NCBI GenBank assembly: GCA_017561025.1
Contig: JAFZDU010000024.1
Span: forward strand, 1-56,848
Direction of reading: 5' to 3'
DNA length: 56,848 bases
DNA from: Bacteroidales bacterium
Lineage (GTDB): Bacteria > Bacteroidota > Bacteroidia > Bacteroidales > F082
A model generated the notes under the pieces. The model searched no databases. It was not told the DNA's origin and saw only the letters and a program-made list of their open reading frames with translations. How positions within the stretch are numbered: position 1 is the stretch's first letter; each line of letters opens with the position of its first letter. Positions 1 to 56,848 of this stretch are shown in pieces. The translations under genes were made by a program, and so were the position numbers.

Positions 1-167
1 ATGAATTTTTCTTTGAGAAGATTTTTGTTTTTCTTGAAAGAACATAGCGAGCTATGTGATTTAAAGAAAGGCGAAAAGATTCCAAGAAAAAACATAAAGC
101 ATGCAAAAGTTTTAATTGTTACTGTCAAAAATTATTTAAACTGGGAATTTATAGAAGTCCCCTTAAT
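1..167 (+). repeat. Long-distance repeat, copy A (cut by window edge)
   Basis: These 167 bases recur at 48849-49015 with four substitutions and no indel by direct reading. The element contains a perfect 7-bp hairpin (ACATAGC-GA-GCTATGT, 42-57) and ends in a GGGA...TCCC hairpin near 145-162. About 43 bases later both copies run into a TAATTTTG promoter element. The open frame through this copy is interrupted by TGA in copy B, so it looks non-coding. Confidence 0.85.
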
Positions 168-186
168 GTTTTTTATGAAAAAAAAG

Positions 187-217
187 TTGACATTTATTTG
201 TATTGATGCTAATTTTG
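187..217 (+). promoter_or_regulatory. Bacteroidetes-type promoter
   Basis: TTGACA at 187-192 and TAATTTTG at 210-217 match the TAnnTTTG -7 element. Transcription would start near 224, which supports translation of the downstream gene from the ATG at 238. Confidence 0.6.
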
Positions 218-237
218 CAGAAAATAATTGCGTAGTC

Positions 238-948
238 ATGAGAGTGAAATCTGTGTTGTTTTTGATGATTTTATTGTCGATGTTTTCATGTGGTAAAGAT
301 GAAATCAAAGAGAAGGATTCTGTTGTAATTGACGGCTTTGGATTGCCTGCTTTCAAAATGATATATGTAGGTGCAGGTTCGTATAAGTCGAGTGCAGGAA
401 ATGAGATGGCAGTTGGTGAATATTATATTGGCGAGACAGAGGTGACACAGTCGTTGTGGAAATCTGTGATGAACAATAATCCGAGCTATTTCAAGGAAGA
501 CAATAACCCTGTGGAAAACGTGTCGTGGAACGAGTGTCAGGCTTTTGTAGAAGAGCTGAATAGAATTACAGGCAAGACATTCAGATTGCCTTATGAATAT
601 GAATGGGAGTTTGCTGCATTAGGTGGAAACAAAACCTTGCATTATAAGTATTCTGGATCTAATAATGTTAATTCTGTTGCATGGTATTATTATAACAGCC
701 TTTCTCGTACACATGAAGTCAGGACTAAATATAGCAATGAACTTGGAATATATGACATGAGCGGCAATGTGTTCGAGTGGTGTCTTGATGATTATTATCA
801 GAATGGAGTCGGGACGGAAAAGGTGTTGAAAGGTGGAAGCTGGAATTATCCTGATGAAAACTGTAAGATTTACTCGCGAGCATGCAACGACTGCAACAGC
901 CGAAATAATTTTAATGGACTGCGTCTGCTGATGGAAGCGGAAGAGTGA
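238..948 (+). CDS. SUMF1/FGE-fold lipoprotein
   Basis: The open frame runs back to the window edge, but the ATG at 238 gives a good lipoprotein signal (hydrophobic stretch ending in FSCG) and lies just downstream of a promoter. The rest is a formylglycine-generating-enzyme/SUMF1 fold with the hallmarks YIGETEVTQ, PVENVSWNE, FRLP.EYEWE, ELGIYDMSGNVFEWC and a KGGSW block. After GGSW, the first of the two Cys expected in FGE oxygenases is Tyr (GGSWNY) and only the second is kept, so formylglycine formation is unlikely. By analogy with other surface FGE-fold proteins it may be a binding or structural domain at the outer membrane. The same fold recurs at the end of the 54233-56578 gene. Confidence 0.8.
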   Translation: MRVKSVLFLMILLSMFSCGKDEIKEKDSVVIDGFGLPAFKMIYVGAGSYKSSAGNEMAVGEYYIGETEVTQSLWKSVMNNNPSYFKEDNNPVENVSWNECQAFVEELNRITGKTFRLPYEYEWEFAALGGNKTLHYKYSGSNNVNSVAWYYYNSLSRTHEVRTKYSNELGIYDMSGNVFEWCLDDYYQNGVGTEKVLKGGSWNYPDENCKIYSRACNDCNSRNNFNGLRLLMEAEE

Positions 949-1014
949 GTTTATTAGTTGTTAGAAACTTTAATAAAAATGTAATATTGGGGAGTTTTAT
1001 ACCCAATAAAATCT

Positions 1015-1022
1015 TATCTTTG
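1015..1022 (+). promoter_or_regulatory. TAnnTTTG promoter of the NfnAB-like gene
   Basis: TATCTTTG fits the -7 consensus and lies about 50 bases before the ATG at 1072. Confidence 0.5.
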
Positions 1023-1071
1023 CACCTTTAAAATTCATTAGCATTAATTTATCTAAAATAATTATTTAGTA

Positions 1072-3348
1072 ATGTTTACTATAGTTAGAAAAGAGGAGTT
1101 AGCTCAAGATACTTTTTTGTTTGAGATAGAGGCTCCACGTTTGGCAAAGTCAGCATTGCCAGGTCAGTTTTTAATCGTTAAGATGACTGAGAAATCAGAA
1201 CGTATTCCATTGACAATTAGTGATTACGATGTTGAAAAAGGAACTATTATCATTGTGTTCAAGGCTATTGGTAAGTCAACAAGGATAATGGCTGAATACA
1301 ATGTAGGTGACAAGTTCGCTGACGTTGTTGGTCCTTTGGGAAGACCATCAGAATTCGTTCACCTTACAGATGAAGAACGTAAAAACAAGAGATTCGTTTT
1401 CGTTGGCGGTGGTGTTGGTATAGCTCCAATCTATCCACAAGTTAAATGGTTGTATGAACATGGAGTTAAGGCTGATGTTATCGTAGGCGCAAGAACAAGA
1501 AATCTTCTCGTTTATGAAAAGGAACTCGAAGCTATTTCTAACTTATATGTCACCACAGACGACGGTTCATCACCATATAAGGGTTTGGTTACAGAGATGT
1601 TGCAGCGTCTCGTTGATGAAGGCAAGCAATATGACGAAGTCATCGCTATTGGTCCGCTCATCATGATGAAGTTCGTTTCACAGCTCTCAGCAAAACTCGG
1701 CATCAAATGTACAGTAAGTTTGAATTCAATCATGGTTGACGGTACAGGTATGTGCGGCGCTTGCCGTGTCACAGTAGGTGGTGAGACAAAATTTACCTGC
1801 GTCGACGGTCCAGAATTCGACGGCGCACAAGTCGACTTCGAGAACGTGATGAAACGTCAGGCTATGTATAATAATGTAGAAGGACATAAGATTCTCGAGA
1901 GAGAAGAAAAAGAAGAAGGACACGTATGTAACATCGGCGGTATCGTTGAGGAAATGCGCGACAACAAGAAACGCGTTCCAGTACGTGAGCAAGATCCAAA
2001 AGTAAGAGCAACAAACTTTGAAGAAGTATGTTACGGCTACGACGCTGAAGAGGCTATCATAGAAGCACAACGCTGCTTGAACTGCAAGAACCCTCAATGT
2101 GTCAAGGCATGTCCTGTAAATATTGAAATCCCTCAATTCGTTCATTTCGTTGCAGAAGGTAAGTTCGAAGATGCAGCACGCGTCATCAACCGTAACTCAG
2201 CGCTCCCATCAGTATGCGGTCGCGTTTGTCCACAAGAGTCACAATGTGAAGGCTCATGCGTCATGGGCAAGAAGTTCGAACCTATCGCTATCGGCAAACT
2301 CGAACGTTTCGTTGGCGACTGGGCACGCGAAAACAATGTCGAATTTGAAAAGCCAAGCGCAAAGAACGGTCATAAAGTCGCTGTCGTTGGTAGCGGTCCT
2401 GCAGGTCTCACATGTACAAAAGACCTTCTCATGATGGGTTACGACGTGACAGTATTTGAAGCGCTCCACGAATTGGGCGGCGTTTTGTCTTACGGCATCC
2501 CTTCATTCCGTCTTCCAAAAGAGACTGTAGTACGCCATGAAATCGAGAACCTCAAGAAACTCGGCGCTACATTTGAAAAAGACGTCATCATCGGTCGCAC
2601 AGTCACTATAGACGACTTGATGGAAAAAGAAAACTTCGAAGCTGTATTCATCGGCTCAGGCGCAGGTCTTCCTAAGTTCATGAACATACCAGGCGAAAAC
2701 CTCTGCGGCGTTGTTTCAGCTAACGAATTCTTGACAAGAAACAACTTGTTATTCGCATATAAAGAAGGCTTTGAAACACCTAACTATATCGGCAAGAAGG
2801 TGGCAGTTGTTGGTGGCGGTAATGTCGCTATGGACGCTGCTCGTACAGCCTTGCGTCTCGGTGCAGAAGTTTATGTCGTTTATCGTCGTTCAGAACAAGA
2901 ACTTCCAGCACGTGTTGAAGAAGTACACCACGCTAAAGAAGAAGGCGTCAACTTCCGTCTCTTGACAAATCCTAAAGAAATCTTAGGTGATGAAAACGGT
3001 TGGGTTAATGGAATGAGATGCGTTGAGATGGAACTCGGTGAAGCTGATGCTTCAGGACGTAGAAGCCCTGTAGAAAAAACAGGTTCTGACTTCATCCTCG
3101 ACGTTGATATGGTTATCATGTCACTCGGAACATCACCAAATCCATTGATTCTTAGTACAACAGAAGGTCTCGAAGCAAATAGACATAAATGCTTGATAGC
3201 TGACGAAGTCACAATGCAGACAACACGCAAGGGCGTTTTCGCTGGTGGCGACGCAGTTAGCGGTGCAGCGACAGTAATCCTCGCTATGGGCGCAGGCAAG
3301 AAAGCTGCCAAAGGCATTGATGAATATATCAAGTCAACAAGACAATAA
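1072..3348 (+). CDS. NfnAB-like fusion: ferredoxin/NAD(P) flavoprotein with glutamate synthase small-subunit domain
   Basis: The protein has 758 residues. Residues 1 to about 280 resemble NfnA/dihydroorotate dehydrogenase electron-transfer subunits: an FAD/NAD-binding module ending in a [2Fe-2S] motif with Cys near 228, 231 and 243. From about 300 on it is GltD/NfnB-like, with Cys clusters CLNCKNPQCVKACP and CGRVCPQESQCEGSC for Fe-S binding. Two Rossmann motifs follow (VVGSGPAG and VVGGGNVA). Such fusions are usually named bifunctional dihydroorotate dehydrogenase B/NADPH-dependent glutamate synthase in Bacteroidetes. The likely role is electron transfer among ferredoxin, NADH and NADPH in the cytoplasm. 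I infer bifurcating activity only from the family; no glutamate synthase large subunit is adjacent. Confidence 0.9.
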   Translation: MFTIVRKEELAQDTFLFEIEAPRLAKSALPGQFLIVKMTEKSERIPLTISDYDVEKGTIIIVFKAIGKSTRIMAEYNVGDKFADVVGPLGRPSEFVHLTDEERKNKRFVFVGGGVGIAPIYPQVKWLYEHGVKADVIVGARTRNLLVYEKELEAISNLYVTTDDGSSPYKGLVTEMLQRLVDEGKQYDEVIAIGPLIMMKFVSQLSAKLGIKCTVSLNSIMVDGTGMCGACRVTVGGETKFTCVDGPEFDGAQVDFENVMKRQAMYNNVEGHKILEREEKEEGHVCNIGGIVEEMRDNKKRVPVREQDPKVRATNFEEVCYGYDAEEAIIEAQRCLNCKNPQCVKACPVNIEIPQFVHFVAEGKFEDAARVINRNSALPSVCGRVCPQESQCEGSCVMGKKFEPIAIGKLERFVGDWARENNVEFEKPSAKNGHKVAVVGSGPAGLTCTKDLLMMGYDVTVFEALHELGGVLSYGIPSFRLPKETVVRHEIENLKKLGATFEKDVIIGRTVTIDDLMEKENFEAVFIGSGAGLPKFMNIPGENLCGVVSANEFLTRNNLLFAYKEGFETPNYIGKKVAVVGGGNVAMDAARTALRLGAEVYVVYRRSEQELPARVEEVHHAKEEGVNFRLLTNPKEILGDENGWVNGMRCVEMELGEADASGRRSPVEKTGSDFILDVDMVIMSLGTSPNPLILSTTEGLEANRHKCLIADEVTMQTTRKGVFAGGDAVSGAATVILAMGAGKKAAKGIDEYIKSTRQ

Positions 3349-3355
3349 GACTACA

Positions 3356-3433
3356 AGTAGGGACGCGATTCATCGCGTCCTTTACTATATAAAATCGTCC
3401 TTTACTATATAAAATCGTCCTTTACTTTATAAA
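3356..3433 (+). repeat. REP-like hairpin with short tandem units
   Basis: The sequence GGACGCGATTCATCGCGTCC folds into a perfect hairpin and is followed by about three units of a 'TCCTTTACTATATAAAATCG' type repeat. The hairpin is related to units at 51385-51465. It could also act as a terminator for the gene before it. Confidence 0.7.
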
Positions 3434-3463
3434 AATAATCAGATTAATAAAAATTAAGATAAC

Positions 3464-4192
3464 ATGAAAAAGACATTTCTTACATTGATGGTAGTGATGT
3501 TGTTCGTTGCTACAGCATCAGCTCAGCAGATTTATAATGTCAAGACATCAGACAAGGCTGACGGCAGAATGGAGCATAGTATAGGCACTATAACACTCAC
3601 GGGAGAGGTGCTCAACGGGATGAAGACCGGAACCTGGATAGAGAATTTCCCTAACACAGAACTTCCACACTATATTATACAATATCAAGAAGGAAAGAAG
3701 AACGGACTTTATATGGAGTTCAACAAAGAAGGATATATCATCAAGAAAATAGATTATAAGAACGACTTGATTGACGGTACTTTATGCGAATGGGCAAGAA
3801 GCGGACTTCTTCTGAAGAAACAGGAATACAAAGGCGGACAGCTTGATGGACGTACAGTCATCTGTTATGACAACGGCTTCCTTCAAGAAGAGTCGGAATA
3901 TAAAGAAGGCAAGAAACATGGAGTGACAGTATGGTATTCGTATGCCAACAAGGCACAAGGGCCAAAGGCTGTGATGTACACTTATGTTGACGGACAATTT
4001 GAAGGACCTCAGGAGGTGTATTATGAAAGCGGATATCTTAAATCTGTCAAGATGTTTTCTGAAAACGTTGCAAATGGTTCTGCTTACGAATTGTATGAAG
4101 ACGGCAGCGTGAAGTCAGAATGCACATACAAGAATGGAGAGATGAAAGGCAAGGTGAAGGAATATAAACAAGGAGCGAAGTTTCTTGATTGA
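3464..4192 (+). CDS. Exported MORN-repeat protein
   Basis: The product has 242 residues. A signal peptide ending in ATASAQ is followed by repeated motifs of the MORN/YwqK type (for example GLYMEFNKEGYI, GTLCEWARSGLL, GVTVWYS, GPQEVYYESGYL), each pairing a G..xxY core with a short beta hairpin. Such proteins are common in Bacteroidales and are often labelled YwqK-family antitoxin, though an exported version is unlikely to neutralise a cytoplasmic toxin. I assign only an extracytoplasmic repeat scaffold. Confidence 0.8.
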   Translation: MKKTFLTLMVVMLFVATASAQQIYNVKTSDKADGRMEHSIGTITLTGEVLNGMKTGTWIENFPNTELPHYIIQYQEGKKNGLYMEFNKEGYIIKKIDYKNDLIDGTLCEWARSGLLLKKQEYKGGQLDGRTVICYDNGFLQEESEYKEGKKHGVTVWYSYANKAQGPKAVMYTYVDGQFEGPQEVYYESGYLKSVKMFSENVANGSAYELYEDGSVKSECTYKNGEMKGKVKEYKQGAKFLD

Positions 4193-4211
4193 TTAGGAAT
4201 TAGGAGTAATT

Positions 4212-4419
4212 GGTAGAGACGTTTCAATGATACCTTAAAAATGGAAGAACATTGAAGTGTCTCATATAATAAATAAATGATTGGTAGAGATGTTTCAATG
4301 ATACCTTAAAAATAGAAGAACATTGAAGCGTCTCATATAATAAATAAATGTTTGTAGAGACGTTTCAATGATACCTTAAAAATAGAAGAACATAGAAGCG
4401 TCTCATATAATAAATAAAG
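4212..4419 (+). repeat. Three tandem copies of a 70-bp REP-like hairpin unit
   Basis: Copies start at about 4212, 4283 and 4353. Each has the form GTAGAGACGTTTCAATGAT...ACATTGAAGCGTCTC, an imperfect palindrome, followed by an AT-rich spacer. Copies 2 and 3 are nearly identical. The unit is related to sequences at 51473-51525, 56608-56662 and 56690-56740. The array fills the gap before the TIR-FISUMP gene. Confidence 0.85.
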
Positions 4420-4425
4420 TACAGT

Positions 4426-5514
4426 ATGAAATACGATGTTTTTATAAGTTATTCATCAAGAAATCAAAAGGTAGTTGAGGCTATATGCGCTTATCTGGAG
4501 CAGCATAAAGTCAGGTGTTTTGTTGCATATCGCGACATCCCCAAAGGTGTCGTGTGGGCGGAGGCAATTGTTGAAGCCTTGGATGAAAGCAAGATGATGG
4601 TAGTTGTGTTTTCGGAAGAATTCAATAAGTCTGATCAGGTTAACAGAGAGATAGAACTTGCAAGTGAAGATAAGAAACCAATTCTGACATTCCGTATAAG
4701 TGACACGATGTTCAAGGGTGCAAAGAAATACTATCTTAAGAATATCAACTGGATTGATGCATTCCCTAATCCAGAGAATTTATTTGACTCTCTTTTAAAT
4801 AATGTGAATAAATTGATTGGAACTTCAACATTAGAAAAAGAAGTACGTAAAACTGATCAAAAATGCATTGAACAGAAAAGAATAGAACGAGAGAAACTAG
4901 AAACGGTGAAGAAGAAAGATAAAGATGTTTTGGGTTCTCACAACGGCCATGAATACGTCGACCTCGGTCTTCCTAGCGGCTTGAAATGGGCTACGTGCAA
5001 TGTAGGAGCAAATAAGCCTGAGGAATACGGCGATTACTTTGCTTGGGGTGAGCATACGCCAAAACTGGAATATAGTGAAAAAACTTATAAATATTATATT
5101 ACAAGGGGTTTCTTGGGTTTTAATAAGAGTTATGTTTCTTTAGGTGATATATCAGGTAAACCTCAATACGATGCGGCACGTTTCAACTGGGGCGGCAGTT
5201 GGCGTCTTCCAACAAAAAAAGAATTGGATGAGTTGGAGGAGAACTGTACTTGGACTTGGACTACGCAAGGTGGCAATAAAGGGTATAAGGTTACGGGCCC
5301 TAACGGCAACAGCATCTTCTTACCTGCTGCGGGCTACTGTTACGGGTCATCGCTCTACGGTGAGGGCTACTATGGCGGCTTTTGGAGTTCTACGCCGGAC
5401 GACGACATCAACGTCAACAACGCGTACGGCCTCTTCTTCAACGGTGGTAACGAGAGCGTGTATTGCAGCTACTACCGCTACGGTGGCTTTACTGTTCGCC
5501 CTATCACAGAATAA
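4426..5514 (+). CDS. TIR domain-FISUMP domain fusion
   Basis: Residues 1 to about 130 form a TIR domain: YDVFISYSSRNQ at the start, the RCFVAYRDIPKG loop, and FNKSDQVNREIELA, where Glu75 sits at the position of the catalytic Glu of TIR NADases. After a charged linker (about 135-165), residues from EYVDLGLPSGLKWAT onward match the Bacteroidetes/Fibrobacter FISUMP-type domain (WATCNVGA, GDYFAWGE, RLPTKKELDEL, GFWSS, GLFFNGG, FTVRPI). FISUMP domains are usually on secreted proteins, but there is no signal peptide or membrane segment here, so the product should be cytosolic. A Gly/Tyr/Ser-rich stretch near the end is typical of this domain. A strong terminator follows. Confidence 0.8.
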   Translation: MKYDVFISYSSRNQKVVEAICAYLEQHKVRCFVAYRDIPKGVVWAEAIVEALDESKMMVVVFSEEFNKSDQVNREIELASEDKKPILTFRISDTMFKGAKKYYLKNINWIDAFPNPENLFDSLLNNVNKLIGTSTLEKEVRKTDQKCIEQKRIEREKLETVKKKDKDVLGSHNGHEYVDLGLPSGLKWATCNVGANKPEEYGDYFAWGEHTPKLEYSEKTYKYYITRGFLGFNKSYVSLGDISGKPQYDAARFNWGGSWRLPTKKELDELEENCTWTWTTQGGNKGYKVTGPNGNSIFLPAAGYCYGSSLYGEGYYGGFWSSTPDDDINVNNAYGLFFNGGNESVYCSYYRYGGFTVRPITE

Positions 5515-5553
5515 AAGCGAAGCGCATTCAATTTATTCAATTCATTTAATTTA

Positions 5554-5592
5554 TTTTCGTCGGGTGATTGAAGAAACCCGACGAAATTTTTT
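5554..5592 (+). terminator. Rho-independent terminator
   Basis: A 12-bp stem (TTTTCGTCGGGT/ACCCGACGAAAA) with a short loop is followed by a T run. It overlaps the promoter of the next gene. Confidence 0.85.
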
Positions 5593-5600
5593 TATATTTG
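5593..5600 (+). promoter_or_regulatory. TAnnTTTG promoter
   Basis: TATATTTG follows the terminator directly and lies about 70 bases before the ATG at 5671. Confidence 0.6.
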
Positions 5601-5670
5601 CGAGATACAAGATAAAGGTCTGAAACTGAAAGAAAATTCAAAAAGAAGTGTATACTATAACATTATAATT

Positions 5671-8559
5671 ATGAAAAATAAGTTTTTAGATTTATGTGTA
5701 AAAATCATAGATGTTCTGATGACACTTGCGGTATTATCGGCGTTTTTTATGACTTTTATTCTAAAAGAACATAATTATATCGATATATATAATAAATCAT
5801 TTAAAATATTAGGCTTATTTGGAATAGCATATATAACTATACTGTTGTTCGGATTTTTCTTTCAAAGGATTAAGTCTGACTATGCTTTGGTTAAAGGAAG
5901 GTTCATTCATAAAGTGATAAATATAAGTCTGTTAATACCATTTGTTTTAACGTATGTCTTCATTATATGTGAAGCGAAAAGTGTTATAGATGCCAAGAAT
6001 GTAAAGACTGAATCGGAAATACAGAATGATAGTGTTAAATTTAAATTAAATGCCAAACTGTGTCATTTAATGACTTATAATGATTTGTATGGTTCATTGG
6101 ATAAAGCTTCGTTGCAGAATACTTTGGCTAAGAAATTGGTATTCAGTGAAAATTTATACAAAAAAGCAGAAGATAAATTGCTGATAAAAGACACAAGTCA
6201 GTTCTACAAGATAGAGTCGTTTTCAAAGTTGGTGGATTGGAATATCGAATTTGACAGCATAACAAATGAATATTATTTTCTTAGGGCAGTTGATGAACTT
6301 CCTGAAAATATTATTGATGCAAAAAATGAGGAGCCTTCTTTGTTCTGGAGTGTATATTATCACTATATAGATCCGGGTAATCAGCATATTGCAAGCACTG
6401 AAAAAGGAAGGAAGTGGGCTGCTGCCATAGCTATTCTGGGGTATTTCTTTTTGAATGGTCTGCTCGTCGCTGTTTTGATAGGCTGGTTCGACCGTCGTCG
6501 CGACGAATGGCTGAATGGTAAAATAAGGTATAAACTTCGCCATCTTCCTATAAATAAGTATGCTGTAGTGATTGGAGCTAATGAGGTGGCACCTTCGGTG
6601 ATTAAGAACCTCTTGATGCCAAGATCCAGAAAAGAACTGAATTTTAAATGTGAGAAGGAAAATAAATATATCATTCTTCAAACAAATAGAGATGCTCAGA
6701 CAGTGAGAGAAGAACTTGCAGCATATCTGGAAGATAATGAGTTGTGTAAGGTTATCATATACAAAGCATTGAGGAATTCTAAATCTGAAATTGAAAAGTT
6801 ACGTATAAAACATGCAACAGAGATATATGTGTTAGGAGAATCTACATTGATAGATGGAGGTGAGACATATCATGATGCTATGAATATGAAGTGCGTTAAT
6901 ATTATTGCAGATGTATTGAACTTTAAACGCAGACTGAATATTTTTAATAATAAAAGCAAAAAAAAGCTATGTAAGGTCTTGTTTGAATATCAGACCACAT
7001 ATTCGATATTCCAATTTTCAGATGTCTCCAAAAAAATAACAGATAATCTTGTCTTTGTTCCATTTAACAGGTATGAGTCATGGGCAAGAAAGGTCATGGT
7101 AGAGTCTTTCTCAAAAGATAGCGCCGGAAACACTATATATTATACACCTTTAGATGATTCTGGAATTACTTCAGATTCTTTTGAACATGTACATTTTGTA
7201 GTTGTGGGCATGTCGAAAATGGGTATTGCAATGGGATTGCAGGCTATGCTGCAGGCTCACTATCTTAATTATGCCGCAGCTGAAAATATTGATGATCCGT
7301 ACGAACGTGAAACGAAAAAGAACAAGACTCGTACAAGGATAACATTTATTGATACCAATGCTGACAAGGAAAAGGATTTCTTTATGGGACGCTATGAAAG
7401 TCTATTCAAACTTGTGCGTCACCGCTATTTCGATGCAAGTAATTTAAAAGAATGTAAATGGATTGATCCGATGAAGGATGATAACTGCGAATGGAAACAT
7501 CTTAGTCGTGATGGACAAAATTTCCTTGATATTGAGATAGAATTTGTGAAAGGCGAGCTGGAATCGGAAGGAGTGCGCCGTTATTTGAGAAATATATCTG
7601 ACAATAATAATGATTTTGCTAAAGAATCAAAGCTTACTATTGCAATATGTCTGACCCAGACACATCAGGCTATAGCTGCTAGTTTATATATGCCAGTTGA
7701 GGTTTATGGTAAGGTCCAGCAGATTTGGGTCTATCAGCGTGAAGCATCTGATATTATAAATAACCTGAATGATACAATGACAAATGATATGAGATATAAA
7801 AAACTTCGTCCGTTCGGTATGCTTTATGGTGAATATATGAGTGATAGAGCTCAGTATCTAAGAGCTTTGCTGGTGAATGAAGCTTACAATATAGGTACCC
7901 TTGGCGGAAATGATTCTAAGATTGATATGCGATACAAGAATACGTACCGACATTTGAGAGAATCATGGAGGAGATTATCCTTGGACAAGAAGTTTTCTAA
8001 TAGATATTTCGCAGATTCAATATATCTTAAAGTTAGAAGCGTGATGAAAGAAGATTCAAAAAAGGATGAGCCTATTATCACATATACGAGAGTGTTTGAT
8101 TTGTTGAAATCTGATGGCGAATTTTTAGAGAAACTGAAATCTTTAATGAATAATGGTAATTTGGCTATTAGCGAGCATAATCGCTGGGATATTCAACAGC
8201 TATTATTCGGCTATTCTCCATGTGATGAGAATACTGATAAAGAGTTTGAATTATTAAATGAAAAGTTGGAAAAATGGCGAATGAATTATCTAAAAGAGAT
8301 TGGTAAGGATAAATGGGATGATTTGGATGAATCTGAAAAAAAATCTGCAGAAAAAAATCTGATTTATAAAGAATTAAAGGATAATTATAAAAATGAAAAA
8401 GATAGAGTTAAGCAAAAATTAGAAAGACTTCATCCAAATATTTGCGAATTTAACCATCTTGATATAATAGATTCGGGTGCTAAAAATTATGACGAAACTC
8501 TTAATAATGCCATACCTAGAATATTGGAACTGGTGGATGCTTATAATGCGAAAAAATGA
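5671..8559 (+). CDS. Large membrane protein with two Rossmann-like segments and a RyR domain
   Basis: The product has 962 residues. Hydrophobic segments lie at about 12-31, 46-64, 83-103 and 249-272, the last followed by WFDRRRDEW, suggesting four membrane passes with an extracytoplasmic part between segments 3 and 4. The cytoplasmic part begins with YAVVIGANEVAPSVIKNLL (near 298), like a TrkA-N/RCK Rossmann start. A second one, HFVVVGMSKMGIAMG, lies near 510. Near residue 831, LAISEHNRWDIQQLLFGYSP fits the prokaryotic RyR domain. RyR domains joined to TrkA-N-like modules have been predicted to act in nucleotide-sensing membrane effectors in conflict systems. Ion channel activity here is my inference; no pore selectivity motif is obvious. 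It lies between two genes with TIR or TIR-like domains. Confidence 0.7.
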   Translation: MKNKFLDLCVKIIDVLMTLAVLSAFFMTFILKEHNYIDIYNKSFKILGLFGIAYITILLFGFFFQRIKSDYALVKGRFIHKVINISLLIPFVLTYVFIICEAKSVIDAKNVKTESEIQNDSVKFKLNAKLCHLMTYNDLYGSLDKASLQNTLAKKLVFSENLYKKAEDKLLIKDTSQFYKIESFSKLVDWNIEFDSITNEYYFLRAVDELPENIIDAKNEEPSLFWSVYYHYIDPGNQHIASTEKGRKWAAAIAILGYFFLNGLLVAVLIGWFDRRRDEWLNGKIRYKLRHLPINKYAVVIGANEVAPSVIKNLLMPRSRKELNFKCEKENKYIILQTNRDAQTVREELAAYLEDNELCKVIIYKALRNSKSEIEKLRIKHATEIYVLGESTLIDGGETYHDAMNMKCVNIIADVLNFKRRLNIFNNKSKKKLCKVLFEYQTTYSIFQFSDVSKKITDNLVFVPFNRYESWARKVMVESFSKDSAGNTIYYTPLDDSGITSDSFEHVHFVVVGMSKMGIAMGLQAMLQAHYLNYAAAENIDDPYERETKKNKTRTRITFIDTNADKEKDFFMGRYESLFKLVRHRYFDASNLKECKWIDPMKDDNCEWKHLSRDGQNFLDIEIEFVKGELESEGVRRYLRNISDNNNDFAKESKLTIAICLTQTHQAIAASLYMPVEVYGKVQQIWVYQREASDIINNLNDTMTNDMRYKKLRPFGMLYGEYMSDRAQYLRALLVNEAYNIGTLGGNDSKIDMRYKNTYRHLRESWRRLSLDKKFSNRYFADSIYLKVRSVMKEDSKKDEPIITYTRVFDLLKSDGEFLEKLKSLMNNGNLAISEHNRWDIQQLLFGYSPCDENTDKEFELLNEKLEKWRMNYLKEIGKDKWDDLDESEKKSAEKNLIYKELKDNYKNEKDRVKQKLERLHPNICEFNHLDIIDSGAKNYDETLNNAIPRILELVDAYNAKK

Positions 8560-8615
8560 TATAAAATAGAATATTTAGTTTCGTTTTAGATATTGCAATA
8601 TTTGTAAAATTATCA

Positions 8616-8623
8616 TAACTTTG
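8616..8623 (+). promoter_or_regulatory. TAnnTTTG promoter
   Basis: TAACTTTG lies about 100 bases upstream of the ATG at 8723, inside an AT-rich gap with no other ORF. Confidence 0.5.
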
Positions 8624-8722
8624 CTCTGCTATTTTATTGCTGAAGCTTAACTTTAATGAACTGTCGTTTTTACTTTATATGTTATCTTTTCAGTTTTGAT
8701 GTTATAAAGCACAGATTGTAAA

Positions 8723-10213
8723 ATGAATACGATAAATGTTTTTATTGCCGGATCTAAGGAATTGGCATCTCAAAGAATTAAATTGAAATCCCTTATTTCG
8801 GATATAAATCATAGGTATAAAGAGTCGGGGAATGATCATAGTTTGAATGTGGCTTCTTATGAAACATACGGGAACAAACAGGATGAATACAATGATTATA
8901 TCTGTAATAAAGCTGATCTGGTAATATTTGTATTGGATGGTAAGATCGGTCCGTATACAGAAGAGGAGTTTGATATAGCTAAAAAAAGCGAAAAATCTGC
9001 CGGGCGTCCCAAGTCGGTAGTGTTTCTTAAATCATATTCGGAAATAACGCCTGATATAGCTTATATCAATGGAATGTTGAAAAATGAGGACTATTATATC
9101 ACATATGCTAATGACGAGGACCTTGTAAGATGTGTGAAAGAATATCTGGATGATTTCGTAAGTAAATTTGCAAAAGTAAATACATCACAGAAGAAAAAGA
9201 CCGTAATAAAATCAGATTCTTCTCCTTCTTGTCGTATAAAATCCATTTGTTCTGTAGTGGCTGTATTGGCGGCATTGGCAGTTTTGATTTGTTTCTTGCT
9301 TTGTAATAAAAACTCCTCTGTCTTGCTTATCGCAGGAGGAGGCTCCGCAAGAAATTATATTGAGACATATAATAATATAGTATTGGAAACTTATCCCAAC
9401 TCATATCATGTGCACATGCCTAGTGGCAATGCTTGGCTGCTGTTGACAGAGGAGGTTATTTCACAGCAGGCTACGCAAGGTTATATCCCGATATGTATTT
9501 CTGCGAGCAAGGCGAAAGATGAGGATTTCCTTAAAATCACCACCAAAGAGAATTTTTTGAAGTCGGGATCTGTAGTGGCTGTGAAACTAGGTTACGATAC
9601 ATTGGCTATTACTGTAAAAAACGACGATAGAATAATAGATTGGTTAGGACATAAAAGTATTAAAGAAGGAGAGGTATCGTTGCAGAATTTGGCCGATTTA
9701 TTGAAAAACAACGATTCCATAAGTATATTCGCGACCTCTCCTGGCAGCGGGACAAAAACGACCTATATGGACTTGTTGGAAGAAAAGGGCGTTATATTGG
9801 ATGATATGACAGTGAATCAATTTTCAGAATATTCTGACCTTCCAACAGTAAATAAAAAATTCCCATATATACTGATGGGAAGTAGATGCTACAAAATGAA
9901 AGCATTGGAAAAAGATGTGAAAAAATCGGATGCATACGAGTTAAAAGTATATGATGAAGAATATGGAAGAAGAATATATTCATGTAAACCGATTTATGTG
10001 TATTTTATGGCATATAAGCCTAAGGCAACCTCTCAAAAGGATACGAAGATTGTGCAGAAGTATGGCGACGATATAAATGAAAATTTAGTTGTACCAGAAG
10101 AGACAATAAGATTTTTAAAAGACTTGGGCTGTGATTTGCAAGGGAAAATTAACAATAATGTGATAATAAGAAAAACTCATAACTCAATAATCATAGATTT
10201 GGATGAGCTATAA
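8723..10213 (+). CDS. DUF4062/TIR-like domain, membrane anchor and phosphate-binding-protein-like domain
   Basis: The product has 496 residues in three parts. Residues 1 to about 150 (NVFIAGSKELASQR, a Tyr/Asp-rich centre, ADLVIFVLDGKIGPYTEEEF) resemble the DUF4062/TIR-like fold used as an effector or sensor domain. A single membrane segment spans about 174-195. The rest (LLIAGGGSARNYIETYNN..., SIFATSPGSGTKTTYMDLL) looks like a PstS/PBP-II substrate-binding fold, with an SGTKTT anion-loop-like motif. The topology suggests a ligand-binding domain outside and a signalling domain inside. I do not know a named family with this order. The gene ends at a strong bidirectional terminator. Confidence 0.6.
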   Translation: MNTINVFIAGSKELASQRIKLKSLISDINHRYKESGNDHSLNVASYETYGNKQDEYNDYICNKADLVIFVLDGKIGPYTEEEFDIAKKSEKSAGRPKSVVFLKSYSEITPDIAYINGMLKNEDYYITYANDEDLVRCVKEYLDDFVSKFAKVNTSQKKKTVIKSDSSPSCRIKSICSVVAVLAALAVLICFLLCNKNSSVLLIAGGGSARNYIETYNNIVLETYPNSYHVHMPSGNAWLLLTEEVISQQATQGYIPICISASKAKDEDFLKITTKENFLKSGSVVAVKLGYDTLAITVKNDDRIIDWLGHKSIKEGEVSLQNLADLLKNNDSISIFATSPGSGTKTTYMDLLEEKGVILDDMTVNQFSEYSDLPTVNKKFPYILMGSRCYKMKALEKDVKKSDAYELKVYDEEYGRRIYSCKPIYVYFMAYKPKATSQKDTKIVQKYGDDINENLVVPEETIRFLKDLGCDLQGKINNNVIIRKTHNSIIIDLDEL

Positions 10214-10222
10214 TATGTCAAT

Positions 10223-10268
10223 AAAAAAAGAACGACGAAACATTGTGATTGTTCGTCGTTCTTTTTTT
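10223..10268. terminator. Bidirectional terminator
   Basis: A 17-base inverted repeat (arms 10223-10239 and 10252-10268) has A7 on one side and T7 on the other. It separates the converging 8723-10213 (+) and 10288-10605 (-) genes. Confidence 0.9.
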
Positions 10269-10287
10269 ATGTATTTGATGATTGGTT

Positions 10288-10605
10288 TTATGCCAAAACT
10301 TTTTTCAATGAGTTTACCATAAATTCTTCCATGACTGTATTGTTTTCGTCAGCGCTGATTATTGCACGGCAGTCGCTGATTAATGCTTCAAGTTCAGCTT
10401 CGTTTGTGATATGAACTTTTTTGTTTTCCAAGATGCATTCCAATACTTCAGCATCGCTCATCTTGCCAAACATCTTGTTGATATTTTCATAAGCCTCGCC
10501 ACCTGTTTTTTTAATGATAGTCTTTATTTCTTCTGAATGAACATTGCCATCAATGTTAGCTACATAAAGCATAGCTAAAACTTTAAATTCGCTTTTATTT
10601 ATCAT
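10288..10605 (-). CDS. TerB-like small helical protein
   Basis: The product has 105 residues and is predicted all-helical. The N-terminal segment KVLAMLYVANIDGNVHSEE matches the TerB/tellurite-resistance-like pattern (L...Y.A..DG..S..E), where acidic residues may bind metal. It stands alone on the minus strand with its own promoter (TACATTTG, minus strand, plus positions 10654-10661). Genuine Ter phage/stress operon partners are absent. TerB-like domains often act at the membrane in stress or defence complexes, so a link to the neighbouring membrane proteins is possible but unproven. Confidence 0.55.
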   Translation of the reverse strand: MINKSEFKVLAMLYVANIDGNVHSEEIKTIIKKTGGEAYENINKMFGKMSDAEVLECILENKKVHITNEAELEALISDCRAIISADENNTVMEEFMVNSLKKVLA

Positions 10606-10653
10606 GACTTATTTTATTTTGGATTATAAATTAATTGCAAATAATTGAATGCA

Positions 10654-10661
10654 CAAATGTA
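10654..10661 (-). promoter_or_regulatory. TAnnTTTG promoter of the TerB-like gene
   Basis: Read on the minus strand the sequence is TACATTTG, about 50 bases upstream of the start codon at 10605. Confidence 0.45.
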
Positions 10662-10750
10662 GAGAAAAAAATTAAATATGAAGATGAATTATTGAAAAAA
10701 ATATTAATATATATGGATGCTTAAATTGTAATTTAATGAATTATTATTTT

Positions 10751-10758
10751 TAAATTTG
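10751..10758 (+). promoter_or_regulatory. TAnnTTTG promoter of the TPR-TIR pair
   Basis: TAAATTTG lies 43 bases before the ATG at 10802. Confidence 0.55.
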
Positions 10759-10801
10759 CAATATTTTTTCAATCATAATTACATATTAAAAAATCATCGT
10801 T

Positions 10802-13225
10802 ATGAACTGTAAACAATTAGTCTTTGCATTTTGTTTTGTGATGTCTACATTTTTATGTAATGCACAGAGCAAAGAACAGGAAGGTTTGGTCAAGACAAGA
10901 GGCCGTCTCGACAGAGAAGGTAAAGTTATTCCAGGAGTCGCATTGCCAGATGCGTCCGTTATTTTGAAAGGTGGCAATTCTACGGTTAGTGAGAAAAACG
11001 GTGAGTTTTCAATTTTAGTTCCGACAGAGAAATATTATCTTCAAAGTGTTCAGAAACAAGGCTATGAAATTGTTGACCAGGATGTGCTTTCCAAACAATA
11101 TGCGTATTCTAAAAATCCGTTAGTTATTGTGATGGAAATGCCTCAGCAGCAGTTTGAGGACGAACTTGCTGCTGAACGCAAGATACGTCGTACTTTGACA
11201 CGTCAGCTTCATGAGAGAGAAGATGAGATAGAAAGACTGAAAGAAGAAAAGAAAATAAGCGATGAAGAATACCGTCAGGCATTGAATAAATTGTATGACG
11301 ACACGGAAAATAATGAAAAGCTGATAAGCGATATGGCAGAACGTTATTCAAAGATAGACTACGACTATCTTGATGATTTTTATGTTAAGGTCAGCAATTA
11401 TATCTTAAACGGTGAACTTACCAAAGCTGATTCCATGCTGAATACTAGAGGAAATATCGATAGTGATATAGAAAGTCTCAATCAGCTTAGGGATGCGAAT
11501 GCAAAAGAAAGAGCGGAGCTGAGCAAAAGGCAGAAGAAGTTGAAGAAGAGTGAGGCTATGGCACAACACCAAATGGAAGACATCGCCCAAAGATGTTACA
11601 GTAAATATGAAATCTTCAAGATGCAGCATCAGAATGACTCAGCATTATATTATCTTGAATTGAGAGCAAGTCTGGATACAATGAATGTGGAATGGATGTT
11701 GGATGCTAGTAGTTATGTCCGTAAATATTTTGTTGATTATGATAAGGCACTGGTTTATTGTGATAAGGCTTTGAAAAGTGCGATAGAACAAAATGGTGAA
11801 AATAGTGAACAAACCTCAATCGTGCTAAATGAGATGGGGTTAGTTTATAGTGGAATGGTTGAATATGATAAGGCTATTGAGTTATATGAAAGGGCTTTAG
11901 ATATTGCCAAAACAATATATGAAAATGATACTTTACAATATTATGAGATTTATAATAATATAGGGACAATATATGGTGAAAAAAATGAATATGATAAAGC
12001 TTTAGAATTTTTCTTTGTGAATTTAAAAGTTAGTAATGATAGTTCGATGTCTGCATGTTATAATATAGCAGCAACATATAAAATTCTTTCTGATTATGAA
12101 AAGTCTATGGAATATTATGATAAATTGTTAAGAATGATTCGTGAGGAAGATAAATTGGAATATTCTGTATATTATGGAGGTTTGGCTGAATTATATTCTA
12201 CACTAGGAAAAAAGGATGAGGCACTAGAATATTTTAATAAATCAATTAAAATATTGGAAGATAATATGTTGGAGTGTCATCCAAGTATGGCGACATTATA
12301 TAATAATATGGCAGGGCTATATTTTTCTTATGGTAATTATGAACGTTCATTGGAATATTTTACAAAATCTGTAACTATTTTGGAAAAAATGTTGGGAAAA
12401 CTTCATCCTAAATCGGCTACGTTGTATAATAATATGGCAGTGTTGTGTCAAAAATTGGGTAATTATGATGATGCAATAAAATATTTACAAAAGGCATGTG
12501 AAATCCAAGTTGTTAGATTGGGTTGTGAAAATACATCATATGCGACAGGTCTTAATAATATAGGTGCAATGTATTTGTTTAAAGAAGAGTATGATATGGC
12601 ATTGGAATATATTTTAGAAGCTTTAGAGATAAGAGAAAAACTATTAGGAATTTATAATATTAAAACAGCATCAACTTATGAATTGTTAGGTGGATTGTAT
12701 GATAAAAAAGGTGATAAAGATTTAGCTTTAGAATATTTTATAAAATCATTGGAAGTAAGGAAATGTATATTAGAGCATGACCATATTTCGATTTCTAATT
12801 CGTATAACAATATTGCTATGATATATGACAGTAGAGGTGATTATAAGCAGGCTTTGGATTATTTGTTTAAAGCGTTGCATATTAGAGAAAATAAATTAGG
12901 GATAGATAACGATAAAACTTTAGTTGTATGTAATAATATAGGTACTGTTTATTTATCAATGGGGAAGTATGATGATGCAATGGAATATATGCAAAGAGTG
13001 TTGGTTGGATGGACTAAAATATTTGGAGAAACTCATCGAAATGTGGCTGGTATTAATGTAAATATCGCAAAAATTTATTTTGAATTAGAAGATAACATAA
13101 AATCATTAGAATACTATCATAAAGCATTGGTAATATTATCTTTGTATTATGATGAAGATTACGAAAAAATAGTTGAAGTAAAGGAGAAAATCAACGAAAT
13201 AACCGCTAAACTTAACAAAAACTAA
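10802..13225 (+). CDS. Exported tetratricopeptide-repeat protein
   Basis: The product has 807 residues. A signal peptide (FCFVMSTFLCNAQS) is followed by a short carboxypeptidase-regulatory-like beta domain (about 25-115, PDASVILKGG...GEFSI) and a long charged coiled coil (about 118-270, ERLKEEKKISDEEY). About a dozen 40- to 42-residue TPRs of the kinesin-light-chain/TPR_12 type follow (repeated YNNMA.LY...GNY..ALEYF.KSL.I). The protein is therefore an extracytoplasmic protein-binding scaffold. Its stop codon directly precedes the ATG of the membrane TIR protein, implying translational coupling, so the two probably act together. The TPR array is visibly more AT-rich than the N-terminal third. 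Confidence 0.85.
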   Translation: MNCKQLVFAFCFVMSTFLCNAQSKEQEGLVKTRGRLDREGKVIPGVALPDASVILKGGNSTVSEKNGEFSILVPTEKYYLQSVQKQGYEIVDQDVLSKQYAYSKNPLVIVMEMPQQQFEDELAAERKIRRTLTRQLHEREDEIERLKEEKKISDEEYRQALNKLYDDTENNEKLISDMAERYSKIDYDYLDDFYVKVSNYILNGELTKADSMLNTRGNIDSDIESLNQLRDANAKERAELSKRQKKLKKSEAMAQHQMEDIAQRCYSKYEIFKMQHQNDSALYYLELRASLDTMNVEWMLDASSYVRKYFVDYDKALVYCDKALKSAIEQNGENSEQTSIVLNEMGLVYSGMVEYDKAIELYERALDIAKTIYENDTLQYYEIYNNIGTIYGEKNEYDKALEFFFVNLKVSNDSSMSACYNIAATYKILSDYEKSMEYYDKLLRMIREEDKLEYSVYYGGLAELYSTLGKKDEALEYFNKSIKILEDNMLECHPSMATLYNNMAGLYFSYGNYERSLEYFTKSVTILEKMLGKLHPKSATLYNNMAVLCQKLGNYDDAIKYLQKACEIQVVRLGCENTSYATGLNNIGAMYLFKEEYDMALEYILEALEIREKLLGIYNIKTASTYELLGGLYDKKGDKDLALEYFIKSLEVRKCILEHDHISISNSYNNIAMIYDSRGDYKQALDYLFKALHIRENKLGIDNDKTLVVCNNIGTVYLSMGKYDDAMEYMQRVLVGWTKIFGETHRNVAGINVNIAKIYFELEDNIKSLEYYHKALVILSLYYDEDYEKIVEVKEKINEITAKLNKN

Positions 13226-14359
13226 ATGTCTCAAAACTTTAAATACTACGCCTTCATAAGCTATAACTCACGTGATGTGAAGTGGGGCAAGCGTCTGCAG
13301 CGTAAGCTGGAACATTATCGTATGCCTGCTACCTTATGCAGTGAACGAGGTTGGAATCGTACTCCTATAAAGCCAGTGTTCTTCGCTCCGACGGATATAC
13401 AGCCTGGCGGACTGACAGCTGAACTGCAGGAACGTTTGAAATCTTCTCGTAATCTGATAGTGATATGCTCGCCTAATTCAGCTCAATCAAAATGGGTTGG
13501 AGATGAAATAGAGTTTTTCCATTCGCTTGGGCGTACTGACAATATTCATTTTTTTATAATTGAAGGAAAACCAAATAGCGGTGACGCCGCTACGGAATGT
13601 TTTAATCCTAAAATTAAGGAACTGGGAATACCAGAGATTCTTGGTGCTAATATCCATGAACATGTATATGCACTGCCATGGCTTAATAAAGAAAGGGCTT
13701 TCGTCCAGATTATATCAAAGCTGCTCAACGTTGAATTCGATAGCATCTGGAATCGTCATCGTAGGCAACTGGTCCAAAAAGTATCTTCGGTACTGTTGAT
13801 GACATTGTTTGTTGTAGCTGCAATGGTACAGATGTATATAGCTAATCAACCTATTGATGTTAGAATGTTTCTTAATGAAAAGTCGGTGCATAATGCGAAT
13901 CTCCCTCCTTTGAAAAATGCATCTCTTACAATGTATCTGGAAAATGAGAAAAAGACAGATACTATTCATTCTATAAATGATAGTGTCTACTTTAAAAATA
14001 TTCCTCATCGTTATCTTGGCGAGGAAGTGAAGTTGAGTTTTGAATGTATGGATTTCATTAGTATCGACACTTCTATGATTCTTTCTGAAAATATGAGTCT
14101 GGACATATGTAGAGATCCAGAAACATATGGAAGTTTGTCTTTTAAAATATGGAGTCAGGCAACATCTTCATTGGCAAAAGATGTTGATATTATAATAGAA
14201 GGACAGAAACTAGAACCAGACACATCAGGACTGTATTCATTATTTCTACCTTTGGAAAGGCAGAGGGAGAAGTATAAGGTTATTTCCTCTAAGCCTTTGC
14301 TTAATGATACCATATATATGCCGTGTGGAAAAAAAGTGTTCCTACATATTGAAAAATGA
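13226..14359 (+). CDS. Membrane-anchored TIR domain protein with extracytoplasmic beta domain
   Basis: The product has 377 residues. Residues 1 to about 170 form a TIR-type domain: YYAFISYNSRDVKWGKRLQ, FFAPTDIQPGGL, and SPNSAQSKWVGDEIEFF, where Glu94 takes the catalytic Glu position. A single membrane segment (about 186-209, VSSVLLMTLFVVAAMVQMYI) is followed by about 165 residues of beta-rich sequence on the far side. There is no gap between this start codon and the stop of the TPR gene. The arrangement suggests that the exported TPR protein contacts the outer part and the TIR domain acts inside. Whether the TIR makes a nucleotide signal or only binds partners cannot be read from sequence. 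Confidence 0.8.
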   Translation: MSQNFKYYAFISYNSRDVKWGKRLQRKLEHYRMPATLCSERGWNRTPIKPVFFAPTDIQPGGLTAELQERLKSSRNLIVICSPNSAQSKWVGDEIEFFHSLGRTDNIHFFIIEGKPNSGDAATECFNPKIKELGIPEILGANIHEHVYALPWLNKERAFVQIISKLLNVEFDSIWNRHRRQLVQKVSSVLLMTLFVVAAMVQMYIANQPIDVRMFLNEKSVHNANLPPLKNASLTMYLENEKKTDTIHSINDSVYFKNIPHRYLGEEVKLSFECMDFISIDTSMILSENMSLDICRDPETYGSLSFKIWSQATSSLAKDVDIIIEGQKLEPDTSGLYSLFLPLERQREKYKVISSKPLLNDTIYMPCGKKVFLHIEK

Positions 14360-14360
14360 T

Positions 14361-14368
14361 TATATTTG
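14361..14368 (+). promoter_or_regulatory. TAnnTTTG promoter of the PrsW-like gene
   Basis: TATATTTG starts two bases after the TIR stop codon and about 42 bases before the ATG at 14410. Confidence 0.5.
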
Positions 14369-14409
14369 GATTATCATTCATCGAATAAATAAATTGTAAA
14401 AACAAAACC

Positions 14410-15174
14410 ATGACAGTTACTCTTCTAATCACAGCATTACTTCCAGTATTAATTTTATTGTTGTATATCTATCGTAAAGATAAGATGCAACCAGAACCTA
14501 TAGGCCAGATTGTTAGAGCGTTCTTGCTTGGTCTGTTGACAGTGCCATTGTCGTTTTTGGTATCTGTGCCATCTGAGATGATAGGCTTGTATTCTGATGA
14601 TGTATATACTGTAATGGATGCTTTTAAAATCTCGTTCTTTGGAGCTGCCATACCGGAAGAAGCAGCCAAGCTCTTTGTATTATGGCTAGTGGTTAGAAAA
14701 AACAAATACTTCGATGAGAAGATGGACGGTATCGTATATGCAGTATGTGTCTCAATGGGTTTTGCGGCATTCGAGAATGTGCTGTATCTGGTCGATAACA
14801 TGGATTCTTTTATGCAGGTCGGCATTTCCAGAGGCCTGACCGCAGTGCCGGGACATTTCTGCTTCGGAGTAGTGATGGGCTACTATTACTCGCTGGCAGC
14901 CTTCGAAGGCAAAGACAGAAAAAGAAACAGAACGCTAACTATAGCAGCTCCTGTTATAGTACATGGAATTTATGACACCATCCTCTTCGCTGCAACTGTG
15001 CTTATTGATAAACACCTTGAAATAAGTGAAACTCTTGCAGGACTCATCTCAATAGTCTTCGTCGTTGGATTCATCTACTTCTGCTTCAAGATGTGGAAGT
15101 TCGGAAGCCTTAAAATCAAACAGCATATAGCTGATGATAAAGTGACACGACTTTTTTTAGACAACAGTCAATAG
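14410..15174 (+). CDS. PrsW-family intramembrane metalloprotease
   Basis: The product has 254 residues with about seven hydrophobic segments. It carries the family's conserved motifs in order: AIPEEAAKLFVLW (EExxK), GFAAFENVLYL (FExxxY), VPGHFCFGVVMGYY and IVHGIYDTILF (the H and HG.YD histidines). PrsW proteases cleave membrane-anchored anti-sigma factors in Firmicutes, but relatives in other phyla have unknown substrates. No anti-sigma factor gene is adjacent; the membrane TIR protein just upstream or other single-pass proteins nearby are possible partners only by position. Confidence 0.85.
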   Translation: MTVTLLITALLPVLILLLYIYRKDKMQPEPIGQIVRAFLLGLLTVPLSFLVSVPSEMIGLYSDDVYTVMDAFKISFFGAAIPEEAAKLFVLWLVVRKNKYFDEKMDGIVYAVCVSMGFAAFENVLYLVDNMDSFMQVGISRGLTAVPGHFCFGVVMGYYYSLAAFEGKDRKRNRTLTIAAPVIVHGIYDTILFAATVLIDKHLEISETLAGLISIVFVVGFIYFCFKMWKFGSLKIKQHIADDKVTRLFLDNSQ

Positions 15175-15250
15175 ACTTTGCTGCACAAAGCCAACAGCCT
15201 TAGTTCAAAAAAATAATTCATCATTCCTAATTCATCATTCCTAATTTTTA

Positions 15251-15258
15251 TATCTTTG
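15251..15258 (+). promoter_or_regulatory. Promoter of the cobalamin riboswitch transcript
   Basis: TATCTTTG sits just upstream of the riboswitch P1 strand. Confidence 0.6.
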
Positions 15259-15259
15259 C

Positions 15260-15425
15260 AAACGATAAATGGTGTCCGTAAGGACTCAATAGGGAACCGG
15301 GTGTGATTCCTGGACAGTTCCCGCTGCTGTGATCTCTAACAGCGTCCGGCATTATGTCACTTTCTTTTCCACAAAAGATGGGAAGACGCCGAACGTAAGG
15401 AGTAAGTCAGAAGACCTGCCGTTTA
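15260..15425 (+). promoter_or_regulatory. Cobalamin (B12) riboswitch
   Basis: The core matches the cobalamin aptamer: GGGAACCGGGTGTGATTCC near 15292, then CCCGCTGCTGTGATC and the B12 box GTCAGAAGACCTGCC near 15406-15420. P1 can form between AAACG (15260) and CGTTT (15420). About 200 bases lie between the aptamer and the btuB start. They hold a CTTTCGGG/CCCGAAG pairing (about 15513 and 15570) that may be part of the expression platform, plus short 'ACAAGACTACAAG' repeats. Confidence 0.92.
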
Positions 15426-15632
15426 TTATGAAGACTACAAGTCTACAAGACTACAAGCATGACAAAAAACGCTTGTTGACTTGTTGGCATGTTGTCTTGT
15501 GGACTTAAAAAAAGACTTTCGGGATAAGAGTCTGTCGTAACATAAAAACAGTCATCGACGAATTTTTACCCGAAGTTTATTTTAGGAGTTCAGGAGTTCT
15601 ATAATTATGAATTATGAATTATAAATTATGAA

Positions 15633-17624
15633 TTGACGTTTCGTCGACTGTTATTAATATTACCGATTCTCTTTGCGCTAAACATCTCATCATTAGCGCA
15701 GAATGATACCATCATGCTCGAGTCGGTGGAGGTGAGTGCGTCATATATGTACGGCAAAGCGACTAAAGAGTCGATGGAACGTAAAATCGACACTGCTGTC
15801 ATCAATCGTCTGCAGACTCGCACTCTGTCGCAGCTGCTCATACAGCATTCGCCTGTGTTTATCAAGACCTACGGCCCGGGAAGCACTGCCACAGCCTCAT
15901 TCCGCGGCACTACAGCAAGTCATACTCTGGTGCTGTGGAACGGATTCCAACTCAACACCCCGACATTGGGTGAGGTGGATTTCAGCACCATACCTGTCTT
16001 CTTCACCGATGAGATATCTCTCCAATGGGGAAGCAAGACTTCTGCCAACAGCGGCGGCCTAGGCGGAACTGTCAACATCGCTAACAAACATAAATTCAAC
16101 GAAGGAATGATACTGGATGTGAAGCAGACTTACGGCAGCTTCAACACCTGGGGCTCTTATGTTAATCTGGGTTATTCCGGAAATAAATTCATAGCACGAC
16201 TGAAGGCATATCGTAATTCCAGCGATAACGACTTTACATATAACAATATAGCTACAATACCTCATCAGGAGATGCAACAGAAAAACGCCGACTTTGTGGA
16301 TTATGGCGTCATGCCAGAACTGCATCTGCGCATGAAGAAGTCAACGCTGAGCCTGGTGTCGTGGAACCAATGGAGCCATAGAAACTATCCGCAGATAATG
16401 CCTAATGTGTTCAACAATACCAAGGAGTATGCCGACAACAACTTCTCTCGTAACATGATTTCATACAAGACATACTGGAACTCTGGCAGGGTTGAGCTTA
16501 AATCGGCTTACTTCCATGAAATACAGAAATATTTCCTTGAGACTTATACATCTAACGATTATCCTGTAACACAAAATAACTCACTGAATGAATCTGATGT
16601 CTTCAGACAAATCGTTGACTTGCAGCAGGATTTGTATAAGTCATGGAAACTGTATGCTAAGATTCAGTACGATTACGAAAAAGTGAAGTCGTCAAATTAT
16701 TCCCCGATGCCTGAGCTTGCCGAAGGCGGACTCGTGGGATCGGCGATTTCGACAGGCTCAACCACCGGTTGTAAAAAAAGAAACATACTTTCTTTTTACG
16801 CTGCCGTCGATGGCAAGATTTATAAGGATCTGGATTTGAGACTGACATTGCGTAACGACATCGTAAATGAAAAATCTGAAGGATTCTTCCCTACAGCGAC
16901 TATGGTATATCGCCTTCCTTTTGTCAAGGGCCTGAATTTCAATATGGGCTATAGCCATAACTATAGAAACCCTAGCCTGAATGATATGTATTGGAACCCT
17001 GGCGGTAACGAGAATCTCAAATCTGAAAAAGGAAAGACTATCGACTTTGACGTCAATTACTCTTGTGAGAAAAAATTCTTCAGCCTTGACATGAGGGCTG
17101 GACTGTATTATTCAAATGTGAAAGACTGGATACAATGGGTTCCGACAAATTACCGCTACTGGACACCTAAGAACGTGTCTGATGTCTTGGCGCGCGGACT
17201 GGAACTGCATCTCAAGGCCGATTACAGATATGCGTTATGGATATTATCCTTGTCTGCTAACTATGTATATAGTCACACTACAGACGAAAGTGAATACGCT
17301 CAGCAATATGGTTCTGACGGAAAACAGTTGATATATATTCCTATGCATCATGCCAATGCTTTCGCAGAAGCTAAATGGAAAACATGGAACATGACATATT
17401 CGATGGAGTTTACAGGCAAACGCAAGACCAGCATGAACGAGGATGATTTCTTCGCCTTCGACCTGCCTTATTATATGCTGCATCATGTTACTTTGGGAAA
17501 GCAGCTGGACAAATTCAGATTGGAATTCAGAATCAACAATATAACTGATGAAGAATATCAGACCGTCCTATGGCGTGCTATGCCTGGACGCAGCTATGAG
17601 ATTTATTTAGAATACAAATTATAA
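15633..17624 (+). CDS. btuB: BtuB-like TonB-dependent cobalamin receptor
   Basis: The product has 663 residues. No in-frame ATG precedes the TTG at 15633, which gives a signal peptide (LLLILPILFALNISSLAQ), so TTG is taken as start. A plug domain follows (SQLLIQHSPVFIKTYGPG, ATASFRGTTASHTLVLWNG, GGLGGTVNI) and a 22-strand-type barrel ending in an aromatic C-terminus (YEIYLEYKL). The upstream riboswitch and downstream btuG assign it to vitamin B12 or cobamide import across the outer membrane. Residues about 359-379 (16707-16768) are encoded by a copy of an intergenic palindromic repeat, inserted in frame in the barrel region and probably exposed in a loop. No separate TonB box is obvious near the N-terminus. 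Confidence 0.9.
   Translation: MTFRRLLLILPILFALNISSLAQNDTIMLESVEVSASYMYGKATKESMERKIDTAVINRLQTRTLSQLLIQHSPVFIKTYGPGSTATASFRGTTASHTLVLWNGFQLNTPTLGEVDFSTIPVFFTDEISLQWGSKTSANSGGLGGTVNIANKHKFNEGMILDVKQTYGSFNTWGSYVNLGYSGNKFIARLKAYRNSSDNDFTYNNIATIPHQEMQQKNADFVDYGVMPELHLRMKKSTLSLVSWNQWSHRNYPQIMPNVFNNTKEYADNNFSRNMISYKTYWNSGRVELKSAYFHEIQKYFLETYTSNDYPVTQNNSLNESDVFRQIVDLQQDLYKSWKLYAKIQYDYEKVKSSNYSPMPELAEGGLVGSAISTGSTTGCKKRNILSFYAAVDGKIYKDLDLRLTLRNDIVNEKSEGFFPTATMVYRLPFVKGLNFNMGYSHNYRNPSLNDMYWNPGGNENLKSEKGKTIDFDVNYSCEKKFFSLDMRAGLYYSNVKDWIQWVPTNYRYWTPKNVSDVLARGLELHLKADYRYALWILSLSANYVYSHTTDESEYAQQYGSDGKQLIYIPMHHANAFAEAKWKTWNMTYSMEFTGKRKTSMNEDDFFAFDLPYYMLHHVTLGKQLDKFRLEFRINNITDEEYQTVLWRAMPGRSYEIYLEYKL
16707..16768 (+). 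repeat. Palindromic 'CTGAGC.TG.CGAAGG' element inside btuB
   Basis: It matches the intergenic copy at 17647-17702: both open with ATGCCTGAGC and end with a TTTCGACA.GCT.AAC.ACCGG arm. The two arms are inverted repeats. It is translated in frame as part of BtuB. Confidence 0.85.
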
Positions 17625-17646
17625 AAGACAACGGATTTTGTCCACA

Positions 17647-17702
17647 ATGCCTGAGCCTGTCGAAGGCAAAAACTTTGGCGTTTCGACAAGCTTAACGACC
17701 GG
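17647..17702 (+). repeat. Palindromic 'CTGAGCCTGTCGAAGG' element between btuB and btuG
   Basis: The inverted arms are CCTGAGCCTGTCGAAGGC and GTTTCGACAAGCTTAAC. Related sequences occur at 16707-16768 and 53889-53937. It fills the btuB-btuG gap. Confidence 0.85.
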
Positions 17703-17728
17703 AACTGTTGACATTAAAAAGAAAAACT

Positions 17729-18835
17729 ATGAAAAAAGCACTATTTAACATCTTGATTTTGGGTGTTATCCTAACTTTTGCCTCATGCGGAGGCGATGAC
17801 ACTAACACTGGCAATAACGGCGGCTCCAACTCCGGAGACGGCAGCAGTACTAACGGATTCAGCATAGCAAAGGGCCTCTTCGTACTTAATGAAGGCACAT
17901 TCACTTATGCCAATTCTTCTCTGACATTCTACGACCCGGAGGCTGATACTGTTATGAATAATCTTTTCTACAGAGTTAATATGGCTCCTCTCGGTGATGT
18001 CGCTAACTCTATGACAATTGACGAGAATGGAATGTTCATTGTGGTGAATAACAGCAAGTACATCTATAAAATCGATGAGAAGACCATGAAATACGAGGCC
18101 AAGCTAGACGGTCTTACCTCTCCTCGTCATATCATGCTTATAGACAAAAACAAGGCATATATCTCAGACCAAGAGTCAACAGGACTTTGGAAATTCAATC
18201 CTGAGACAATGCAGAAGACTGGCTTCGTCGAATTAGGAAACACTACAGAAAAAATGCTGCGAGTAGGAGATGAGGTCATAGTCACCAATTGGTCTAACTT
18301 TTATCAGCCTAATACATCGAATTCATCGATACAGTTTGTGAATGTCGAGACCGACCAGCTCGTTTATGAGATGGATGTCACAGCAGAGCCTCATAGCATC
18401 GTTTTGGATAAGAACAACAATGTGTGGGTCTTGTGCAGCGGTGGTTACATGCCTCCATGCGAACCGGCCTTGTTCTGCATCAATCCAGCAACACGTCAGA
18501 TCGTCAAGCGTTTCGACTTCGCGGAGGGATGCTATCCTTCATCAATGGCTATTGACAAGTCGGGAGATAATCTCTACATCTTGAACGGCGGTTTCGGCGC
18601 TTTGGATTTATATAAGATGTCGGTAGAAGCTGAAGTTCTTCCAACAACAGCGTTTGTCAGCAGCCAAGGCAAGGCATTCTCAACAGTAGCGGTATCTCCA
18701 GAAGACAGCGACGTATACATCACCGACGTGAAGGACTACATTCAAAACGGCGATGTGCTGCGCTATGACAACAACGGGAACTATATCGGCAAATTCGAGG
18801 CTGGAATCATTCCAGGAGCGATGATGTTTAATTGA
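17729..18835 (+). CDS. btuG: BtuG-like surface lipoprotein, cobalamin-binding beta-propeller
   Basis: The frame is open from 17708, but MKKALFNILILG at 17729 gives a proper lipoprotein signal ending in LTFASCGG. After a Gly/Asn/Ser-rich linker, the chain shows repeated YncE/DUF5074-type blades (SMTIDENGMFIVVNN, PHSIVLDKNNNVWVLCSGG, PSSMAIDKSGDNLYILNGG, FSTVAVSPEDSDVYITD). BtuG of Bacteroides thetaiotaomicron is a seven-bladed propeller that binds B12 very tightly at the cell surface and passes it to BtuB. The gene's position after riboswitch-btuB fits this exactly. There is no independent promoter, so it should share the riboswitch control. Confidence 0.88.
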   Translation: MKKALFNILILGVILTFASCGGDDTNTGNNGGSNSGDGSSTNGFSIAKGLFVLNEGTFTYANSSLTFYDPEADTVMNNLFYRVNMAPLGDVANSMTIDENGMFIVVNNSKYIYKIDEKTMKYEAKLDGLTSPRHIMLIDKNKAYISDQESTGLWKFNPETMQKTGFVELGNTTEKMLRVGDEVIVTNWSNFYQPNTSNSSIQFVNVETDQLVYEMDVTAEPHSIVLDKNNNVWVLCSGGYMPPCEPALFCINPATRQIVKRFDFAEGCYPSSMAIDKSGDNLYILNGGFGALDLYKMSVEAEVLPTTAFVSSQGKAFSTVAVSPEDSDVYITDVKDYIQNGDVLRYDNNGNYIGKFEAGIIPGAMMFN

Positions 18836-19290
18836 GAGACAACGGGACTCCGCGGATCTCGGGCAGCCTTTTTTTTATGGCACGCAAAGGCGCAAAGTGT
18901 CGCAAAGTAATTCTCTGTGCTCTGCGCCTTTACGAGTAGGGGAAAGTCGCAAAGTCTGTCGTTTCTTCGGAACTTTTTAGGTTCAAGGTTCACCCCTCAG
19001 CGTTAGGGATTGGAGCGGCATCCTTTGCGAAGCGTAGCGGAGCAAAGATATAGCGGAAAGCCCGACGGCGGAGCTGAAGGCGGAGCCGGAACGCCCTGAT
19101 AAAGACAACAAGACTACGAGACAACAAGACAACAAGTCAAAAGGCTAAAGTTTAAAAAAATCGGAAACTCAGAATCTCTGAAGTAGTTGGGAATGGAGGG
19201 TTTAAGGTGTAAGGCTTAAGGTTTAAAGTTGTAAGGGTGTAGTGGAAAGTATGCAGTTTAAAGTTGGAAAGTTAATTGAAAATAGATTTT
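18836..19290. other. Intergenic region of repeats, no gene seen
   Basis: It holds an inverted 'CGCAAAGGCGCAAAG...CTGCGCCTTTACG' element (about 18880-18935), one copy of the 95-bp repeat family (19000-19095), and short near-tandem words such as GACAACAAGACTACGAGACAACAAG and AAGGTTTAAGG. I see no coding region or TAnnTTTG promoter for xpt here. Confidence 0.7.
19000..19095 (+). repeat. 95-bp interspersed repeat, copy 1
   Basis: It opens GCGTTAGGGATTGGAGCGGC, has a variable GCGAAGCG-rich centre, then AAAGATATAGCGGAAAGCCC and ends GCCGGAACGCC. Other copies are at 46388, 51619 and (reversed) 53999. Confidence 0.85.
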
Positions 19291-19860
19291 ATGAAAGAAC
19301 TGAAAGATCGTATATTAAAGGACGGCTGGTGTTTGCCGGGAGGAGTGTTGAAGGTTGACAGTTTTATCAACCATCAGATGGACCCGATGCTGATGAAGTC
19401 GATGGCAGAAGAGTTTGTCAGACGCTTTGCAGGCGCGGGCGTCAACAAGATACTCACAGTTGAGGCAAGCGGCATAGCGCCAGCGATTATGGTAGGATAT
19501 CAGCTTGGCCTGCCGGTCGTCTTTGCCAAGAAGAACAAGCCGAGCACGATGGAGAACATGTTGGTGACAGAAGTGTTCTCGTTTACCAAGAACAAGTCAT
19601 ATAATATATGTGTGAGCCGGGACTATCTCCAGTCGGGCGACAAGGTGCTTTTCATCGACGACTTCTTGGCCAATGGCAATGCCGGCAAGGGAATCATCGA
19701 CCTGGTTGAGCAGGCAGGTGCTGAGCTGGTTGGAATGGGATTTCTTATTGAGAAGGCGTTTCAGGAAGGAGGAGAGCTCCTCAGAAACGCGGGCGTTCAT
19801 GTCGAGTCGCTGGCAATCATCGAAAGCCTTGACAATTGCGAGGTGAGATTTAAGGAGTAG
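19291..19860 (+). CDS. xpt: Xanthine phosphoribosyltransferase
   Basis: Starting at the ATG at 19291 ([12 protein letters not shown]) gives 189 residues, the usual Xpt length; the TTG at 19276 is rejected. The sequence carries the type I phosphoribosyltransferase PRPP loop ([16 protein letters not shown]) and the Xpt-typical VEASGIAPA and [10 protein letters not shown] segments. The enzyme converts xanthine and PRPP to XMP in purine salvage, in the cytoplasm. No purine riboswitch is visible upstream, which instead holds repeats. It is the last ordinary housekeeping gene before the accessory island. Confidence 0.92.
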
Positions 19861-19875
19861 AGGGATGGTTGAGGG

Positions 19876-20442
19876 CTAAGGACAATTCCCCTCAAAGCTG
19901 TCTGTGTAGATTATTTTCTTTATGGATGCGGTAGTTCCCAGTCTCTCCATATTCTCCTTTATGCTTTTTGCTGATTCAATAAGATTGTCAAGCTCGTCGA
20001 AGACTTTCTTGTAGCCTACGAAGAAAGTCAGTTTGCTTTTTGCACTGATTTTCACTTCTACCTTTGCCCTATATTGCTGTGCGGTGAAGATGAATTCCAG
20101 TCCGGCCGCTTTCATCTTGTTTGATATTATGGCTTTGGCAGTGACAGCGTTGATGTTCATCTGCATCTGTTTCGCCTTGCAGGCTTTGATGGTTGCTATG
20201 ATGATGTCCGAGAGCTCTTGTTTGGCGTCGACCCACATCGCATAAGCCTCATCGTTTTTATTGTGTCTTCCATAAAACCATCTGCTTTTAGAATCCCAGC
20301 CGTTATATAGGTCGTTGAGGTAACTCAGACACTTCGACAAATATTCCTTCTCGGATTTATTTGTGTTGTTTTTCATGTCAAATTTGATGTCGCTGCTAAT
20401 GAGCTTGCTGACTTCATCTATATAATATTTTCTGTCTTTCAT
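19876..20442 (-). CDS. Hypothetical protein, third gene of the MoxR-VWA operon
   Basis: I do not recognise this 188-residue protein. The open frame extends upstream into the VWA gene; the ATG at 20442, five bases after the VWA stop, is the likely start (MKDRKYYIDEVSK). It is charged and mostly helical, with no signal peptide or membrane segment. A central segment (about 60-140) contains VDAKQELSDIIIATIKACKAKQ and a short beta-rich part. Tight spacing places it in one transcript with the ATPase and VWA genes, so it may be a client or adaptor of that pair. Confidence 0.65.
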   Translation of the reverse strand: MKDRKYYIDEVSKLISSDIKFDMKNNTNKSEKEYLSKCLSYLNDLYNGWDSKSRWFYGRHNKNDEAYAMWVDAKQELSDIIIATIKACKAKQMQMNINAVTAKAIISNKMKAAGLEFIFTAQQYRAKVEVKISAKSKLTFFVGYKKVFDELDNLIESAKSIKENMERLGTTASIKKIIYTDSFEGNCP

Positions 20443-20447
20443 GTTGA

Positions 20448-21575
20448 TTAAATTTGCATTGTACATACACGTCCGCTTTCTTCCATCCACTTCTTGTGGT
20501 TTTTATAACAATTCTCGTTTTCGCACACCCATAGCAGGCGGGTCTTGAATCCGTCAGGTATGACAGGCTGAGGCGCATATCCGTCGGTGAGTATCAGCAG
20601 TCCGTCATATTCGTGTTCGTGAGCGTAGTTGATCGGTTCTTGGAACGATGTTCCGCCTCTGCCTATTATCATCTGCTCGCGTATCACCTTTTTGAGAGTG
20701 TGAACCGATCTTACTCCGCAGTCGAATTGTATGACATCGACAGACTCGAATCCATATCTGAATGCGCTGTTGACGACGCCATAGAAATAACGCAGGCTTT
20801 GTGTGGTGACGGAACCCGACACGTCAATGGCGATGAGCAGCTTAGTGTCGAACTGACGTACGCTGCCCATATTCTGGAATCCAGTCCTGCGGTTAGGTTT
20901 CATCCTCGTCAGCTTTTTCTTTGATGACAATATGTTTGCTCTGAATCCAGAGAACACATTCTTCCAGTTGATTTTAGCCTTCAGCGAGGTCTGAAGTATC
21001 TCCGCCAAATTGCCTGCCAATGATCCCCAGTCCTTTACGGAAGATATGACGCCGTTGATGGCTTGTACCGTCAATTCATCATCTTCCCACAGTTCGGCAA
21101 GGTCGCTGTGTTGTTGAGAGAGTTCGCTATTGCTTTTGCCGTTGCCGCCGTCATTGTCGTTTTGGTTCTCGCCATCGCTGCCATTCTCGATTTCTCTGGC
21201 GTACCATTCATACGACATGCCTCTTTTAAGATTCAAATCTTGTGGTTTTATCATCCTGAGTCTGGCGTGGGTGTAATTGTCGCCTATGACGAGGTTGCTT
21301 GCCAATCCGGCAGCTCTCTGGCTGCATCCGTCGGGACGTCTCTCATAAGGATGCTTGAGAAGTATGCGTACAGCCTCGGCTCTAAGCGCTTCTTCGAGAG
21401 CGGCGTTGGTCATCTCGCGAATTATATTAGGATTGTATTCCAGCAACTTGCGTCCGCTTCTGACAGGACAAGACATTTGTTCGTTTGCAGATAACTCGTG
21501 AATGCATAGCACCTGGAACAAGGCCGGTTCCAGAAGAAACCAGTCCTGCATTATCTTGGTATATCGTTCTTGCAT
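20448..21575 (-). CDS. VWA-like protein (DUF2201 type), partner of MoxR ATPase
   Basis: The product has 375 residues. The N-terminal part resembles the DUF2201 metallopeptidase-like domain, but the helix that should carry HExxH reads RAEAVRILLKH (about 66-75), so the zinc site is missing. A Ser/Asn/Gly/Asp-rich linker (about 131-155) leads to a VWA-like domain with the MIDAS motif DVSGS (251-255), GRGGTSF (Thr309) and ILTDGY. The stop of the MoxR gene and this start are one base apart. MoxR/VWA pairs remodel or assemble target proteins, with VWA binding the substrate through a metal ion. The operon promoter is of the TGTAACA type. Confidence 0.85.
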   Translation of the reverse strand: MQERYTKIMQDWFLLEPALFQVLCIHELSANEQMSCPVRSGRKLLEYNPNIIREMTNAALEEALRAEAVRILLKHPYERRPDGCSQRAAGLASNLVIGDNYTHARLRMIKPQDLNLKRGMSYEWYAREIENGSDGENQNDNDGGNGKSNSELSQQHSDLAELWEDDELTVQAINGVISSVKDWGSLAGNLAEILQTSLKAKINWKNVFSGFRANILSSKKKLTRMKPNRRTGFQNMGSVRQFDTKLLIAIDVSGSVTTQSLRYFYGVVNSAFRYGFESVDVIQFDCGVRSVHTLKKVIREQMIIGRGGTSFQEPINYAHEHEYDGLLILTDGYAPQPVIPDGFKTRLLWVCENENCYKNHKKWMEESGRVCTMQI

Positions 21576-21576
21576 A

Positions 21577-22662
21577 TTACTTCAATCCTTTTACATACAA
21601 CGTAAGCATAGTGACAAGTAGGGGATTGTGTGTCGCTATGAATTCAATGGCGTGCATATATGTCTGACTTACATATATAGAAGCGAAATGAGCGGCGGCC
21701 TCTTTCTTGTTTTCTGCGAGAAACTCGAAATATGAGCAAATGTTCTCGGCGAAGACGCTCTTGTCTTTCTCGCTTATCTTCTCAACCTCGATGCATCTGA
21801 AGATGCCTTCGTTGACGGTGCTGAGCTGATGTATGCCGTAATCGCTGACGATGTCTTGTACCTTTTGGGTGTTGAACTTGGAAAGTATCTCTCTTCCTGT
21901 CAGCAGTCTTCTTGTTGCTGAGCTTTGGATGAATGCCGACGCCGCCTTAGGACCAACAATGCTCGATATTATTTTGGTGTCTATCTCTTTGAGATCGCTT
22001 TTATTCTTTATGACATCCGACACTCTTTCCCATGCGCGTCTGTCTGGTGTTTTGTCGAGGCCGGTGTCGGCGCCTTCCTTGGCGTCAGGGTCTTTGTCGA
22101 GCCATATTCTGTTCTCGTTGATGAAGTCGATGACACGTGTGTCGATGTCGGCTTTCTTTGCCCATAGCAGCCATTCCTCAGCGGTAGGTCTGAAGTTCAC
22201 GATGTTGAATCTCGACACCAGAGCAGGGTCGAGGTCGGTGAGCTGATATTGCTCTCCGGCATTGACAGCGCTGATGATGCGGCTGCCTTCAGGAAGATGA
22301 CGTCCGGCGAGCTTGCGGTTCAGGGCGAGGTCCATGATGGTCTGAAGGATCTCAGGACGCGCTCTGTTGAGTTCGTCGAGGAAGAGCACTATAGGCTTGC
22401 CGTCGATAGGAAACCAATAAGGAGGCATGAAGTCGGTCTTGCCGGTTTTCTCATCTTTATTAGGAAGTCCGATGAGGTCGCCGGGATCGGCCATCTGACC
22501 GAGGAAGAGCGCCACTACTTCCATGCCTTTCTCCTTGAAATAGTTGGTGAGAATCTGTGACTTGCCGATGCCGTGGTTTCCGACAAGCATGATGTTGTGA
22601 GATGCTGGTGTGCTTTCTAAAAGCTGATGAAGTTCTTGGGTGTTCAATGATATATTTGCCAT
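21577..22662 (-). CDS. MoxR-type AAA+ ATPase
   Basis: The product has 361 residues with Walker A GNHGIGKS (28-35), Walker B VLFLDELNR (92-100), sensor SAVN (131-134) and the arginine-finger region DPALVSRF. The segment GQMADPGDLIGLP after Walker A is typical of MoxR/CbbQ-like ATPases. The C-terminal 150 residues form a helical lid. It heads the three-gene minus-strand operon with the VWA protein and a hypothetical protein. Such ATPases act as chaperones for VWA-associated clients; the client here is unknown. Confidence 0.9.
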   Translation of the reverse strand: MANISLNTQELHQLLESTPASHNIMLVGNHGIGKSQILTNYFKEKGMEVVALFLGQMADPGDLIGLPNKDEKTGKTDFMPPYWFPIDGKPIVLFLDELNRARPEILQTIMDLALNRKLAGRHLPEGSRIISAVNAGEQYQLTDLDPALVSRFNIVNFRPTAEEWLLWAKKADIDTRVIDFINENRIWLDKDPDAKEGADTGLDKTPDRRAWERVSDVIKNKSDLKEIDTKIISSIVGPKAASAFIQSSATRRLLTGREILSKFNTQKVQDIVSDYGIHQLSTVNEGIFRCIEVEKISEKDKSVFAENICSYFEFLAENKKEAAAHFASIYVSQTYMHAIEFIATHNPLLVTMLTLYVKGLK

Positions 22663-22754
22663 ATTTATTTAGTTTTGATTTCAACAGTTAACAGACAGCG
22701 GTCAATAGGTGTTATCCAACGTGCCTGAGTCTAAACCGCTTTAGTTCTTCTTTT

Positions 22755-22782
22755 TATACCGAACTCCAGAAAAAATGTTACA
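22755..22782 (-). promoter_or_regulatory. ECF-type promoter of the MoxR-VWA operon
   Basis: On the minus strand: TGTAACA (22782-22776), 16 bases, GTATA (22759-22755). It is a perfect match to the shared island motif, about 93 bases before the MoxR start. Confidence 0.8.
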
Positions 22783-23110
22783 GATTATAAAAAAAATGTC
22801 AATTTTAGACTTTTTGAATCATCTGGTGAAAGTGTATTTTTTTTTTGTATATTTTTGTGTGCAAACACAACAGAAAGGGATATAAGTTTGAGGTTTAATA
22901 GATATTGGAAATTATATGGATAAGTATTTGTATTTTGGAAATATACGAGTTTTATTATGCAAAGATACTGCATAGGTGTTTGGTGAATATATGTTTTTTT
23001 AGATTTTTTTTTAAAAAAATAATGATTTGATTGCTAATAAATTGTAAAGAAAAAAATAAAAAATAATAAAAAAATGAATCACTTTTTCGGAAACATTTTT
23101 AGGCGTATTG

Positions 23111-23118
23111 TATTTTTG
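23111..23118 (+). promoter_or_regulatory. TAnnTTTG promoter of the sigma factor gene
   Basis: TATTTTTG fits the primary-sigma -7 element. No TGTAACA-N16-GTATA site precedes this gene, so autoregulation by that motif is not seen. Confidence 0.45.
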
Positions 23119-23333
23119 CGAAACAAAAGAAGATAAAAAAGCAAGAAAAACAAAAAAATGTAACGAAAGCAACCTTTGAGATACCAAAACACCGAAATAT
23201 CGTAACAGATTAAAATTTCAAATATATCAAAAAGCATTGAAAAATGGCTTAAGTCATCCTTATGCTCTTGAAAAATTGAGATATTTTGAGATAAGTGGTT
23301 GAAAATTAAATTGTTAAACTAAAATATAGTATC

Positions 23334-23930
23334 ATGAGAACAAATGTCACATTAACAGCAAAAGAACTTAACAGCATCACAGAAAAGTATGTTCGTCCAA
23401 CGATTTTAAGTTGTTTTAAAAACCAACCAATCAGAGAGAGAGAATTTGCAGTCAAGGAAGTGTTATGTGATTTCTATTACAAGCTGGCAAAGAATATGGA
23501 TAGTTACAATGAAAACATATCTAAGGGTGCTTGGTTCTCAACGATTGCAGCACATTGTGCGATAGACTATTTAAAAGATTATACTAAAAGAACCAAGAAT
23601 CGGGAGTATTTTAGTTATAGAGACAAAGACGGCGACTATTGCGACATTGATTATTCTGAACCTAGTTGCTCTATTGGCAGTAGTCCTGATTATCAACTTC
23701 TTAATGATGAGGCTATTGACCTTGTCAAGAGGGCTGTGAGAATGCTCGGCAAAGAAGACGCACTTATCATTGAACTCAAGATGAAAGGCTACAGCAACGA
23801 CGAGATAGGAGAGGAGTTGGGCATCAACGACGGTGTGGCGAGAACCAAGATATGCAGAGCTCGCAAGAGATTCGAGGAATGCCTTGCGAAGGCGAGAATG
23901 AGTTCGGAGTTCTTTGTCAATGCAGCGTAG
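23334..23930 (+). CDS. ECF-type RNA polymerase sigma factor
   Basis: The product has 198 residues. The N-terminal half resembles region 2 (FYYKLAKNMDSYNENISKGAWFSTIAAHCAIDYLKDYTKR), with the W(F/L)..IA.....D..R pattern of ECF factors. The C-terminal part is a region 4 helix-turn-helix (DALIIELKMKGYSNDEIGEELGINDGVARTKICRARKRF). A 35-residue acidic linker separates them. No anti-sigma factor with a membrane segment is adjacent, which is unusual for ECF genes. Its position amid the operons carrying the TGTAACA-N16-GTATA motif makes it the best candidate for recognising that motif; this is inferred, not shown. Confidence 0.85.
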   Translation: MRTNVTLTAKELNSITEKYVRPTILSCFKNQPIREREFAVKEVLCDFYYKLAKNMDSYNENISKGAWFSTIAAHCAIDYLKDYTKRTKNREYFSYRDKDGDYCDIDYSEPSCSIGSSPDYQLLNDEAIDLVKRAVRMLGKEDALIIELKMKGYSNDEIGEELGINDGVARTKICRARKRFEECLAKARMSSEFFVNAA

Positions 23931-24255
23931 TTTTTAGGAATTGAGGATTTGAGGAACTGAGGATTTGAGGAACTGAGGAATTGAGGATTTGAGGAACTGA
24001 GGAGTTCAGGGGATATGAGCTTTGTTCGATGACGTGGCTTGATGAAAACGCCAACTTCACCACAGTGTTTGACGACAGCTATTTCCATGCTTCATGGGAT
24101 GTTGATTGATTGGAATTGGGGGAGATTATGGGGTGTGGGTTGTGGGGTGAGTGGTCTTGATAGAGCTACTAGATGTACATATGATTTGGAAATAGATAAT
24201 CGTTATAAACCGCTATGGGATTGTTTTGCAAATGAGTTGAAGCAAAATTTTTTGC

Positions 24256-24283
24256 TGTAACATTTTTTCTTTTATAAAGTAAT
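24256..24283 (+). promoter_or_regulatory. Imperfect ECF-type promoter upstream of Druantia
   Basis: TGTAACA (24256-24262), 16 bases, then GTAAT (24279-24283) instead of GTATA. It is followed within 20 bases by a terminator-like hairpin, so it may drive only a short leader. Confidence 0.4.
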
Positions 24284-24299
24284 ATATATGGGTTGGAAG

Positions 24300-24327
24300 A
24301 GGAGGAGAAGATGATTTTCCTCCTTTT
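24300..24327 (+). terminator. Terminator or attenuator hairpin before druH
   Basis: A 10-bp stem (AGGAGGAGAA/TTTTCCTCCT with one G-U pair) with loop GATGA is followed by TTT. It lies between the imperfect promoter at 24256 and druH. Confidence 0.55.
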
Positions 24328-24444
24328 GTGTTGGTGGAATTTTCTTAAAGTATTTTTGGAGAAAATGTTAAAAGAGGATAACTATACTGATACTTTTTTA
24401 TATATTCGCAAGTGAAATGAATTAAGATAATACTACTTATTAAT

Positions 24445-27400
24445 ATGGCTGAAAAAAATATAAAATCAGGTTTACTTGCTGCGGTTGCTTTGTTGGCAGA
24501 ACAAGGAAATTCGGCAACGTTGGAGAAGTTTGCTGTGGCAGTCGTAGCGGAGACCATATTTTTTAATGACTGGTCATCTATTGATAAAGGTGCTGAAATT
24601 AGTGCATTTACAGATGGGGAAATTAGATTGAAGAATATAGTTAAGTTCATTCGATCTAAGTGCGAAGATCAAAGGCAATATAGAACTTTGAAAGAATATA
24701 ATAGAGAAAGTCTTTACTTGCTGATAGAAAATGAATGGGGAGAGTTTGGCTATGAGCAATGTTTGATACCACTTAAATGGGCATATGAATATGATAAGCA
24801 GAATGGATTGGTGAATTTTGATGGATTTGTAGAAAAAAAACGAAGTGAAGAGAAGAATGGTAAAGAATATAAAATTGATGTGCCATCTTGTGGAGATAGA
24901 GGATATAGTGTTGTTAATGATGGCAATGTAGTTGCTGTTGAGCAAATGGTACAACAGATAAATAATATTTCAACTACGACTAAAGCTGGTGAAGTGAAGG
25001 TAAAGTTGGATTCTATTTATAAAAAACTTGTGGAAAAAAGAGGGGGTGATAATTGCATAAATAATTTTGAGTACATATGGCAATGGAAAATTACCACTAA
25101 AGAGTATGATGAAATAAAGAAACTTCTTGAATCTGATGATTGTAAGAGTTGTATCAGTAGTATTTATAAAAACAATGTGAATTATTGTTTTATCATAGTC
25201 GCTTATGTTGCAGAACGTTATAAACGAGAATGGAATGGCAATGATCGTAATGATAATGCGCTAGAACTAATTGGTTTAGGAGATAACAATAAGTCAAAAG
25301 AAATAGCAGAGAAATACTTTGGAAAAAATAATCCAAAGGTATATCGTCATTCCTCATCTTCAACAAATGAATGGTTGGATTCTCTTCGTATGGAAGGTGG
25401 TTTGCCAATAAACTATATTAACAAAGCAAGTGAGGGTGATAGAACCCAAAATAACTTAGTGAGATTTACCGAGTATTTGTATGAAGATGCTAAAAAGTCT
25501 ATTGGTATTCTTACTGAAAAAACAAATGAGACTACTAGGCATTCTTATGAAAAAGGTTATAGCCTCAAAAAATATATAGATACGCTTTTAGAAGGAGGAC
25601 TGGAGTCTGTTTGTTGTGTGGATTTGGATTCTGATATGTTTAACAAATTTAAAGAATTATTGGAAAACGGTCGGGATAATGCACGACGAAATTCAAAGAA
25701 GTTTGCATATAAGTATCGTATATGGAAATGGGATTCACAAAAAGAATTTTTATTGCATCAAAGTATTGTGCTTAAACAAGATTCTGCTTTTGGAGAAACT
25801 CAAGAACTTATTTCTCGAGAAAGAATAAAGCAATGGGATTCTAAACTGGAAGAGAATGATGTTTTTTGGTTGGAAATAGGTGGTGTGAGATATGAATTCC
25901 ATCCTTGGAAAAAGGAATTCTATCGTTCTGTGAATGGATTTACAGAATTTCCATTGCCAACAACAAAATTTCCTAATTGTAATCTTGTGTTGGATCCAAT
26001 ATATTTTGTTAATCAAAAAGGAGAAAAGAAGAAAATAGATTCTATAGTTGAAGATAACAAAAGTTATATAAAGTTCACTTCGGACAATAGTTATGATTGG
26101 GTGACTGGTAAGAGCGGAGAACTCTCTGCTGTGTTGTTGCGTCGCAGGGCTAAAATTGAATTGGAACATTCTGAGGAAATTTGTAACGTTGGTAATAGTC
26201 TTAGATGGGTGGAATTTTCAGATAGAATTAAAATTGGTGGCAAATATGTGTATTCGGGTAAATTTGATGTACATCCTAAAGATGAAGCTATTCATCCTAT
26301 AGCGAAATATAAGTATATTCGTAGTATATCTTATCGTAAAGATGATGAGGATAGTTTTATATATCTATTGAATTCTTCGAAAATCAAATCAGAGAATTTT
26401 GTTCTTGTAAGGGAAGATGAAAAGGAAACTAAAATTGAAAGTGGTAAAGTCAAATATTGGGATAAAGAAACATCTCAATGGAAGGAATGCGATGAAAATT
26501 TGTCAGGATTGGTGGAATTAGATATAGACGGACAACGTATCAATGCTTATGTCTTACCCGATAATGCAGAAATAACTCGAAATACTGGCGAGGAAAAAAT
26601 CATCTTTAAAAATATTGATATAGGAGTTGTTGATGGATATGAAATAACAACCCATGATAATACTTGGCAAATTAATGATAATTATGCAGAAGGTAATCAG
26701 TATAGGGATAGCATAATTGTTGATGTTAAGGTTGCCGATAATGAATATATATCGTTTGATATTGTCAGACCACTTAGACGAAGTGATAAAAAGTTTAATG
26801 GTCGTATTATGTCGTCAGACCAAAATGTGCCAAAGAATTTGCAGTCTCAATATACGTTGAGAATATTTGATGAAAACGGAGTTAGGTATATCGAAGATAG
26901 AGAAGCGGAATGCTTATACTCTAATAACAAAATAAGGTATAATAATCAACAAGAATTTTACTATATCGCAGAAGGTGCAAATCCTACAATAGAAGATAAT
27001 CTTGAATTTGTTTTCATATTAAATGAAGGTTACAGAGAAATTGATTTGACAATATCAGAGAAGACGATTACAGAAAGTGGTAAAGATAAAAAGTATATTT
27101 GTTTGGAGAATGTGCCAACAGAAAAAGGTGTTATAATTCAAACGCTAAGGAATAAAATGCCAGAAATGACATATTATGAACCATTGTGGTGTGGTGGTTC
27201 AAACAAGTTTGTTTTTGCACAAGAGAATAGTCATAACAAAACGTCTTTGGATAGATTAAAATTATCTGTTAAACACAAACTGTATTTTAAGGAGTTGATG
27301 TATTGTGGCGTAAATGAAGAAAGATATGAGATAACTCCGAAATTGTTGGTTGATTTCTTTGAAGACTATTGTAAAAATCATAACGAATATGATTGGAATG

Positions 27401-27714
27401 CTCTATGGGATATGGTATTTGAATTGGATAAAGATTGGATGTCTATTCCTCGTGGAGTATGGTGTGAATTTGCAACTGATGATGAAAAGAAAAAACTAGT
27501 GTGTGATTTATTTAAAAATAGACCAAATACGGATTCGGAAGTTTTTGATAGATTTGTTGATAATTATTGGAGTTTGGAATGGAATCCTAAAAAAGGAAGA
27601 AGTAACAATGCATATAAATTTCTAAAAACTATATTGGATAGTGGTGATTTCTATAACCTTCCAGATATGGATAAAGACTTCAATGAAGAACTTGATAGAT
27701 TATTGAATAATTAA
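24445..27714 (+). CDS. druH: DruH-like protein of a type III Druantia defence system
   Basis: The product has 1089 residues and no catalytic motif that I recognise. It has a short helical N-terminus, charged central regions and beta-rich stretches, and the C-terminus contains WNALWDMVFELDKDWMSIPRGVWCEF. The call rests on context and size: type III Druantia consists of a large uncharacterised DruH of about this length directly upstream of the giant helicase DruE, and the gene here ends 23 bases before such a helicase. The protein probably works with DruE against phage. It is markedly AT-rich relative to flanking core genes, consistent with transfer. It could be another helicase-linked partner if DruE were misassigned. 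Confidence 0.65.
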   Translation: MAEKNIKSGLLAAVALLAEQGNSATLEKFAVAVVAETIFFNDWSSIDKGAEISAFTDGEIRLKNIVKFIRSKCEDQRQYRTLKEYNRESLYLLIENEWGEFGYEQCLIPLKWAYEYDKQNGLVNFDGFVEKKRSEEKNGKEYKIDVPSCGDRGYSVVNDGNVVAVEQMVQQINNISTTTKAGEVKVKLDSIYKKLVEKRGGDNCINNFEYIWQWKITTKEYDEIKKLLESDDCKSCISSIYKNNVNYCFIIVAYVAERYKREWNGNDRNDNALELIGLGDNNKSKEIAEKYFGKNNPKVYRHSSSSTNEWLDSLRMEGGLPINYINKASEGDRTQNNLVRFTEYLYEDAKKSIGILTEKTNETTRHSYEKGYSLKKYIDTLLEGGLESVCCVDLDSDMFNKFKELLENGRDNARRNSKKFAYKYRIWKWDSQKEFLLHQSIVLKQDSAFGETQELISRERIKQWDSKLEENDVFWLEIGGVRYEFHPWKKEFYRSVNGFTEFPLPTTKFPNCNLVLDPIYFVNQKGEKKKIDSIVEDNKSYIKFTSDNSYDWVTGKSGELSAVLLRRRAKIELEHSEEICNVGNSLRWVEFSDRIKIGGKYVYSGKFDVHPKDEAIHPIAKYKYIRSISYRKDDEDSFIYLLNSSKIKSENFVLVREDEKETKIESGKVKYWDKETSQWKECDENLSGLVELDIDGQRINAYVLPDNAEITRNTGEEKIIFKNIDIGVVDGYEITTHDNTWQINDNYAEGNQYRDSIIVDVKVADNEYISFDIVRPLRRSDKKFNGRIMSSDQNVPKNLQSQYTLRIFDENGVRYIEDREAECLYSNNKIRYNNQQEFYYIAEGANPTIEDNLEFVFILNEGYREIDLTISEKTITESGKDKKYICLENVPTEKGVIIQTLRNKMPEMTYYEPLWCGGSNKFVFAQENSHNKTSLDRLKLSVKHKLYFKELMYCGVNEERYEITPKLLVDFFEDYCKNHNEYDWNALWDMVFELDKDWMSIPRGVWCEFATDDEKKKLVCDLFKNRPNTDSEVFDRFVDNYWSLEWNPKKGRSNNAYKFLKTILDSGDFYNLPDMDKDFNEELDRLLNN

Positions 27715-27737
27715 TAAAAGAATAAAAAATATATAAT

Positions 27738-30700
27738 ATGGCAAAACAAGAAATGAGTTTTAAGAAGCTATACGTTGATAGCAAATCTAAAATTGCAGAA
27801 ACAGTCATCAATATGTGGAAGGAAAACTCTCCAAAGATGGTTGAACGATATGATGAACAGCTTAAAAATATTATCATAAAATGTATAAGTGACAATATTG
27901 TTGTGGAAAATATGGCTCATTGGGAACCAGCGGCAAATGACTTGGATTGGCGGTATGTCGTCAATGAAAAAATTTGGCGAAAGAGAGATAATGATAATAA
28001 TATTGTAGAAAATAAATTTACACCATATAAACACCAGTATGAAAGTTGGAAGACGTTATTGGATGATAATAAATCCATAGTTGTTACATCAGGAACTGGT
28101 TCTGGTAAGACAGAGTGTTTCATGGTGCCGCTTGTGCATGATTTGACAAAAAATCAAGATTGCAATGATAATCGAAAAAGAGCAGTGGAAGCCTTGTTTC
28201 TTTATCCGCTGAATGCGTTGATGGAAGACCAGAAACAGCGTATGGATAATTATATCACCTTTAGTGAAAGAGATTTGAAGTTTGCCGTGTATAATGGTAA
28301 TACGCCAGAAAATGAGAATAGTCCTAAATTCGATTATGAGAGGGATGATAATGGTAATATAATTAAACCCTATCAAAACGAGATATTGACTCGTGACGAG
28401 ATTCGTAGAGAAAGACCAAATATTCTCTTCACTAATCCGTCAATGTTGGAATATATGCTTCTCCGTAAGGTTGATAGTGATTTGTTTACTAAAGAACTGA
28501 AATGGATTGTCATTGATGAGACTCACACATATAAAGGTTCGGCAGGTGCTGAATTGGCAATGTTGATTAGACGAGTTTTGAAAGCTTGTGGGAAAGATGC
28601 AAATGATATAAAATTCGCTACATCATCAGCTACCATAGGAAGTGGGGATAAAGAAGCGAAATCTAAATTAAAGGAATTTATTTCTAATATCACTGGACAA
28701 GAACTTGATAAGATAGAAGTGATAGAAGGCCGTCGCACAGAACCAAAGGTTGACGATGGACGTATAAAGAACTCTTTGAAAGAAAACGACTTTGTCTTAC
28801 TTAAAGATTTGATTTCAGAAGGAACGATAGAAGAAAAATTGGCTAAACTGGATGAATTGGCAGATGCAGGTCTTCGTATTCGTTTACATTATTATTTGCA
28901 GACGCTTAACATGGGCCTTTTTGTTGACCCTCGTAAAGTTGAAGATGGAAAATTTGTCCTAAGCAATACTATACCATTAGAAGATGGTAAACTTGATAAA
29001 CATTATTTGGATGCTTATTATTGCAAGGAATGTGGTGCAGTGCTTGGTTATGGTGAAATGGATAACGACCATAAGTTCTCTCGTAAAATACAGGAAGAAG
29101 TGGCTTCACTTGAAGATTATGCGGAAGAAGATGATAACAACAATGACGGCAGTGATAACGCGAATGTTTCATCTAAATTGTTGCCTGAATTTTATGTTGG
29201 CATAAATGACAATAATGAAAAAAATCCAAATGACGGACTTTGGAAGTTGGAAGAGGAAGAAGATAAGTTTGTAAATAATGATTCATCAGGAATTTTCAAG
29301 CTTAAACATGTTGATTTGAATAATAAGAACGAATTGATACATTATTGTCCATGCTGTGGAGTTCATGGAACAGGGAGATTAAAGCCAATGCGTTCGTTTC
29401 ATATGTCGGCAGATTATATTAGCAGACTTATAGCACCGATTTTGCTTGAACAGACATCTCCAGCTAATGTAAATGCAGAAACGCTTCCATGTCAAGGCCG
29501 TAAGTATATTGCTTTCGCTGATAGCCGTCAGTCTGCAGCAGGTCCTACTTTAAAACAAAACCTTGAAACAGAAGAGGTATGGGTGACAGGAGTGTTGTAT
29601 AACTGGTTGAGAAAATGTGCTGAGATAACTGATGATGAGAGAGAGAAATTGTCGGATGAACAACGCAATCTTAATTTAAAAAGAAAGAATCAGCGAACAG
29701 ATGATGAACAGAGAAGAATAGAGGAAATACAGTTGATATTAGACAATGTTGGTTACCTCACTTGGTGTGAAGCCTTGGGTGTTCTGCGTGATGACAAAAG
29801 AAACTTTGAGAGGATGTTCCTTGCTTTTGCTAAGCAAGATGATAGGAATGATGAAAAATCAAAGAATGAGTATGCGTTGTCGGCTCTGTACAGAGTGATG
29901 GCACGTAATGGTGCTAATGGTAAGAACAGTCCGGAAAACTGGGGATTGATATGTACGCATTATCCTGCTTTAGACAATTTGAAGAATAGAACACTTCCAT
30001 TGACTATTGAAAAATTTAACAGTCTTATCTCCGATGATAATCTGAAAATAACCCCTAAAGATTGGTATGACTATGTGAAGATTTTCATTGATTATGATAT
30101 TCGTCGTCATGAAAGGTTTTTCTTCCAATATGATGGAAATGCTAATAATTGGAATGAGATAGACTATGGCGTCACTCGTCAATATAGAACAGAAACTAGT
30201 AATAGGCGTCCTATTGACGGTGAAGAAAGTAGAATGCAAGTCGGTGATAACAGATATACCAAACTTCTTCTTAAATTATTAGGTAAGGAAAAATGTGCAG
30301 ATCTGAATGTTGGTGAAAAAGAAATTGTTTCGGGAGTTATAGAACAATTGAAGAAAGACCTTGAAGCATATGAAATAAAGGAAGTGGGTCAAGAGTTAAA
30401 TTGGAGGTATGACGAAGATAGAAAGAAATGGGTGGTGAACAATAGGAATAATTGGGTGCCTTCTAAAAATAATGCTCATTATATGAATCTTTCTCATATT
30501 GCATTCAAACTTTATGATGAAAAAGTATGGTTCGATAACAATCTGCGCATTCCAGTAAGTACAACATTCAAAGGTTATTCTCCTGAACGCAGAGATAATC
30601 AGAAGTATGATGTTAAATGTGAAAAAATAGATTGGAAACCATATAACAAGAATGAGGAAAGTAAAACTTGGTTTAAAGAAAATAGAAAACCAATCTTGCA

Positions 30701-33700
30701 TAAATGGACAAGTAAGTTAGAGCAAATTCTTGATTACTCAGATAATAACAATACTTTATATGTACAAGCTGAGCATACTGCACAGGTGGCAAGAAGCATA
30801 ATTAAAGAAAAGACAGATGAGTTCAAGAAAGGCGAGATTAATATCATGGCATGTTCTACAACCATGGAAATGGGTGTTGACCTTGGTGACTTGGAATTGG
30901 TGCTTATGAATAATGTGCCACCGCATCCAGCTAACTATAAACAGCGTGCTGGTCGTGCTGGTCGTGGTGACCAGAACAAGAGCGCATCAGTGACAATCTG
31001 CGGATGTGATGCTTCTGGCAATGCGTTGATGCATGATCCGCTTAAAAATCTTATATGTGCTCCTATAGAACCTCCAAAAGTTGATCTAACAAGCCCTCAG
31101 CTTATTCAGCGACATATTAATAGTTATCTGCTTCGTAAATATTTTAATGAGAATGGAATTAGATTTAATCCAGGTATGGATGCTGAAAATGATAATGGGT
31201 ATAAATTGTTTAAGTTCTTTACAGAAGGATATGAAGATATTGCATGGGATTCAACATATGAAACACGTATTGTTAAAAAAGACATTAGTACTATAATATT
31301 ACCCATTAATTATGAATCAATTATAAAAAGCCAACCAAATTCTGCATATAATGAATTTATATCTAAATTAGATGGATATGCTACAGATCCATCTGTTATT
31401 GCAGATGTTGAATCATTGGTGAAAGATACTTTCAAAGTTGAGGCTGATGCAGTGGCGTTAATACTAAATACAAAATATACAATTGAAAAAATCGCTAAGG
31501 ATTTGGATGAGGAACTGAAGTCTATCCAAAACCTATGGGAATCCGCAGGAATCGATACATCTTCCCCAAATGATCCAAAGACAAATCCATGGAAACGATT
31601 GAATTATAGTTTTACATCTATTCTTAGCAAGAATTTGTTGTCGTACCTTTCCACTCATCAGTTTACACCGAATGCCAATATGCCTGTTGGCATCGTTGAG
31701 ATGGTTATAGACGACAATGAACGTCATTCAACGGAGAATCCTTCTAGAGATATGAGAACGGCTCTTTCAGAGTACGCTCCTGGTAAAATGGTGTTTATAA
31801 ATGGCGTCACTTATCTTATGGGAGGTGTGAAATGGAATTATTCGCAAAAAAATCAGAAACTGAGAATATGTTCTAATGGGCACACATGGTTGGGAGAAAC
31901 GGAAAATTGTCCTAAATGCAAAAAATCAGCAATAGATATTGATGGTTTTGGTGAATATATGGATGTAATGATCCCAACTGGTTTCTATCCTTACAAAGAT
32001 ACTTCTCGCATTACCCAGAAGGATGCGATAAGTTTGGTGTTGGATACTGCGCTTATTGGTGTGGGCAATTGGAAAAGCAATCCGGATGACCAACGTTTGT
32101 ATATGATTCGTACAAATGAAGATAATACAAATTCGCAGATACTCTATTATAACAAGGGTTTGGGTCGAGGATATTATGTATGTAAAGAATGTGGATATGC
32201 AGTTCCAGTGCATCAAAATGCAAGTGGTAATGAAGATATACAAAAAAAACTATATCCTATAGAGAAAGGTAAAGAAAAATACCATAACTATCGTGGCAGG
32301 AAATGTAAATGTGATGATAGTGATACTGTACTTAAAAATGTTGTGTTTGGTGGTGCTATGCAAACAGACTATTGCGAGATAGCTTTGTTTGATAATGCTA
32401 CTCAACGTATGCAATATTCGGAAACTAATAATCATGTGGCATATACATTGGGTTTGATATTGTGTAGAGAGTTTGCAAAAAGAAAGAACTGTGATGGTAG
32501 CGAATTTGATTTCATTGTACGTAGACAAGATGGAAATTTGTCAATCTGCATATTCGACACAGCGAAAGGTGGAGTAGGTTATTCCAAGTCAATAAACGGA
32601 CATGTTATCGACGAGTTGTTTGATAGAATTCGTGAAATGTTGAAAGATTGTACTTCAGCAGACAAGATACTTGATCGTACGACAATGAGAAAATATGCTG
32701 ACTTTATTAATGTTAAGGCAACATATGAATGGTTGGATAGTGAATATAAATTCCGTAAAAATGTTCCTAAAGAAATAAAGAACCAACTGCCGAATGCAAG
32801 AGTTTCATGCTACAGCGAAGTTGAATATGCTATAAAGAATATTCAAGCAGGAGAGCAATGTGCATTATTCTTTAATGGAAAGGAAATTAACAAATGGAAC
32901 TACAATGAGCGTGATGTGAATTGGTTAAGTAATAGAAGTTATTTGAATAATAATTGTCCACAACAAAAAACATTTGCGGTGTATAATATGCCAGTTATGA
33001 TTGCTTCTTCTGATGAAGAGAAAATGGGAAGATCAATCAGAACCGGTGAATGGAAAAAAATAGATAATCCATTGGGTAATTTGTTCCCACTCGCACAGAT
33101 AGGTAGTACATTGTATTTTACTGATAAAAAAGAATATTCAGCATTGAATGGGGTTTGGGCATCGGGATATGTATATTCTGTAGACTATGAACCCATTGAT
33201 TTTAATGATTTGAATGTTGTTAAGGTTGGCGATGATCATTATACGTTTCAAGAAGATAGAAATCAACGCAAATCTGATAGTTTGTTTGATGAATTATATG
33301 AAAATTCAAATAGACTGCGAGATTTTATTACAGCATGTAATGGACATAAACTTTCATTTACTTATCATGAAGAGTATTTGCGAACACATCTTGGCATGAC
33401 AATCACTTTGCAATTCATACGAGAATTTGCAAAAAAGGCGGAATCTCAAATTGAATTGATTAAGATTGTTGGCGAAGAATATGATGATTCAAGATTATAT
33501 AATGATTGGAATTATGATGTGTATGAACGACCTAATAAGTTGTATATAAATTGTTTGAATCACGATAAAAGAGACGATTATGTTATAGGTGTGTTCTTGG
33601 AACCAATGTTGAATAATGAAGAATTTGAAGAATATGAAGTTGAATCTGTACAAGAAGGAAGATTGCCTCATTGGAGAGCTCTTATTGTTAAAGATGAAAC

Positions 33701-33884
33701 AACAGGTGCTGTTATAAATATTCTTCCTAACGGAGGTTTTGCCAATGGATGGGAATTTGATAATAGAGAATTTAAGCAAGGTGGATGGTTCCCTTCAAAT
33801 TGTGACATTGATACAGCTATACCAATTAAGATTAGTGATTCAAATGGATTGCTGTATGATATTAAAGTTGGAGAATTGAAATAA
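27738..33884 (+). CDS. druE: DruE-like giant DEAD/DEAH helicase with DUF1998 domain
   Basis: The product has 2048 residues. A superfamily 2 helicase core starts with FTPYKHQYESW and Walker A TSGTGSGKTE (about 116-125), then LYPLNALMEDQ, DETH (about 258), SSATIG, and motifs V-VI (CSTTMEMGVDLGDL and QRAGRAGRG near 1069). Large insertions separate the halves. Zinc-type Cys pairs occur at CKECG (near 428), CPCC (near 536), CSNGHTW...CPKC (near 1377) and CKECG (near 1481). A DUF1998-type segment (CIFDTAKGGVGYS, near 1600) follows. This size and order are those of DruE, the hallmark of Druantia. It should act on nucleic acid in the cytoplasm. Other DUF1998 helicases (DISARM, MrfA) are shorter. Confidence 0.82.
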   Translation: MAKQEMSFKKLYVDSKSKIAETVINMWKENSPKMVERYDEQLKNIIIKCISDNIVVENMAHWEPAANDLDWRYVVNEKIWRKRDNDNNIVENKFTPYKHQYESWKTLLDDNKSIVVTSGTGSGKTECFMVPLVHDLTKNQDCNDNRKRAVEALFLYPLNALMEDQKQRMDNYITFSERDLKFAVYNGNTPENENSPKFDYERDDNGNIIKPYQNEILTRDEIRRERPNILFTNPSMLEYMLLRKVDSDLFTKELKWIVIDETHTYKGSAGAELAMLIRRVLKACGKDANDIKFATSSATIGSGDKEAKSKLKEFISNITGQELDKIEVIEGRRTEPKVDDGRIKNSLKENDFVLLKDLISEGTIEEKLAKLDELADAGLRIRLHYYLQTLNMGLFVDPRKVEDGKFVLSNTIPLEDGKLDKHYLDAYYCKECGAVLGYGEMDNDHKFSRKIQEEVASLEDYAEEDDNNNDGSDNANVSSKLLPEFYVGINDNNEKNPNDGLWKLEEEEDKFVNNDSSGIFKLKHVDLNNKNELIHYCPCCGVHGTGRLKPMRSFHMSADYISRLIAPILLEQTSPANVNAETLPCQGRKYIAFADSRQSAAGPTLKQNLETEEVWVTGVLYNWLRKCAEITDDEREKLSDEQRNLNLKRKNQRTDDEQRRIEEIQLILDNVGYLTWCEALGVLRDDKRNFERMFLAFAKQDDRNDEKSKNEYALSALYRVMARNGANGKNSPENWGLICTHYPALDNLKNRTLPLTIEKFNSLISDDNLKITPKDWYDYVKIFIDYDIRRHERFFFQYDGNANNWNEIDYGVTRQYRTETSNRRPIDGEESRMQVGDNRYTKLLLKLLGKEKCADLNVGEKEIVSGVIEQLKKDLEAYEIKEVGQELNWRYDEDRKKWVVNNRNNWVPSKNNAHYMNLSHIAFKLYDEKVWFDNNLRIPVSTTFKGYSPERRDNQKYDVKCEKIDWKPYNKNEESKTWFKENRKPILHKWTSKLEQILDYSDNNNTLYVQAEHTAQVARSIIKEKTDEFKKGEINIMACSTTMEMGVDLGDLELVLMNNVPPHPANYKQRAGRAGRGDQNKSASVTICGCDASGNALMHDPLKNLICAPIEPPKVDLTSPQLIQRHINSYLLRKYFNENGIRFNPGMDAENDNGYKLFKFFTEGYEDIAWDSTYETRIVKKDISTIILPINYESIIKSQPNSAYNEFISKLDGYATDPSVIADVESLVKDTFKVEADAVALILNTKYTIEKIAKDLDEELKSIQNLWESAGIDTSSPNDPKTNPWKRLNYSFTSILSKNLLSYLSTHQFTPNANMPVGIVEMVIDDNERHSTENPSRDMRTALSEYAPGKMVFINGVTYLMGGVKWNYSQKNQKLRICSNGHTWLGETENCPKCKKSAIDIDGFGEYMDVMIPTGFYPYKDTSRITQKDAISLVLDTALIGVGNWKSNPDDQRLYMIRTNEDNTNSQILYYNKGLGRGYYVCKECGYAVPVHQNASGNEDIQKKLYPIEKGKEKYHNYRGRKCKCDDSDTVLKNVVFGGAMQTDYCEIALFDNATQRMQYSETNNHVAYTLGLILCREFAKRKNCDGSEFDFIVRRQDGNLSICIFDTAKGGVGYSKSINGHVIDELFDRIREMLKDCTSADKILDRTTMRKYADFINVKATYEWLDSEYKFRKNVPKEIKNQLPNARVSCYSEVEYAIKNIQAGEQCALFFNGKEINKWNYNERDVNWLSNRSYLNNNCPQQKTFAVYNMPVMIASSDEEKMGRSIRTGEWKKIDNPLGNLFPLAQIGSTLYFTDKKEYSALNGVWASGYVYSVDYEPIDFNDLNVVKVGDDHYTFQEDRNQRKSDSLFDELYENSNRLRDFITACNGHKLSFTYHEEYLRTHLGMTITLQFIREFAKKAESQIELIKIVGEEYDDSRLYNDWNYDVYERPNKLYINCLNHDKRDDYVIGVFLEPMLNNEEFEEYEVESVQEGRLPHWRALIVKDETTGAVINILPNGGFANGWEFDNREFKQGGWFPSNCDIDTAIPIKISDSNGLLYDIKVGELK

Positions 33885-33891
33885 TAATCAT

Positions 33892-33927
33892 AAAACTGCC
33901 TGAAAGAATCGGGCAGTTTTTTATTTT
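33892..33927 (+). terminator. Terminator after druE
   Basis: A stem AAAACTGCC/GGGCAGTTTT (33892-33900 and 33911-33920) is followed by a T-rich tail. Confidence 0.85.
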
Positions 33928-33930
33928 TAG

Positions 33931-33958
33931 TGTAACGTTTTTATACAATGATAGTATA
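33931..33958 (+). promoter_or_regulatory. ECF-type promoter of the GIY-YIG gene
   Basis: TGTAACG (one mismatch), 16 bases, GTATA; about 90 bases before the ATG at 34047. Confidence 0.7.
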
Positions 33959-34046
33959 TAAAAGTAAAGATTTTATGATGTTGGTTTATAATCCTAAAGC
34001 ATAATAAATGGGAAATTTTACGATAGAATTGTATAAAATTTAAGAT

Positions 34047-34730
34047 ATGAAGAAAAAGATAAAAGGAATTTATCTCATTGAACGTATTGAAATGCAACAA
34101 GGAGAAACTCGAAAGTACTATGTGGGTCAATCGGTAGATATATTTGCTAGATTGAATCAACATTGTTCAGAAAATAATAATGGAATAGATGAAGCTATAA
34201 GTTCATTCGGTTTTGAAAAATTTTCTTTTAGAATACTTGAAAAGGTCAAGTATGTAAAAGAATTGAATGATTGTGAGTTGAAATGGATAAACTATTATAG
34301 AAATCAGTATGGAGATAGTCAAATGTATAACATATCTCAGACTACAAATCCGTGCAAGCAATTTGATATATCTGTTAAGAATGAAATAAAAAGTCTTTTT
34401 GTTGAAGATATTGGTAGAAGTATTTATGCAATTGCTGAGTTTTATGATATATCGTACAAAGATGTAATAAAAATACGTAAGCCATTGCTATCTAAACAAG
34501 GATTGAAGTGGATAAGTGGTAAAATTATTAATAAAAATTCGGGCATAGAACCTGATAATTGGAGAGGAGGTCGAATAACAAAGAAGACTGCAAATAAAAT
34601 AGATTCTATACTGCTTGATTCAAATAATTCGGTAAAAGACATTGACTTTGTTTCTAGTTCAGATTTGGATGTATACCTTAAATCAAAAGGTAAATATGAT
34701 TATGCACTTCCAATAGAAGTTGGTAATTAA
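34047..34730 (+). CDS. GIY-YIG nuclease-domain protein
   Basis: The product has 227 residues. The N-terminal 95 residues fit a GIY-YIG domain: KGIYLIER, YYVGQSVDIFARLNQH (YVG variant of YIG plus the conserved Arg and His), FSFRILEKV, and ELKWINYYRNQYG (catalytic Glu). The C-terminal half looks like a helix-turn-helix DNA-binding region (SIYAIAEFYDISYKDVIKIRK), as in homing or mobile-element GIY-YIG enzymes. It follows Druantia but has its own TGTAACA-type promoter after the druE terminator. It may be an accessory nuclease or a selfish endonuclease; sequence alone does not decide. Confidence 0.8.
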   Translation: MKKKIKGIYLIERIEMQQGETRKYYVGQSVDIFARLNQHCSENNNGIDEAISSFGFEKFSFRILEKVKYVKELNDCELKWINYYRNQYGDSQMYNISQTTNPCKQFDISVKNEIKSLFVEDIGRSIYAIAEFYDISYKDVIKIRKPLLSKQGLKWISGKIINKNSGIEPDNWRGGRITKKTANKIDSILLDSNNSVKDIDFVSSSDLDVYLKSKGKYDYALPIEVGN

Positions 34731-34866
34731 ATATTAAAAAAATGAAATCAAAAATGCAAATATCAATTTTGCGGAACAAAAGAAACAATTATCCCTATGT
34801 CATAATACGAAATCAAATTTAACAAACGGAATAGATAGTCCGAACTTGCGTGCAGTGTAAAACAAA

Positions 34867-34907
34867 ATAGGCATTTCTCATTGAGATTCTCTTTGAGAAA
34901 TGCCTAT
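34867..34907. terminator. Bidirectional terminator-like hairpin
   Basis: A perfect 14-bp stem (ATAGGCATTTCTCA/TGAGAAATGCCTAT) with a 13-base loop lies between two converging genes. There is no long T run, so termination is likely but not certain. Confidence 0.65.
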
Positions 34908-34930
34908 CATAATTGAGTATAAACTTCCGC

Positions 34931-35515
34931 CTATTCCATCATAATAATGTAATTTACTTCATTATCATCTCGGCAGGCATTGATGTCCAGACCAACTCGA
35001 TCGGCGATAAACTCGTGATCGTGTTCGCGCACCCAACCGTAGTATTTGTCATTGATATATTCGTTATAGGTTTCTTTCAGATCGTCTTCGTTATAGCAGT
35101 ATTCTGCATCAAAGTCAGATAGAAAGTCGTTTTCGTCAAGGTCTTCTTCATCTTCTAACAGTTTTACAAGCTCTTCAAACGAAACTGGAGGGTATTCTCC
35201 GTTTTCAATGTCTTTTTGCATAGAATCGTAAAGACTCTCATAAAGGAACTCGTTGTATGCCTCAAACAGCCAATATTCATCTACCATATTGTAGAAAGCC
35301 TTTTCAAGCTTTTCGTGAAGCGGCTCCAAAGATGTATCTCCATTTTCAATAAGCTCGACAACATCTTCAGTAGAAATCTCCTTTTCGCCGATTCCCTTAA
35401 GCGCATCTAATTCTTTTTCTGAAATCTCAACTTCTATGATTTTGTTGCTGCCATAGCTACATCCGCCGCATCCATAGCCATAGAATGCATCCAATTTTAC
35501 AGTGATTTTTGTCAT
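34931..35515 (-). CDS. Acidic hypothetical protein downstream of DUF2130 gene
   Basis: I do not recognise this 194-residue protein. It is strongly acidic throughout (for example LLEDEEDLDENDFLSDFDAEY) apart from a Gly/Cys/Tyr-rich start (FYGYGCGGCSYGSNK). The composition resembles DNA mimics or halves of tight acidic-basic pairs, which is only a suggestion. It starts 15 bases after the DUF2130 stop and, unlike nearly all genes here, has a full Shine-Dalgarno (GGAGGAA) six bases before the ATG. It therefore shares the DUF2130 transcript. Confidence 0.7.
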   Translation of the reverse strand: MTKITVKLDAFYGYGCGGCSYGSNKIIEVEISEKELDALKGIGEKEISTEDVVELIENGDTSLEPLHEKLEKAFYNMVDEYWLFEAYNEFLYESLYDSMQKDIENGEYPPVSFEELVKLLEDEEDLDENDFLSDFDAEYCYNEDDLKETYNEYINDKYYGWVREHDHEFIADRVGLDINACRDDNEVNYIIMME

Positions 35516-35530
35516 GATATTTCCTCCAAG

Positions 35531-36871
35531 TTAATCTTCTATGATACCATTCTCCGCAGCCATCCTTGCTTCCTCGAATTTTTGTTTCATGGTAGGGTTG
35601 CCGTGGGTTAGCTTTTTGATGGTGAGGTTCTCGGTGTCGTTGTTAGCTAGCCTTAGATAGTTCTCTGAACTTAGGAGGTCATCCTTCATCTTCTGGAGCG
35701 ACTTGATGGTCTTATCTATTTCGTCAATGGCTTTGTAGAACTTATCGCTGGCACGCTGATAATGGTCTCCGAATTTGGTCTTGAAGTCGTTCAGTTTCTT
35801 TTCGAAATTGGTGACATCAATGGATTGCTGCTTGGCGAGAATGAGCTCTCTCTGATATTCAACGCTCTTCTTCGAAGCCTGTGTCAGCAATGAGATTATA
35901 GGCATGAAGAATTGAGGACGCACGACATACATCTTCGGATATTTGTACGACACATCAACGATGCCATTGTTGTAGAAGTCGTTGTCTGGCTCAAGAAGGG
36001 AAACGAGGACGGCATATTCGCAGTTTTTATCACGTCTGTCCTTGTCTAGTTTGGCAAGGAAGTCGTCGTTCTTGTGCTTGGTGGCTGTCTCGTCCATCTC
36101 GTTCTTCATCTCAAACATGATAGAGATATATTCTATGCCGTCGGCATAGTCGCGGAATATGAAATCGCCTTTGCTGCCAAGGCTGGCGTCGTTGTCCTTG
36201 TCGAAATATGCGTTTGGAAACATACTGGTGCGTACGAGGTTGAATTCGTTGCTGCAATGAGCCTCAAGAGATTCTCCGATCATCTTGGTCGAAAGCTTTG
36301 CCTTCAAGTCCTTGTAATAATTAACCTGCTCTTGCTTTTGCTTGAGCTGGCGTTCGTAGTCCTCTTTGATGTTGGCTTCACGAATCGTAGCTTCTTTCTT
36401 GTTTACGTCAATCTGACTGCGCAACTCGATAAGAGAATTTTCCTTTGCCTGTATGATGTCCTTGGCTTTGTTCTGTTCTTCTAAAACGGCTACGCGGATT
36501 TTGTTTTCGTTTTGTTCTATTTCAGACTTAAGTCTTGCGATTTCTTCGTTCATTTTAGAACGCTCTGCGTCAAGTTCAAGCTGTTTGGTTTGGTTGAAGC
36601 TGTTTATTTTAGTCTGAAGCATAGCGATCTCGCTGTCTTTCTTTGATATTTCTATCTCTTTGGAATTCAGCTTGCCCTGAAACTCCTGGCTTAACTTCAA
36701 AGCCTCGGCTTCTTGTTTGGTCGCATTCTGTTTTTGAATTTCTTCAAGACGAGACTTTATCTCCGCCTCAAATTCTTGTGTCTTTACCTGACTTACAATA
36801 GAAGCATAATCAGCTTCATCTACTGAAAAAACACTACCGCATTGTGGACATTTTAACTCTTTCATACGCAT
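35531..36871 (-). CDS. DUF2130 protein, nuclease-like with coiled coil
   Basis: The product has 446 residues. A zinc-ribbon-like start (LKCPQCGSVFSVDEADY) is followed by a long coiled coil (about 30-190). The DUF2130 domain then shows SKGDFIFRD...ISIMFEMKNE, with Asp and ExK spaced as in PD-(D/E)XK nucleases, and TKHKNDDFLAKLDKDRRDKNCEYAVLVS. The C-terminus is again helical. The second ATG (36865, MKELKCPQCG) is an equally good start. The upstream TGTAACA-type promoter (36917-36944) places it in the island regulon. DUF2130 proteins are often linked to DNA metabolism or defence, but their substrate is unknown. Confidence 0.8.
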   Translation of the reverse strand: MRMKELKCPQCGSVFSVDEADYASIVSQVKTQEFEAEIKSRLEEIQKQNATKQEAEALKLSQEFQGKLNSKEIEISKKDSEIAMLQTKINSFNQTKQLELDAERSKMNEEIARLKSEIEQNENKIRVAVLEEQNKAKDIIQAKENSLIELRSQIDVNKKEATIREANIKEDYERQLKQKQEQVNYYKDLKAKLSTKMIGESLEAHCSNEFNLVRTSMFPNAYFDKDNDASLGSKGDFIFRDYADGIEYISIMFEMKNEMDETATKHKNDDFLAKLDKDRRDKNCEYAVLVSLLEPDNDFYNNGIVDVSYKYPKMYVVRPQFFMPIISLLTQASKKSVEYQRELILAKQQSIDVTNFEKKLNDFKTKFGDHYQRASDKFYKAIDEIDKTIKSLQKMKDDLLSSENYLRLANNDTENLTIKKLTHGNPTMKQKFEEARMAAENGIIED

Positions 36872-36916
36872 ATATTATTAAATGTTAAACTTGCAATTAT
36901 CTTGTCTTGTAATTAA

Positions 36917-36944
36917 AATACTTATGATGATAAAAAATGTTACA
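36917..36944 (-). promoter_or_regulatory. ECF-type promoter of the DUF2130 operon
   Basis: On the minus strand: TGTAACA (36944-36938), 16 bases, GTATT (one mismatch), about 46 bases before the start codon. Confidence 0.7.
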
Positions 36945-37025
36945 GTGAATTGTAAAATATTTTGATGTAATGGATTTTTAATAGTTGTCAAATGTAAAAA
37001 ATAACGGAATTATCCCTTTTTGACT

Positions 37026-37053
37026 TGTAACAAAAATATAAAACAGTAGTATA
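37026..37053 (+). promoter_or_regulatory. ECF-type promoter of the duplicated-domain gene
   Basis: TGTAACA (37026-37032), 16 bases, GTATA (37049-37053), a perfect match, 50 bases before the ATG at 37103. It is divergent from the DUF2130 promoter, 80 bases away. Confidence 0.8.
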
Positions 37054-37102
37054 TTACTTACAAAAACATAACATGTGAAATAATTATAAATAAAAAATTT
37101 AT

Positions 37103-37882
37103 ATGAAGAAAAATATTATCAAAATAAGTGAACAAGAATTGCAAAATATAGTAAAAGAGAGTGTTAAAAAGATTTTGCACGAAAATTATCAGATGAATTC
37201 TGTGGATGAACTTATGGAGTTTATGTGGTTGCGCCCCAAAATGACACATTTAAATGTAGACATATTTGTTGATGATGGGCAGTCTTATATTAGACATAAA
37301 CATGAGTTGCTATTATTCGTTAGAAATGGTTACGATAAACATGTTAATGAATTTATTCCATTTTCAGTATCTCAAAACCCTATTGTGCTTGATGATGTAA
37401 TGGACTTTAATATATCATATGATGATATTTTTTGTGTTCAAGATTTTATTTTAGCAAATCTTAATTCTTTACAATCTCTTGCAAATAGAAATATTAGTCA
37501 GTTTTCATTTATTCAATCTATTCGCATTCCTTCTTATGCCTTGTGCGAAAGAAAAGAAATGTTGAATGAAATGTCAACATTGAGAAAAGAAGATACTAAT
37601 CTTCCTGTTGATGTATGGGTAGATGAAGGTGCTACGTTTCAAGGACACGCACCGAGATTAAAGTTTAGAGCAAGTCAAGAACAAAGAACAACTAGAGAAT
37701 TTTCGTCAATGTTGTTAACTAACCCTCCAAAAATTGAGAATATGCCCAAAAACTCTCCTTTGAGAAAAAAGGATATTGAGAAACTGGAGAGTTTTGTTAT
37801 TAACAATTTGGAATTGCTATTAAAGTTAGCAAATGGGGAAATTGATTTTACTACAGAGTTTTTGCCAAATGTGAAATATTAA
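37103..37882 (+). CDS. Hypothetical protein with an internally duplicated domain
   Basis: The product has 259 residues. The first 27 residues (KISEQELQNIVKESVKKILHE) resemble an N-terminal helix seen on many Bacteroidales and phage proteins of unknown role. Two homologous halves follow. LNVDIFVDDGQSYIRHKHELLLF (about 50) matches LPVDVWVDEGATFQGHAPRLKF (about 168), and FILANLNSLQSLANRNISQFSF (about 114) matches FVINNLELLLKLANGEIDFTTEF (about 230). Each half is thus a beta-rich start followed by a helical NLxxLxxLANxxI segment. No known family comes to mind, and there is no signal peptide. Its promoter belongs to the TGTAACA set. Confidence 0.75.
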   Translation: MKKNIIKISEQELQNIVKESVKKILHENYQMNSVDELMEFMWLRPKMTHLNVDIFVDDGQSYIRHKHELLLFVRNGYDKHVNEFIPFSVSQNPIVLDDVMDFNISYDDIFCVQDFILANLNSLQSLANRNISQFSFIQSIRIPSYALCERKEMLNEMSTLRKEDTNLPVDVWVDEGATFQGHAPRLKFRASQEQRTTREFSSMLLTNPPKIENMPKNSPLRKKDIEKLESFVINNLELLLKLANGEIDFTTEFLPNVKY

Positions 37883-37887
37883 AAGAA

Positions 37888-37909
37888 CCCACATGCGGCA
37901 ACATGTGGG
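37888..37909 (-). terminator. Terminator for minus-strand transcript
   Basis: A perfect 8-bp stem (CCCACATG/CATGTGGG) with a 6-base loop is followed, on the minus strand only, by TTCTTTTAAT. It can also end the plus-strand gene that stops at 37882. Confidence 0.65.
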
Positions 37910-37950
37910 CAGAACCTTTGATGTTTAATCTGTGAGTGTGTGTAATAGGT

Positions 37951-38013
37951 TTAAATTAAACCCATTCTTAGCATTAAATCAAGAACATCTGATATCCACT
38001 TTTCAGTGAACAT
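37951..38013 (-). CDS. Candidate 20-residue peptide gene
   Basis: A 20-codon ORF beginning MFTEKWISDV and rich in Leu, Met and Ile lies on the minus strand. It is framed by a minus-strand TATATTTG promoter (plus positions 38132-38139) and the terminator at 37888-37909, giving a transcript of roughly 235 bases. Inverted repeats TGAGTGTGT/ACACACTCA flank it (37933 and 38051). The peptide could form an amphipathic helix, as some type I toxins or signalling peptides do. The unit could equally be a structured small RNA with a chance ORF. Confidence 0.4.
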   Translation of the reverse strand: MFTEKWISDVLDLMLRMGLI

Positions 38014-38131
38014 TGTTCCGATTGCCTTTTTTATTGGCGTTTAATTTGATGACACACTCACTTAATAATAAAATAACATTCATAAAAGAATCACTTTTTT
38101 AAGTGGGAAAAATTCCCTTATTTTATTTCTG

Positions 38132-38139
38132 CAAATATA
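38132..38139 (-). promoter_or_regulatory. Minus-strand TAnnTTTG promoter of the peptide/small RNA unit
   Basis: It reads TATATTTG on the minus strand, with TTG about 20 bases farther upstream. No larger minus-strand gene follows, only the mini-ORF. Confidence 0.55.
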
Positions 38140-38251
38140 AGGGAAAATATTTTATAACAATGAATAAAAAACAATACAAAAAGGGATAATTCCGAAAAAT
38201 AATATTCATTGAATATATACTCCTTAATTTTTGTTACAGGGTTAATGGAAG

Positions 38252-38293
38252 TCGCCAAGTCACCGAGTCACCAAGACACCAAGACACCAAGGC
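38252..38293 (+). repeat. Octamer-type tandem repeat
   Basis: Near-tandem 8-base words of the form CACCAAGA/CACCGAGT (GTCGCCAAGTCACCGAGTC...). A second array is at 39068-39118. Confidence 0.75.
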
Positions 38294-38305
38294 TTTAAAA
38301 AAATC

Positions 38306-38333
38306 TGTAACATTTTTTCTTTCCTTAAGTATA
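38306..38333 (+). promoter_or_regulatory. ECF-type promoter of the WG-repeat gene
   Basis: TGTAACA (38306-38312), 16 bases, GTATA (38329-38333), perfect; 58 bases before the ATG. Confidence 0.8.
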
Positions 38334-38391
38334 AAGATATGAGCAACGAATATTTGCCAATAGTTCGTGGCTTACATCAAAAACTTAAACC

Positions 38392-38991
38392 ATGAAAGAA
38401 AAGAAAATCCCAACAAGAGAGCAATTGAAAGAGTATCGTCAGCTTATAAGCAGTCTTGACGATTGCGGTAAAAACCTTCCTGAATTGATTGACAAGATCG
38501 ACGCGTTTTCGGAAGAGTTTGACGTTTTTACTAAGGAATATGTCGAAGACGGCAAGTGCGGCGTGAAAGATGCTGCCGGCGATATCCTTGTGCCGGCGCT
38601 GTTCGACCATGTCGGTTGCTTCTTCGTTGACTGGGCTCGCGATCGAGCAGTGCCTGTGACAAAATCTGGTAAGATGGCACTCGCGGCTCATGACGGCAAA
38701 GGCACGCTACTGACCGACTTCGCATACGACGACATAGTTTTCAATGACTATTACTATCTTTACAAAGACGGTAAGAAAGGCATTGCTACACCTCAAGGAC
38801 GCATTGTGATACCGGCAGTGATGGATAAGGTTGATATTCCTGTAAAAGATATAGTTACATTTATGAAGAATAGAAAACAAGGATTCGCTGTAATAAGCAA
38901 AGGACTTATATTCGGACCTGAATTCGACGGCTGTGACCTCAGCGAATATAGCGTTGAATATATAACATTGAACTTTGAGTTGAAGTTTTGA
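38392..38991 (+). CDS. WG-repeat protein
   Basis: The product has 199 residues. After a helical N-terminus (about 1-45) it shows WG/KWG-type beta repeats: KCGVKDAAGDILVPALFDHV, KMALAAHDGKGTLLTDFAYDDI, KKGIATPQGRIVIPAVMDKV and QGFAVISKGLIFGPEFDG. Each has the G..(D/N)..G.....P..(Y/F)D pattern. There is no signal peptide, so it is probably cytosolic. WG repeats mediate protein contacts in many Bacteroidetes proteins of unknown role. The gene is alone behind its TGTAACA-type promoter. Confidence 0.75.
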   Translation: MKEKKIPTREQLKEYRQLISSLDDCGKNLPELIDKIDAFSEEFDVFTKEYVEDGKCGVKDAAGDILVPALFDHVGCFFVDWARDRAVPVTKSGKMALAAHDGKGTLLTDFAYDDIVFNDYYYLYKDGKKGIATPQGRIVIPAVMDKVDIPVKDIVTFMKNRKQGFAVISKGLIFGPEFDGCDLSEYSVEYITLNFELKF

Positions 38992-39003
38992 TTTTTTAGG
39001 GAA

Positions 39004-39031
39004 TGTAACAAATGTTGGTTTTGGAAGTAAA
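39004..39031 (+). promoter_or_regulatory. Near-consensus ECF-type site
   Basis: TGTAACA, 16 bases, GTAAA (one mismatch). The next plausible gene starts at 39205. Confidence 0.45.
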
Positions 39032-39067
39032 AGCTTAAATCAATTCAACAACAAAATCCCTATGTTG

Positions 39068-39118
39068 AAGACACCGAGACGCCAAGTCGCCGAGTCACCG
39101 AGACACCGAGACGCCAAG
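39068..39118 (+). repeat. Octamer-type tandem repeat
   Basis: Near-tandem words GACACCGA/GACGCCAA/GTCGCCGA. The same family occurs at 38252-38293. Confidence 0.8.
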
Positions 39119-39204
39119 GGTTTAATATTTAAAAAAAGTGAAAGAAGGGTGTTGCATTTTGTATGGTTTATGAGTATATTTGTTGGAATGAAATATTTGT
39201 AGAT

Positions 39205-39375
39205 ATGGATAAAATGTTAGAAAAATTAAAAGAACAGGAAGCAATGATTATCAAAGAAGATAAACAATATTTGCAGGAAGGAAAAATAAAGTTATCTCCG
39301 AAAATTGACATTGAAAATAAATTGCGCAATGGTTATATTACGGCTGATGACTATAGGAAAACGCATCAGGTTTGA
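39205..39375 (+). CDS. Small charged protein (56 aa)
   Basis: The frame opens at 39163, but the ATG at 39205 (MDKMLEKLKEQEAMIIKED) begins the protein-like part. The product is helical and charged, then has KLSPKIDIENKLRNGYITADDYRKTHQV. The spacing of charged residues resembles small antitoxin-like or phage-like proteins, but I recognise no family. It ends 11 bases before the next TGTAACA-type promoter. Confidence 0.5.
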   Translation: MDKMLEKLKEQEAMIIKEDKQYLQEGKIKLSPKIDIENKLRNGYITADDYRKTHQV

Positions 39376-39386
39376 TATAAAATCTC

Positions 39387-39415
39387 TGTAACATTTTTTT
39401 CTATTTTTGGGTATA
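39387..39415 (+). promoter_or_regulatory. ECF-type promoter of the ART-like module
   Basis: TGTAACA (39387-39393), 17 bases, GTATA (39411-39415). The transcript would carry the 45-residue ORF and the ART-like gene. A heptamer repeat (GTCCGTTGTCCGTTGTC) lies in the leader. Confidence 0.65.
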
Positions 39416-39472
39416 TATAACGTGGACAAAGTCTGTTGTCCGTTGTCCGTTGTCTGTTGACCTTAAACTGCT

Positions 39473-39610
39473 ATGGAAAGACTGACCCTTGCTGAACGCA
39501 GGAAAATATTCGAAGGTCCGCTCGCTATGGAACTCGGAGAATATGGCGCTGATCCAGATGATTATGAGATTAAGATACCGAAGGGAGTTTTGGAAAACAT
39601 TTATAAATAA
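39473..39610 (+). CDS. Small protein (45 aa) directly upstream of the ART-like gene
   Basis: A 45-residue ORF (MERLTLAERRKIFEGPLAMELG...) ends five bases before the next start codon. The first half is helical and basic, the second acidic, then basic (YEIKIPKGVLENIYK). Its place in front of a candidate toxin is that of an antitoxin or an immunity peptide, but no homology supports this. It is too short for the larger families usually linked to ART toxins. Confidence 0.55.
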   Translation: MERLTLAERRKIFEGPLAMELGEYGADPDDYEIKIPKGVLENIYK

Positions 39611-39615
39611 CCGTT

Positions 39616-40074
39616 ATGCCTCAGACAGAAATATTTTATCACGGAACATGTCGCCTCTTTGATAAGTTTTCGCTTTCTTTCTTGGGAGAAGGCGAGGGCA
39701 AGTCGAAGTTCGGGCATGGCATCTATATCACTTCGAGTTATAAGACCGCCGCACTCTATGCCTCAAAGGCGGCAAAAGCCAATGGCAAGGATTGCTACTA
39801 TGTCTATACTGTTGAAGTTCCGATGCTTACAGCGAATAATCACATATTTTCTTGTAAAACTGTTAATGCGGATGTGATATCGCGTGTCGAGCAGAAAATT
39901 GGAGCGAGCATCCCTGATGAGGTGAAAGGCGCAGGAAAATACTTTCGTAAGTATCTTGGCAACTTGCTGACCGGACAGAAGGGAACCGTCAAGAAGATGA
40001 TGAGCTGTAACCGACGAATACTTCAGCAAGAACATTATGGGACGCCTGCTTATGGAGTTGCGAGAAAATGGTAA
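39616..40074 (+). CDS. ADP-ribosyltransferase-like protein, probably frameshifted near its end
   Basis: The product has 152 residues. The start, EIFYHGTCRLFDKFSLSFL...SKFGHGIYITSSYKTAALYASKAA, has the HGT and FG.GIY...A..YA pattern of PARP-like ART folds such as DUF3990, which move ADP-ribose from NAD to a target. A catalytic Glu is not clear. The annotated end (about 129-152) is unconvincing. After a shift near 40003-40010, another frame continues as VTDEYFSKNIMGRLLMELR... to a TGA at 40100-40102 that overlaps the ATG of the next ORF (ATGA), as in coupled genes. I infer an indel in the gene or the assembly. The role is likely a toxin or conflict effector. Confidence 0.6.
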   Translation: MPQTEIFYHGTCRLFDKFSLSFLGEGEGKSKFGHGIYITSSYKTAALYASKAAKANGKDCYYVYTVEVPMLTANNHIFSCKTVNADVISRVEQKIGASIPDEVKGAGKYFRKYLGNLLTGQKGTVKKMMSCNRRILQQEHYGTPAYGVARKW

Positions 40075-40098
40075 ACTGGAATATGAAGAGTTTGAAGT

Positions 40099-40179
40099 AT
40101 GAAGGACTGGATGACTTGGGATGAAGGATGGGATTGGGTTATTGAATCTTTGCGAAAAATACATGGGAGAAGAAAATGA
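40099..40179 (+). CDS. Tiny Trp-rich ORF (26 aa) after the ART-like gene
   Basis: The ORF begins MKDWMTWDEGWDWVIESLRK and has five Trp... counting shows four in the first 13 residues, then a basic end. Its ATG overlaps the TGA of the alternative ART-like frame. No family is known to me; the call rests on the overlap and amino-acid composition. Confidence 0.35.
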   Translation: MKDWMTWDEGWDWVIESLRKIHGRRK

Positions 40180-40249
40180 TTTTTATACCGACGCTTTGGG
40201 GATAAAAATATTAAAGTTCTACGGAATTATACCGTTTTTTTCTTTCTGT

Positions 40250-40277
40250 TGTAACAAAAAATAGGGAAGATGGTATA
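40250..40277 (+). promoter_or_regulatory. ECF-type promoter of the DUF1810-HD gene
   Basis: TGTAACA (40250-40256), 16 bases, GTATA (40273-40277), perfect. Transcription would start near 40284, which favours the ATG at 40329 over the one at 40284. Confidence 0.8.
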
Positions 40278-40328
40278 GTATTAATGAAAGATTACATAAC
40301 ATACGGTAAAATTAAAATTTATATAACT

Positions 40329-41345
40329 ATGAATACAACAGAAAAAATCAAAAACTTTGAATTTGCGAATAAGGCGGTTTTTAATGATGCTCTCAACGAG
40401 ATGAAACATGCTCGCAAGAAGTCACATTGGATGTGGTGCGTCTTCCCTCAGGTCTTTGGCTTTGGAAAGAACGAAAAATCGTATGAGTATGCGCTATGCA
40501 GTTTCGATGAAGCGAAGGCTTTTCTCTCTCATCCGGTGTTAGGCAACAATCTTCGAGAGATCTGCGCCGCGCTGATGAATCTGAATGGAACCAATGCGAC
40601 TCGTATATTTGGAGAGGATTACAAGAAACTGCGTTCGTCTATGACGCTTTTCAATGCCATACAGCCTGACGATATCTTCCAGCAGGTGATTGACAAGTAT
40701 TTCAAAGGCGAGGGCGACAAACTCACGCTTTGCCGAATGAGTCTTGAAAGCCGTGTGAAGAACGCCTTGGATTACATCGGCATTGATGCAAAGGATTTCA
40801 ATATCGTTCCAAGTATGTATGACAGACCTCGTGGCGAGGCGATGCATCGTTTCAGCCATATTTATCGCGTGATGATCGGGACTGCGCTGATAGCTCATAA
40901 GATAGGTGAAGCTCGTCTGGGTCTCCTCGCTTTTATTGCTGCTTTCATTCATGACCTTTCTCGCAATAATGATGGTAATGACCCTCAGCACGGTCGCAGA
41001 GCGGCGGAAACGAAGTTGCCAAAACTGACACATATACTCTCGAAATACAATGTCACTAAAGAGGAGTATGGTATGGTCGCTGATGCTGCAACTTATCATT
41101 GCGAACGCATTGACAAGCAGATGTCTGACGAAGGCTACAAGGTGTGCAAGATACTTTCTGACGCAGATGCGCTGGACCGCTGCCGCTTTAGACATCAAGG
41201 TCGCCTTAATAGAGATTATCTGTATTTCCCTGAAAGTCATAAATGTATAGCTCCGATTGAATTTGTTTTCAAAGAGAGCGTGCGACATGGTAAGATAAAC
41301 AATGAGATTCCATTTGCGGAGTTTCTTAAAGTCACGGAGTTTTAA
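40329..41345 (+). CDS. DUF1810-HD phosphohydrolase fusion
   Basis: From the ATG at 40329 the product has 338 residues. Residues 1 to about 140 match DUF1810 (SHWMWCVFPQVFGFG, YALCSFDEAKAFLSHPVLG, LRSSMTLFNAIQPDD, KLTLCRM). From about 165 on is an HD domain: HRFSHIYRVM, FIHDLSRNND (near 205), a later His (ATYHCERI) and a DADALDRCRF segment. HD enzymes hydrolyse phosphate esters, often nucleotides; the role of DUF1810 is not established. The gene lies between an ART-like gene and a NADAR gene, so a nucleotide or ADP-ribose-related substrate is a reasonable guess. Confidence 0.8.
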   Translation: MNTTEKIKNFEFANKAVFNDALNEMKHARKKSHWMWCVFPQVFGFGKNEKSYEYALCSFDEAKAFLSHPVLGNNLREICAALMNLNGTNATRIFGEDYKKLRSSMTLFNAIQPDDIFQQVIDKYFKGEGDKLTLCRMSLESRVKNALDYIGIDAKDFNIVPSMYDRPRGEAMHRFSHIYRVMIGTALIAHKIGEARLGLLAFIAAFIHDLSRNNDGNDPQHGRRAAETKLPKLTHILSKYNVTKEEYGMVADAATYHCERIDKQMSDEGYKVCKILSDADALDRCRFRHQGRLNRDYLYFPESHKCIAPIEFVFKESVRHGKINNEIPFAEFLKVTEF

Positions 41346-41398
41346 GGATAAACTCTAAAAATATCCCAAAAATCGTGATGATAATCCATGGGAATTTA

Positions 41399-41406
41399 TA
41401 ACTTTG
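41399..41406 (+). promoter_or_regulatory. TAnnTTTG promoter upstream of the WYL gene
   Basis: TAACTTTG, about 40 bases before the small ORF at 41446 that precedes the WYL gene. This is the primary-sigma type, not the island motif. Confidence 0.5.
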
Positions 41407-41445
41407 TGAAACCAATATTAAAAATCGTAAACCTAAAAAAATGTT

Positions 41446-41568
41446 ATGGAAGATGCTATACAAGTAAACTCAGCTGAGGAATTTTTTGATATCATGGATG
41501 GCGTTACTGCAAAACGCGAGTCTTGTCTAGAGATTTTGGAACGCAAGAATTCAGAAACTCAGGGTTGA
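41446..41568 (+). CDS. Small acidic protein (40 aa) upstream of the WYL gene
   Basis: The ORF MEDAIQVNSAEEFFDIMDGV... is acidic and helical and ends seven bases before the WYL start codon. It lies between a good promoter and the WYL gene, so it is transcribed. It may be a leader peptide or a small partner protein. I know no homologue. Confidence 0.45.
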   Translation: MEDAIQVNSAEEFFDIMDGVTAKRESCLEILERKNSETQG

Positions 41569-41575
41569 AAAAATC

Positions 41576-43018
41576 ATGTCAAAAAACAATAATTCATTCA
41601 TACGTTATAAGGCGCTGGACAGATGCTTCCGCGATAACCTCCATCGTTATTTCATTGAGGATCTGATAGGTGAATGCGAGAAGGAGTTCGAGTCGTTGGG
41701 CATCGCTGCCAAGGTGAGCCGCAGACAGATTTTCGAAGACATCCGTTTTATGGAGAGTGAAGAGGGATGGGGCGTCAAGCTGAATCGTCTGAAGGATGGA
41801 AAGAGAATCTACTACCGTTATGAAAAAGGCTGTTCCAAAAGCAATGTTTCGCTTACGGAGATGGAGGCGAAGCACTTGCGGAATACTATAAGCACACTGG
41901 AACGTTTTTGTACGCTGCCTGGTTATGAATGGGTTAATGATGTCATTGTCAATTTGGAGTATAGGCTGGGCTTGAAAGGAAATGGCGATGATATCATCTC
42001 TTTTGAGAAAAAAGGCAAAGGCGTGACCAGATTGCCCGTCATACTGGATGCCATATTGAATCATAAGGTTTTGAGAATGAGGATGGATTGGGGTTGTAAG
42101 AGGGGTGGTGTCTCCTTGCATCCTTATTTCGTGAAGCAATCGAGCGGAAGATTGTTCGTTATAGGTTTTAATCCTAGAAAAGGCGCAGTGGCGATGTATG
42201 ATATGGATTGGATTACAAAACTGAAAAAGGTCGATGACATGGAGTTTGTTCCCCAAAACAACACTATCGACTTTACTCATGCATATGATGATATTTTAGG
42301 TGTGACTCATCCCGATAAGAAAGTTAAGAAGGAACATATCATATTGCAGTTCAGTGAGAGTTGGTTTCGGAATATATACAATAACCCGATTCACCATAGT
42401 CAGAAGATTGTCAATAAAAAACTATGCCGTATCAGCCTTGATCTGGTGCCGAACCAGGAACTGATTTCCCAGCTGCTTTATTATGGGGCAGATGTTGAAG
42501 TGAGATCACCGGAGTCGTTGAAAAGAATGTTGATGAAGGAACTGCTTAGAATTGCGGCTAAATATAAAAAGTACTCGGAATTCGAGACTCTGAATGTCAG
42601 ACATATGTGCTCGGCTAAATCTGAAGCGACTCGTCGTGAGAAGGCGTATAAGCAGATAAATGAATTTGATTTCAGATTGAAACATGGAAGCGTTACTTAT
42701 GATAATCCTATATCGTTGTTTATAGAAAAGCGTAAGTCAAAAATAGCAAGTATGCATAATTATTCTATTGACGAGATAGTCGGATATGTCAGAAATTATT
42801 TCTTGCTTGGAAATGGTGTTCGGAAGGTCGATTCAGATGGAAAAGAGCAGATAATGGTGAGATTTCCTGATGTTAAAAGCAATTGTAAACTTGTGAAAAA
42901 GGCGCTGGATATTTGCGGATGTAGTTTGGTTGATGAAAAATCAAATGGTATTATAGATGGCACGAAATGGATGACATTGTATTTTGAACCGCAGATGGAT
43001 ACGAACTTAGAACTTTAA
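41576..43018 (+). CDS. WYL-domain transcriptional regulator
   Basis: The product has 480 residues. The N-terminal 75 residues form a winged HTH of the YafY/WYL type (FIRYKALDRCFRD, KVSRRQIFEDIRFMESEEGWGV). A WYL domain follows (about 160-225, LRMRMDWGCKRGGVSLHPYFVKQSSGRLFVIGFN) with a WCX-like C-terminal part (KEHIILQFSESWFRNIY, LRIAAKYKKYSEFE). The last 120 residues are an extra domain not usual in the family. WYL regulators commonly sense nucleic acid or nucleotide ligands and control defence genes. It sits in the middle of the ART-like/HD/NADAR group and starts from its own TAnnTTTG promoter. Confidence 0.85.
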   Translation: MSKNNNSFIRYKALDRCFRDNLHRYFIEDLIGECEKEFESLGIAAKVSRRQIFEDIRFMESEEGWGVKLNRLKDGKRIYYRYEKGCSKSNVSLTEMEAKHLRNTISTLERFCTLPGYEWVNDVIVNLEYRLGLKGNGDDIISFEKKGKGVTRLPVILDAILNHKVLRMRMDWGCKRGGVSLHPYFVKQSSGRLFVIGFNPRKGAVAMYDMDWITKLKKVDDMEFVPQNNTIDFTHAYDDILGVTHPDKKVKKEHIILQFSESWFRNIYNNPIHHSQKIVNKKLCRISLDLVPNQELISQLLYYGADVEVRSPESLKRMLMKELLRIAAKYKKYSEFETLNVRHMCSAKSEATRREKAYKQINEFDFRLKHGSVTYDNPISLFIEKRKSKIASMHNYSIDEIVGYVRNYFLLGNGVRKVDSDGKEQIMVRFPDVKSNCKLVKKALDICGCSLVDEKSNGIIDGTKWMTLYFEPQMDTNLEL

Positions 43019-43040
43019 ACCTTAAACTAATTTAAAAAAA

Positions 43041-43754
43041 ATGAACAAGTTAGATTATATCAAAGAACGTCTGAACGAAGCAAGGTTACGCGATGATTTG
43101 TCAAAAGTGGTGACTGATGTTGATGCTCTCATTCCGCAGAGCGAGACGGAGTTTGACGAGATTCAGAAGTTCGGTCTTTATCCTGCCGAGCGCTGCCAGC
43201 CTTTTGTCACAAGGCAGGGTACGCCTTTCTATCAGCTTGATAATATGGCGATGGTTCCAAATGGCGACACCGCCAACTATCTGAAATACGGCGATTATGA
43301 GTTTCGTCAGCTGGAGATTCTGTATAATATGCCTCGCATGGACAGTGCGGAGGCTCACTTCTGGCTTAAGGACAATCTGTTTCAGAAGTGCCGCGTGGAT
43401 GCTCGCAAAAAGACAGAATACAAGGCCAAGTTCCGTGGCATGGAGCGTGCCGACTGGAAAGAGATTCAGGTGGAGTGGATGAAATATTGTCTCATGCTCA
43501 AATACCGATGCAACGCCTTGTTCCGTAAAGACCTTTATGCCTGCAGCGGCAGACTTCCTGTCGAAGACGCTACTAAGACTAGGTATGCTTCGAATCTTTT
43601 CTGGGGAGCGGCGCTTGTGGAACAGGATGGCGAGAAGTTCTATTTCGGATGCAATGTCCTTGGAAAACTGCTGGCGCAACTGCGTGCGAACAACGGAAAA
43701 CTCGATTACAAACTCCCTGAGGATTTGCATGTTTTTGGGGAAAAGATAATATAA
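43041..43754 (+). CDS. NADAR-domain protein
   Basis: The product has 237 residues. The second half carries the NADAR pattern: EILYNMPRMDSAEAHFWLKD, W....EWMKYCLMLKYRCNA, DLYACSGRLPVED, LFWGAAL (near 187) and CNVLGKLLAQLR (near 203). The family includes enzymes that remove ADP-ribose from guanine and antitoxins of DarT-like toxins. The N-terminal 85 residues are an extra, unknown part. It lies 22 bases after the WYL stop and should be on the same transcript. With the ART-like gene 3 kb upstream, a role in undoing ADP-ribosylation is a fair inference, though a nucleotide salvage role cannot be excluded. Confidence 0.8.
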   Translation: MNKLDYIKERLNEARLRDDLSKVVTDVDALIPQSETEFDEIQKFGLYPAERCQPFVTRQGTPFYQLDNMAMVPNGDTANYLKYGDYEFRQLEILYNMPRMDSAEAHFWLKDNLFQKCRVDARKKTEYKAKFRGMERADWKEIQVEWMKYCLMLKYRCNALFRKDLYACSGRLPVEDATKTRYASNLFWGAALVEQDGEKFYFGCNVLGKLLAQLRANNGKLDYKLPEDLHVFGEKII

Positions 43755-43841
43755 AACTTTGAACTAAGGCTTGTATGTTTTTGAAGTATATTTACTTTGT
43801 GAAGTTATTACAAAAATATAAATGTAAATGCAAGAACTAAA

Positions 43842-44207
43842 ATGGCAAAAAGCGAAACATTAAGATTAGAAGAGTTATCACAAGCTATACACGACAGTTT
43901 TTCTAATTTAACATTAGAATTTGTGGAAAAAAATCAAGCAACAAATAGAGCATATCCTGTTGATTTATACTTTACAGAAGTTAAATATATTGATAATAAT
44001 AGGTTTGTTCTAAAAGGCAAACTTGCCGTAGCAAGTAAACCATTTGGCATTGGTACAATCGAATATAATTTCAACACACAAGAATTTTTTAGAGTTTCTT
44101 ATTCTGATAAGACAACAAAAAGTAGACGTTTACACAAATTGATTGTTCATAATGAGGATATATATATAAACTTACTAACATTTATTAGTAATTATTACCC
44201 TCAATAG
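43842..44207 (+). CDS. Hypothetical protein (121 aa)
   Basis: I do not recognise this protein. It has a helical start (EELSQAIHDSFSNL) and then alternating strands (VDLYFTEVKYIDNNRFVLKGKLAVAS...GTIEYNFNTQEFFRVSY). It is probably a small alpha+beta soluble protein without a signal peptide. It is 87 bases from the NADAR gene and 37 bases before the first member of a duplicated pair. The gap before it is AT-rich and holds no clear motif of either promoter type. Confidence 0.6.
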   Translation: MAKSETLRLEELSQAIHDSFSNLTLEFVEKNQATNRAYPVDLYFTEVKYIDNNRFVLKGKLAVASKPFGIGTIEYNFNTQEFFRVSYSDKTTKSRRLHKLIVHNEDIYINLLTFISNYYPQ

Positions 44208-44244
44208 AATATTGATGTTAATGTGAACGGACCTAAAAAATAAT

Positions 44245-45027
44245 ATGAAAACAATTGAAGAATATGCAAAAATCGGTGAGCATCACGATGTTATGGATGC
44301 TCTGCTGTTATTGACGAAAGCTTATGTCAGTCAATGCGGTATAAGTCTAGGAAATAGAACTGTGATATATTGCGCGGCAGAGGCGTGGCAGGAGAGATTG
44401 GCGTGGTTGGATTTTCCGCTTTCTGAAATGGCGAGGAAGGAACCGTTTGTAAACTTGATGCCTTTGATTACCAGCGAATATGATTCTGAAATATATGATA
44501 AATATGACATTGCAGGCATGGACAAGGACGAACTCCTGAGTGCTTGTGATATGATTGTCAGAGATAAGGAATTTGATGAGGTAACTAATGAGGTGTTGTG
44601 CTGGGGTTTGTTGAAGACTGTTGAAGAAGAGAGGAGACTTGAAGTGGAGATAGAAACGGTAGCATCGGATGGCATGCTTCTCAAAGGAATCTTGACACAG
44701 CAAAATATAGGATGTACTAGCGTGTGGATGGAAAGTCCTTATGATGATGTCATATTGTCAAAAAATGAACTGCTGCGAGATGCTAGAGAAATGATGTCCC
44801 AAGGCTATGATGATTATCAACGGTTGCGTGGTATGGAAACGGAAGTCAAAGTATTGTATCCTAAATATCAAGAGGAACTTGCTAATGCGGAAAGTTCCTT
44901 TAAAAAATGGAATGTATTTGATAAGGTTTATAAAGAATTGATTGGGAATACCGCTATCATTTTTCCAGAGAAGTTATTCCAAAAGTGGTTCGGACTTGAA
45001 TTTTTTGATATACTAGCAGATGGTTAA
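44245..45027 (+). CDS. Unknown protein, paralogue A of a local pair
   Basis: The product has 260 residues and no family that I recognise. It is closely related over its whole length to the gene at 45465-46253: both start with HDVMDALLLLTKAY/HDVMDALVLLTKAY, share CGISLG.RTVIYCAAE, WLD.PLSEMARKE and YDIAGM, and end in GLEFF. It is acidic and largely helical, with no signal or membrane segment. The product is probably cytosolic. A local duplication with an inserted Cys-rich gene between the copies is the simplest history. Confidence 0.7.
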   Translation: MKTIEEYAKIGEHHDVMDALLLLTKAYVSQCGISLGNRTVIYCAAEAWQERLAWLDFPLSEMARKEPFVNLMPLITSEYDSEIYDKYDIAGMDKDELLSACDMIVRDKEFDEVTNEVLCWGLLKTVEEERRLEVEIETVASDGMLLKGILTQQNIGCTSVWMESPYDDVILSKNELLRDAREMMSQGYDDYQRLRGMETEVKVLYPKYQEELANAESSFKKWNVFDKVYKELIGNTAIIFPEKLFQKWFGLEFFDILADG

Positions 45028-45039
45028 ATATAATTTTGA

Positions 45040-45180
45040 ATGAATCGCGAAACTGTAACATCCGGAAGAATGGAAGAAAGTGATATCCCAGATATCAGCG
45101 AATTTGTATCTGGGATTTCTTATGCTAATGATGAACTTATAGAAAATGAGTCTCTCTGGCTGTCGAAACTAAAGTTTTAA
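45040..45180 (+). CDS. Small acidic protein (46 aa) after paralogue A
   Basis: The ORF MNRETVTSGRMEESDIPDIS... starts 12 bases after paralogue A and ends 10 bases before the TGTAACA-type promoter at 45191. It is acidic with a helical C-terminus (NESLWLSKLKF). No homologue is known to me. Its tight fit between two features supports coding. Confidence 0.45.
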   Translation: MNRETVTSGRMEESDIPDISEFVSGISYANDELIENESLWLSKLKF

Positions 45181-45190
45181 ACCAAAATCC

Positions 45191-45218
45191 TGTAACAAAA
45201 TAAATCAATGTCGGTATA
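45191..45218 (+). promoter_or_regulatory. ECF-type promoter of the Cys-rich gene and paralogue B
   Basis: TGTAACA (45191-45197), 16 bases, GTATA (45214-45218), perfect; 42 bases before the ATG at 45261. Confidence 0.8.
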
Positions 45219-45260
45219 TAACCATAGATAATGAATTTTTAACAATTAAATCTAGATGTT

Positions 45261-45458
45261 ATGAGTAAGACAACTGTTCCTACAAGTTGGCGCAACTGCG
45301 CAACATGCCGTCATTGGACTGGCAATGCTATCCCTAATGCTTTCTGTTCTTATGTAGAAGTAGATACACATGAAACAGGTAAATGCATGGGAGGTGGTTA
45401 CTATATGTGTAATATGTATCCTCTTCAATCTTGTAACAAACATGAAGCCAGATGGTAG
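45261..45458 (+). CDS. Small Cys-rich protein (65 aa)
   Basis: The product has six Cys in 65 residues: a CATCRHWTG start, then Cys at FCSY, GKCMG, YMCNM and LQSCNK, with several His. This suggests one or two zinc-binding sites. There is no signal peptide. It stands six bases before paralogue B behind a perfect TGTAACA-type promoter, so the two are co-expressed. Whether it binds nucleic acid or protein is open. Confidence 0.65.
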   Translation: MSKTTVPTSWRNCATCRHWTGNAIPNAFCSYVEVDTHETGKCMGGGYYMCNMYPLQSCNKHEARW

Positions 45459-45464
45459 TGGGTT

Positions 45465-46253
45465 ATGAATTACGAATTGATTGAATCTTACGCAAAAAGG
45501 GCAGAGAACCATGACGTTATGGATGCCCTTGTATTACTTACAAAAGCTTACATCGACCAGTGTGGCATCAGTCTGGGTTATAGGACGGTGATATATTGTG
45601 CAGCAGAACAATGGCTTGAACGGCTCGCTTGGCTCGACTTGCCGCTTTCCGAAATGGCGAGAAAAGAGGCTCTGGTGACAGTGATGCCTTACATTACAAG
45701 CGATTATGATCCAGAGGAGTACGACGATTACGACATTGCAGGCATGAGTGAAGAAGAACTTATGGATGCATGTGAGGAAATGATACAAGACGGTGAATAC
45801 GATGAACTTACAATCGAATTGTTGTGCTGGGGTATACTTAAATCTGTTAATGAAGAATTGATAATCTATAAGGAGATTGAAACCGTCGCTCCTGATGGAA
45901 CGCTCCTTAAAGGTGTACTCATAGATCAGTCGCGCGCATGGACGAGCATTAGAATGGAATCTCCTTATGAAGTATCTTTTTGTAAATCAGAACTGATACG
46001 CGATGCAGAAGCGTTTATGATTCAAGGTTATGAAGATTATAAACGACTTAAGGAAATGGAATCAGAAATACGTGCTTTATATCCTAAATATCAAGAAGAA
46101 CTGAGTAAGTTGGATGACGAGAACAATTGGAAAAAACGGAGAATTTTCAAAATGGTATATGCTGAAATACTTGGAGATACTGTCATTTGTTCCCCAGAAA
46201 AGTTGTTCAATAATTTGTTCGGACTTGAATTTTTTGAAAGAGCGTCTTGGTAA
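45465..46253 (+). CDS. Unknown protein, paralogue B of a local pair
   Basis: The product has 262 residues and is homologous throughout to the gene at 44245-45027. Conserved blocks are HDVMDAL.LLTKAY, CGISLG.RTVIYCAAE, LAWLD.PLSEMARKE, E...LCWG.LK, TVA.DG.LLKG and YPKYQEEL. It has no known domain. The two copies differ most in the central acidic stretch. Unlike paralogue A, this copy follows a dedicated TGTAACA-type promoter via the Cys-rich gene. A REP-like hairpin begins a few bases after the stop. Confidence 0.7.
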   Translation: MNYELIESYAKRAENHDVMDALVLLTKAYIDQCGISLGYRTVIYCAAEQWLERLAWLDLPLSEMARKEALVTVMPYITSDYDPEEYDDYDIAGMSEEELMDACEEMIQDGEYDELTIELLCWGILKSVNEELIIYKEIETVAPDGTLLKGVLIDQSRAWTSIRMESPYEVSFCKSELIRDAEAFMIQGYEDYKRLKEMESEIRALYPKYQEELSKLDDENNWKKRRIFKMVYAEILGDTVICSPEKLFNNLFGLEFFERASW

Positions 46254-46387
46254 TGGAATTATTATGGTAGAGACGTCACCCCTGTGGCGTCTTAAAAAAA
46301 TGTAGAGACGCGAAGAATGTTGGGAATGGGTTGCTCACAACTCATAGCTCACTGCTCATTGCAAATTTTCAATTTTCAACTCCCAAT

Positions 46388-46481
46388 GCGTTAGGGATTG
46401 AAGCGGCATCCTTTTGGAGCGAAGTGATAACGGAGCGAGAAAAGATAGAGCGGAAAGCCCGACGGCTTTGCCGGAACGCCC
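46388..46481 (+). repeat. 95-bp interspersed repeat, copy 2
   Basis: It runs from GCGTTAGGGATTGAAGCGGC to GCCGGAACGCCC. The same family is found at 19000, 51619 and 53999 (reverse). Confidence 0.85.
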
Positions 46482-46519
46482 AATGAAAGACTAAAGATTT
46501 TTTAAGTAAACCAAAATCC

Positions 46520-46547
46520 TGTAACATTTTTCTTTCCATTAAGTATA
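46520..46547 (+). promoter_or_regulatory. ECF-type promoter of the AAA ATPase gene
   Basis: TGTAACA (46520-46526), 16 bases, GTATA (46543-46547), perfect, and the flanks closely resemble the site at 38306. It lies 59 bases before the ATG at 46607. Confidence 0.8.
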
Positions 46548-46606
46548 AAGTAATGAACTCACGGCAAAGTCTGTTGACTATTGTCCGTTGACTTAAAAAA
46601 TAAAAT

Positions 46607-48321
46607 ATGGAAAGAAAACCTCGTAAAAGTGGAATGAGAAGAGAATTAGATCAGGCTATAGATATGACAATGTTGAAAGATAAAGATGTCATGTCGATGG
46701 CGGCATGTCTCAACAGAATCAGAATAAATGTCCATGGTGTTGGGATAAACGACATAGTGCTTGAAGAACTGAAAAGCGATTTCGAGTATGTAGGTGATAA
46801 AATGGGAGTATGCGTGGAAGAGGCGGCCATATTGTCTTGCATCATAGAAAAAGGTTCCGGTTCCGTTCGTGTCAGGATGAGGACATCGCTGAATTCATGG
46901 GTCTTACAAACATTGAATTCATAGGTCAGCGTCATCATTTGGATTCGCTGGTGAAGAAAAGAATCATCAAGATCACCTCGCGACGTATGGATGAGTCTTA
47001 TGTGCTTCAGCGGGATGCGTATAACGCAATAAGAGAAGACAAGGAGTTTGTCCTGAAAAATTTTGCTGGATTCAGTACTGACGAGATGTTTTCCCAAATG
47101 CGCAAGTTGTTCAAAGCGTTTCGTGATGAAGACATCAACGCCGAGATGCTTTCCGATGACTTGAAGTCGCTCGTCGAACTTAATCCTCAAAATGTCTTCT
47201 GCAAGAAGGTGGAAGCGTATGACATCAAAAAGTTGCCTGATTCGGAACAGCGCGTGTTCTATTATCTCTGTCATCGTTATGTTAGCTTCGGAGAAAGTGA
47301 TGTGAACTTAGGTGATATAAACGACTTTATTTCTGATAAAGAGGACGGACAGAAGTTTTTCAGACATTTCCAGTCTGGCAAGACGAAAGCGCAGGTTAAG
47401 GGACTTATAACTTTCGGCGGCGATGATGCTTTTATGGATAAAGGTCAGGCAAGTCTGTCGGAAAAGGTGACTAAAGAATTCTTTACGGAGCTGGATCTCT
47501 TCTGCGAACAGCGTGTGGAAGGTCATCCTGATCTTATGAGCTGTGATAAGATTATTGCTAAGGAATTGTTTTACAATGCTTCGGAACAGGAACAGGTGAG
47601 TCGTCTGGAAGGTCTTCTCGAAAACGAACATTTCAAAGGCATACAGAATCGTCTTGAAGAGATGGGGATGCGCAAGGGTTTCAATATCATATTCTACGGT
47701 GGTCCTGGCACGGGCAAGACGGAAACGGCGATGCAACTGGCGAAGAAGACAGGTCGTGACATTTTCTATGTCGATATGAGTCGACTGAAAAGCAAGTGGG
47801 TGGGTGATTCTGAGAAGATTGTCAAAGGACTTTTCAATACTTATAAGGGTATGTGTAAGAGCAAGAGCATTAAACCGATACTCTTCTTCAATGAGGCTGA
47901 TGCCATCTTCGGCAAGAGGATGGAGAACGTGGAATCTTCGGCATCGCAGATGCTCAACTCATTGCAGAACATCATACTTCAGGAGATGGAGATTATTGAA
48001 GGCATCATGATTTGCACGACCAACCTCCACGGTAACCTTGACCCTGCGTTTGAGCGTCGTTTTCTCTATAAGGTGGAGTTTAAGAATCCTGGTGACGAGG
48101 TAAGAAGCAAGATCTGGAAGTCGATGATGAAAGACTTGGAAGATGAGCAGTGTGACGTACTTGCGCAGAGATATGCTTTCAGCGGCGGACAGATAGAGAA
48201 CGTCGTGAGGAAAAGCACCGTCGACTATATCCTCAGCGGCGACAAGACCTCGCTCGAAACGATATGCAAGTTCTGCGACGAAGAGATGTTCAAGTCGAAA
48301 GTAAATAAGATAGGGTTTTGA
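46607..48321 (+). pseudogene. AAA+ ATPase with winged N-terminus, split by a frameshift
   Basis: The reading frame from 46607 (MERKPRKSGMRRELDQ...) runs to about 46865 (EEAAILSCIIEKGSGSV). The sense then continues in the -1 frame (DEDIAEFMGLTNIEFIGQ) to 48321, so a full gene would encode about 570 residues. The ATPase domain has Walker A GGPGTGKTE, Walker B LFFNEAD with Asn before Glu, and sensor ICTTN, like SpoVK/FtsH-class AAA proteins. The shift lies near a direct repeat GGTTCCGGTTCC and an A5 run. An assembly error, a real mutation or programmed slippage are all possible. The promoter is of the TGTAACA type. Confidence 0.75.
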
Positions 48322-48332
48322 GAGATTTCATC

Positions 48333-48668
48333 TCACCCTTCCTCCGCCACCACCGCGAAAAACTCCAGTCTTTCATCCTCGCTGGCGTTGATGAGGCTGT
48401 GTGAGTGTCCTTTAGGGCAGTAGTGGCAGTCACCTGCTGTGAGGCGTTCCTCGCCGTTGTCATAGAGACAACGTGCTACGCCTGAAGTTATGAGGATGAT
48501 CTCGCAGTTGGTCTCGTGCTGGTGATATCCAATGGAACATCCTACGTCAAGATGTCCTATCATGATCCTGTTCTGTCCGTCAAAAAATATCTTCGCTGTG
48601 GTGTCGCCGTTGCCGCCCTTGAACTGCGACATGACGCTCTGCTCTATGTTCTTGAAATCGATAATCAT
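48333..48668 (-). CDS. Small cupin protein
   Basis: The product has 111 residues, a single cupin beta-barrel. It has metal ligands HQH...E in SIGYHQHETNCEIILITSG (motif 1) and the late His in CPKGHSHSLIN (motif 2). Such proteins bind metal and small ligands and may be isomerases or dioxygenases; the sequence does not decide. It converges on the AAA gene, 11 bases away. The promoter is TATTTTTG on the minus strand (plus positions 48686-48693). It marks the end of the accessory island. Confidence 0.8.
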   Translation of the reverse strand: MIIDFKNIEQSVMSQFKGGNGDTTAKIFFDGQNRIMIGHLDVGCSIGYHQHETNCEIILITSGVARCLYDNGEERLTAGDCHYCPKGHSHSLINASEDERLEFFAVVAEEG

Positions 48669-48685
48669 GGTTTTATTTTTTTCTA

Positions 48686-48693
48686 CAAAAATA
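48686..48693 (-). promoter_or_regulatory. TAnnTTTG promoter of the cupin gene
   Basis: TATTTTTG on the minus strand, about 20 bases before the start codon. Confidence 0.5.
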
Positions 48694-48848
48694 GAAATAA
48701 TTAGGAATTAGGAATGAATTTTTTAAGACTAAGGTTATTGAATTAAGTCAGTTGTACTTTGGTTCTTGGTTCAAAATCCTTAGTCATTAGTTCAAAATTT
48801 ACATTTTTTTCTTAAGGGGATTTCTATAAATTGCTTTGCAAATGATTT

Positions 48849-49015
48849 ATGAATTTTTCTTTGAGAAGATTTTTGTTTTTCATGAAAGAACATAGCGAGC
48901 TATGTGATTGAAAGAAAGGCGAAAAGATTCCAAGAAAAAACATAAAGCATGCAAAAGTTTTAATCGTTACTGTCAAAAATTATTTAAACGGGGAATTTAT
49001 AGAAGTCCCCTTAAT
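48849..49015 (+). repeat. Long-distance repeat, copy B
   Basis: It matches 1-167 with four substitutions. The ACATAGC-GA-GCTATGT hairpin is intact, the open frame of copy A is broken by TGA, and the element ends in a GGGGA...TCCCC hairpin (48990-49010). A TAATTTTG promoter follows at the same offset. Confidence 0.85.
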
Positions 49016-49058
49016 AATTTTTAAGAAAAAACTTCTTGACTTTTAATGAGTTTGGGTG

Positions 49059-49066
49059 TAATTTTG
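49059..49066 (+). promoter_or_regulatory. TAnnTTTG promoter of the GNAT module
   Basis: TAATTTTG with TTGAC about 25 bases upstream; 26 bases before the small ORF at 49093. Confidence 0.6.
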
Positions 49067-49092
49067 CAGTGAAATTTTAAAAACCGAAAGTT

Positions 49093-49245
49093 ATGGCACG
49101 TCCTATTAAAGAAACTCCGATATTGTACGGAGAAGATGCTCGTAGATTTGAGGAGCGCATGAATGAAAAACGTTATGAAGATCCTGAAAAGAAGGCTAGA
49201 CGTATCAAGAATTATGAAATGATAATGAAGATTTTTAAGGGGTAA
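49093..49245 (+). CDS. Small basic protein, candidate antitoxin
   Basis: The 50-residue product (MARPIKETPILYGEDARRFE...) is helical and charged. Its start (RPIKETPILYGEDARRF) resembles the short partner proteins found before GNAT toxins in Bacteroidetes. It ends six bases before the GNAT start, behind a good promoter. By analogy it would block the acetyltransferase and repress the promoter, but no DNA-binding motif such as RHH is evident in so short a chain. Confidence 0.65.
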   Translation: MARPIKETPILYGEDARRFEERMNEKRYEDPEKKARRIKNYEMIMKIFKG

Positions 49246-49251
49246 ATCTTT

Positions 49252-49809
49252 ATGATGAATTTTCGAAATGCTGATTTTGGTGCTTATGAAGTGCGAAAAT
49301 TAGAACTTGATGAGAGAGTAAAGTCGTTCAATTGCGGCGATGCTGATTTGAACGACTTTATCTTGAATCAATCTGATCTGTATAGAAAAGAATTGTTAGC
49401 AGTAACTTATATTTTCGAGCATAAAGAATCCAAGAAAGTTATTGGTTGTTTTAGTTTGGCTAACGATAGGGTTTCATTGACTGATTTCAATGATAAAACA
49501 GAGTTTAATCGTTTCAGACGTAATCGTTTTGGGAACGAGAAACGTATCAGAAGTTATCCTGCCGTTAAGATATGCCGATTGGGCGTTGATGAGGATTTTC
49601 ATGGAAATGGAATAGGTTCCATACTACTAGATTTCATCAAATCGTATTTCCTTGTTGATAATAAGACAGGATGCCGTTTCATAACCGTTGATGCTTATTC
49701 TGCAGCATTGCCGTTTTATGAAACCAACGATTTTCAATATCTTAGAAAAGAAGAATCTGATAATATAACAAGATTGCTTTACTATGATATAAATGATATG
49801 GTGGGGTAG
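49252..49809 (+). CDS. GNAT acetyltransferase, candidate toxin
   Basis: The product has 185 residues; the second ATG (49255) is an equal start. The sequence fits the TacT/AtaT-like branch: an early SFNCGDADLNDFIL segment, VIGCFSLAND, and the acetyl-CoA loop VDEDFHGNGIGSILLDF (R/Q-x-x-G-x-G variant), then YETNDFQYL. Members of this branch acetylate the amino group of charged tRNA and stop translation. The small upstream gene completes a typical two-gene toxin-antitoxin pattern. It could be an ordinary N-acetyltransferase. Confidence 0.75.
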   Translation: MMNFRNADFGAYEVRKLELDERVKSFNCGDADLNDFILNQSDLYRKELLAVTYIFEHKESKKVIGCFSLANDRVSLTDFNDKTEFNRFRRNRFGNEKRIRSYPAVKICRLGVDEDFHGNGIGSILLDFIKSYFLVDNKTGCRFITVDAYSAALPFYETNDFQYLRKEESDNITRLLYYDINDMVG

Positions 49810-49820
49810 AACTTTTTTCC

Positions 49821-49828
49821 TATCTTTG
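49821..49828 (+). promoter_or_regulatory. TAnnTTTG promoter of the MATE gene
   Basis: TATCTTTG; the 200-base leader that follows contains a perfect 13-bp inverted repeat TCACAAAGACGCA/TGCGTCTTTGTGA (49852-49864 and 49881-49893). Confidence 0.5.
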
Positions 49829-50029
49829 CACTCGATTTTTAAGACGCAATGTCACAAAGACGCAAAGACTTAAAGTGCTCTGCGTCTTTGTGATTTTATG
49901 TCTCGATTGAGTGTAATGACTAAAGTCTAATGACAAAAGACTAAAGTTATGTCTTTCGTCATTTGTCTTTTGCCTTTAGTCTTAATAAATGCTAATGTGG
50001 ACAAGGTCTGTTGACTGTTGACTGAAATC

Positions 50030-51373
50030 ATGATTCAAAAGAAATACTACATACAAAATCTTCGTATCGCATCGCCGGTGATATTGTCGTTCGTCGGACA
50101 GCAGATGGTGCAGATCATGGACACTATTATGGTGGGTCGCCTCGGTGCGGTGGAACTGTCCGCCGTGTCGCTCTCCAGCGCCATTATCCTTAATATCAGC
50201 ATGATCGGTCTCGGCATCGCGATGGGACTGACGCCTCTCGTAGGCATCCATCATGCGAGACATGAACGTCAGCAGTCTGGCGTCTTGTTCCAAAACTCAA
50301 TGCTGCTCAATGGAATGATAAGCGTCTTCCTCATTGGACTTCTCCTTGCCATCAATCCTATGCTGGTCTTCTTCGGTCAGCCGGAGTCGGTGCTTGAAAT
50401 ACTCGATGGTTATTATTACACCGTCACCATTTCACTGATACCTTATCTTTTATTCATGACTTTCAAGCAGTTTCTCGAAGGTCTCGGCAACACTTTCTAT
50501 TCCATGCTGATAACGATAGGGTGCAATATATTAAACATCTTCCTTAACTTCGGTTTCATCTATGGTTATATGGGATTCCCTGAACTTGGCGTCACCGGCG
50601 CAGGTGTTGCTACTCTCATATCCAGAATCATGATGCCTATAGCATTCCTCACCATTGTCTTGATTAAAAAAGAATATCGTCATTATTTCTCATATTTCTC
50701 ACGTGCAGCTCTGTCGCTTAAGAAACAATGGGAACTTGTGAAGGTAGGTTTCCCTATTGCGACTCAGCTCACTCTTGAACTTTTCTCCCTGACATTCATG
50801 ACTATCATGATGGGATGGCTAGGAGAGAAGACGCTGGCAGCGAACCAGATCATCCAGACTATGATAGGATTCTCTTTCATGATTGCTAACGGCGTCGCTG
50901 CAGCGTCTACGATTCTCGTCTCTCACGACGTTGGTCATAGAAACCTGGTCGCTATTAAGAATCATACTTATTCCGGGCTGCATCTAGGCATCGCAATCAT
51001 GGTGTTTTTTGCCTTGGTTTATGCCTTTGGCGGCGAATACTTGGCAAGGATTTTCAGCACCGATGAGGAAGTGATTGCAATAGCGGCAAAGTTATTCGTT
51101 GTAGCGGCTTTGTTTGAGGTGGCTGACGGAACACAGGTCACTATGCTCGGCGCCTTACGTGGTCTCACCGACGTCAAATTCCCTATGTATTGCGCTGTAG
51201 TGTGTTATCTTTTGGTGGAGATACCAGTAGGTTATCTTCTTGGCTTCAAGCTAGGTCTAGGCGCCGAAGGCATCGTTGGCGGTTTCATGGCAGGAATCTC
51301 CCTCGCCGCAGTGGCGTTTATTGTGAGATTTAGGAGAATAGTTAGGAATGAGGAATTAGGAATGAGGAATTAG
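50030..51373 (+). CDS. MATE-family efflux transporter
   Basis: The ATG at 50030 (MIQKKYYIQNLRIASPV) is preferred to the TTG at 50018. The product has 447 residues with 12 predicted membrane segments. It shows MATE features in both halves: GQQMVQIMDTIMVGRLG near the start and EVADGTQVTMLGALRGLTDVKFP in the second half. MATE proteins export cationic drugs or metabolites using Na+ or H+ gradients at the inner membrane. The last residues (RNEELGMRN) are encoded by the GGAATTAGGAATGAGG repeat that follows, so the natural C-terminus was probably altered by repeat invasion. Confidence 0.88.
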   Translation: MIQKKYYIQNLRIASPVILSFVGQQMVQIMDTIMVGRLGAVELSAVSLSSAIILNISMIGLGIAMGLTPLVGIHHARHERQQSGVLFQNSMLLNGMISVFLIGLLLAINPMLVFFGQPESVLEILDGYYYTVTISLIPYLLFMTFKQFLEGLGNTFYSMLITIGCNILNIFLNFGFIYGYMGFPELGVTGAGVATLISRIMMPIAFLTIVLIKKEYRHYFSYFSRAALSLKKQWELVKVGFPIATQLTLELFSLTFMTIMMGWLGEKTLAANQIIQTMIGFSFMIANGVAAASTILVSHDVGHRNLVAIKNHTYSGLHLGIAIMVFFALVYAFGGEYLARIFSTDEEVIAIAAKLFVVAALFEVADGTQVTMLGALRGLTDVKFPMYCAVVCYLLVEIPVGYLLGFKLGLGAEGIVGGFMAGISLAAVAFIVRFRRIVRNEELGMRN

Positions 51374-51382
51374 GAATGATTG

Positions 51383-51525
51383 TAGGGATGCGATTCATTG
51401 CGTCCGGTATTGTAGGGATGCGATTCATCGCGTCCGATATTGTAGGGATGCGATTCATCGCGTCCGATATTGTAGAGATGTTTCAATGATTCCTATGAAA
51501 TAAATGCACATTGAAGCGTCTTGAT
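51383..51525 (+). repeat. Three REP-like hairpin units and a related fourth
   Basis: Each of the three units of about 31 bases is built around GGATGCGATTCATCGCGTCC, a hairpin. The fourth has the TAGAGATGTTTCAATGAT...CATTGAAGCGTCTT form seen at 4212. Confidence 0.85.
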
Positions 51526-51618
51526 AAATTAGGAGTTATATAAGATAATCTCGCGTAGTGCCGCACCGCCGTGCGGATTTTCAATTAAGGTGAGTTTTCA
51601 ATTTTCAATTTGCCTTCT

Positions 51619-51713
51619 GCGTTAGGGATTGGAGCGGCATCCTTTGCGAGACGCAGCGATAGCGGAGCGAGCAAAGATATAGCGGAAAGCCCGACGGCTT
51701 GCCGGAACGCCCA
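51619..51713 (+). repeat. 95-bp interspersed repeat, copy 3
   Basis: It runs from GCGTTAGGGATTGGAGCGGC to GCCGGAACGCCC with a centre rich in GCGA. Compare 19000, 46388 and 53999. Confidence 0.85.
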
Positions 51714-51809
51714 AAAGGATTACAAAAGACTAATGGCTAATGGCAAAAGGAGAAAAAAGGAATGTGTACAGAAAAACAATTCCTAATTCCACATTCCTAA
51801 TTAAATATC

Positions 51810-53714
51810 TCATCCGATAAGCTCTAGTTTATCGATATTGGTGTCGTCTTCCATTCTGAGGTTATCGATGATGTATTTCTGTCTCTCAGGTGTGTTCTTG
51901 CCTCCCATATAGAACTTCAGCAGTTCCATGATGCTTGAGTCGTGGCGCAAGATGATTGGTTCCAACCTCATGTTAGGACCGATGAAATGACTGAACTCGT
52001 CAGGTGAAATTTCACCGAGACCTTTGAATCGTGTAATCTCAGGATTTGTTCCCAAACTCTTGATAGCCTCGATTCTTTCTTCGTCGGTGTAACAATAAAT
52101 CGTCTTCTTCTTGTTTCTCACGCGGAACAGCGGAGTCTGTAATATATAAAGGTGTCCGTCGCGAACCACGTCAGGGTAGAACTGAAGGAAGAAAGTGAGC
52201 AGCAGAAGTCGGATGTGCATGCCGTCGACATCGGCATCGGTTGCGATGACGATATTGTTATATCTCAAGTTTTCTATCGACTCGTCGATGTTGAGAGCTG
52301 CTTGCAATAAGTTGAACTCTTCGTTTTCATAAACGACTTTCTTTGTCAGGCCAAGGCAGTTCAATGGCTTACCTCTCAAGCTGAATACGGCTTGTGTCTG
52401 AGCGTCGCGGCTCTTTGTGATGCTTCCGGATGCTGAGTCACCCTCAGTGATGAACAAGGTTGTCTCAAGTTTCTTCTCGTGGTTGGTGTTGTAGTGGATA
52501 CGGCACTCACGTAGTTTCTTGTTGTTGAGACTGACTTTCTTCGCACTTTCCTTGGCGAGTTTCTTGATGTTGGCCATGCCCTTGCGTTCTTTCTCGTTCT
52601 GGAGAATCTTACGCATAAGAGCTTCTGCCACTTCAGAGTTGATATGTAAGAACTTGTCGAAATGACGTTTTATGATGTCGGTGATATAAGCTCTGATAGT
52701 CACGCCGTCTGGTTCCATGAAGGTTGAGCTGAACTTGGTCTTTGTCTGTCCTTCATATTCTGGGTTCATGACCTTGATGCTTATCGCTGCCACGAAAGAA
52801 GAGCGGATGTCGGAAACCTCGTAGTCCTTGTTATAGAACTCTCTGATGGTCTTGGCGATGGCTTCGCGGAACACGTTGAGGTGCGTGCCGCCGAGAGGGT
52901 TGTGCTGACCGTTGGCGAAAGAGAAATACTCTTCGTTAGATGTGAGGTTGGAGTGTGTGAAAGCGCATTCGAAGTCACCTTCTTTGATGTGGATGACAGG
53001 GTAGGCGCATGTCTCTTCTTTTCCTATCTTGCGGAGCAGCAGGTCGTAGAGACCGTTCTTCGCCTGGAATTTCTGTCCGTTGAGGTATACCGCGAGACCG
53101 CTGTTAAGGAAGGCGTAGTTCCAGATCATCTCCTCGACATACTCCATGATGTAATGGTAGTTGCCGAAAAGCTCTCTGTCGGGAGTGAATATCATCTCTG
53201 TTCCGTTCTTCTCTTCGCTGTCGAGAATATCTGACTCAGTGACGATATTGCCTTTGGAATATTCAACGTATTTGGTCTTGCCGTCGCGGTACGACTGTGC
53301 CTTGAAATGAGATGACATGGCATTCACCGCTTTGGTACCGACGCCGTTGAGACCTACGGATTTCTTGAATACTTTCGAGTCGTATTTGCCGCCGGTGTTC
53401 ATCTGGCCGACGCAGTCGCGGAGACTGCCTAACGGGATGCCGCGGCCGTAGTCTCGTACACGCACTGTACCGTCGACGATGCTGACTTCAATGCTCTTGC
53501 CGAAGCCCATCACGTATTCGTCGATACTGTTGTCGATGATCTCCTTGAGGAGAACGTAGATGCCGTCGTCGTGTGCAGAACCGTCGCCAGCCTTGCCGAT
53601 GTACATGCCTGGACGAGTCCTGATATGCTCGGCCCACTCTAAGTGCTTGATACTATCCTCGTTGTAATCGACTGACTCGGGAATGTTTACAAAATCCAAC
53701 TCGTTATTTTCCAT
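51810..53714 (-). CDS. parE: DNA topoisomerase IV subunit B
   Basis: The product has 634 residues. The GHKL ATPase domain shows [22 protein letters not shown] and [11 protein letters not shown]-like [15 protein letters not shown]. The TOPRIM domain has [19 protein letters not shown] and [12 protein letters not shown]. The length and the absence of the long GyrB insert favour ParE. Topoisomerase IV unlinks daughter chromosomes with ParC; parC is not next to it here, as a MATE gene and repeats lie downstream. The promoter is TACCTTTG on the minus strand. This is a core gene at the right flank of the window. Confidence 0.92.
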
Positions 53715-53742
53715 ATCGCTTTCCTTAAAATTTCGTGAAACG

Positions 53743-53750
53743 CAAAGGTA
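53743..53750 (-). promoter_or_regulatory. TAnnTTTG promoter of parE
   Basis: TACCTTTG on the minus strand, about 30 bases before the start codon. Confidence 0.55.
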
Positions 53751-53888
53751 ATAAAAAATTAGGAATAAAAAATTAGGAATGAGGAATTATTTTTATTAGA
53801 AATTCAGAAACTCAGAAACTCAAAACCTCAGAAGAGTTTTTAACCATTGAACTTTGAACCATTGAATCTCAATTCACAAAGTGAGGTC

Positions 53889-53937
53889 GCTGAGCTTGTC
53901 GAAGTGCCGAACATTGTGCCTTCGACATGCTCAGGCA
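53889..53937 (+). repeat. Palindromic CTGAGC.TGTCGAAG element, third copy
   Basis: The arms GCTGAGCTTGTCGAAG and CTTCGACATGCTCAGGC are inverted repeats. It is the same family as 16707 (inside btuB) and 17647. Confidence 0.8.
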
Positions 53938-53998
53938 CCCTGATCTCCTAAAAAAACTTCTGAGATTCTAAGATTCTGAACTTCTGAGTTTCTTATTT

Positions 53999-54105
53999 GG
54001 GCGTTCCGTCTCCGCTTACAGCTCCGCCGTCGGGCTTTCCGCTATATCTTTTTCCGCTTCGTCTCCGCCTTCGCGAAAAAAGGATGCCGCTCCAATCCCT
54101 AACGC
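53999..54105 (-). repeat. 95-bp interspersed repeat, copy 4 (reverse)
   Basis: The reverse complement of the family: GGGCGTTCCG...CGTCGGGCTTTCCGCTATATC...GATGCCGCTCCAATCCCTAACGC. Confidence 0.85.
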
Positions 54106-54203
54106 AGAGAGGCTGCAAGTAATGAGCCGCGATCATTGAACAAAACAGTTCACTCTGCGTCTCTGCGTCTTAAAAAAACTTGTTGTCTTGTTGTCTTTTT
54201 TCC

Positions 54204-54211
54204 TATCTTTG
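54204..54211 (+). promoter_or_regulatory. TAnnTTTG promoter of the PEGA/FGE-fold gene
   Basis: TATCTTTG lies 21 bases before the ATG at 54233. Confidence 0.6.
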
Positions 54212-54232
54212 TAACTTCAATATGATTTCATT

Positions 54233-56578
54233 ATGAAGAGGATTTTACTTGTATTATTTGCATTTATTTCATTAAACGCTTTCTCGCAGGAACTTCGAGT
54301 TAAGGAAGGCAGTTTCAAGCATATACCAGGCGGCATTATAGAAGACAAAGAAGAATATACCGACGGCAACGACTTCCCTATGGCTTTGATAAAAATCTCT
54401 ACAGAGAACATCAACGAACAGGAAAGGCAGCGACTGGTGTTTAGCGGCAACAGAGAGACGCAGATTCTCAAAAGACCAAAGACAGGACAGATGTGGATTT
54501 ATCTTTCTGCAGAAGCGGCAACTTTCATAGATATAAAACATCCAGATTACGGAACTTATAAATATCGCCTACCGGAAAGATTGTGCGACTACTGCGTCTA
54601 TGAGATGGTGCTGCAGTATGTGAATAATCAGCCGGAATTAGGATTCCTCGCTGTCAGCAGCGAACCGACAGATGCCGATATCTATATTGACGGCAAACAT
54701 TACGGAAAGACCAATAATGTCATAACAGACCTTGTTGTAGGAAGTCATCAGCTTAAACTAGAAAAAGAAGGTTATGTGACTCTTACGAAAACTATTGTCA
54801 CAACCAAAGGAGAAACCTTGAAACTTAATGAGACATTGCAGGCTGTAAGCAGCCAGAAAGTACATCTTATTGTAATGGCAGACCAAGAAAACGCAACTAT
54901 CTATATCGACGATGAACCTTTAGGAACAAAAGAAGCGTCTAAACTTCTTATGCAAGGCACATCTCATACTTGGATGATAAAATGTAGTATGTATCACACA
55001 GAAACAGGAAGCCTTACTCTTAATGAAAGAACTGTTATAGATAAAAAACTACGTCCTAATTTCGGTTACCTTAATATATCGACAACGCCAGAACAAGGTG
55101 CTAAAGTGTTCGTTGATGAAGAATATGTAGGGCAGTCTCCTGTGACAACAGACAAGCTAAAAAGCGGCTCTCATACAGTAAGAGTTATGAAAGATATGTA
55201 TAAGATGACAGAGAAATCTTTCACAGTTACCGACGGACAAACAGCAAACGCTACTCTTAATATGTCTGCCAATTTCGTTAACGTGACTATCAACACCGAC
55301 TCTCAGTCTGACATCTACGTTGATGATGAATATAAAGGCAAGGGACAATGGACAGGACGTCTCTCTGACGGAGCGCATATCTTTGAAGCGAGAAAAGCAA
55401 ACCATAGAGATAGCAAGAAAAGCCTTGATTTGTTTTTAGGCGAGACAAAGACCATAAATATTGATGCACCAAAACCGATAAACGGAGAAATAGAGATTAA
55501 TAGCTCACCGATGGGTGCGACAATCTACATTGACGGCAAGAATTACGGAGAAACACCAAACTATATTTCTGATATTTTGATAGGTGAGCATGAACTTAAA
55601 CTTGTAAAACAAGGATGCGCTTCGGTGACAAAGACCATAACAGTTAAAGAAGGCGAGACCTTAAGTGTTAATGAGAAACTGCAAACTGGAAAAGAGATAT
55701 CTATCTCAACAGACCATTCTGGCGACAATATTTATGTTGACGGAAATTATGTTGGAACATCTCCACTAACTTCAACTTTATCATACGGTTCTCATGAAAT
55801 TAAAGCAGAAAGAAACGGCAAGACAGTTTCCAAGACAATAAACGTAGCGCAAAGCGGAGGAGATAGTGGTGTAAAACTTACTTTTGGAAACCAAACTATT
55901 ACCGTTAATGGCGTTTATTTCACTATGATAGCAGTTGAAGGCGGCACCTTCCAGATGGGAGCGACCTTAGAACAAGGCAGCGACGCAGACAATGATGAGA
56001 AACCAGTACATTCTGTGACACTTTCAGACTATTACATTGGTGAGACAGAGGTGACACAGGAATTGTGGACAGCCGTTATGGGTGAAAATCCAAGCAGTTT
56101 TAAAGGAAACAATAAACCTGTAGAACGAGTTTCATGGAACGACTGCCAGGAATTCATAAAGAAATTAAACCAACTTACAGGCAAGAACTTCAGACTTCCT
56201 ACAGAAGCGGAATGGGAATATGCTGCAAGAGGAGGCAACAAGTCTAAAGGATATAAATACAGCGGCAGCAATACTATAGGAAACGTCGCATTGTACACAG
56301 ATAACAGCAGTTATCGGACACATGACGTAAAGACAAAGCAAGCTAACGAATTAGGCATATACGACATGAGCGGCAATGTCTATGAATGGTGCCAGGATTG
56401 GTATGGCAGTTACAGCAGAAGTTCACAGACTAATCCTACAGGACCATCATCGGGCTCTAGCCGTGTTCTCCGTGGCGGTAGCTGGGACTACAGTGCGGGG
56501 TGCTGCCGTGTGTCGTATCGTAACTTCAATTGCCCAGGCGGCGGGAGCAGTAGCATCGGCTTCCGCCTTGTCCTTTAG
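54233..56578 (+). CDS. Exported PEGA-repeat protein with SUMF1/FGE-fold C-terminus
   Basis: The product has 781 residues. A signal peptide (LLVLFAFISLNAFSQ) is followed by an N-terminal beta domain and then five or six PEGA repeats (ADIYIDGKHYGKTN, ATIYIDDEPLGTKEA, AKVFVDEEYVGQSP, SDIYVDDEYKGKG, ATIYIDGKNYGETP, DNIYVDGNYVGTSP). The first and fifth are nearly identical. From about 560 on is an FGE-fold domain (MIAVEGGTFQMGA, YIGETEVTQELW, PVERVSWND, FRLPTEAEWEYAARGG, ELGIYDMSGNVYEWC, RVLRGGSWDY). As in the first gene, the first active-site Cys is replaced (GGSWDY), so oxygenase activity is unlikely. PEGA domains often sit on cell-envelope proteins; it may be a surface adhesin or scaffold. Confidence 0.85.
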   Translation: MKRILLVLFAFISLNAFSQELRVKEGSFKHIPGGIIEDKEEYTDGNDFPMALIKISTENINEQERQRLVFSGNRETQILKRPKTGQMWIYLSAEAATFIDIKHPDYGTYKYRLPERLCDYCVYEMVLQYVNNQPELGFLAVSSEPTDADIYIDGKHYGKTNNVITDLVVGSHQLKLEKEGYVTLTKTIVTTKGETLKLNETLQAVSSQKVHLIVMADQENATIYIDDEPLGTKEASKLLMQGTSHTWMIKCSMYHTETGSLTLNERTVIDKKLRPNFGYLNISTTPEQGAKVFVDEEYVGQSPVTTDKLKSGSHTVRVMKDMYKMTEKSFTVTDGQTANATLNMSANFVNVTINTDSQSDIYVDDEYKGKGQWTGRLSDGAHIFEARKANHRDSKKSLDLFLGETKTINIDAPKPINGEIEINSSPMGATIYIDGKNYGETPNYISDILIGEHELKLVKQGCASVTKTITVKEGETLSVNEKLQTGKEISISTDHSGDNIYVDGNYVGTSPLTSTLSYGSHEIKAERNGKTVSKTINVAQSGGDSGVKLTFGNQTITVNGVYFTMIAVEGGTFQMGATLEQGSDADNDEKPVHSVTLSDYYIGETEVTQELWTAVMGENPSSFKGNNKPVERVSWNDCQEFIKKLNQLTGKNFRLPTEAEWEYAARGGNKSKGYKYSGSNTIGNVALYTDNSSYRTHDVKTKQANELGIYDMSGNVYEWCQDWYGSYSRSSQTNPTGPSSGSSRVLRGGSWDYSAGCCRVSYRNFNCPGGGSSSIGFRLVL

Positions 56579-56607
56579 GTACTACAATTACAATCCATAG
56601 ATTTGTA

Positions 56608-56740
56608 CTGTAGAGACGTATCAACAATACCTATGAAAATAAAAGAATGTTGATGCGTCTTTGTTTTTTCGGGAATTTATTTTTTGAGACGCATCAATGT
56701 GTGTTTAATTTTATTGGAATCATTGATACGTCTCTACATT
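56608..56740. repeat. Inverted pair of REP-like hairpins beside a RAYT gene
   Basis: TGTAGAGACGTATCAACAAT... (56608) and, reversed, ...ATTGATACGTCTCTACA (ending 56738) form an inverted pair. Each half is itself a hairpin ending GATGCGTCT/AGACGCATCA. They lie just after the stop codon of the transposase fragment, as REP sequences do around RAYT genes. Confidence 0.8.
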
Positions 56741-56749
56741 GGGGAATGG

Positions 56750-56848
56750 TTAAAATAGATCATCGTCTTTCCAATTTGAGACGTTTTGTTCGATATAATT
56801 TATTTTTGAGATGTATTCTTCTTGGTTTCTTATTATTCTATCGTGAAA
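56750..56848 (-). mobile_element. REP-associated tyrosine transposase, C-terminal part (cut by window edge)
   Basis: Read on the minus strand, the last 99 bases encode FHDRIIRNQEEYISKINYIE... ending WKDDDLF and a stop. This matches the C-terminus of RAYT/Y1 (IS200-like) transposases, which typically reads YHDHIIRN..EY..I..YI..NP..W..D. The catalytic HUH and Tyr motifs lie outside the window if the gene is whole. RAYTs mobilise REP hairpins, and such hairpins lie within 15 bases of the stop. Confidence 0.75.

Follow-up and report, generated by a model that had tools for sequence, protein, structure and literature searches.

Why defence genes cluster in islands, and how the genes of one island are switched on jointly, is largely an open question. 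A locus in a Bacteroidales bacterium known from its genome sequence alone (84% complete) raises it in a specific form: do genes of unlike kinds share one promoter there, and does a sigma gene lying among them read it? The window, that is, the whole stretch of DNA analysed, comprises 56,848 nt of contig JAFZDU010000024.1 (assembly GCA_017561025.1).

Genes of the island

The named genes are as follows.

20448-21575, minus strand: vWA-like protein (DUF2201; PF09967, 51.4 bits)
21577-22662, minus strand: MoxR-type AAA ATPase (AAA_5, 34.4 bits)
23334-23930, plus strand: ECF-type sigma gene (198 aa; TIGR02937, 50.3 bits, cut-off 42.9), the putative reader of the motif
24445-33884, plus strand: Druantia type III-like pair (DruH-like, 24445-27714; DruE-like, 27738-33884)
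34047-34730, plus strand: GIY-YIG protein (PF01541)
35531-36871, minus strand: DUF2130 protein (PF09903, 7.1e-88)
39616-40074, plus strand: ART-like protein (PF18760, 32.2 bits, cut-off 31.2)
40329-41345, plus strand: DUF1810 and HD protein (profile match)
41576-43018, plus strand: WYL regulator, without the motif upstream and a rival trans factor
43041-43754, plus strand: NADAR protein (PF08719)
46607-48321, plus strand: AAA ATPase, IetA-like (PADLOC IetA, 1.2e-28)

The DruE-like protein matches PADLOC DruE3 at 4.7e-278, and the DruH-like match to DruH3 (7.9e-9) covers residues 211-370 of 1089 only. The IetA-like gene is read as a pair of ORFs (46607-46924 and 46810-48321) that overlap in different frames. 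An earlier note on this DNA had spoken of conflict genes of many kinds; direct ties to defence families are confined to the Druantia-type pair and the NADAR, IetA-like, and ART genes, and the remainder are family names. We infer that the targets of the island genes are phages or other mobile DNA.

MoxR and vWA proteins have been presented by Kaur and colleagues as a regulatory core of conflict systems, and the same work separately reports ECF sigma genes adjoining caspase/TRADD-N systems (PMC8195603). For those systems the available part of that paper reports gene neighbourhoods and no shared promoter. The window MoxR also differs from the MoxR-vWA ternary conflict systems in that bpMoxR (PF20030) scores 14.6 bits, below its cut-off of 27. 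Ternary systems have a third component (VMAP, iSTAND, or TERNS3) or an effector fused to vWA; Pfam recognises no extra domain in the window vWA protein.

A motif shared by upstream regions

Copies of TGTAACA-N16-GTATA, or close forms of it, stand at the following positions.

22755-22782, minus strand: exact, before the MoxR-vWA genes
24256-24283, plus strand: weaker form TGTAACA-N16-GTAAT, 161 bp upstream of the DruH-like gene
33931-33958, plus strand: one mismatch, before the GIY-YIG gene
36917-36944, minus strand: one mismatch, before the DUF2130 gene
37026-37053, plus strand: exact, before ORF 37103
38306-38333, plus strand: exact, before the WG-type ORF 38392
39004-39031, plus strand: weaker form (GTAAA), 131 bp upstream of ORF 39163
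39387-39415, plus strand: 17-spaced, about 200 bp upstream of the ART-like ORF 39616
40250-40277, plus strand: exact, before the DUF1810-HD gene (start probably 40329)
45191-45218, plus strand: exact, before ORFs 45261 and 45465
46520-46547, plus strand: exact, before the AAA ATPase gene

Eight of these sites had been listed in the earlier note and are found again at the same coordinates and strands, six of them exact and two (33931 and 36917) with one mismatch; the note's 17-spaced site (39387) and its two weaker ones (24256 and 39004) are likewise present. With up to one mismatch, the motif has nine matches in the window, whereas 100 shuffles that preserve dinucleotides average 0.26 and never exceed 2. 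Of the upstream regions in the window, 11 of the 14 on the island and none of the 16 elsewhere contain the looser form TGTAAC[AG]-N16/17-GTA (Fisher p = 6.7e-6); the three island regions without it precede ORF 43842 and the genes for the sigma and the WYL regulator. An unbiased count of spaced dyads in upstream regions ranks TGTA-N19-GTAT and its overlaps first (8/14 island, 0/16 outside). All nine sites lie no more than 200 bp upstream of a co-directional start, a placement for which only about 5.1% of island positions and strands qualify; for this count the DUF1810-HD start was set at 40329, the second in-frame ATG, rather than 40284. Such a layout, a pair of short elements separated by a constant distance of about 16 bases and placed upstream of genes in the direction of their reading, is that of an ECF-type promoter. 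TAnnTTTG, which we take to be the housekeeping promoter form, also lies within 260 bp of 4 of the 11 motif-bearing window genes, so that other promoters may serve those genes.

Might the copies instead have no part in regulation, as members of a dispersed repeat or of a leader cassette that has been copied? The spacers of 24256, 38306, 46520, and a copy on another contig of this genome (C8:4595) are 69-88% alike and some of the upstream ends are similar too, so these sites are not all independent. When 12 sites are aligned with 60 bases before and 80 after, however, only the TGTAAC and GTA columns exceed the 95% shuffle limit; the alignment was chosen by motif, and its informative part is therefore the non-conserved flanks. 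Together with the direction of all nine sites toward a gene start and a like pattern with a different -35 in the second island described below, this makes a meaningless repeat very improbable.

The candidate reader and known ECF systems

We infer that the sigma encoded at 23334 reads the motif. Its region 4, which would read the -35, matches Sigma70_r4_2 (32.6 bits, cut-off 25.7); region 2 scores 14.0 bits with Sigma70_r2, below the cut-off of 24, and aligns with SigE and SigW (E 0.005-0.011). The promoter scan found TAnnTTTG at -223 of the sigma gene and no copy of the motif there.

The comparison with ECF promoters made in the earlier note agrees with published examples: the SigW -35 is GAAACCT (PMC6713349), and in Sinorhizobium the RpoE7 promoters have TGTAACA and, 15-16 bases further on, CGAA (PMC6180224). 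Like SigW of Bacillus subtilis and other ECF regulons, the system would combine a small sigma with region-2 and region-4 similarity and many promoters, having a -35 of TG-AA type that overlaps GAAACCT and a gap of about 16 bases to the -10. Unlike SigW, the window sigma has no orthologue in its genus or family and adjoins no gene recognised as resembling an anti-sigma; its regulon would consist of conflict-type genes of a single island plus contigs C8 and C37, with GTATA as the -10. RpoE7 of Sinorhizobium meliloti shares the TGTAACA -35 at a similar distance but comes from another phylum and has another -10, an anti-sigma gene (ecfR7), and other target genes. A sigma gene inside a defence system is also found in Type III-E CRISPR (Craspase), where an RpoE-like sigma is bound by Csx30 and the activated protease cleaves Csx30 (PMC9729208). 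Craspase is a single system, whereas the window holds many unrelated genes, and against NF041236, the Type III-E CRISPR-associated sigma, the window sigma scores 23.9 bits (cut-off 100).

Distribution in the genome and its relatives

All eight exact copies in the genome lie on the island (6) or on contig C8 (2), and the equal motif density elsewhere in the genome that the earlier note had named as a counter-finding was looked for and not found. Its statement that the motif is absent outside 22-47 kb holds for the window and fails for the genome, where, besides the two C8 copies, C37 has a copy with 17-base spacing and C114 a weaker one (GTAGT). Because exact copies occur on C8 as well as on the island, the regulon probably extends in trans to other loci. 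From their LRR gene ends, contigs C8 and C37 look like neighbours; they have no exact end overlap of at least 15 bases, and contiguity is therefore not claimed. Only exact and near-exact copies are informative, since with one mismatch the genome gives 33 matches against 44 for the reversed-pattern control. Of the extended form TGTAACAWWWWN{11,12}RGTATA, this genome has 10 copies (control 0), each of 392 others in the order sample 0-2, and each of 394 in the phylum sample 0-1.

No comparable motif set was found in the 98 other genomes of the genus, 12 of which have a single exact copy with control counts alike, or in any genome of the order or phylum sample, and the motif is absent upstream of 19 of 19 scored DUF2130 homologues in relatives (24 in all, the script having located no start for 5). 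The AAA and MoxR genes, 24 kb apart in the window and each preceded by an exact copy, lie 1.7-4.5 kb apart on the same strand in four genus relatives, where neither the motif nor a nearby ECF-type gene occurs; we call this arrangement a co-directional cluster and do not claim an operon.

The sigma gene is similarly restricted. No orthologue was found in the genus, where the single match has 26% identity (E 7.9e-4), or in the family, the best other match being 28% (E 3.5e-10). A short-pattern scan of 84,980 species genomes returned no close orthologue but two Flavobacterium matches at 30-32%, and viral contigs yielded none. Eight plasmid records match, all below 60%, as do 18 phage records at about 25-29%, which, going by name, we take to be crAss-like. 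TGTAAC[AG]-N16/17-GTA was not found near the sigma homologues L032-L062. The sigma and the motif set are thus both peculiar to this genome, because the genus and family lack the one and the relatives lack the other.

These distributions bear on the idea that a different, chromosomal sigma of the host reads a motif that the island has merely borrowed. Another ECF gene may be missing from a genome of this completeness, and a shared sequence resembling a promoter is present in three related islands (G095, G100, and G094), with no ECF-type gene on 95-180 kb of contig. A host sigma nevertheless seems unlikely, given that no exact or near-exact core set exists in the genome beyond the island, C8, and C37, that the 98 genus relatives have no motif set, and that the second island pairs a like core with its own sigma and its own motif.

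A second island with its own sigma and motif

The earlier note had proposed looking for co-occurrence of motif and sigma, and a second sigma-bearing island was indeed found, with a shifted -35. IMG/VR contig G950 carries homologues of the MoxR (68% identical), vWA (62%), AAA (49%), ART (45%), NADAR, and WG genes; beside its MoxR gene stands one for an ECF-type sigma. Its motif, TGAAAGA-N16-GTATA, has 9 matches in 21 kb (locus L212) against 0.05 expected, and 9 against 1 for the control in the entire 35,896-base record. Seven of the nine lie no more than 200 bp upstream of a co-directional ORF, with the sigma start set at G950 20754; those at 23674 and 26869 have no co-directional ORF of at least 70 aa within 200 bp downstream. 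One such site precedes the sigma gene, and the AAA homologue is also under this motif. The G950 sigma passes the cut-offs of both the region-2 and region-4 profiles (39.8 and 29.6 bits). A second ECF-type gene of G950 (28873-29406, minus strand) could be the reader of the G950 motif.

The window and G950 sigmas are only 23-26% identical, and a sigma tree, whose very long branches do not settle kinship, does not group the window sigma with those of G950. SigW contacts G'-31 through K170, A-34 through T171, and G-35 through R175 (PMC6713349). At the residues aligned to these three, the window sigma has Arg-Thr-Arg and the G950 sigma Ala-Thr-Arg. Promoter base -31 is C in the window and G in G950, and the sigma residue at the place that reads -31 in SigW changes in parallel, from Arg to Ala. 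The bases at -34 also differ (T in the window, A in G950), but both sigmas have Thr at residue 171, and this position therefore shows no covariation.

G950 also bears on whether the motif is an operator of the WYL regulator (41576), or of another DNA-binding protein, rather than a promoter core. TGTnACA is a small inverted repeat, and a WYL paralogue (71-73% identical) adjoins the C8 motif copies, whereas no sigma gene was seen on C8. Yet G950 has its motif set with no WYL homologue at E 1e-3 on 35.9 kb, and its TGAAAGA lacks dyad symmetry. Of 173 family genomes, 40 have a WYL homologue; those of the genus, searched by pattern, lack the motif set, and the fixed gap of 16-17 bases to GTATA fits a sigma better than a WYL operator. 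We hold an operator to be as unlikely as a host sigma.

Searches for further islands

Viral scans with MoxR, AAA, vWA, ORF 45465, and the G950 sigma returned only G950 as a further sigma-bearing island. Among plasmids, nothing matches G950 MoxR at 1e-40, and neither an ECF-type gene (at E 1) nor a motif of this kind is present at the AAA loci L306-L309. The order search comprised 22 rows, with its own row and a partial G531 match left out. An ECF-type gene is present in 2 of 43 MoxR neighbourhoods scanned, those of the window and G950, and the GTATA dyad tops the same two; a missing sigma in the others is weak evidence, because flanks are often cut by contig ends. In a dyad scan of 37 loci with 20 single-base shuffles each (L221, L225, and L227 left out as two near copies and one short locus), seven exceed the shuffle maximum: the window, L212, L156, L272, L253, L215, and L266. 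The top dyad of L215 is a CCGGAA-type repeat and that of L266 a palindrome.

On the parts examined of contigs L155, L156, and L272, TTTGAAW-N16-CTATA recurs at 4, 8, and 5 sites across MoxR-vWA islands, and no ECF-type gene was found there at E 1. Several sites continue as TATATTTG, presumably a housekeeping promoter form, and for this reason the sequence was read as housekeeping-type and rejected as a third sigma case. The G095 island also has McrBC-type genes.

A proposed regulon and its meaning

As judged from sequence, an island-borne ECF sigma probably drives a multi-system conflict regulon, with promoter and sigma changing together; only two islands with such a sigma are known. The shared regulon proposed in the earlier note is supported overall by the restriction of exact copies and by G950, its tie to the island's own sigma is probable, and confinement to the island is contradicted by the C8 and C37 copies. 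The sigma from 23334 would bind RNA polymerase and recognise TGTAACA as -35 and GTATA as -10, with transcription starting about 40-190 bases upstream of most island genes; in trans, it would serve genes on at least C8 and probably C37. Having the housekeeping-type TAnnTTTG in place of the motif, the sigma gene and the WYL gene would be transcribed by the normal polymerase, which would thus make the switch itself, and the effectors would be made by way of the island sigma. In a second organism, a like core (sigma beside MoxR-vWA, AAA, ART, NADAR, and WG) would be under TGAAAGA-N16-GTATA.

More tentatively, a conflict island's own sigma may act as a private password: unrelated defence-like genes would be captured through one promoter, sigma and promoter would drift together, and the whole would form a mobile, self-contained multi-system immune regulon. 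In the open-access full-text literature we found no description of a shared-promoter defence regulon of this kind, which is no proof of absence. If the proposal is true, an island-riding sigma that marks genes by their promoter would be a simple answer to joint switching, and conflict genes could be found by promoter rather than by homology. New candidates would then be ORFs 37103, 44245/45465, and 39163 and, on C8, hydrolase and LRR genes.

The motif in the window

Nine matches to TGTAACA-N16-GTATA (at most one mismatch), a proposed ECF-type promoter, occur in the window, against a shuffle mean of 0.26 and a maximum of 2 (100 shuffles). Every site listed in the earlier note is present, including the 17-base-spaced form at 39387 and the weak forms at 24256 and 39004. 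All spaced 4-mer pairs were also counted over upstream regions (14 in the island, 16 outside), with the motif not used as input. The top dyads were TGTA-N19-GTAT, TAAC-N17-GTAT and their overlaps, present in 8 of 14 island regions and in no outside region; the best dyad in 30 single-base shuffles reached 6. A relaxed form, TGTAAC[AG]-N16/17-GTA, is present in 11 of the 14 island regions versus 0 of 16 outside (Fisher 6.7e-6). The motif, its enrichment and its orientation are established. The genes most often referred to are:

20448..21575, minus strand: vWA gene
21577..22662, minus strand: MoxR gene
23334..23930, plus strand: ECF-type sigma gene
41576..43018, plus strand: WYL gene
46607..48321, plus strand: AAA gene

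Three island genes have no relaxed form in their upstream regions: sigma, WYL and ORF 43842. The motif-free sigma and WYL genes are instead preceded by TAnnTTTG, which we take to be the housekeeping -7 form, and the window sigma would itself be made by the housekeeping polymerase. Outside the island, 11 of the 16 regions contain TAnnTTTG, as do 4 of the 11 regions with the motif, so that some motif genes may own a second promoter.

Several other features were recorded. The AAA gene (46607-48321) reads as two overlapping ORFs in different frames, which reflects either a genuine interruption or an assembly error. Paralogues at 44245-45027 and 45465-46253 are 62% identical, with the motif upstream of the second only. 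Short tandem-like GAGGAATTGAGGA and CACCGAGACACCAAG repeats occupy intergenic positions 23930-24020, 38200-38300 and 39080-39140. Flavo-1 RNA elements lie at 18995-19071, 51607-51700 and 54024-54118, with relatives at 46382-46513 and on contigs C8 and C37 of the source genome; one remnant stands immediately before the AAA promoter. A cobalamin riboswitch (15253-15437) is upstream of a TonB-type gene.

Distribution in the source genome and its relatives

The source assembly (2,793,328 bases, 126 contigs, 84% complete) contains eight exact copies, six in the window and two on the 9.3-kb contig C8. The earlier observation that no motif precedes genes outside 22-47 kb holds for the window but fails for the genome. 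The pattern TGTAACAWWWWN{11,12}RGTA gives 13 matches genome-wide (window 9, C8 2, C37 1, C114 1) versus 2 in the control.

C8, two copies: upstream of a UPF0227-type hydrolase gene and an LRR gene
C37, one copy: upstream of a small zinc-type ORF, then PD-(D/E)XK and UvrD-type helicase genes

No relative of the window's kind of sigma is present on C8 or C37, and any control of the genes on these contigs would have to work in trans. Tetranucleotide use on both agrees with that of the window (r 0.90-0.96). A 324-aa protein on C8 (1008-1982) has a weak domain match with window ORF 37103-37882 (27%, E 0.001).

Among other genus genomes, 12 of 98 hold one exact copy each, and reversed-pattern counts are alike. 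The source genome has 10 extended-motif matches in both an order sample (393 genomes; control 0) and a phylum sample (395 genomes), other members having 0-2 and 0-1, respectively. The motif set is not a core regulon, and its restriction to this genome is established among the genomes sampled. A genome with a 98% identical ParE (G072) lacks an exact copy, and its MATE gene neighbours differ from those in the window. The sigma gene is as rare as the motif set: matches at 1e-3 occur in 68 of 173 family genomes, the best besides its own being 28% identical (E 3.5e-10), and in one of the 98 other genus genomes (26%, E 7.9e-4).

Island genes also occur elsewhere. MoxR homologues (54-61%) in four other genus genomes have no motif upstream and no ECF-type gene on their available flanks, and AAA lies 1.7-4.5 kb from MoxR on one strand. 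In the window, the motif zone has MoxR at one end and AAA at the other, and an exact copy lies upstream of each. None of 19 scored regions upstream of DUF2130 homologues carries the motif; five further homologues were unscorable.

A second sigma-bearing island

The MoxR query retrieved IMGVR_UViG_3300042816_000186 (G950; 35,896 bases, 51% GC), which encodes homologues of MoxR (68%), vWA (62%), AAA (49%), ART (45%), NADAR (36%) and WG (31%), a relative of ORF 19876 (25%) and no WYL homologue at E 1e-3. An ECF-type sigma gene (ATG taken as 20754) immediately precedes MoxR, and the record holds another:

28873-29406, minus strand: second G950 ECF-type sigma gene

The repeated sequence here is TGAAAGA-N16-GTATA, with 9 matches in the extracted locus L212 versus 0.05 expected, and 9 (6 exact) in the whole record versus 1 in the control. 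Seven of the nine sites lie within 200 bp upstream of a co-directional ORF, including the ORF 19876 relative, sigma, MoxR and AAA; those at 23674 and 26869 do not. The second island is established, and its sigma would act on its own gene in a self-feeding manner. ORFs at 1-7000 of the same contig resemble, by eye, a Mu-type phage end, which may be why the record sits in a virus collection.

An ECF-type gene is found in 2 of 43 MoxR neighbourhoods, those of the window and G950, and among 37 loci scanned for dyads X-N16-GTATA ranks top in these two ECF-bearing loci. Some further loci of that scan also scored above their shuffles. Because many flanks are short, the pairing of an ECF-type gene with a GTATA dyad is a tendency, not proof. 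A different promoter-like sequence, TTTGAAW-N16-CTATA, occurs in MoxR-vWA islands of three other genomes (G095:C39 25612-48197, 8 sites; G100:C5, 5; G094:C12, 4), all on one strand and nowhere else on the contig parts scanned. G095 also has McrBC and PD-(D/E)XK genes. No ECF-type gene was found at E 1 on these contig parts.

Proposed reading of the -35 element

In SigW, K170 contacts G'-31, T171 A-34 and R175 G-35 (PMC6713349). The aligned residues are Arg, Thr and Arg in the window sigma, Ala, Thr and Arg in the G950 sigma and Tyr, Val and Arg in the second G950 sigma. If the TG of the SigW, window and G950 promoters is assumed to share a common register, the base at -31 reads C in the promoters of SigW and the window, against G in those of G950. 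A basic residue at 170 would then be present or absent together with a template-strand G at -31, a pattern in three sequences that cannot prove covariation. Base -34 is A, T and A (SigW, window, G950), with no matching residue change.

Nearest known systems and proposed mechanism

The window sigma passes the general ECF profile and falls below the Pfam region 2 cut-off. Its identification as a type III-E sigma was rejected, the match being under the profile cut-off. Among the sources consulted, the nearest known kinds are ECF regulons, which the window system would resemble in its working; RpoE7, whose promoters contain TGTAACA (PMC6180224); the sigma of Craspase, the type III-E CRISPR system (PMC9729208); and ECF genes beside caspase/TRADD-N systems (PMC8195603).

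We propose that the window sigma reads the motif. Its trigger or threshold might, at a guess, be the neighbouring MoxR-vWA pair, which lies beside sigma in both islands. The island's genes, among them a Druantia III-like pair, NADAR, ART, an IetA-like AAA and GIY-YIG, would constitute a conflict regulon.
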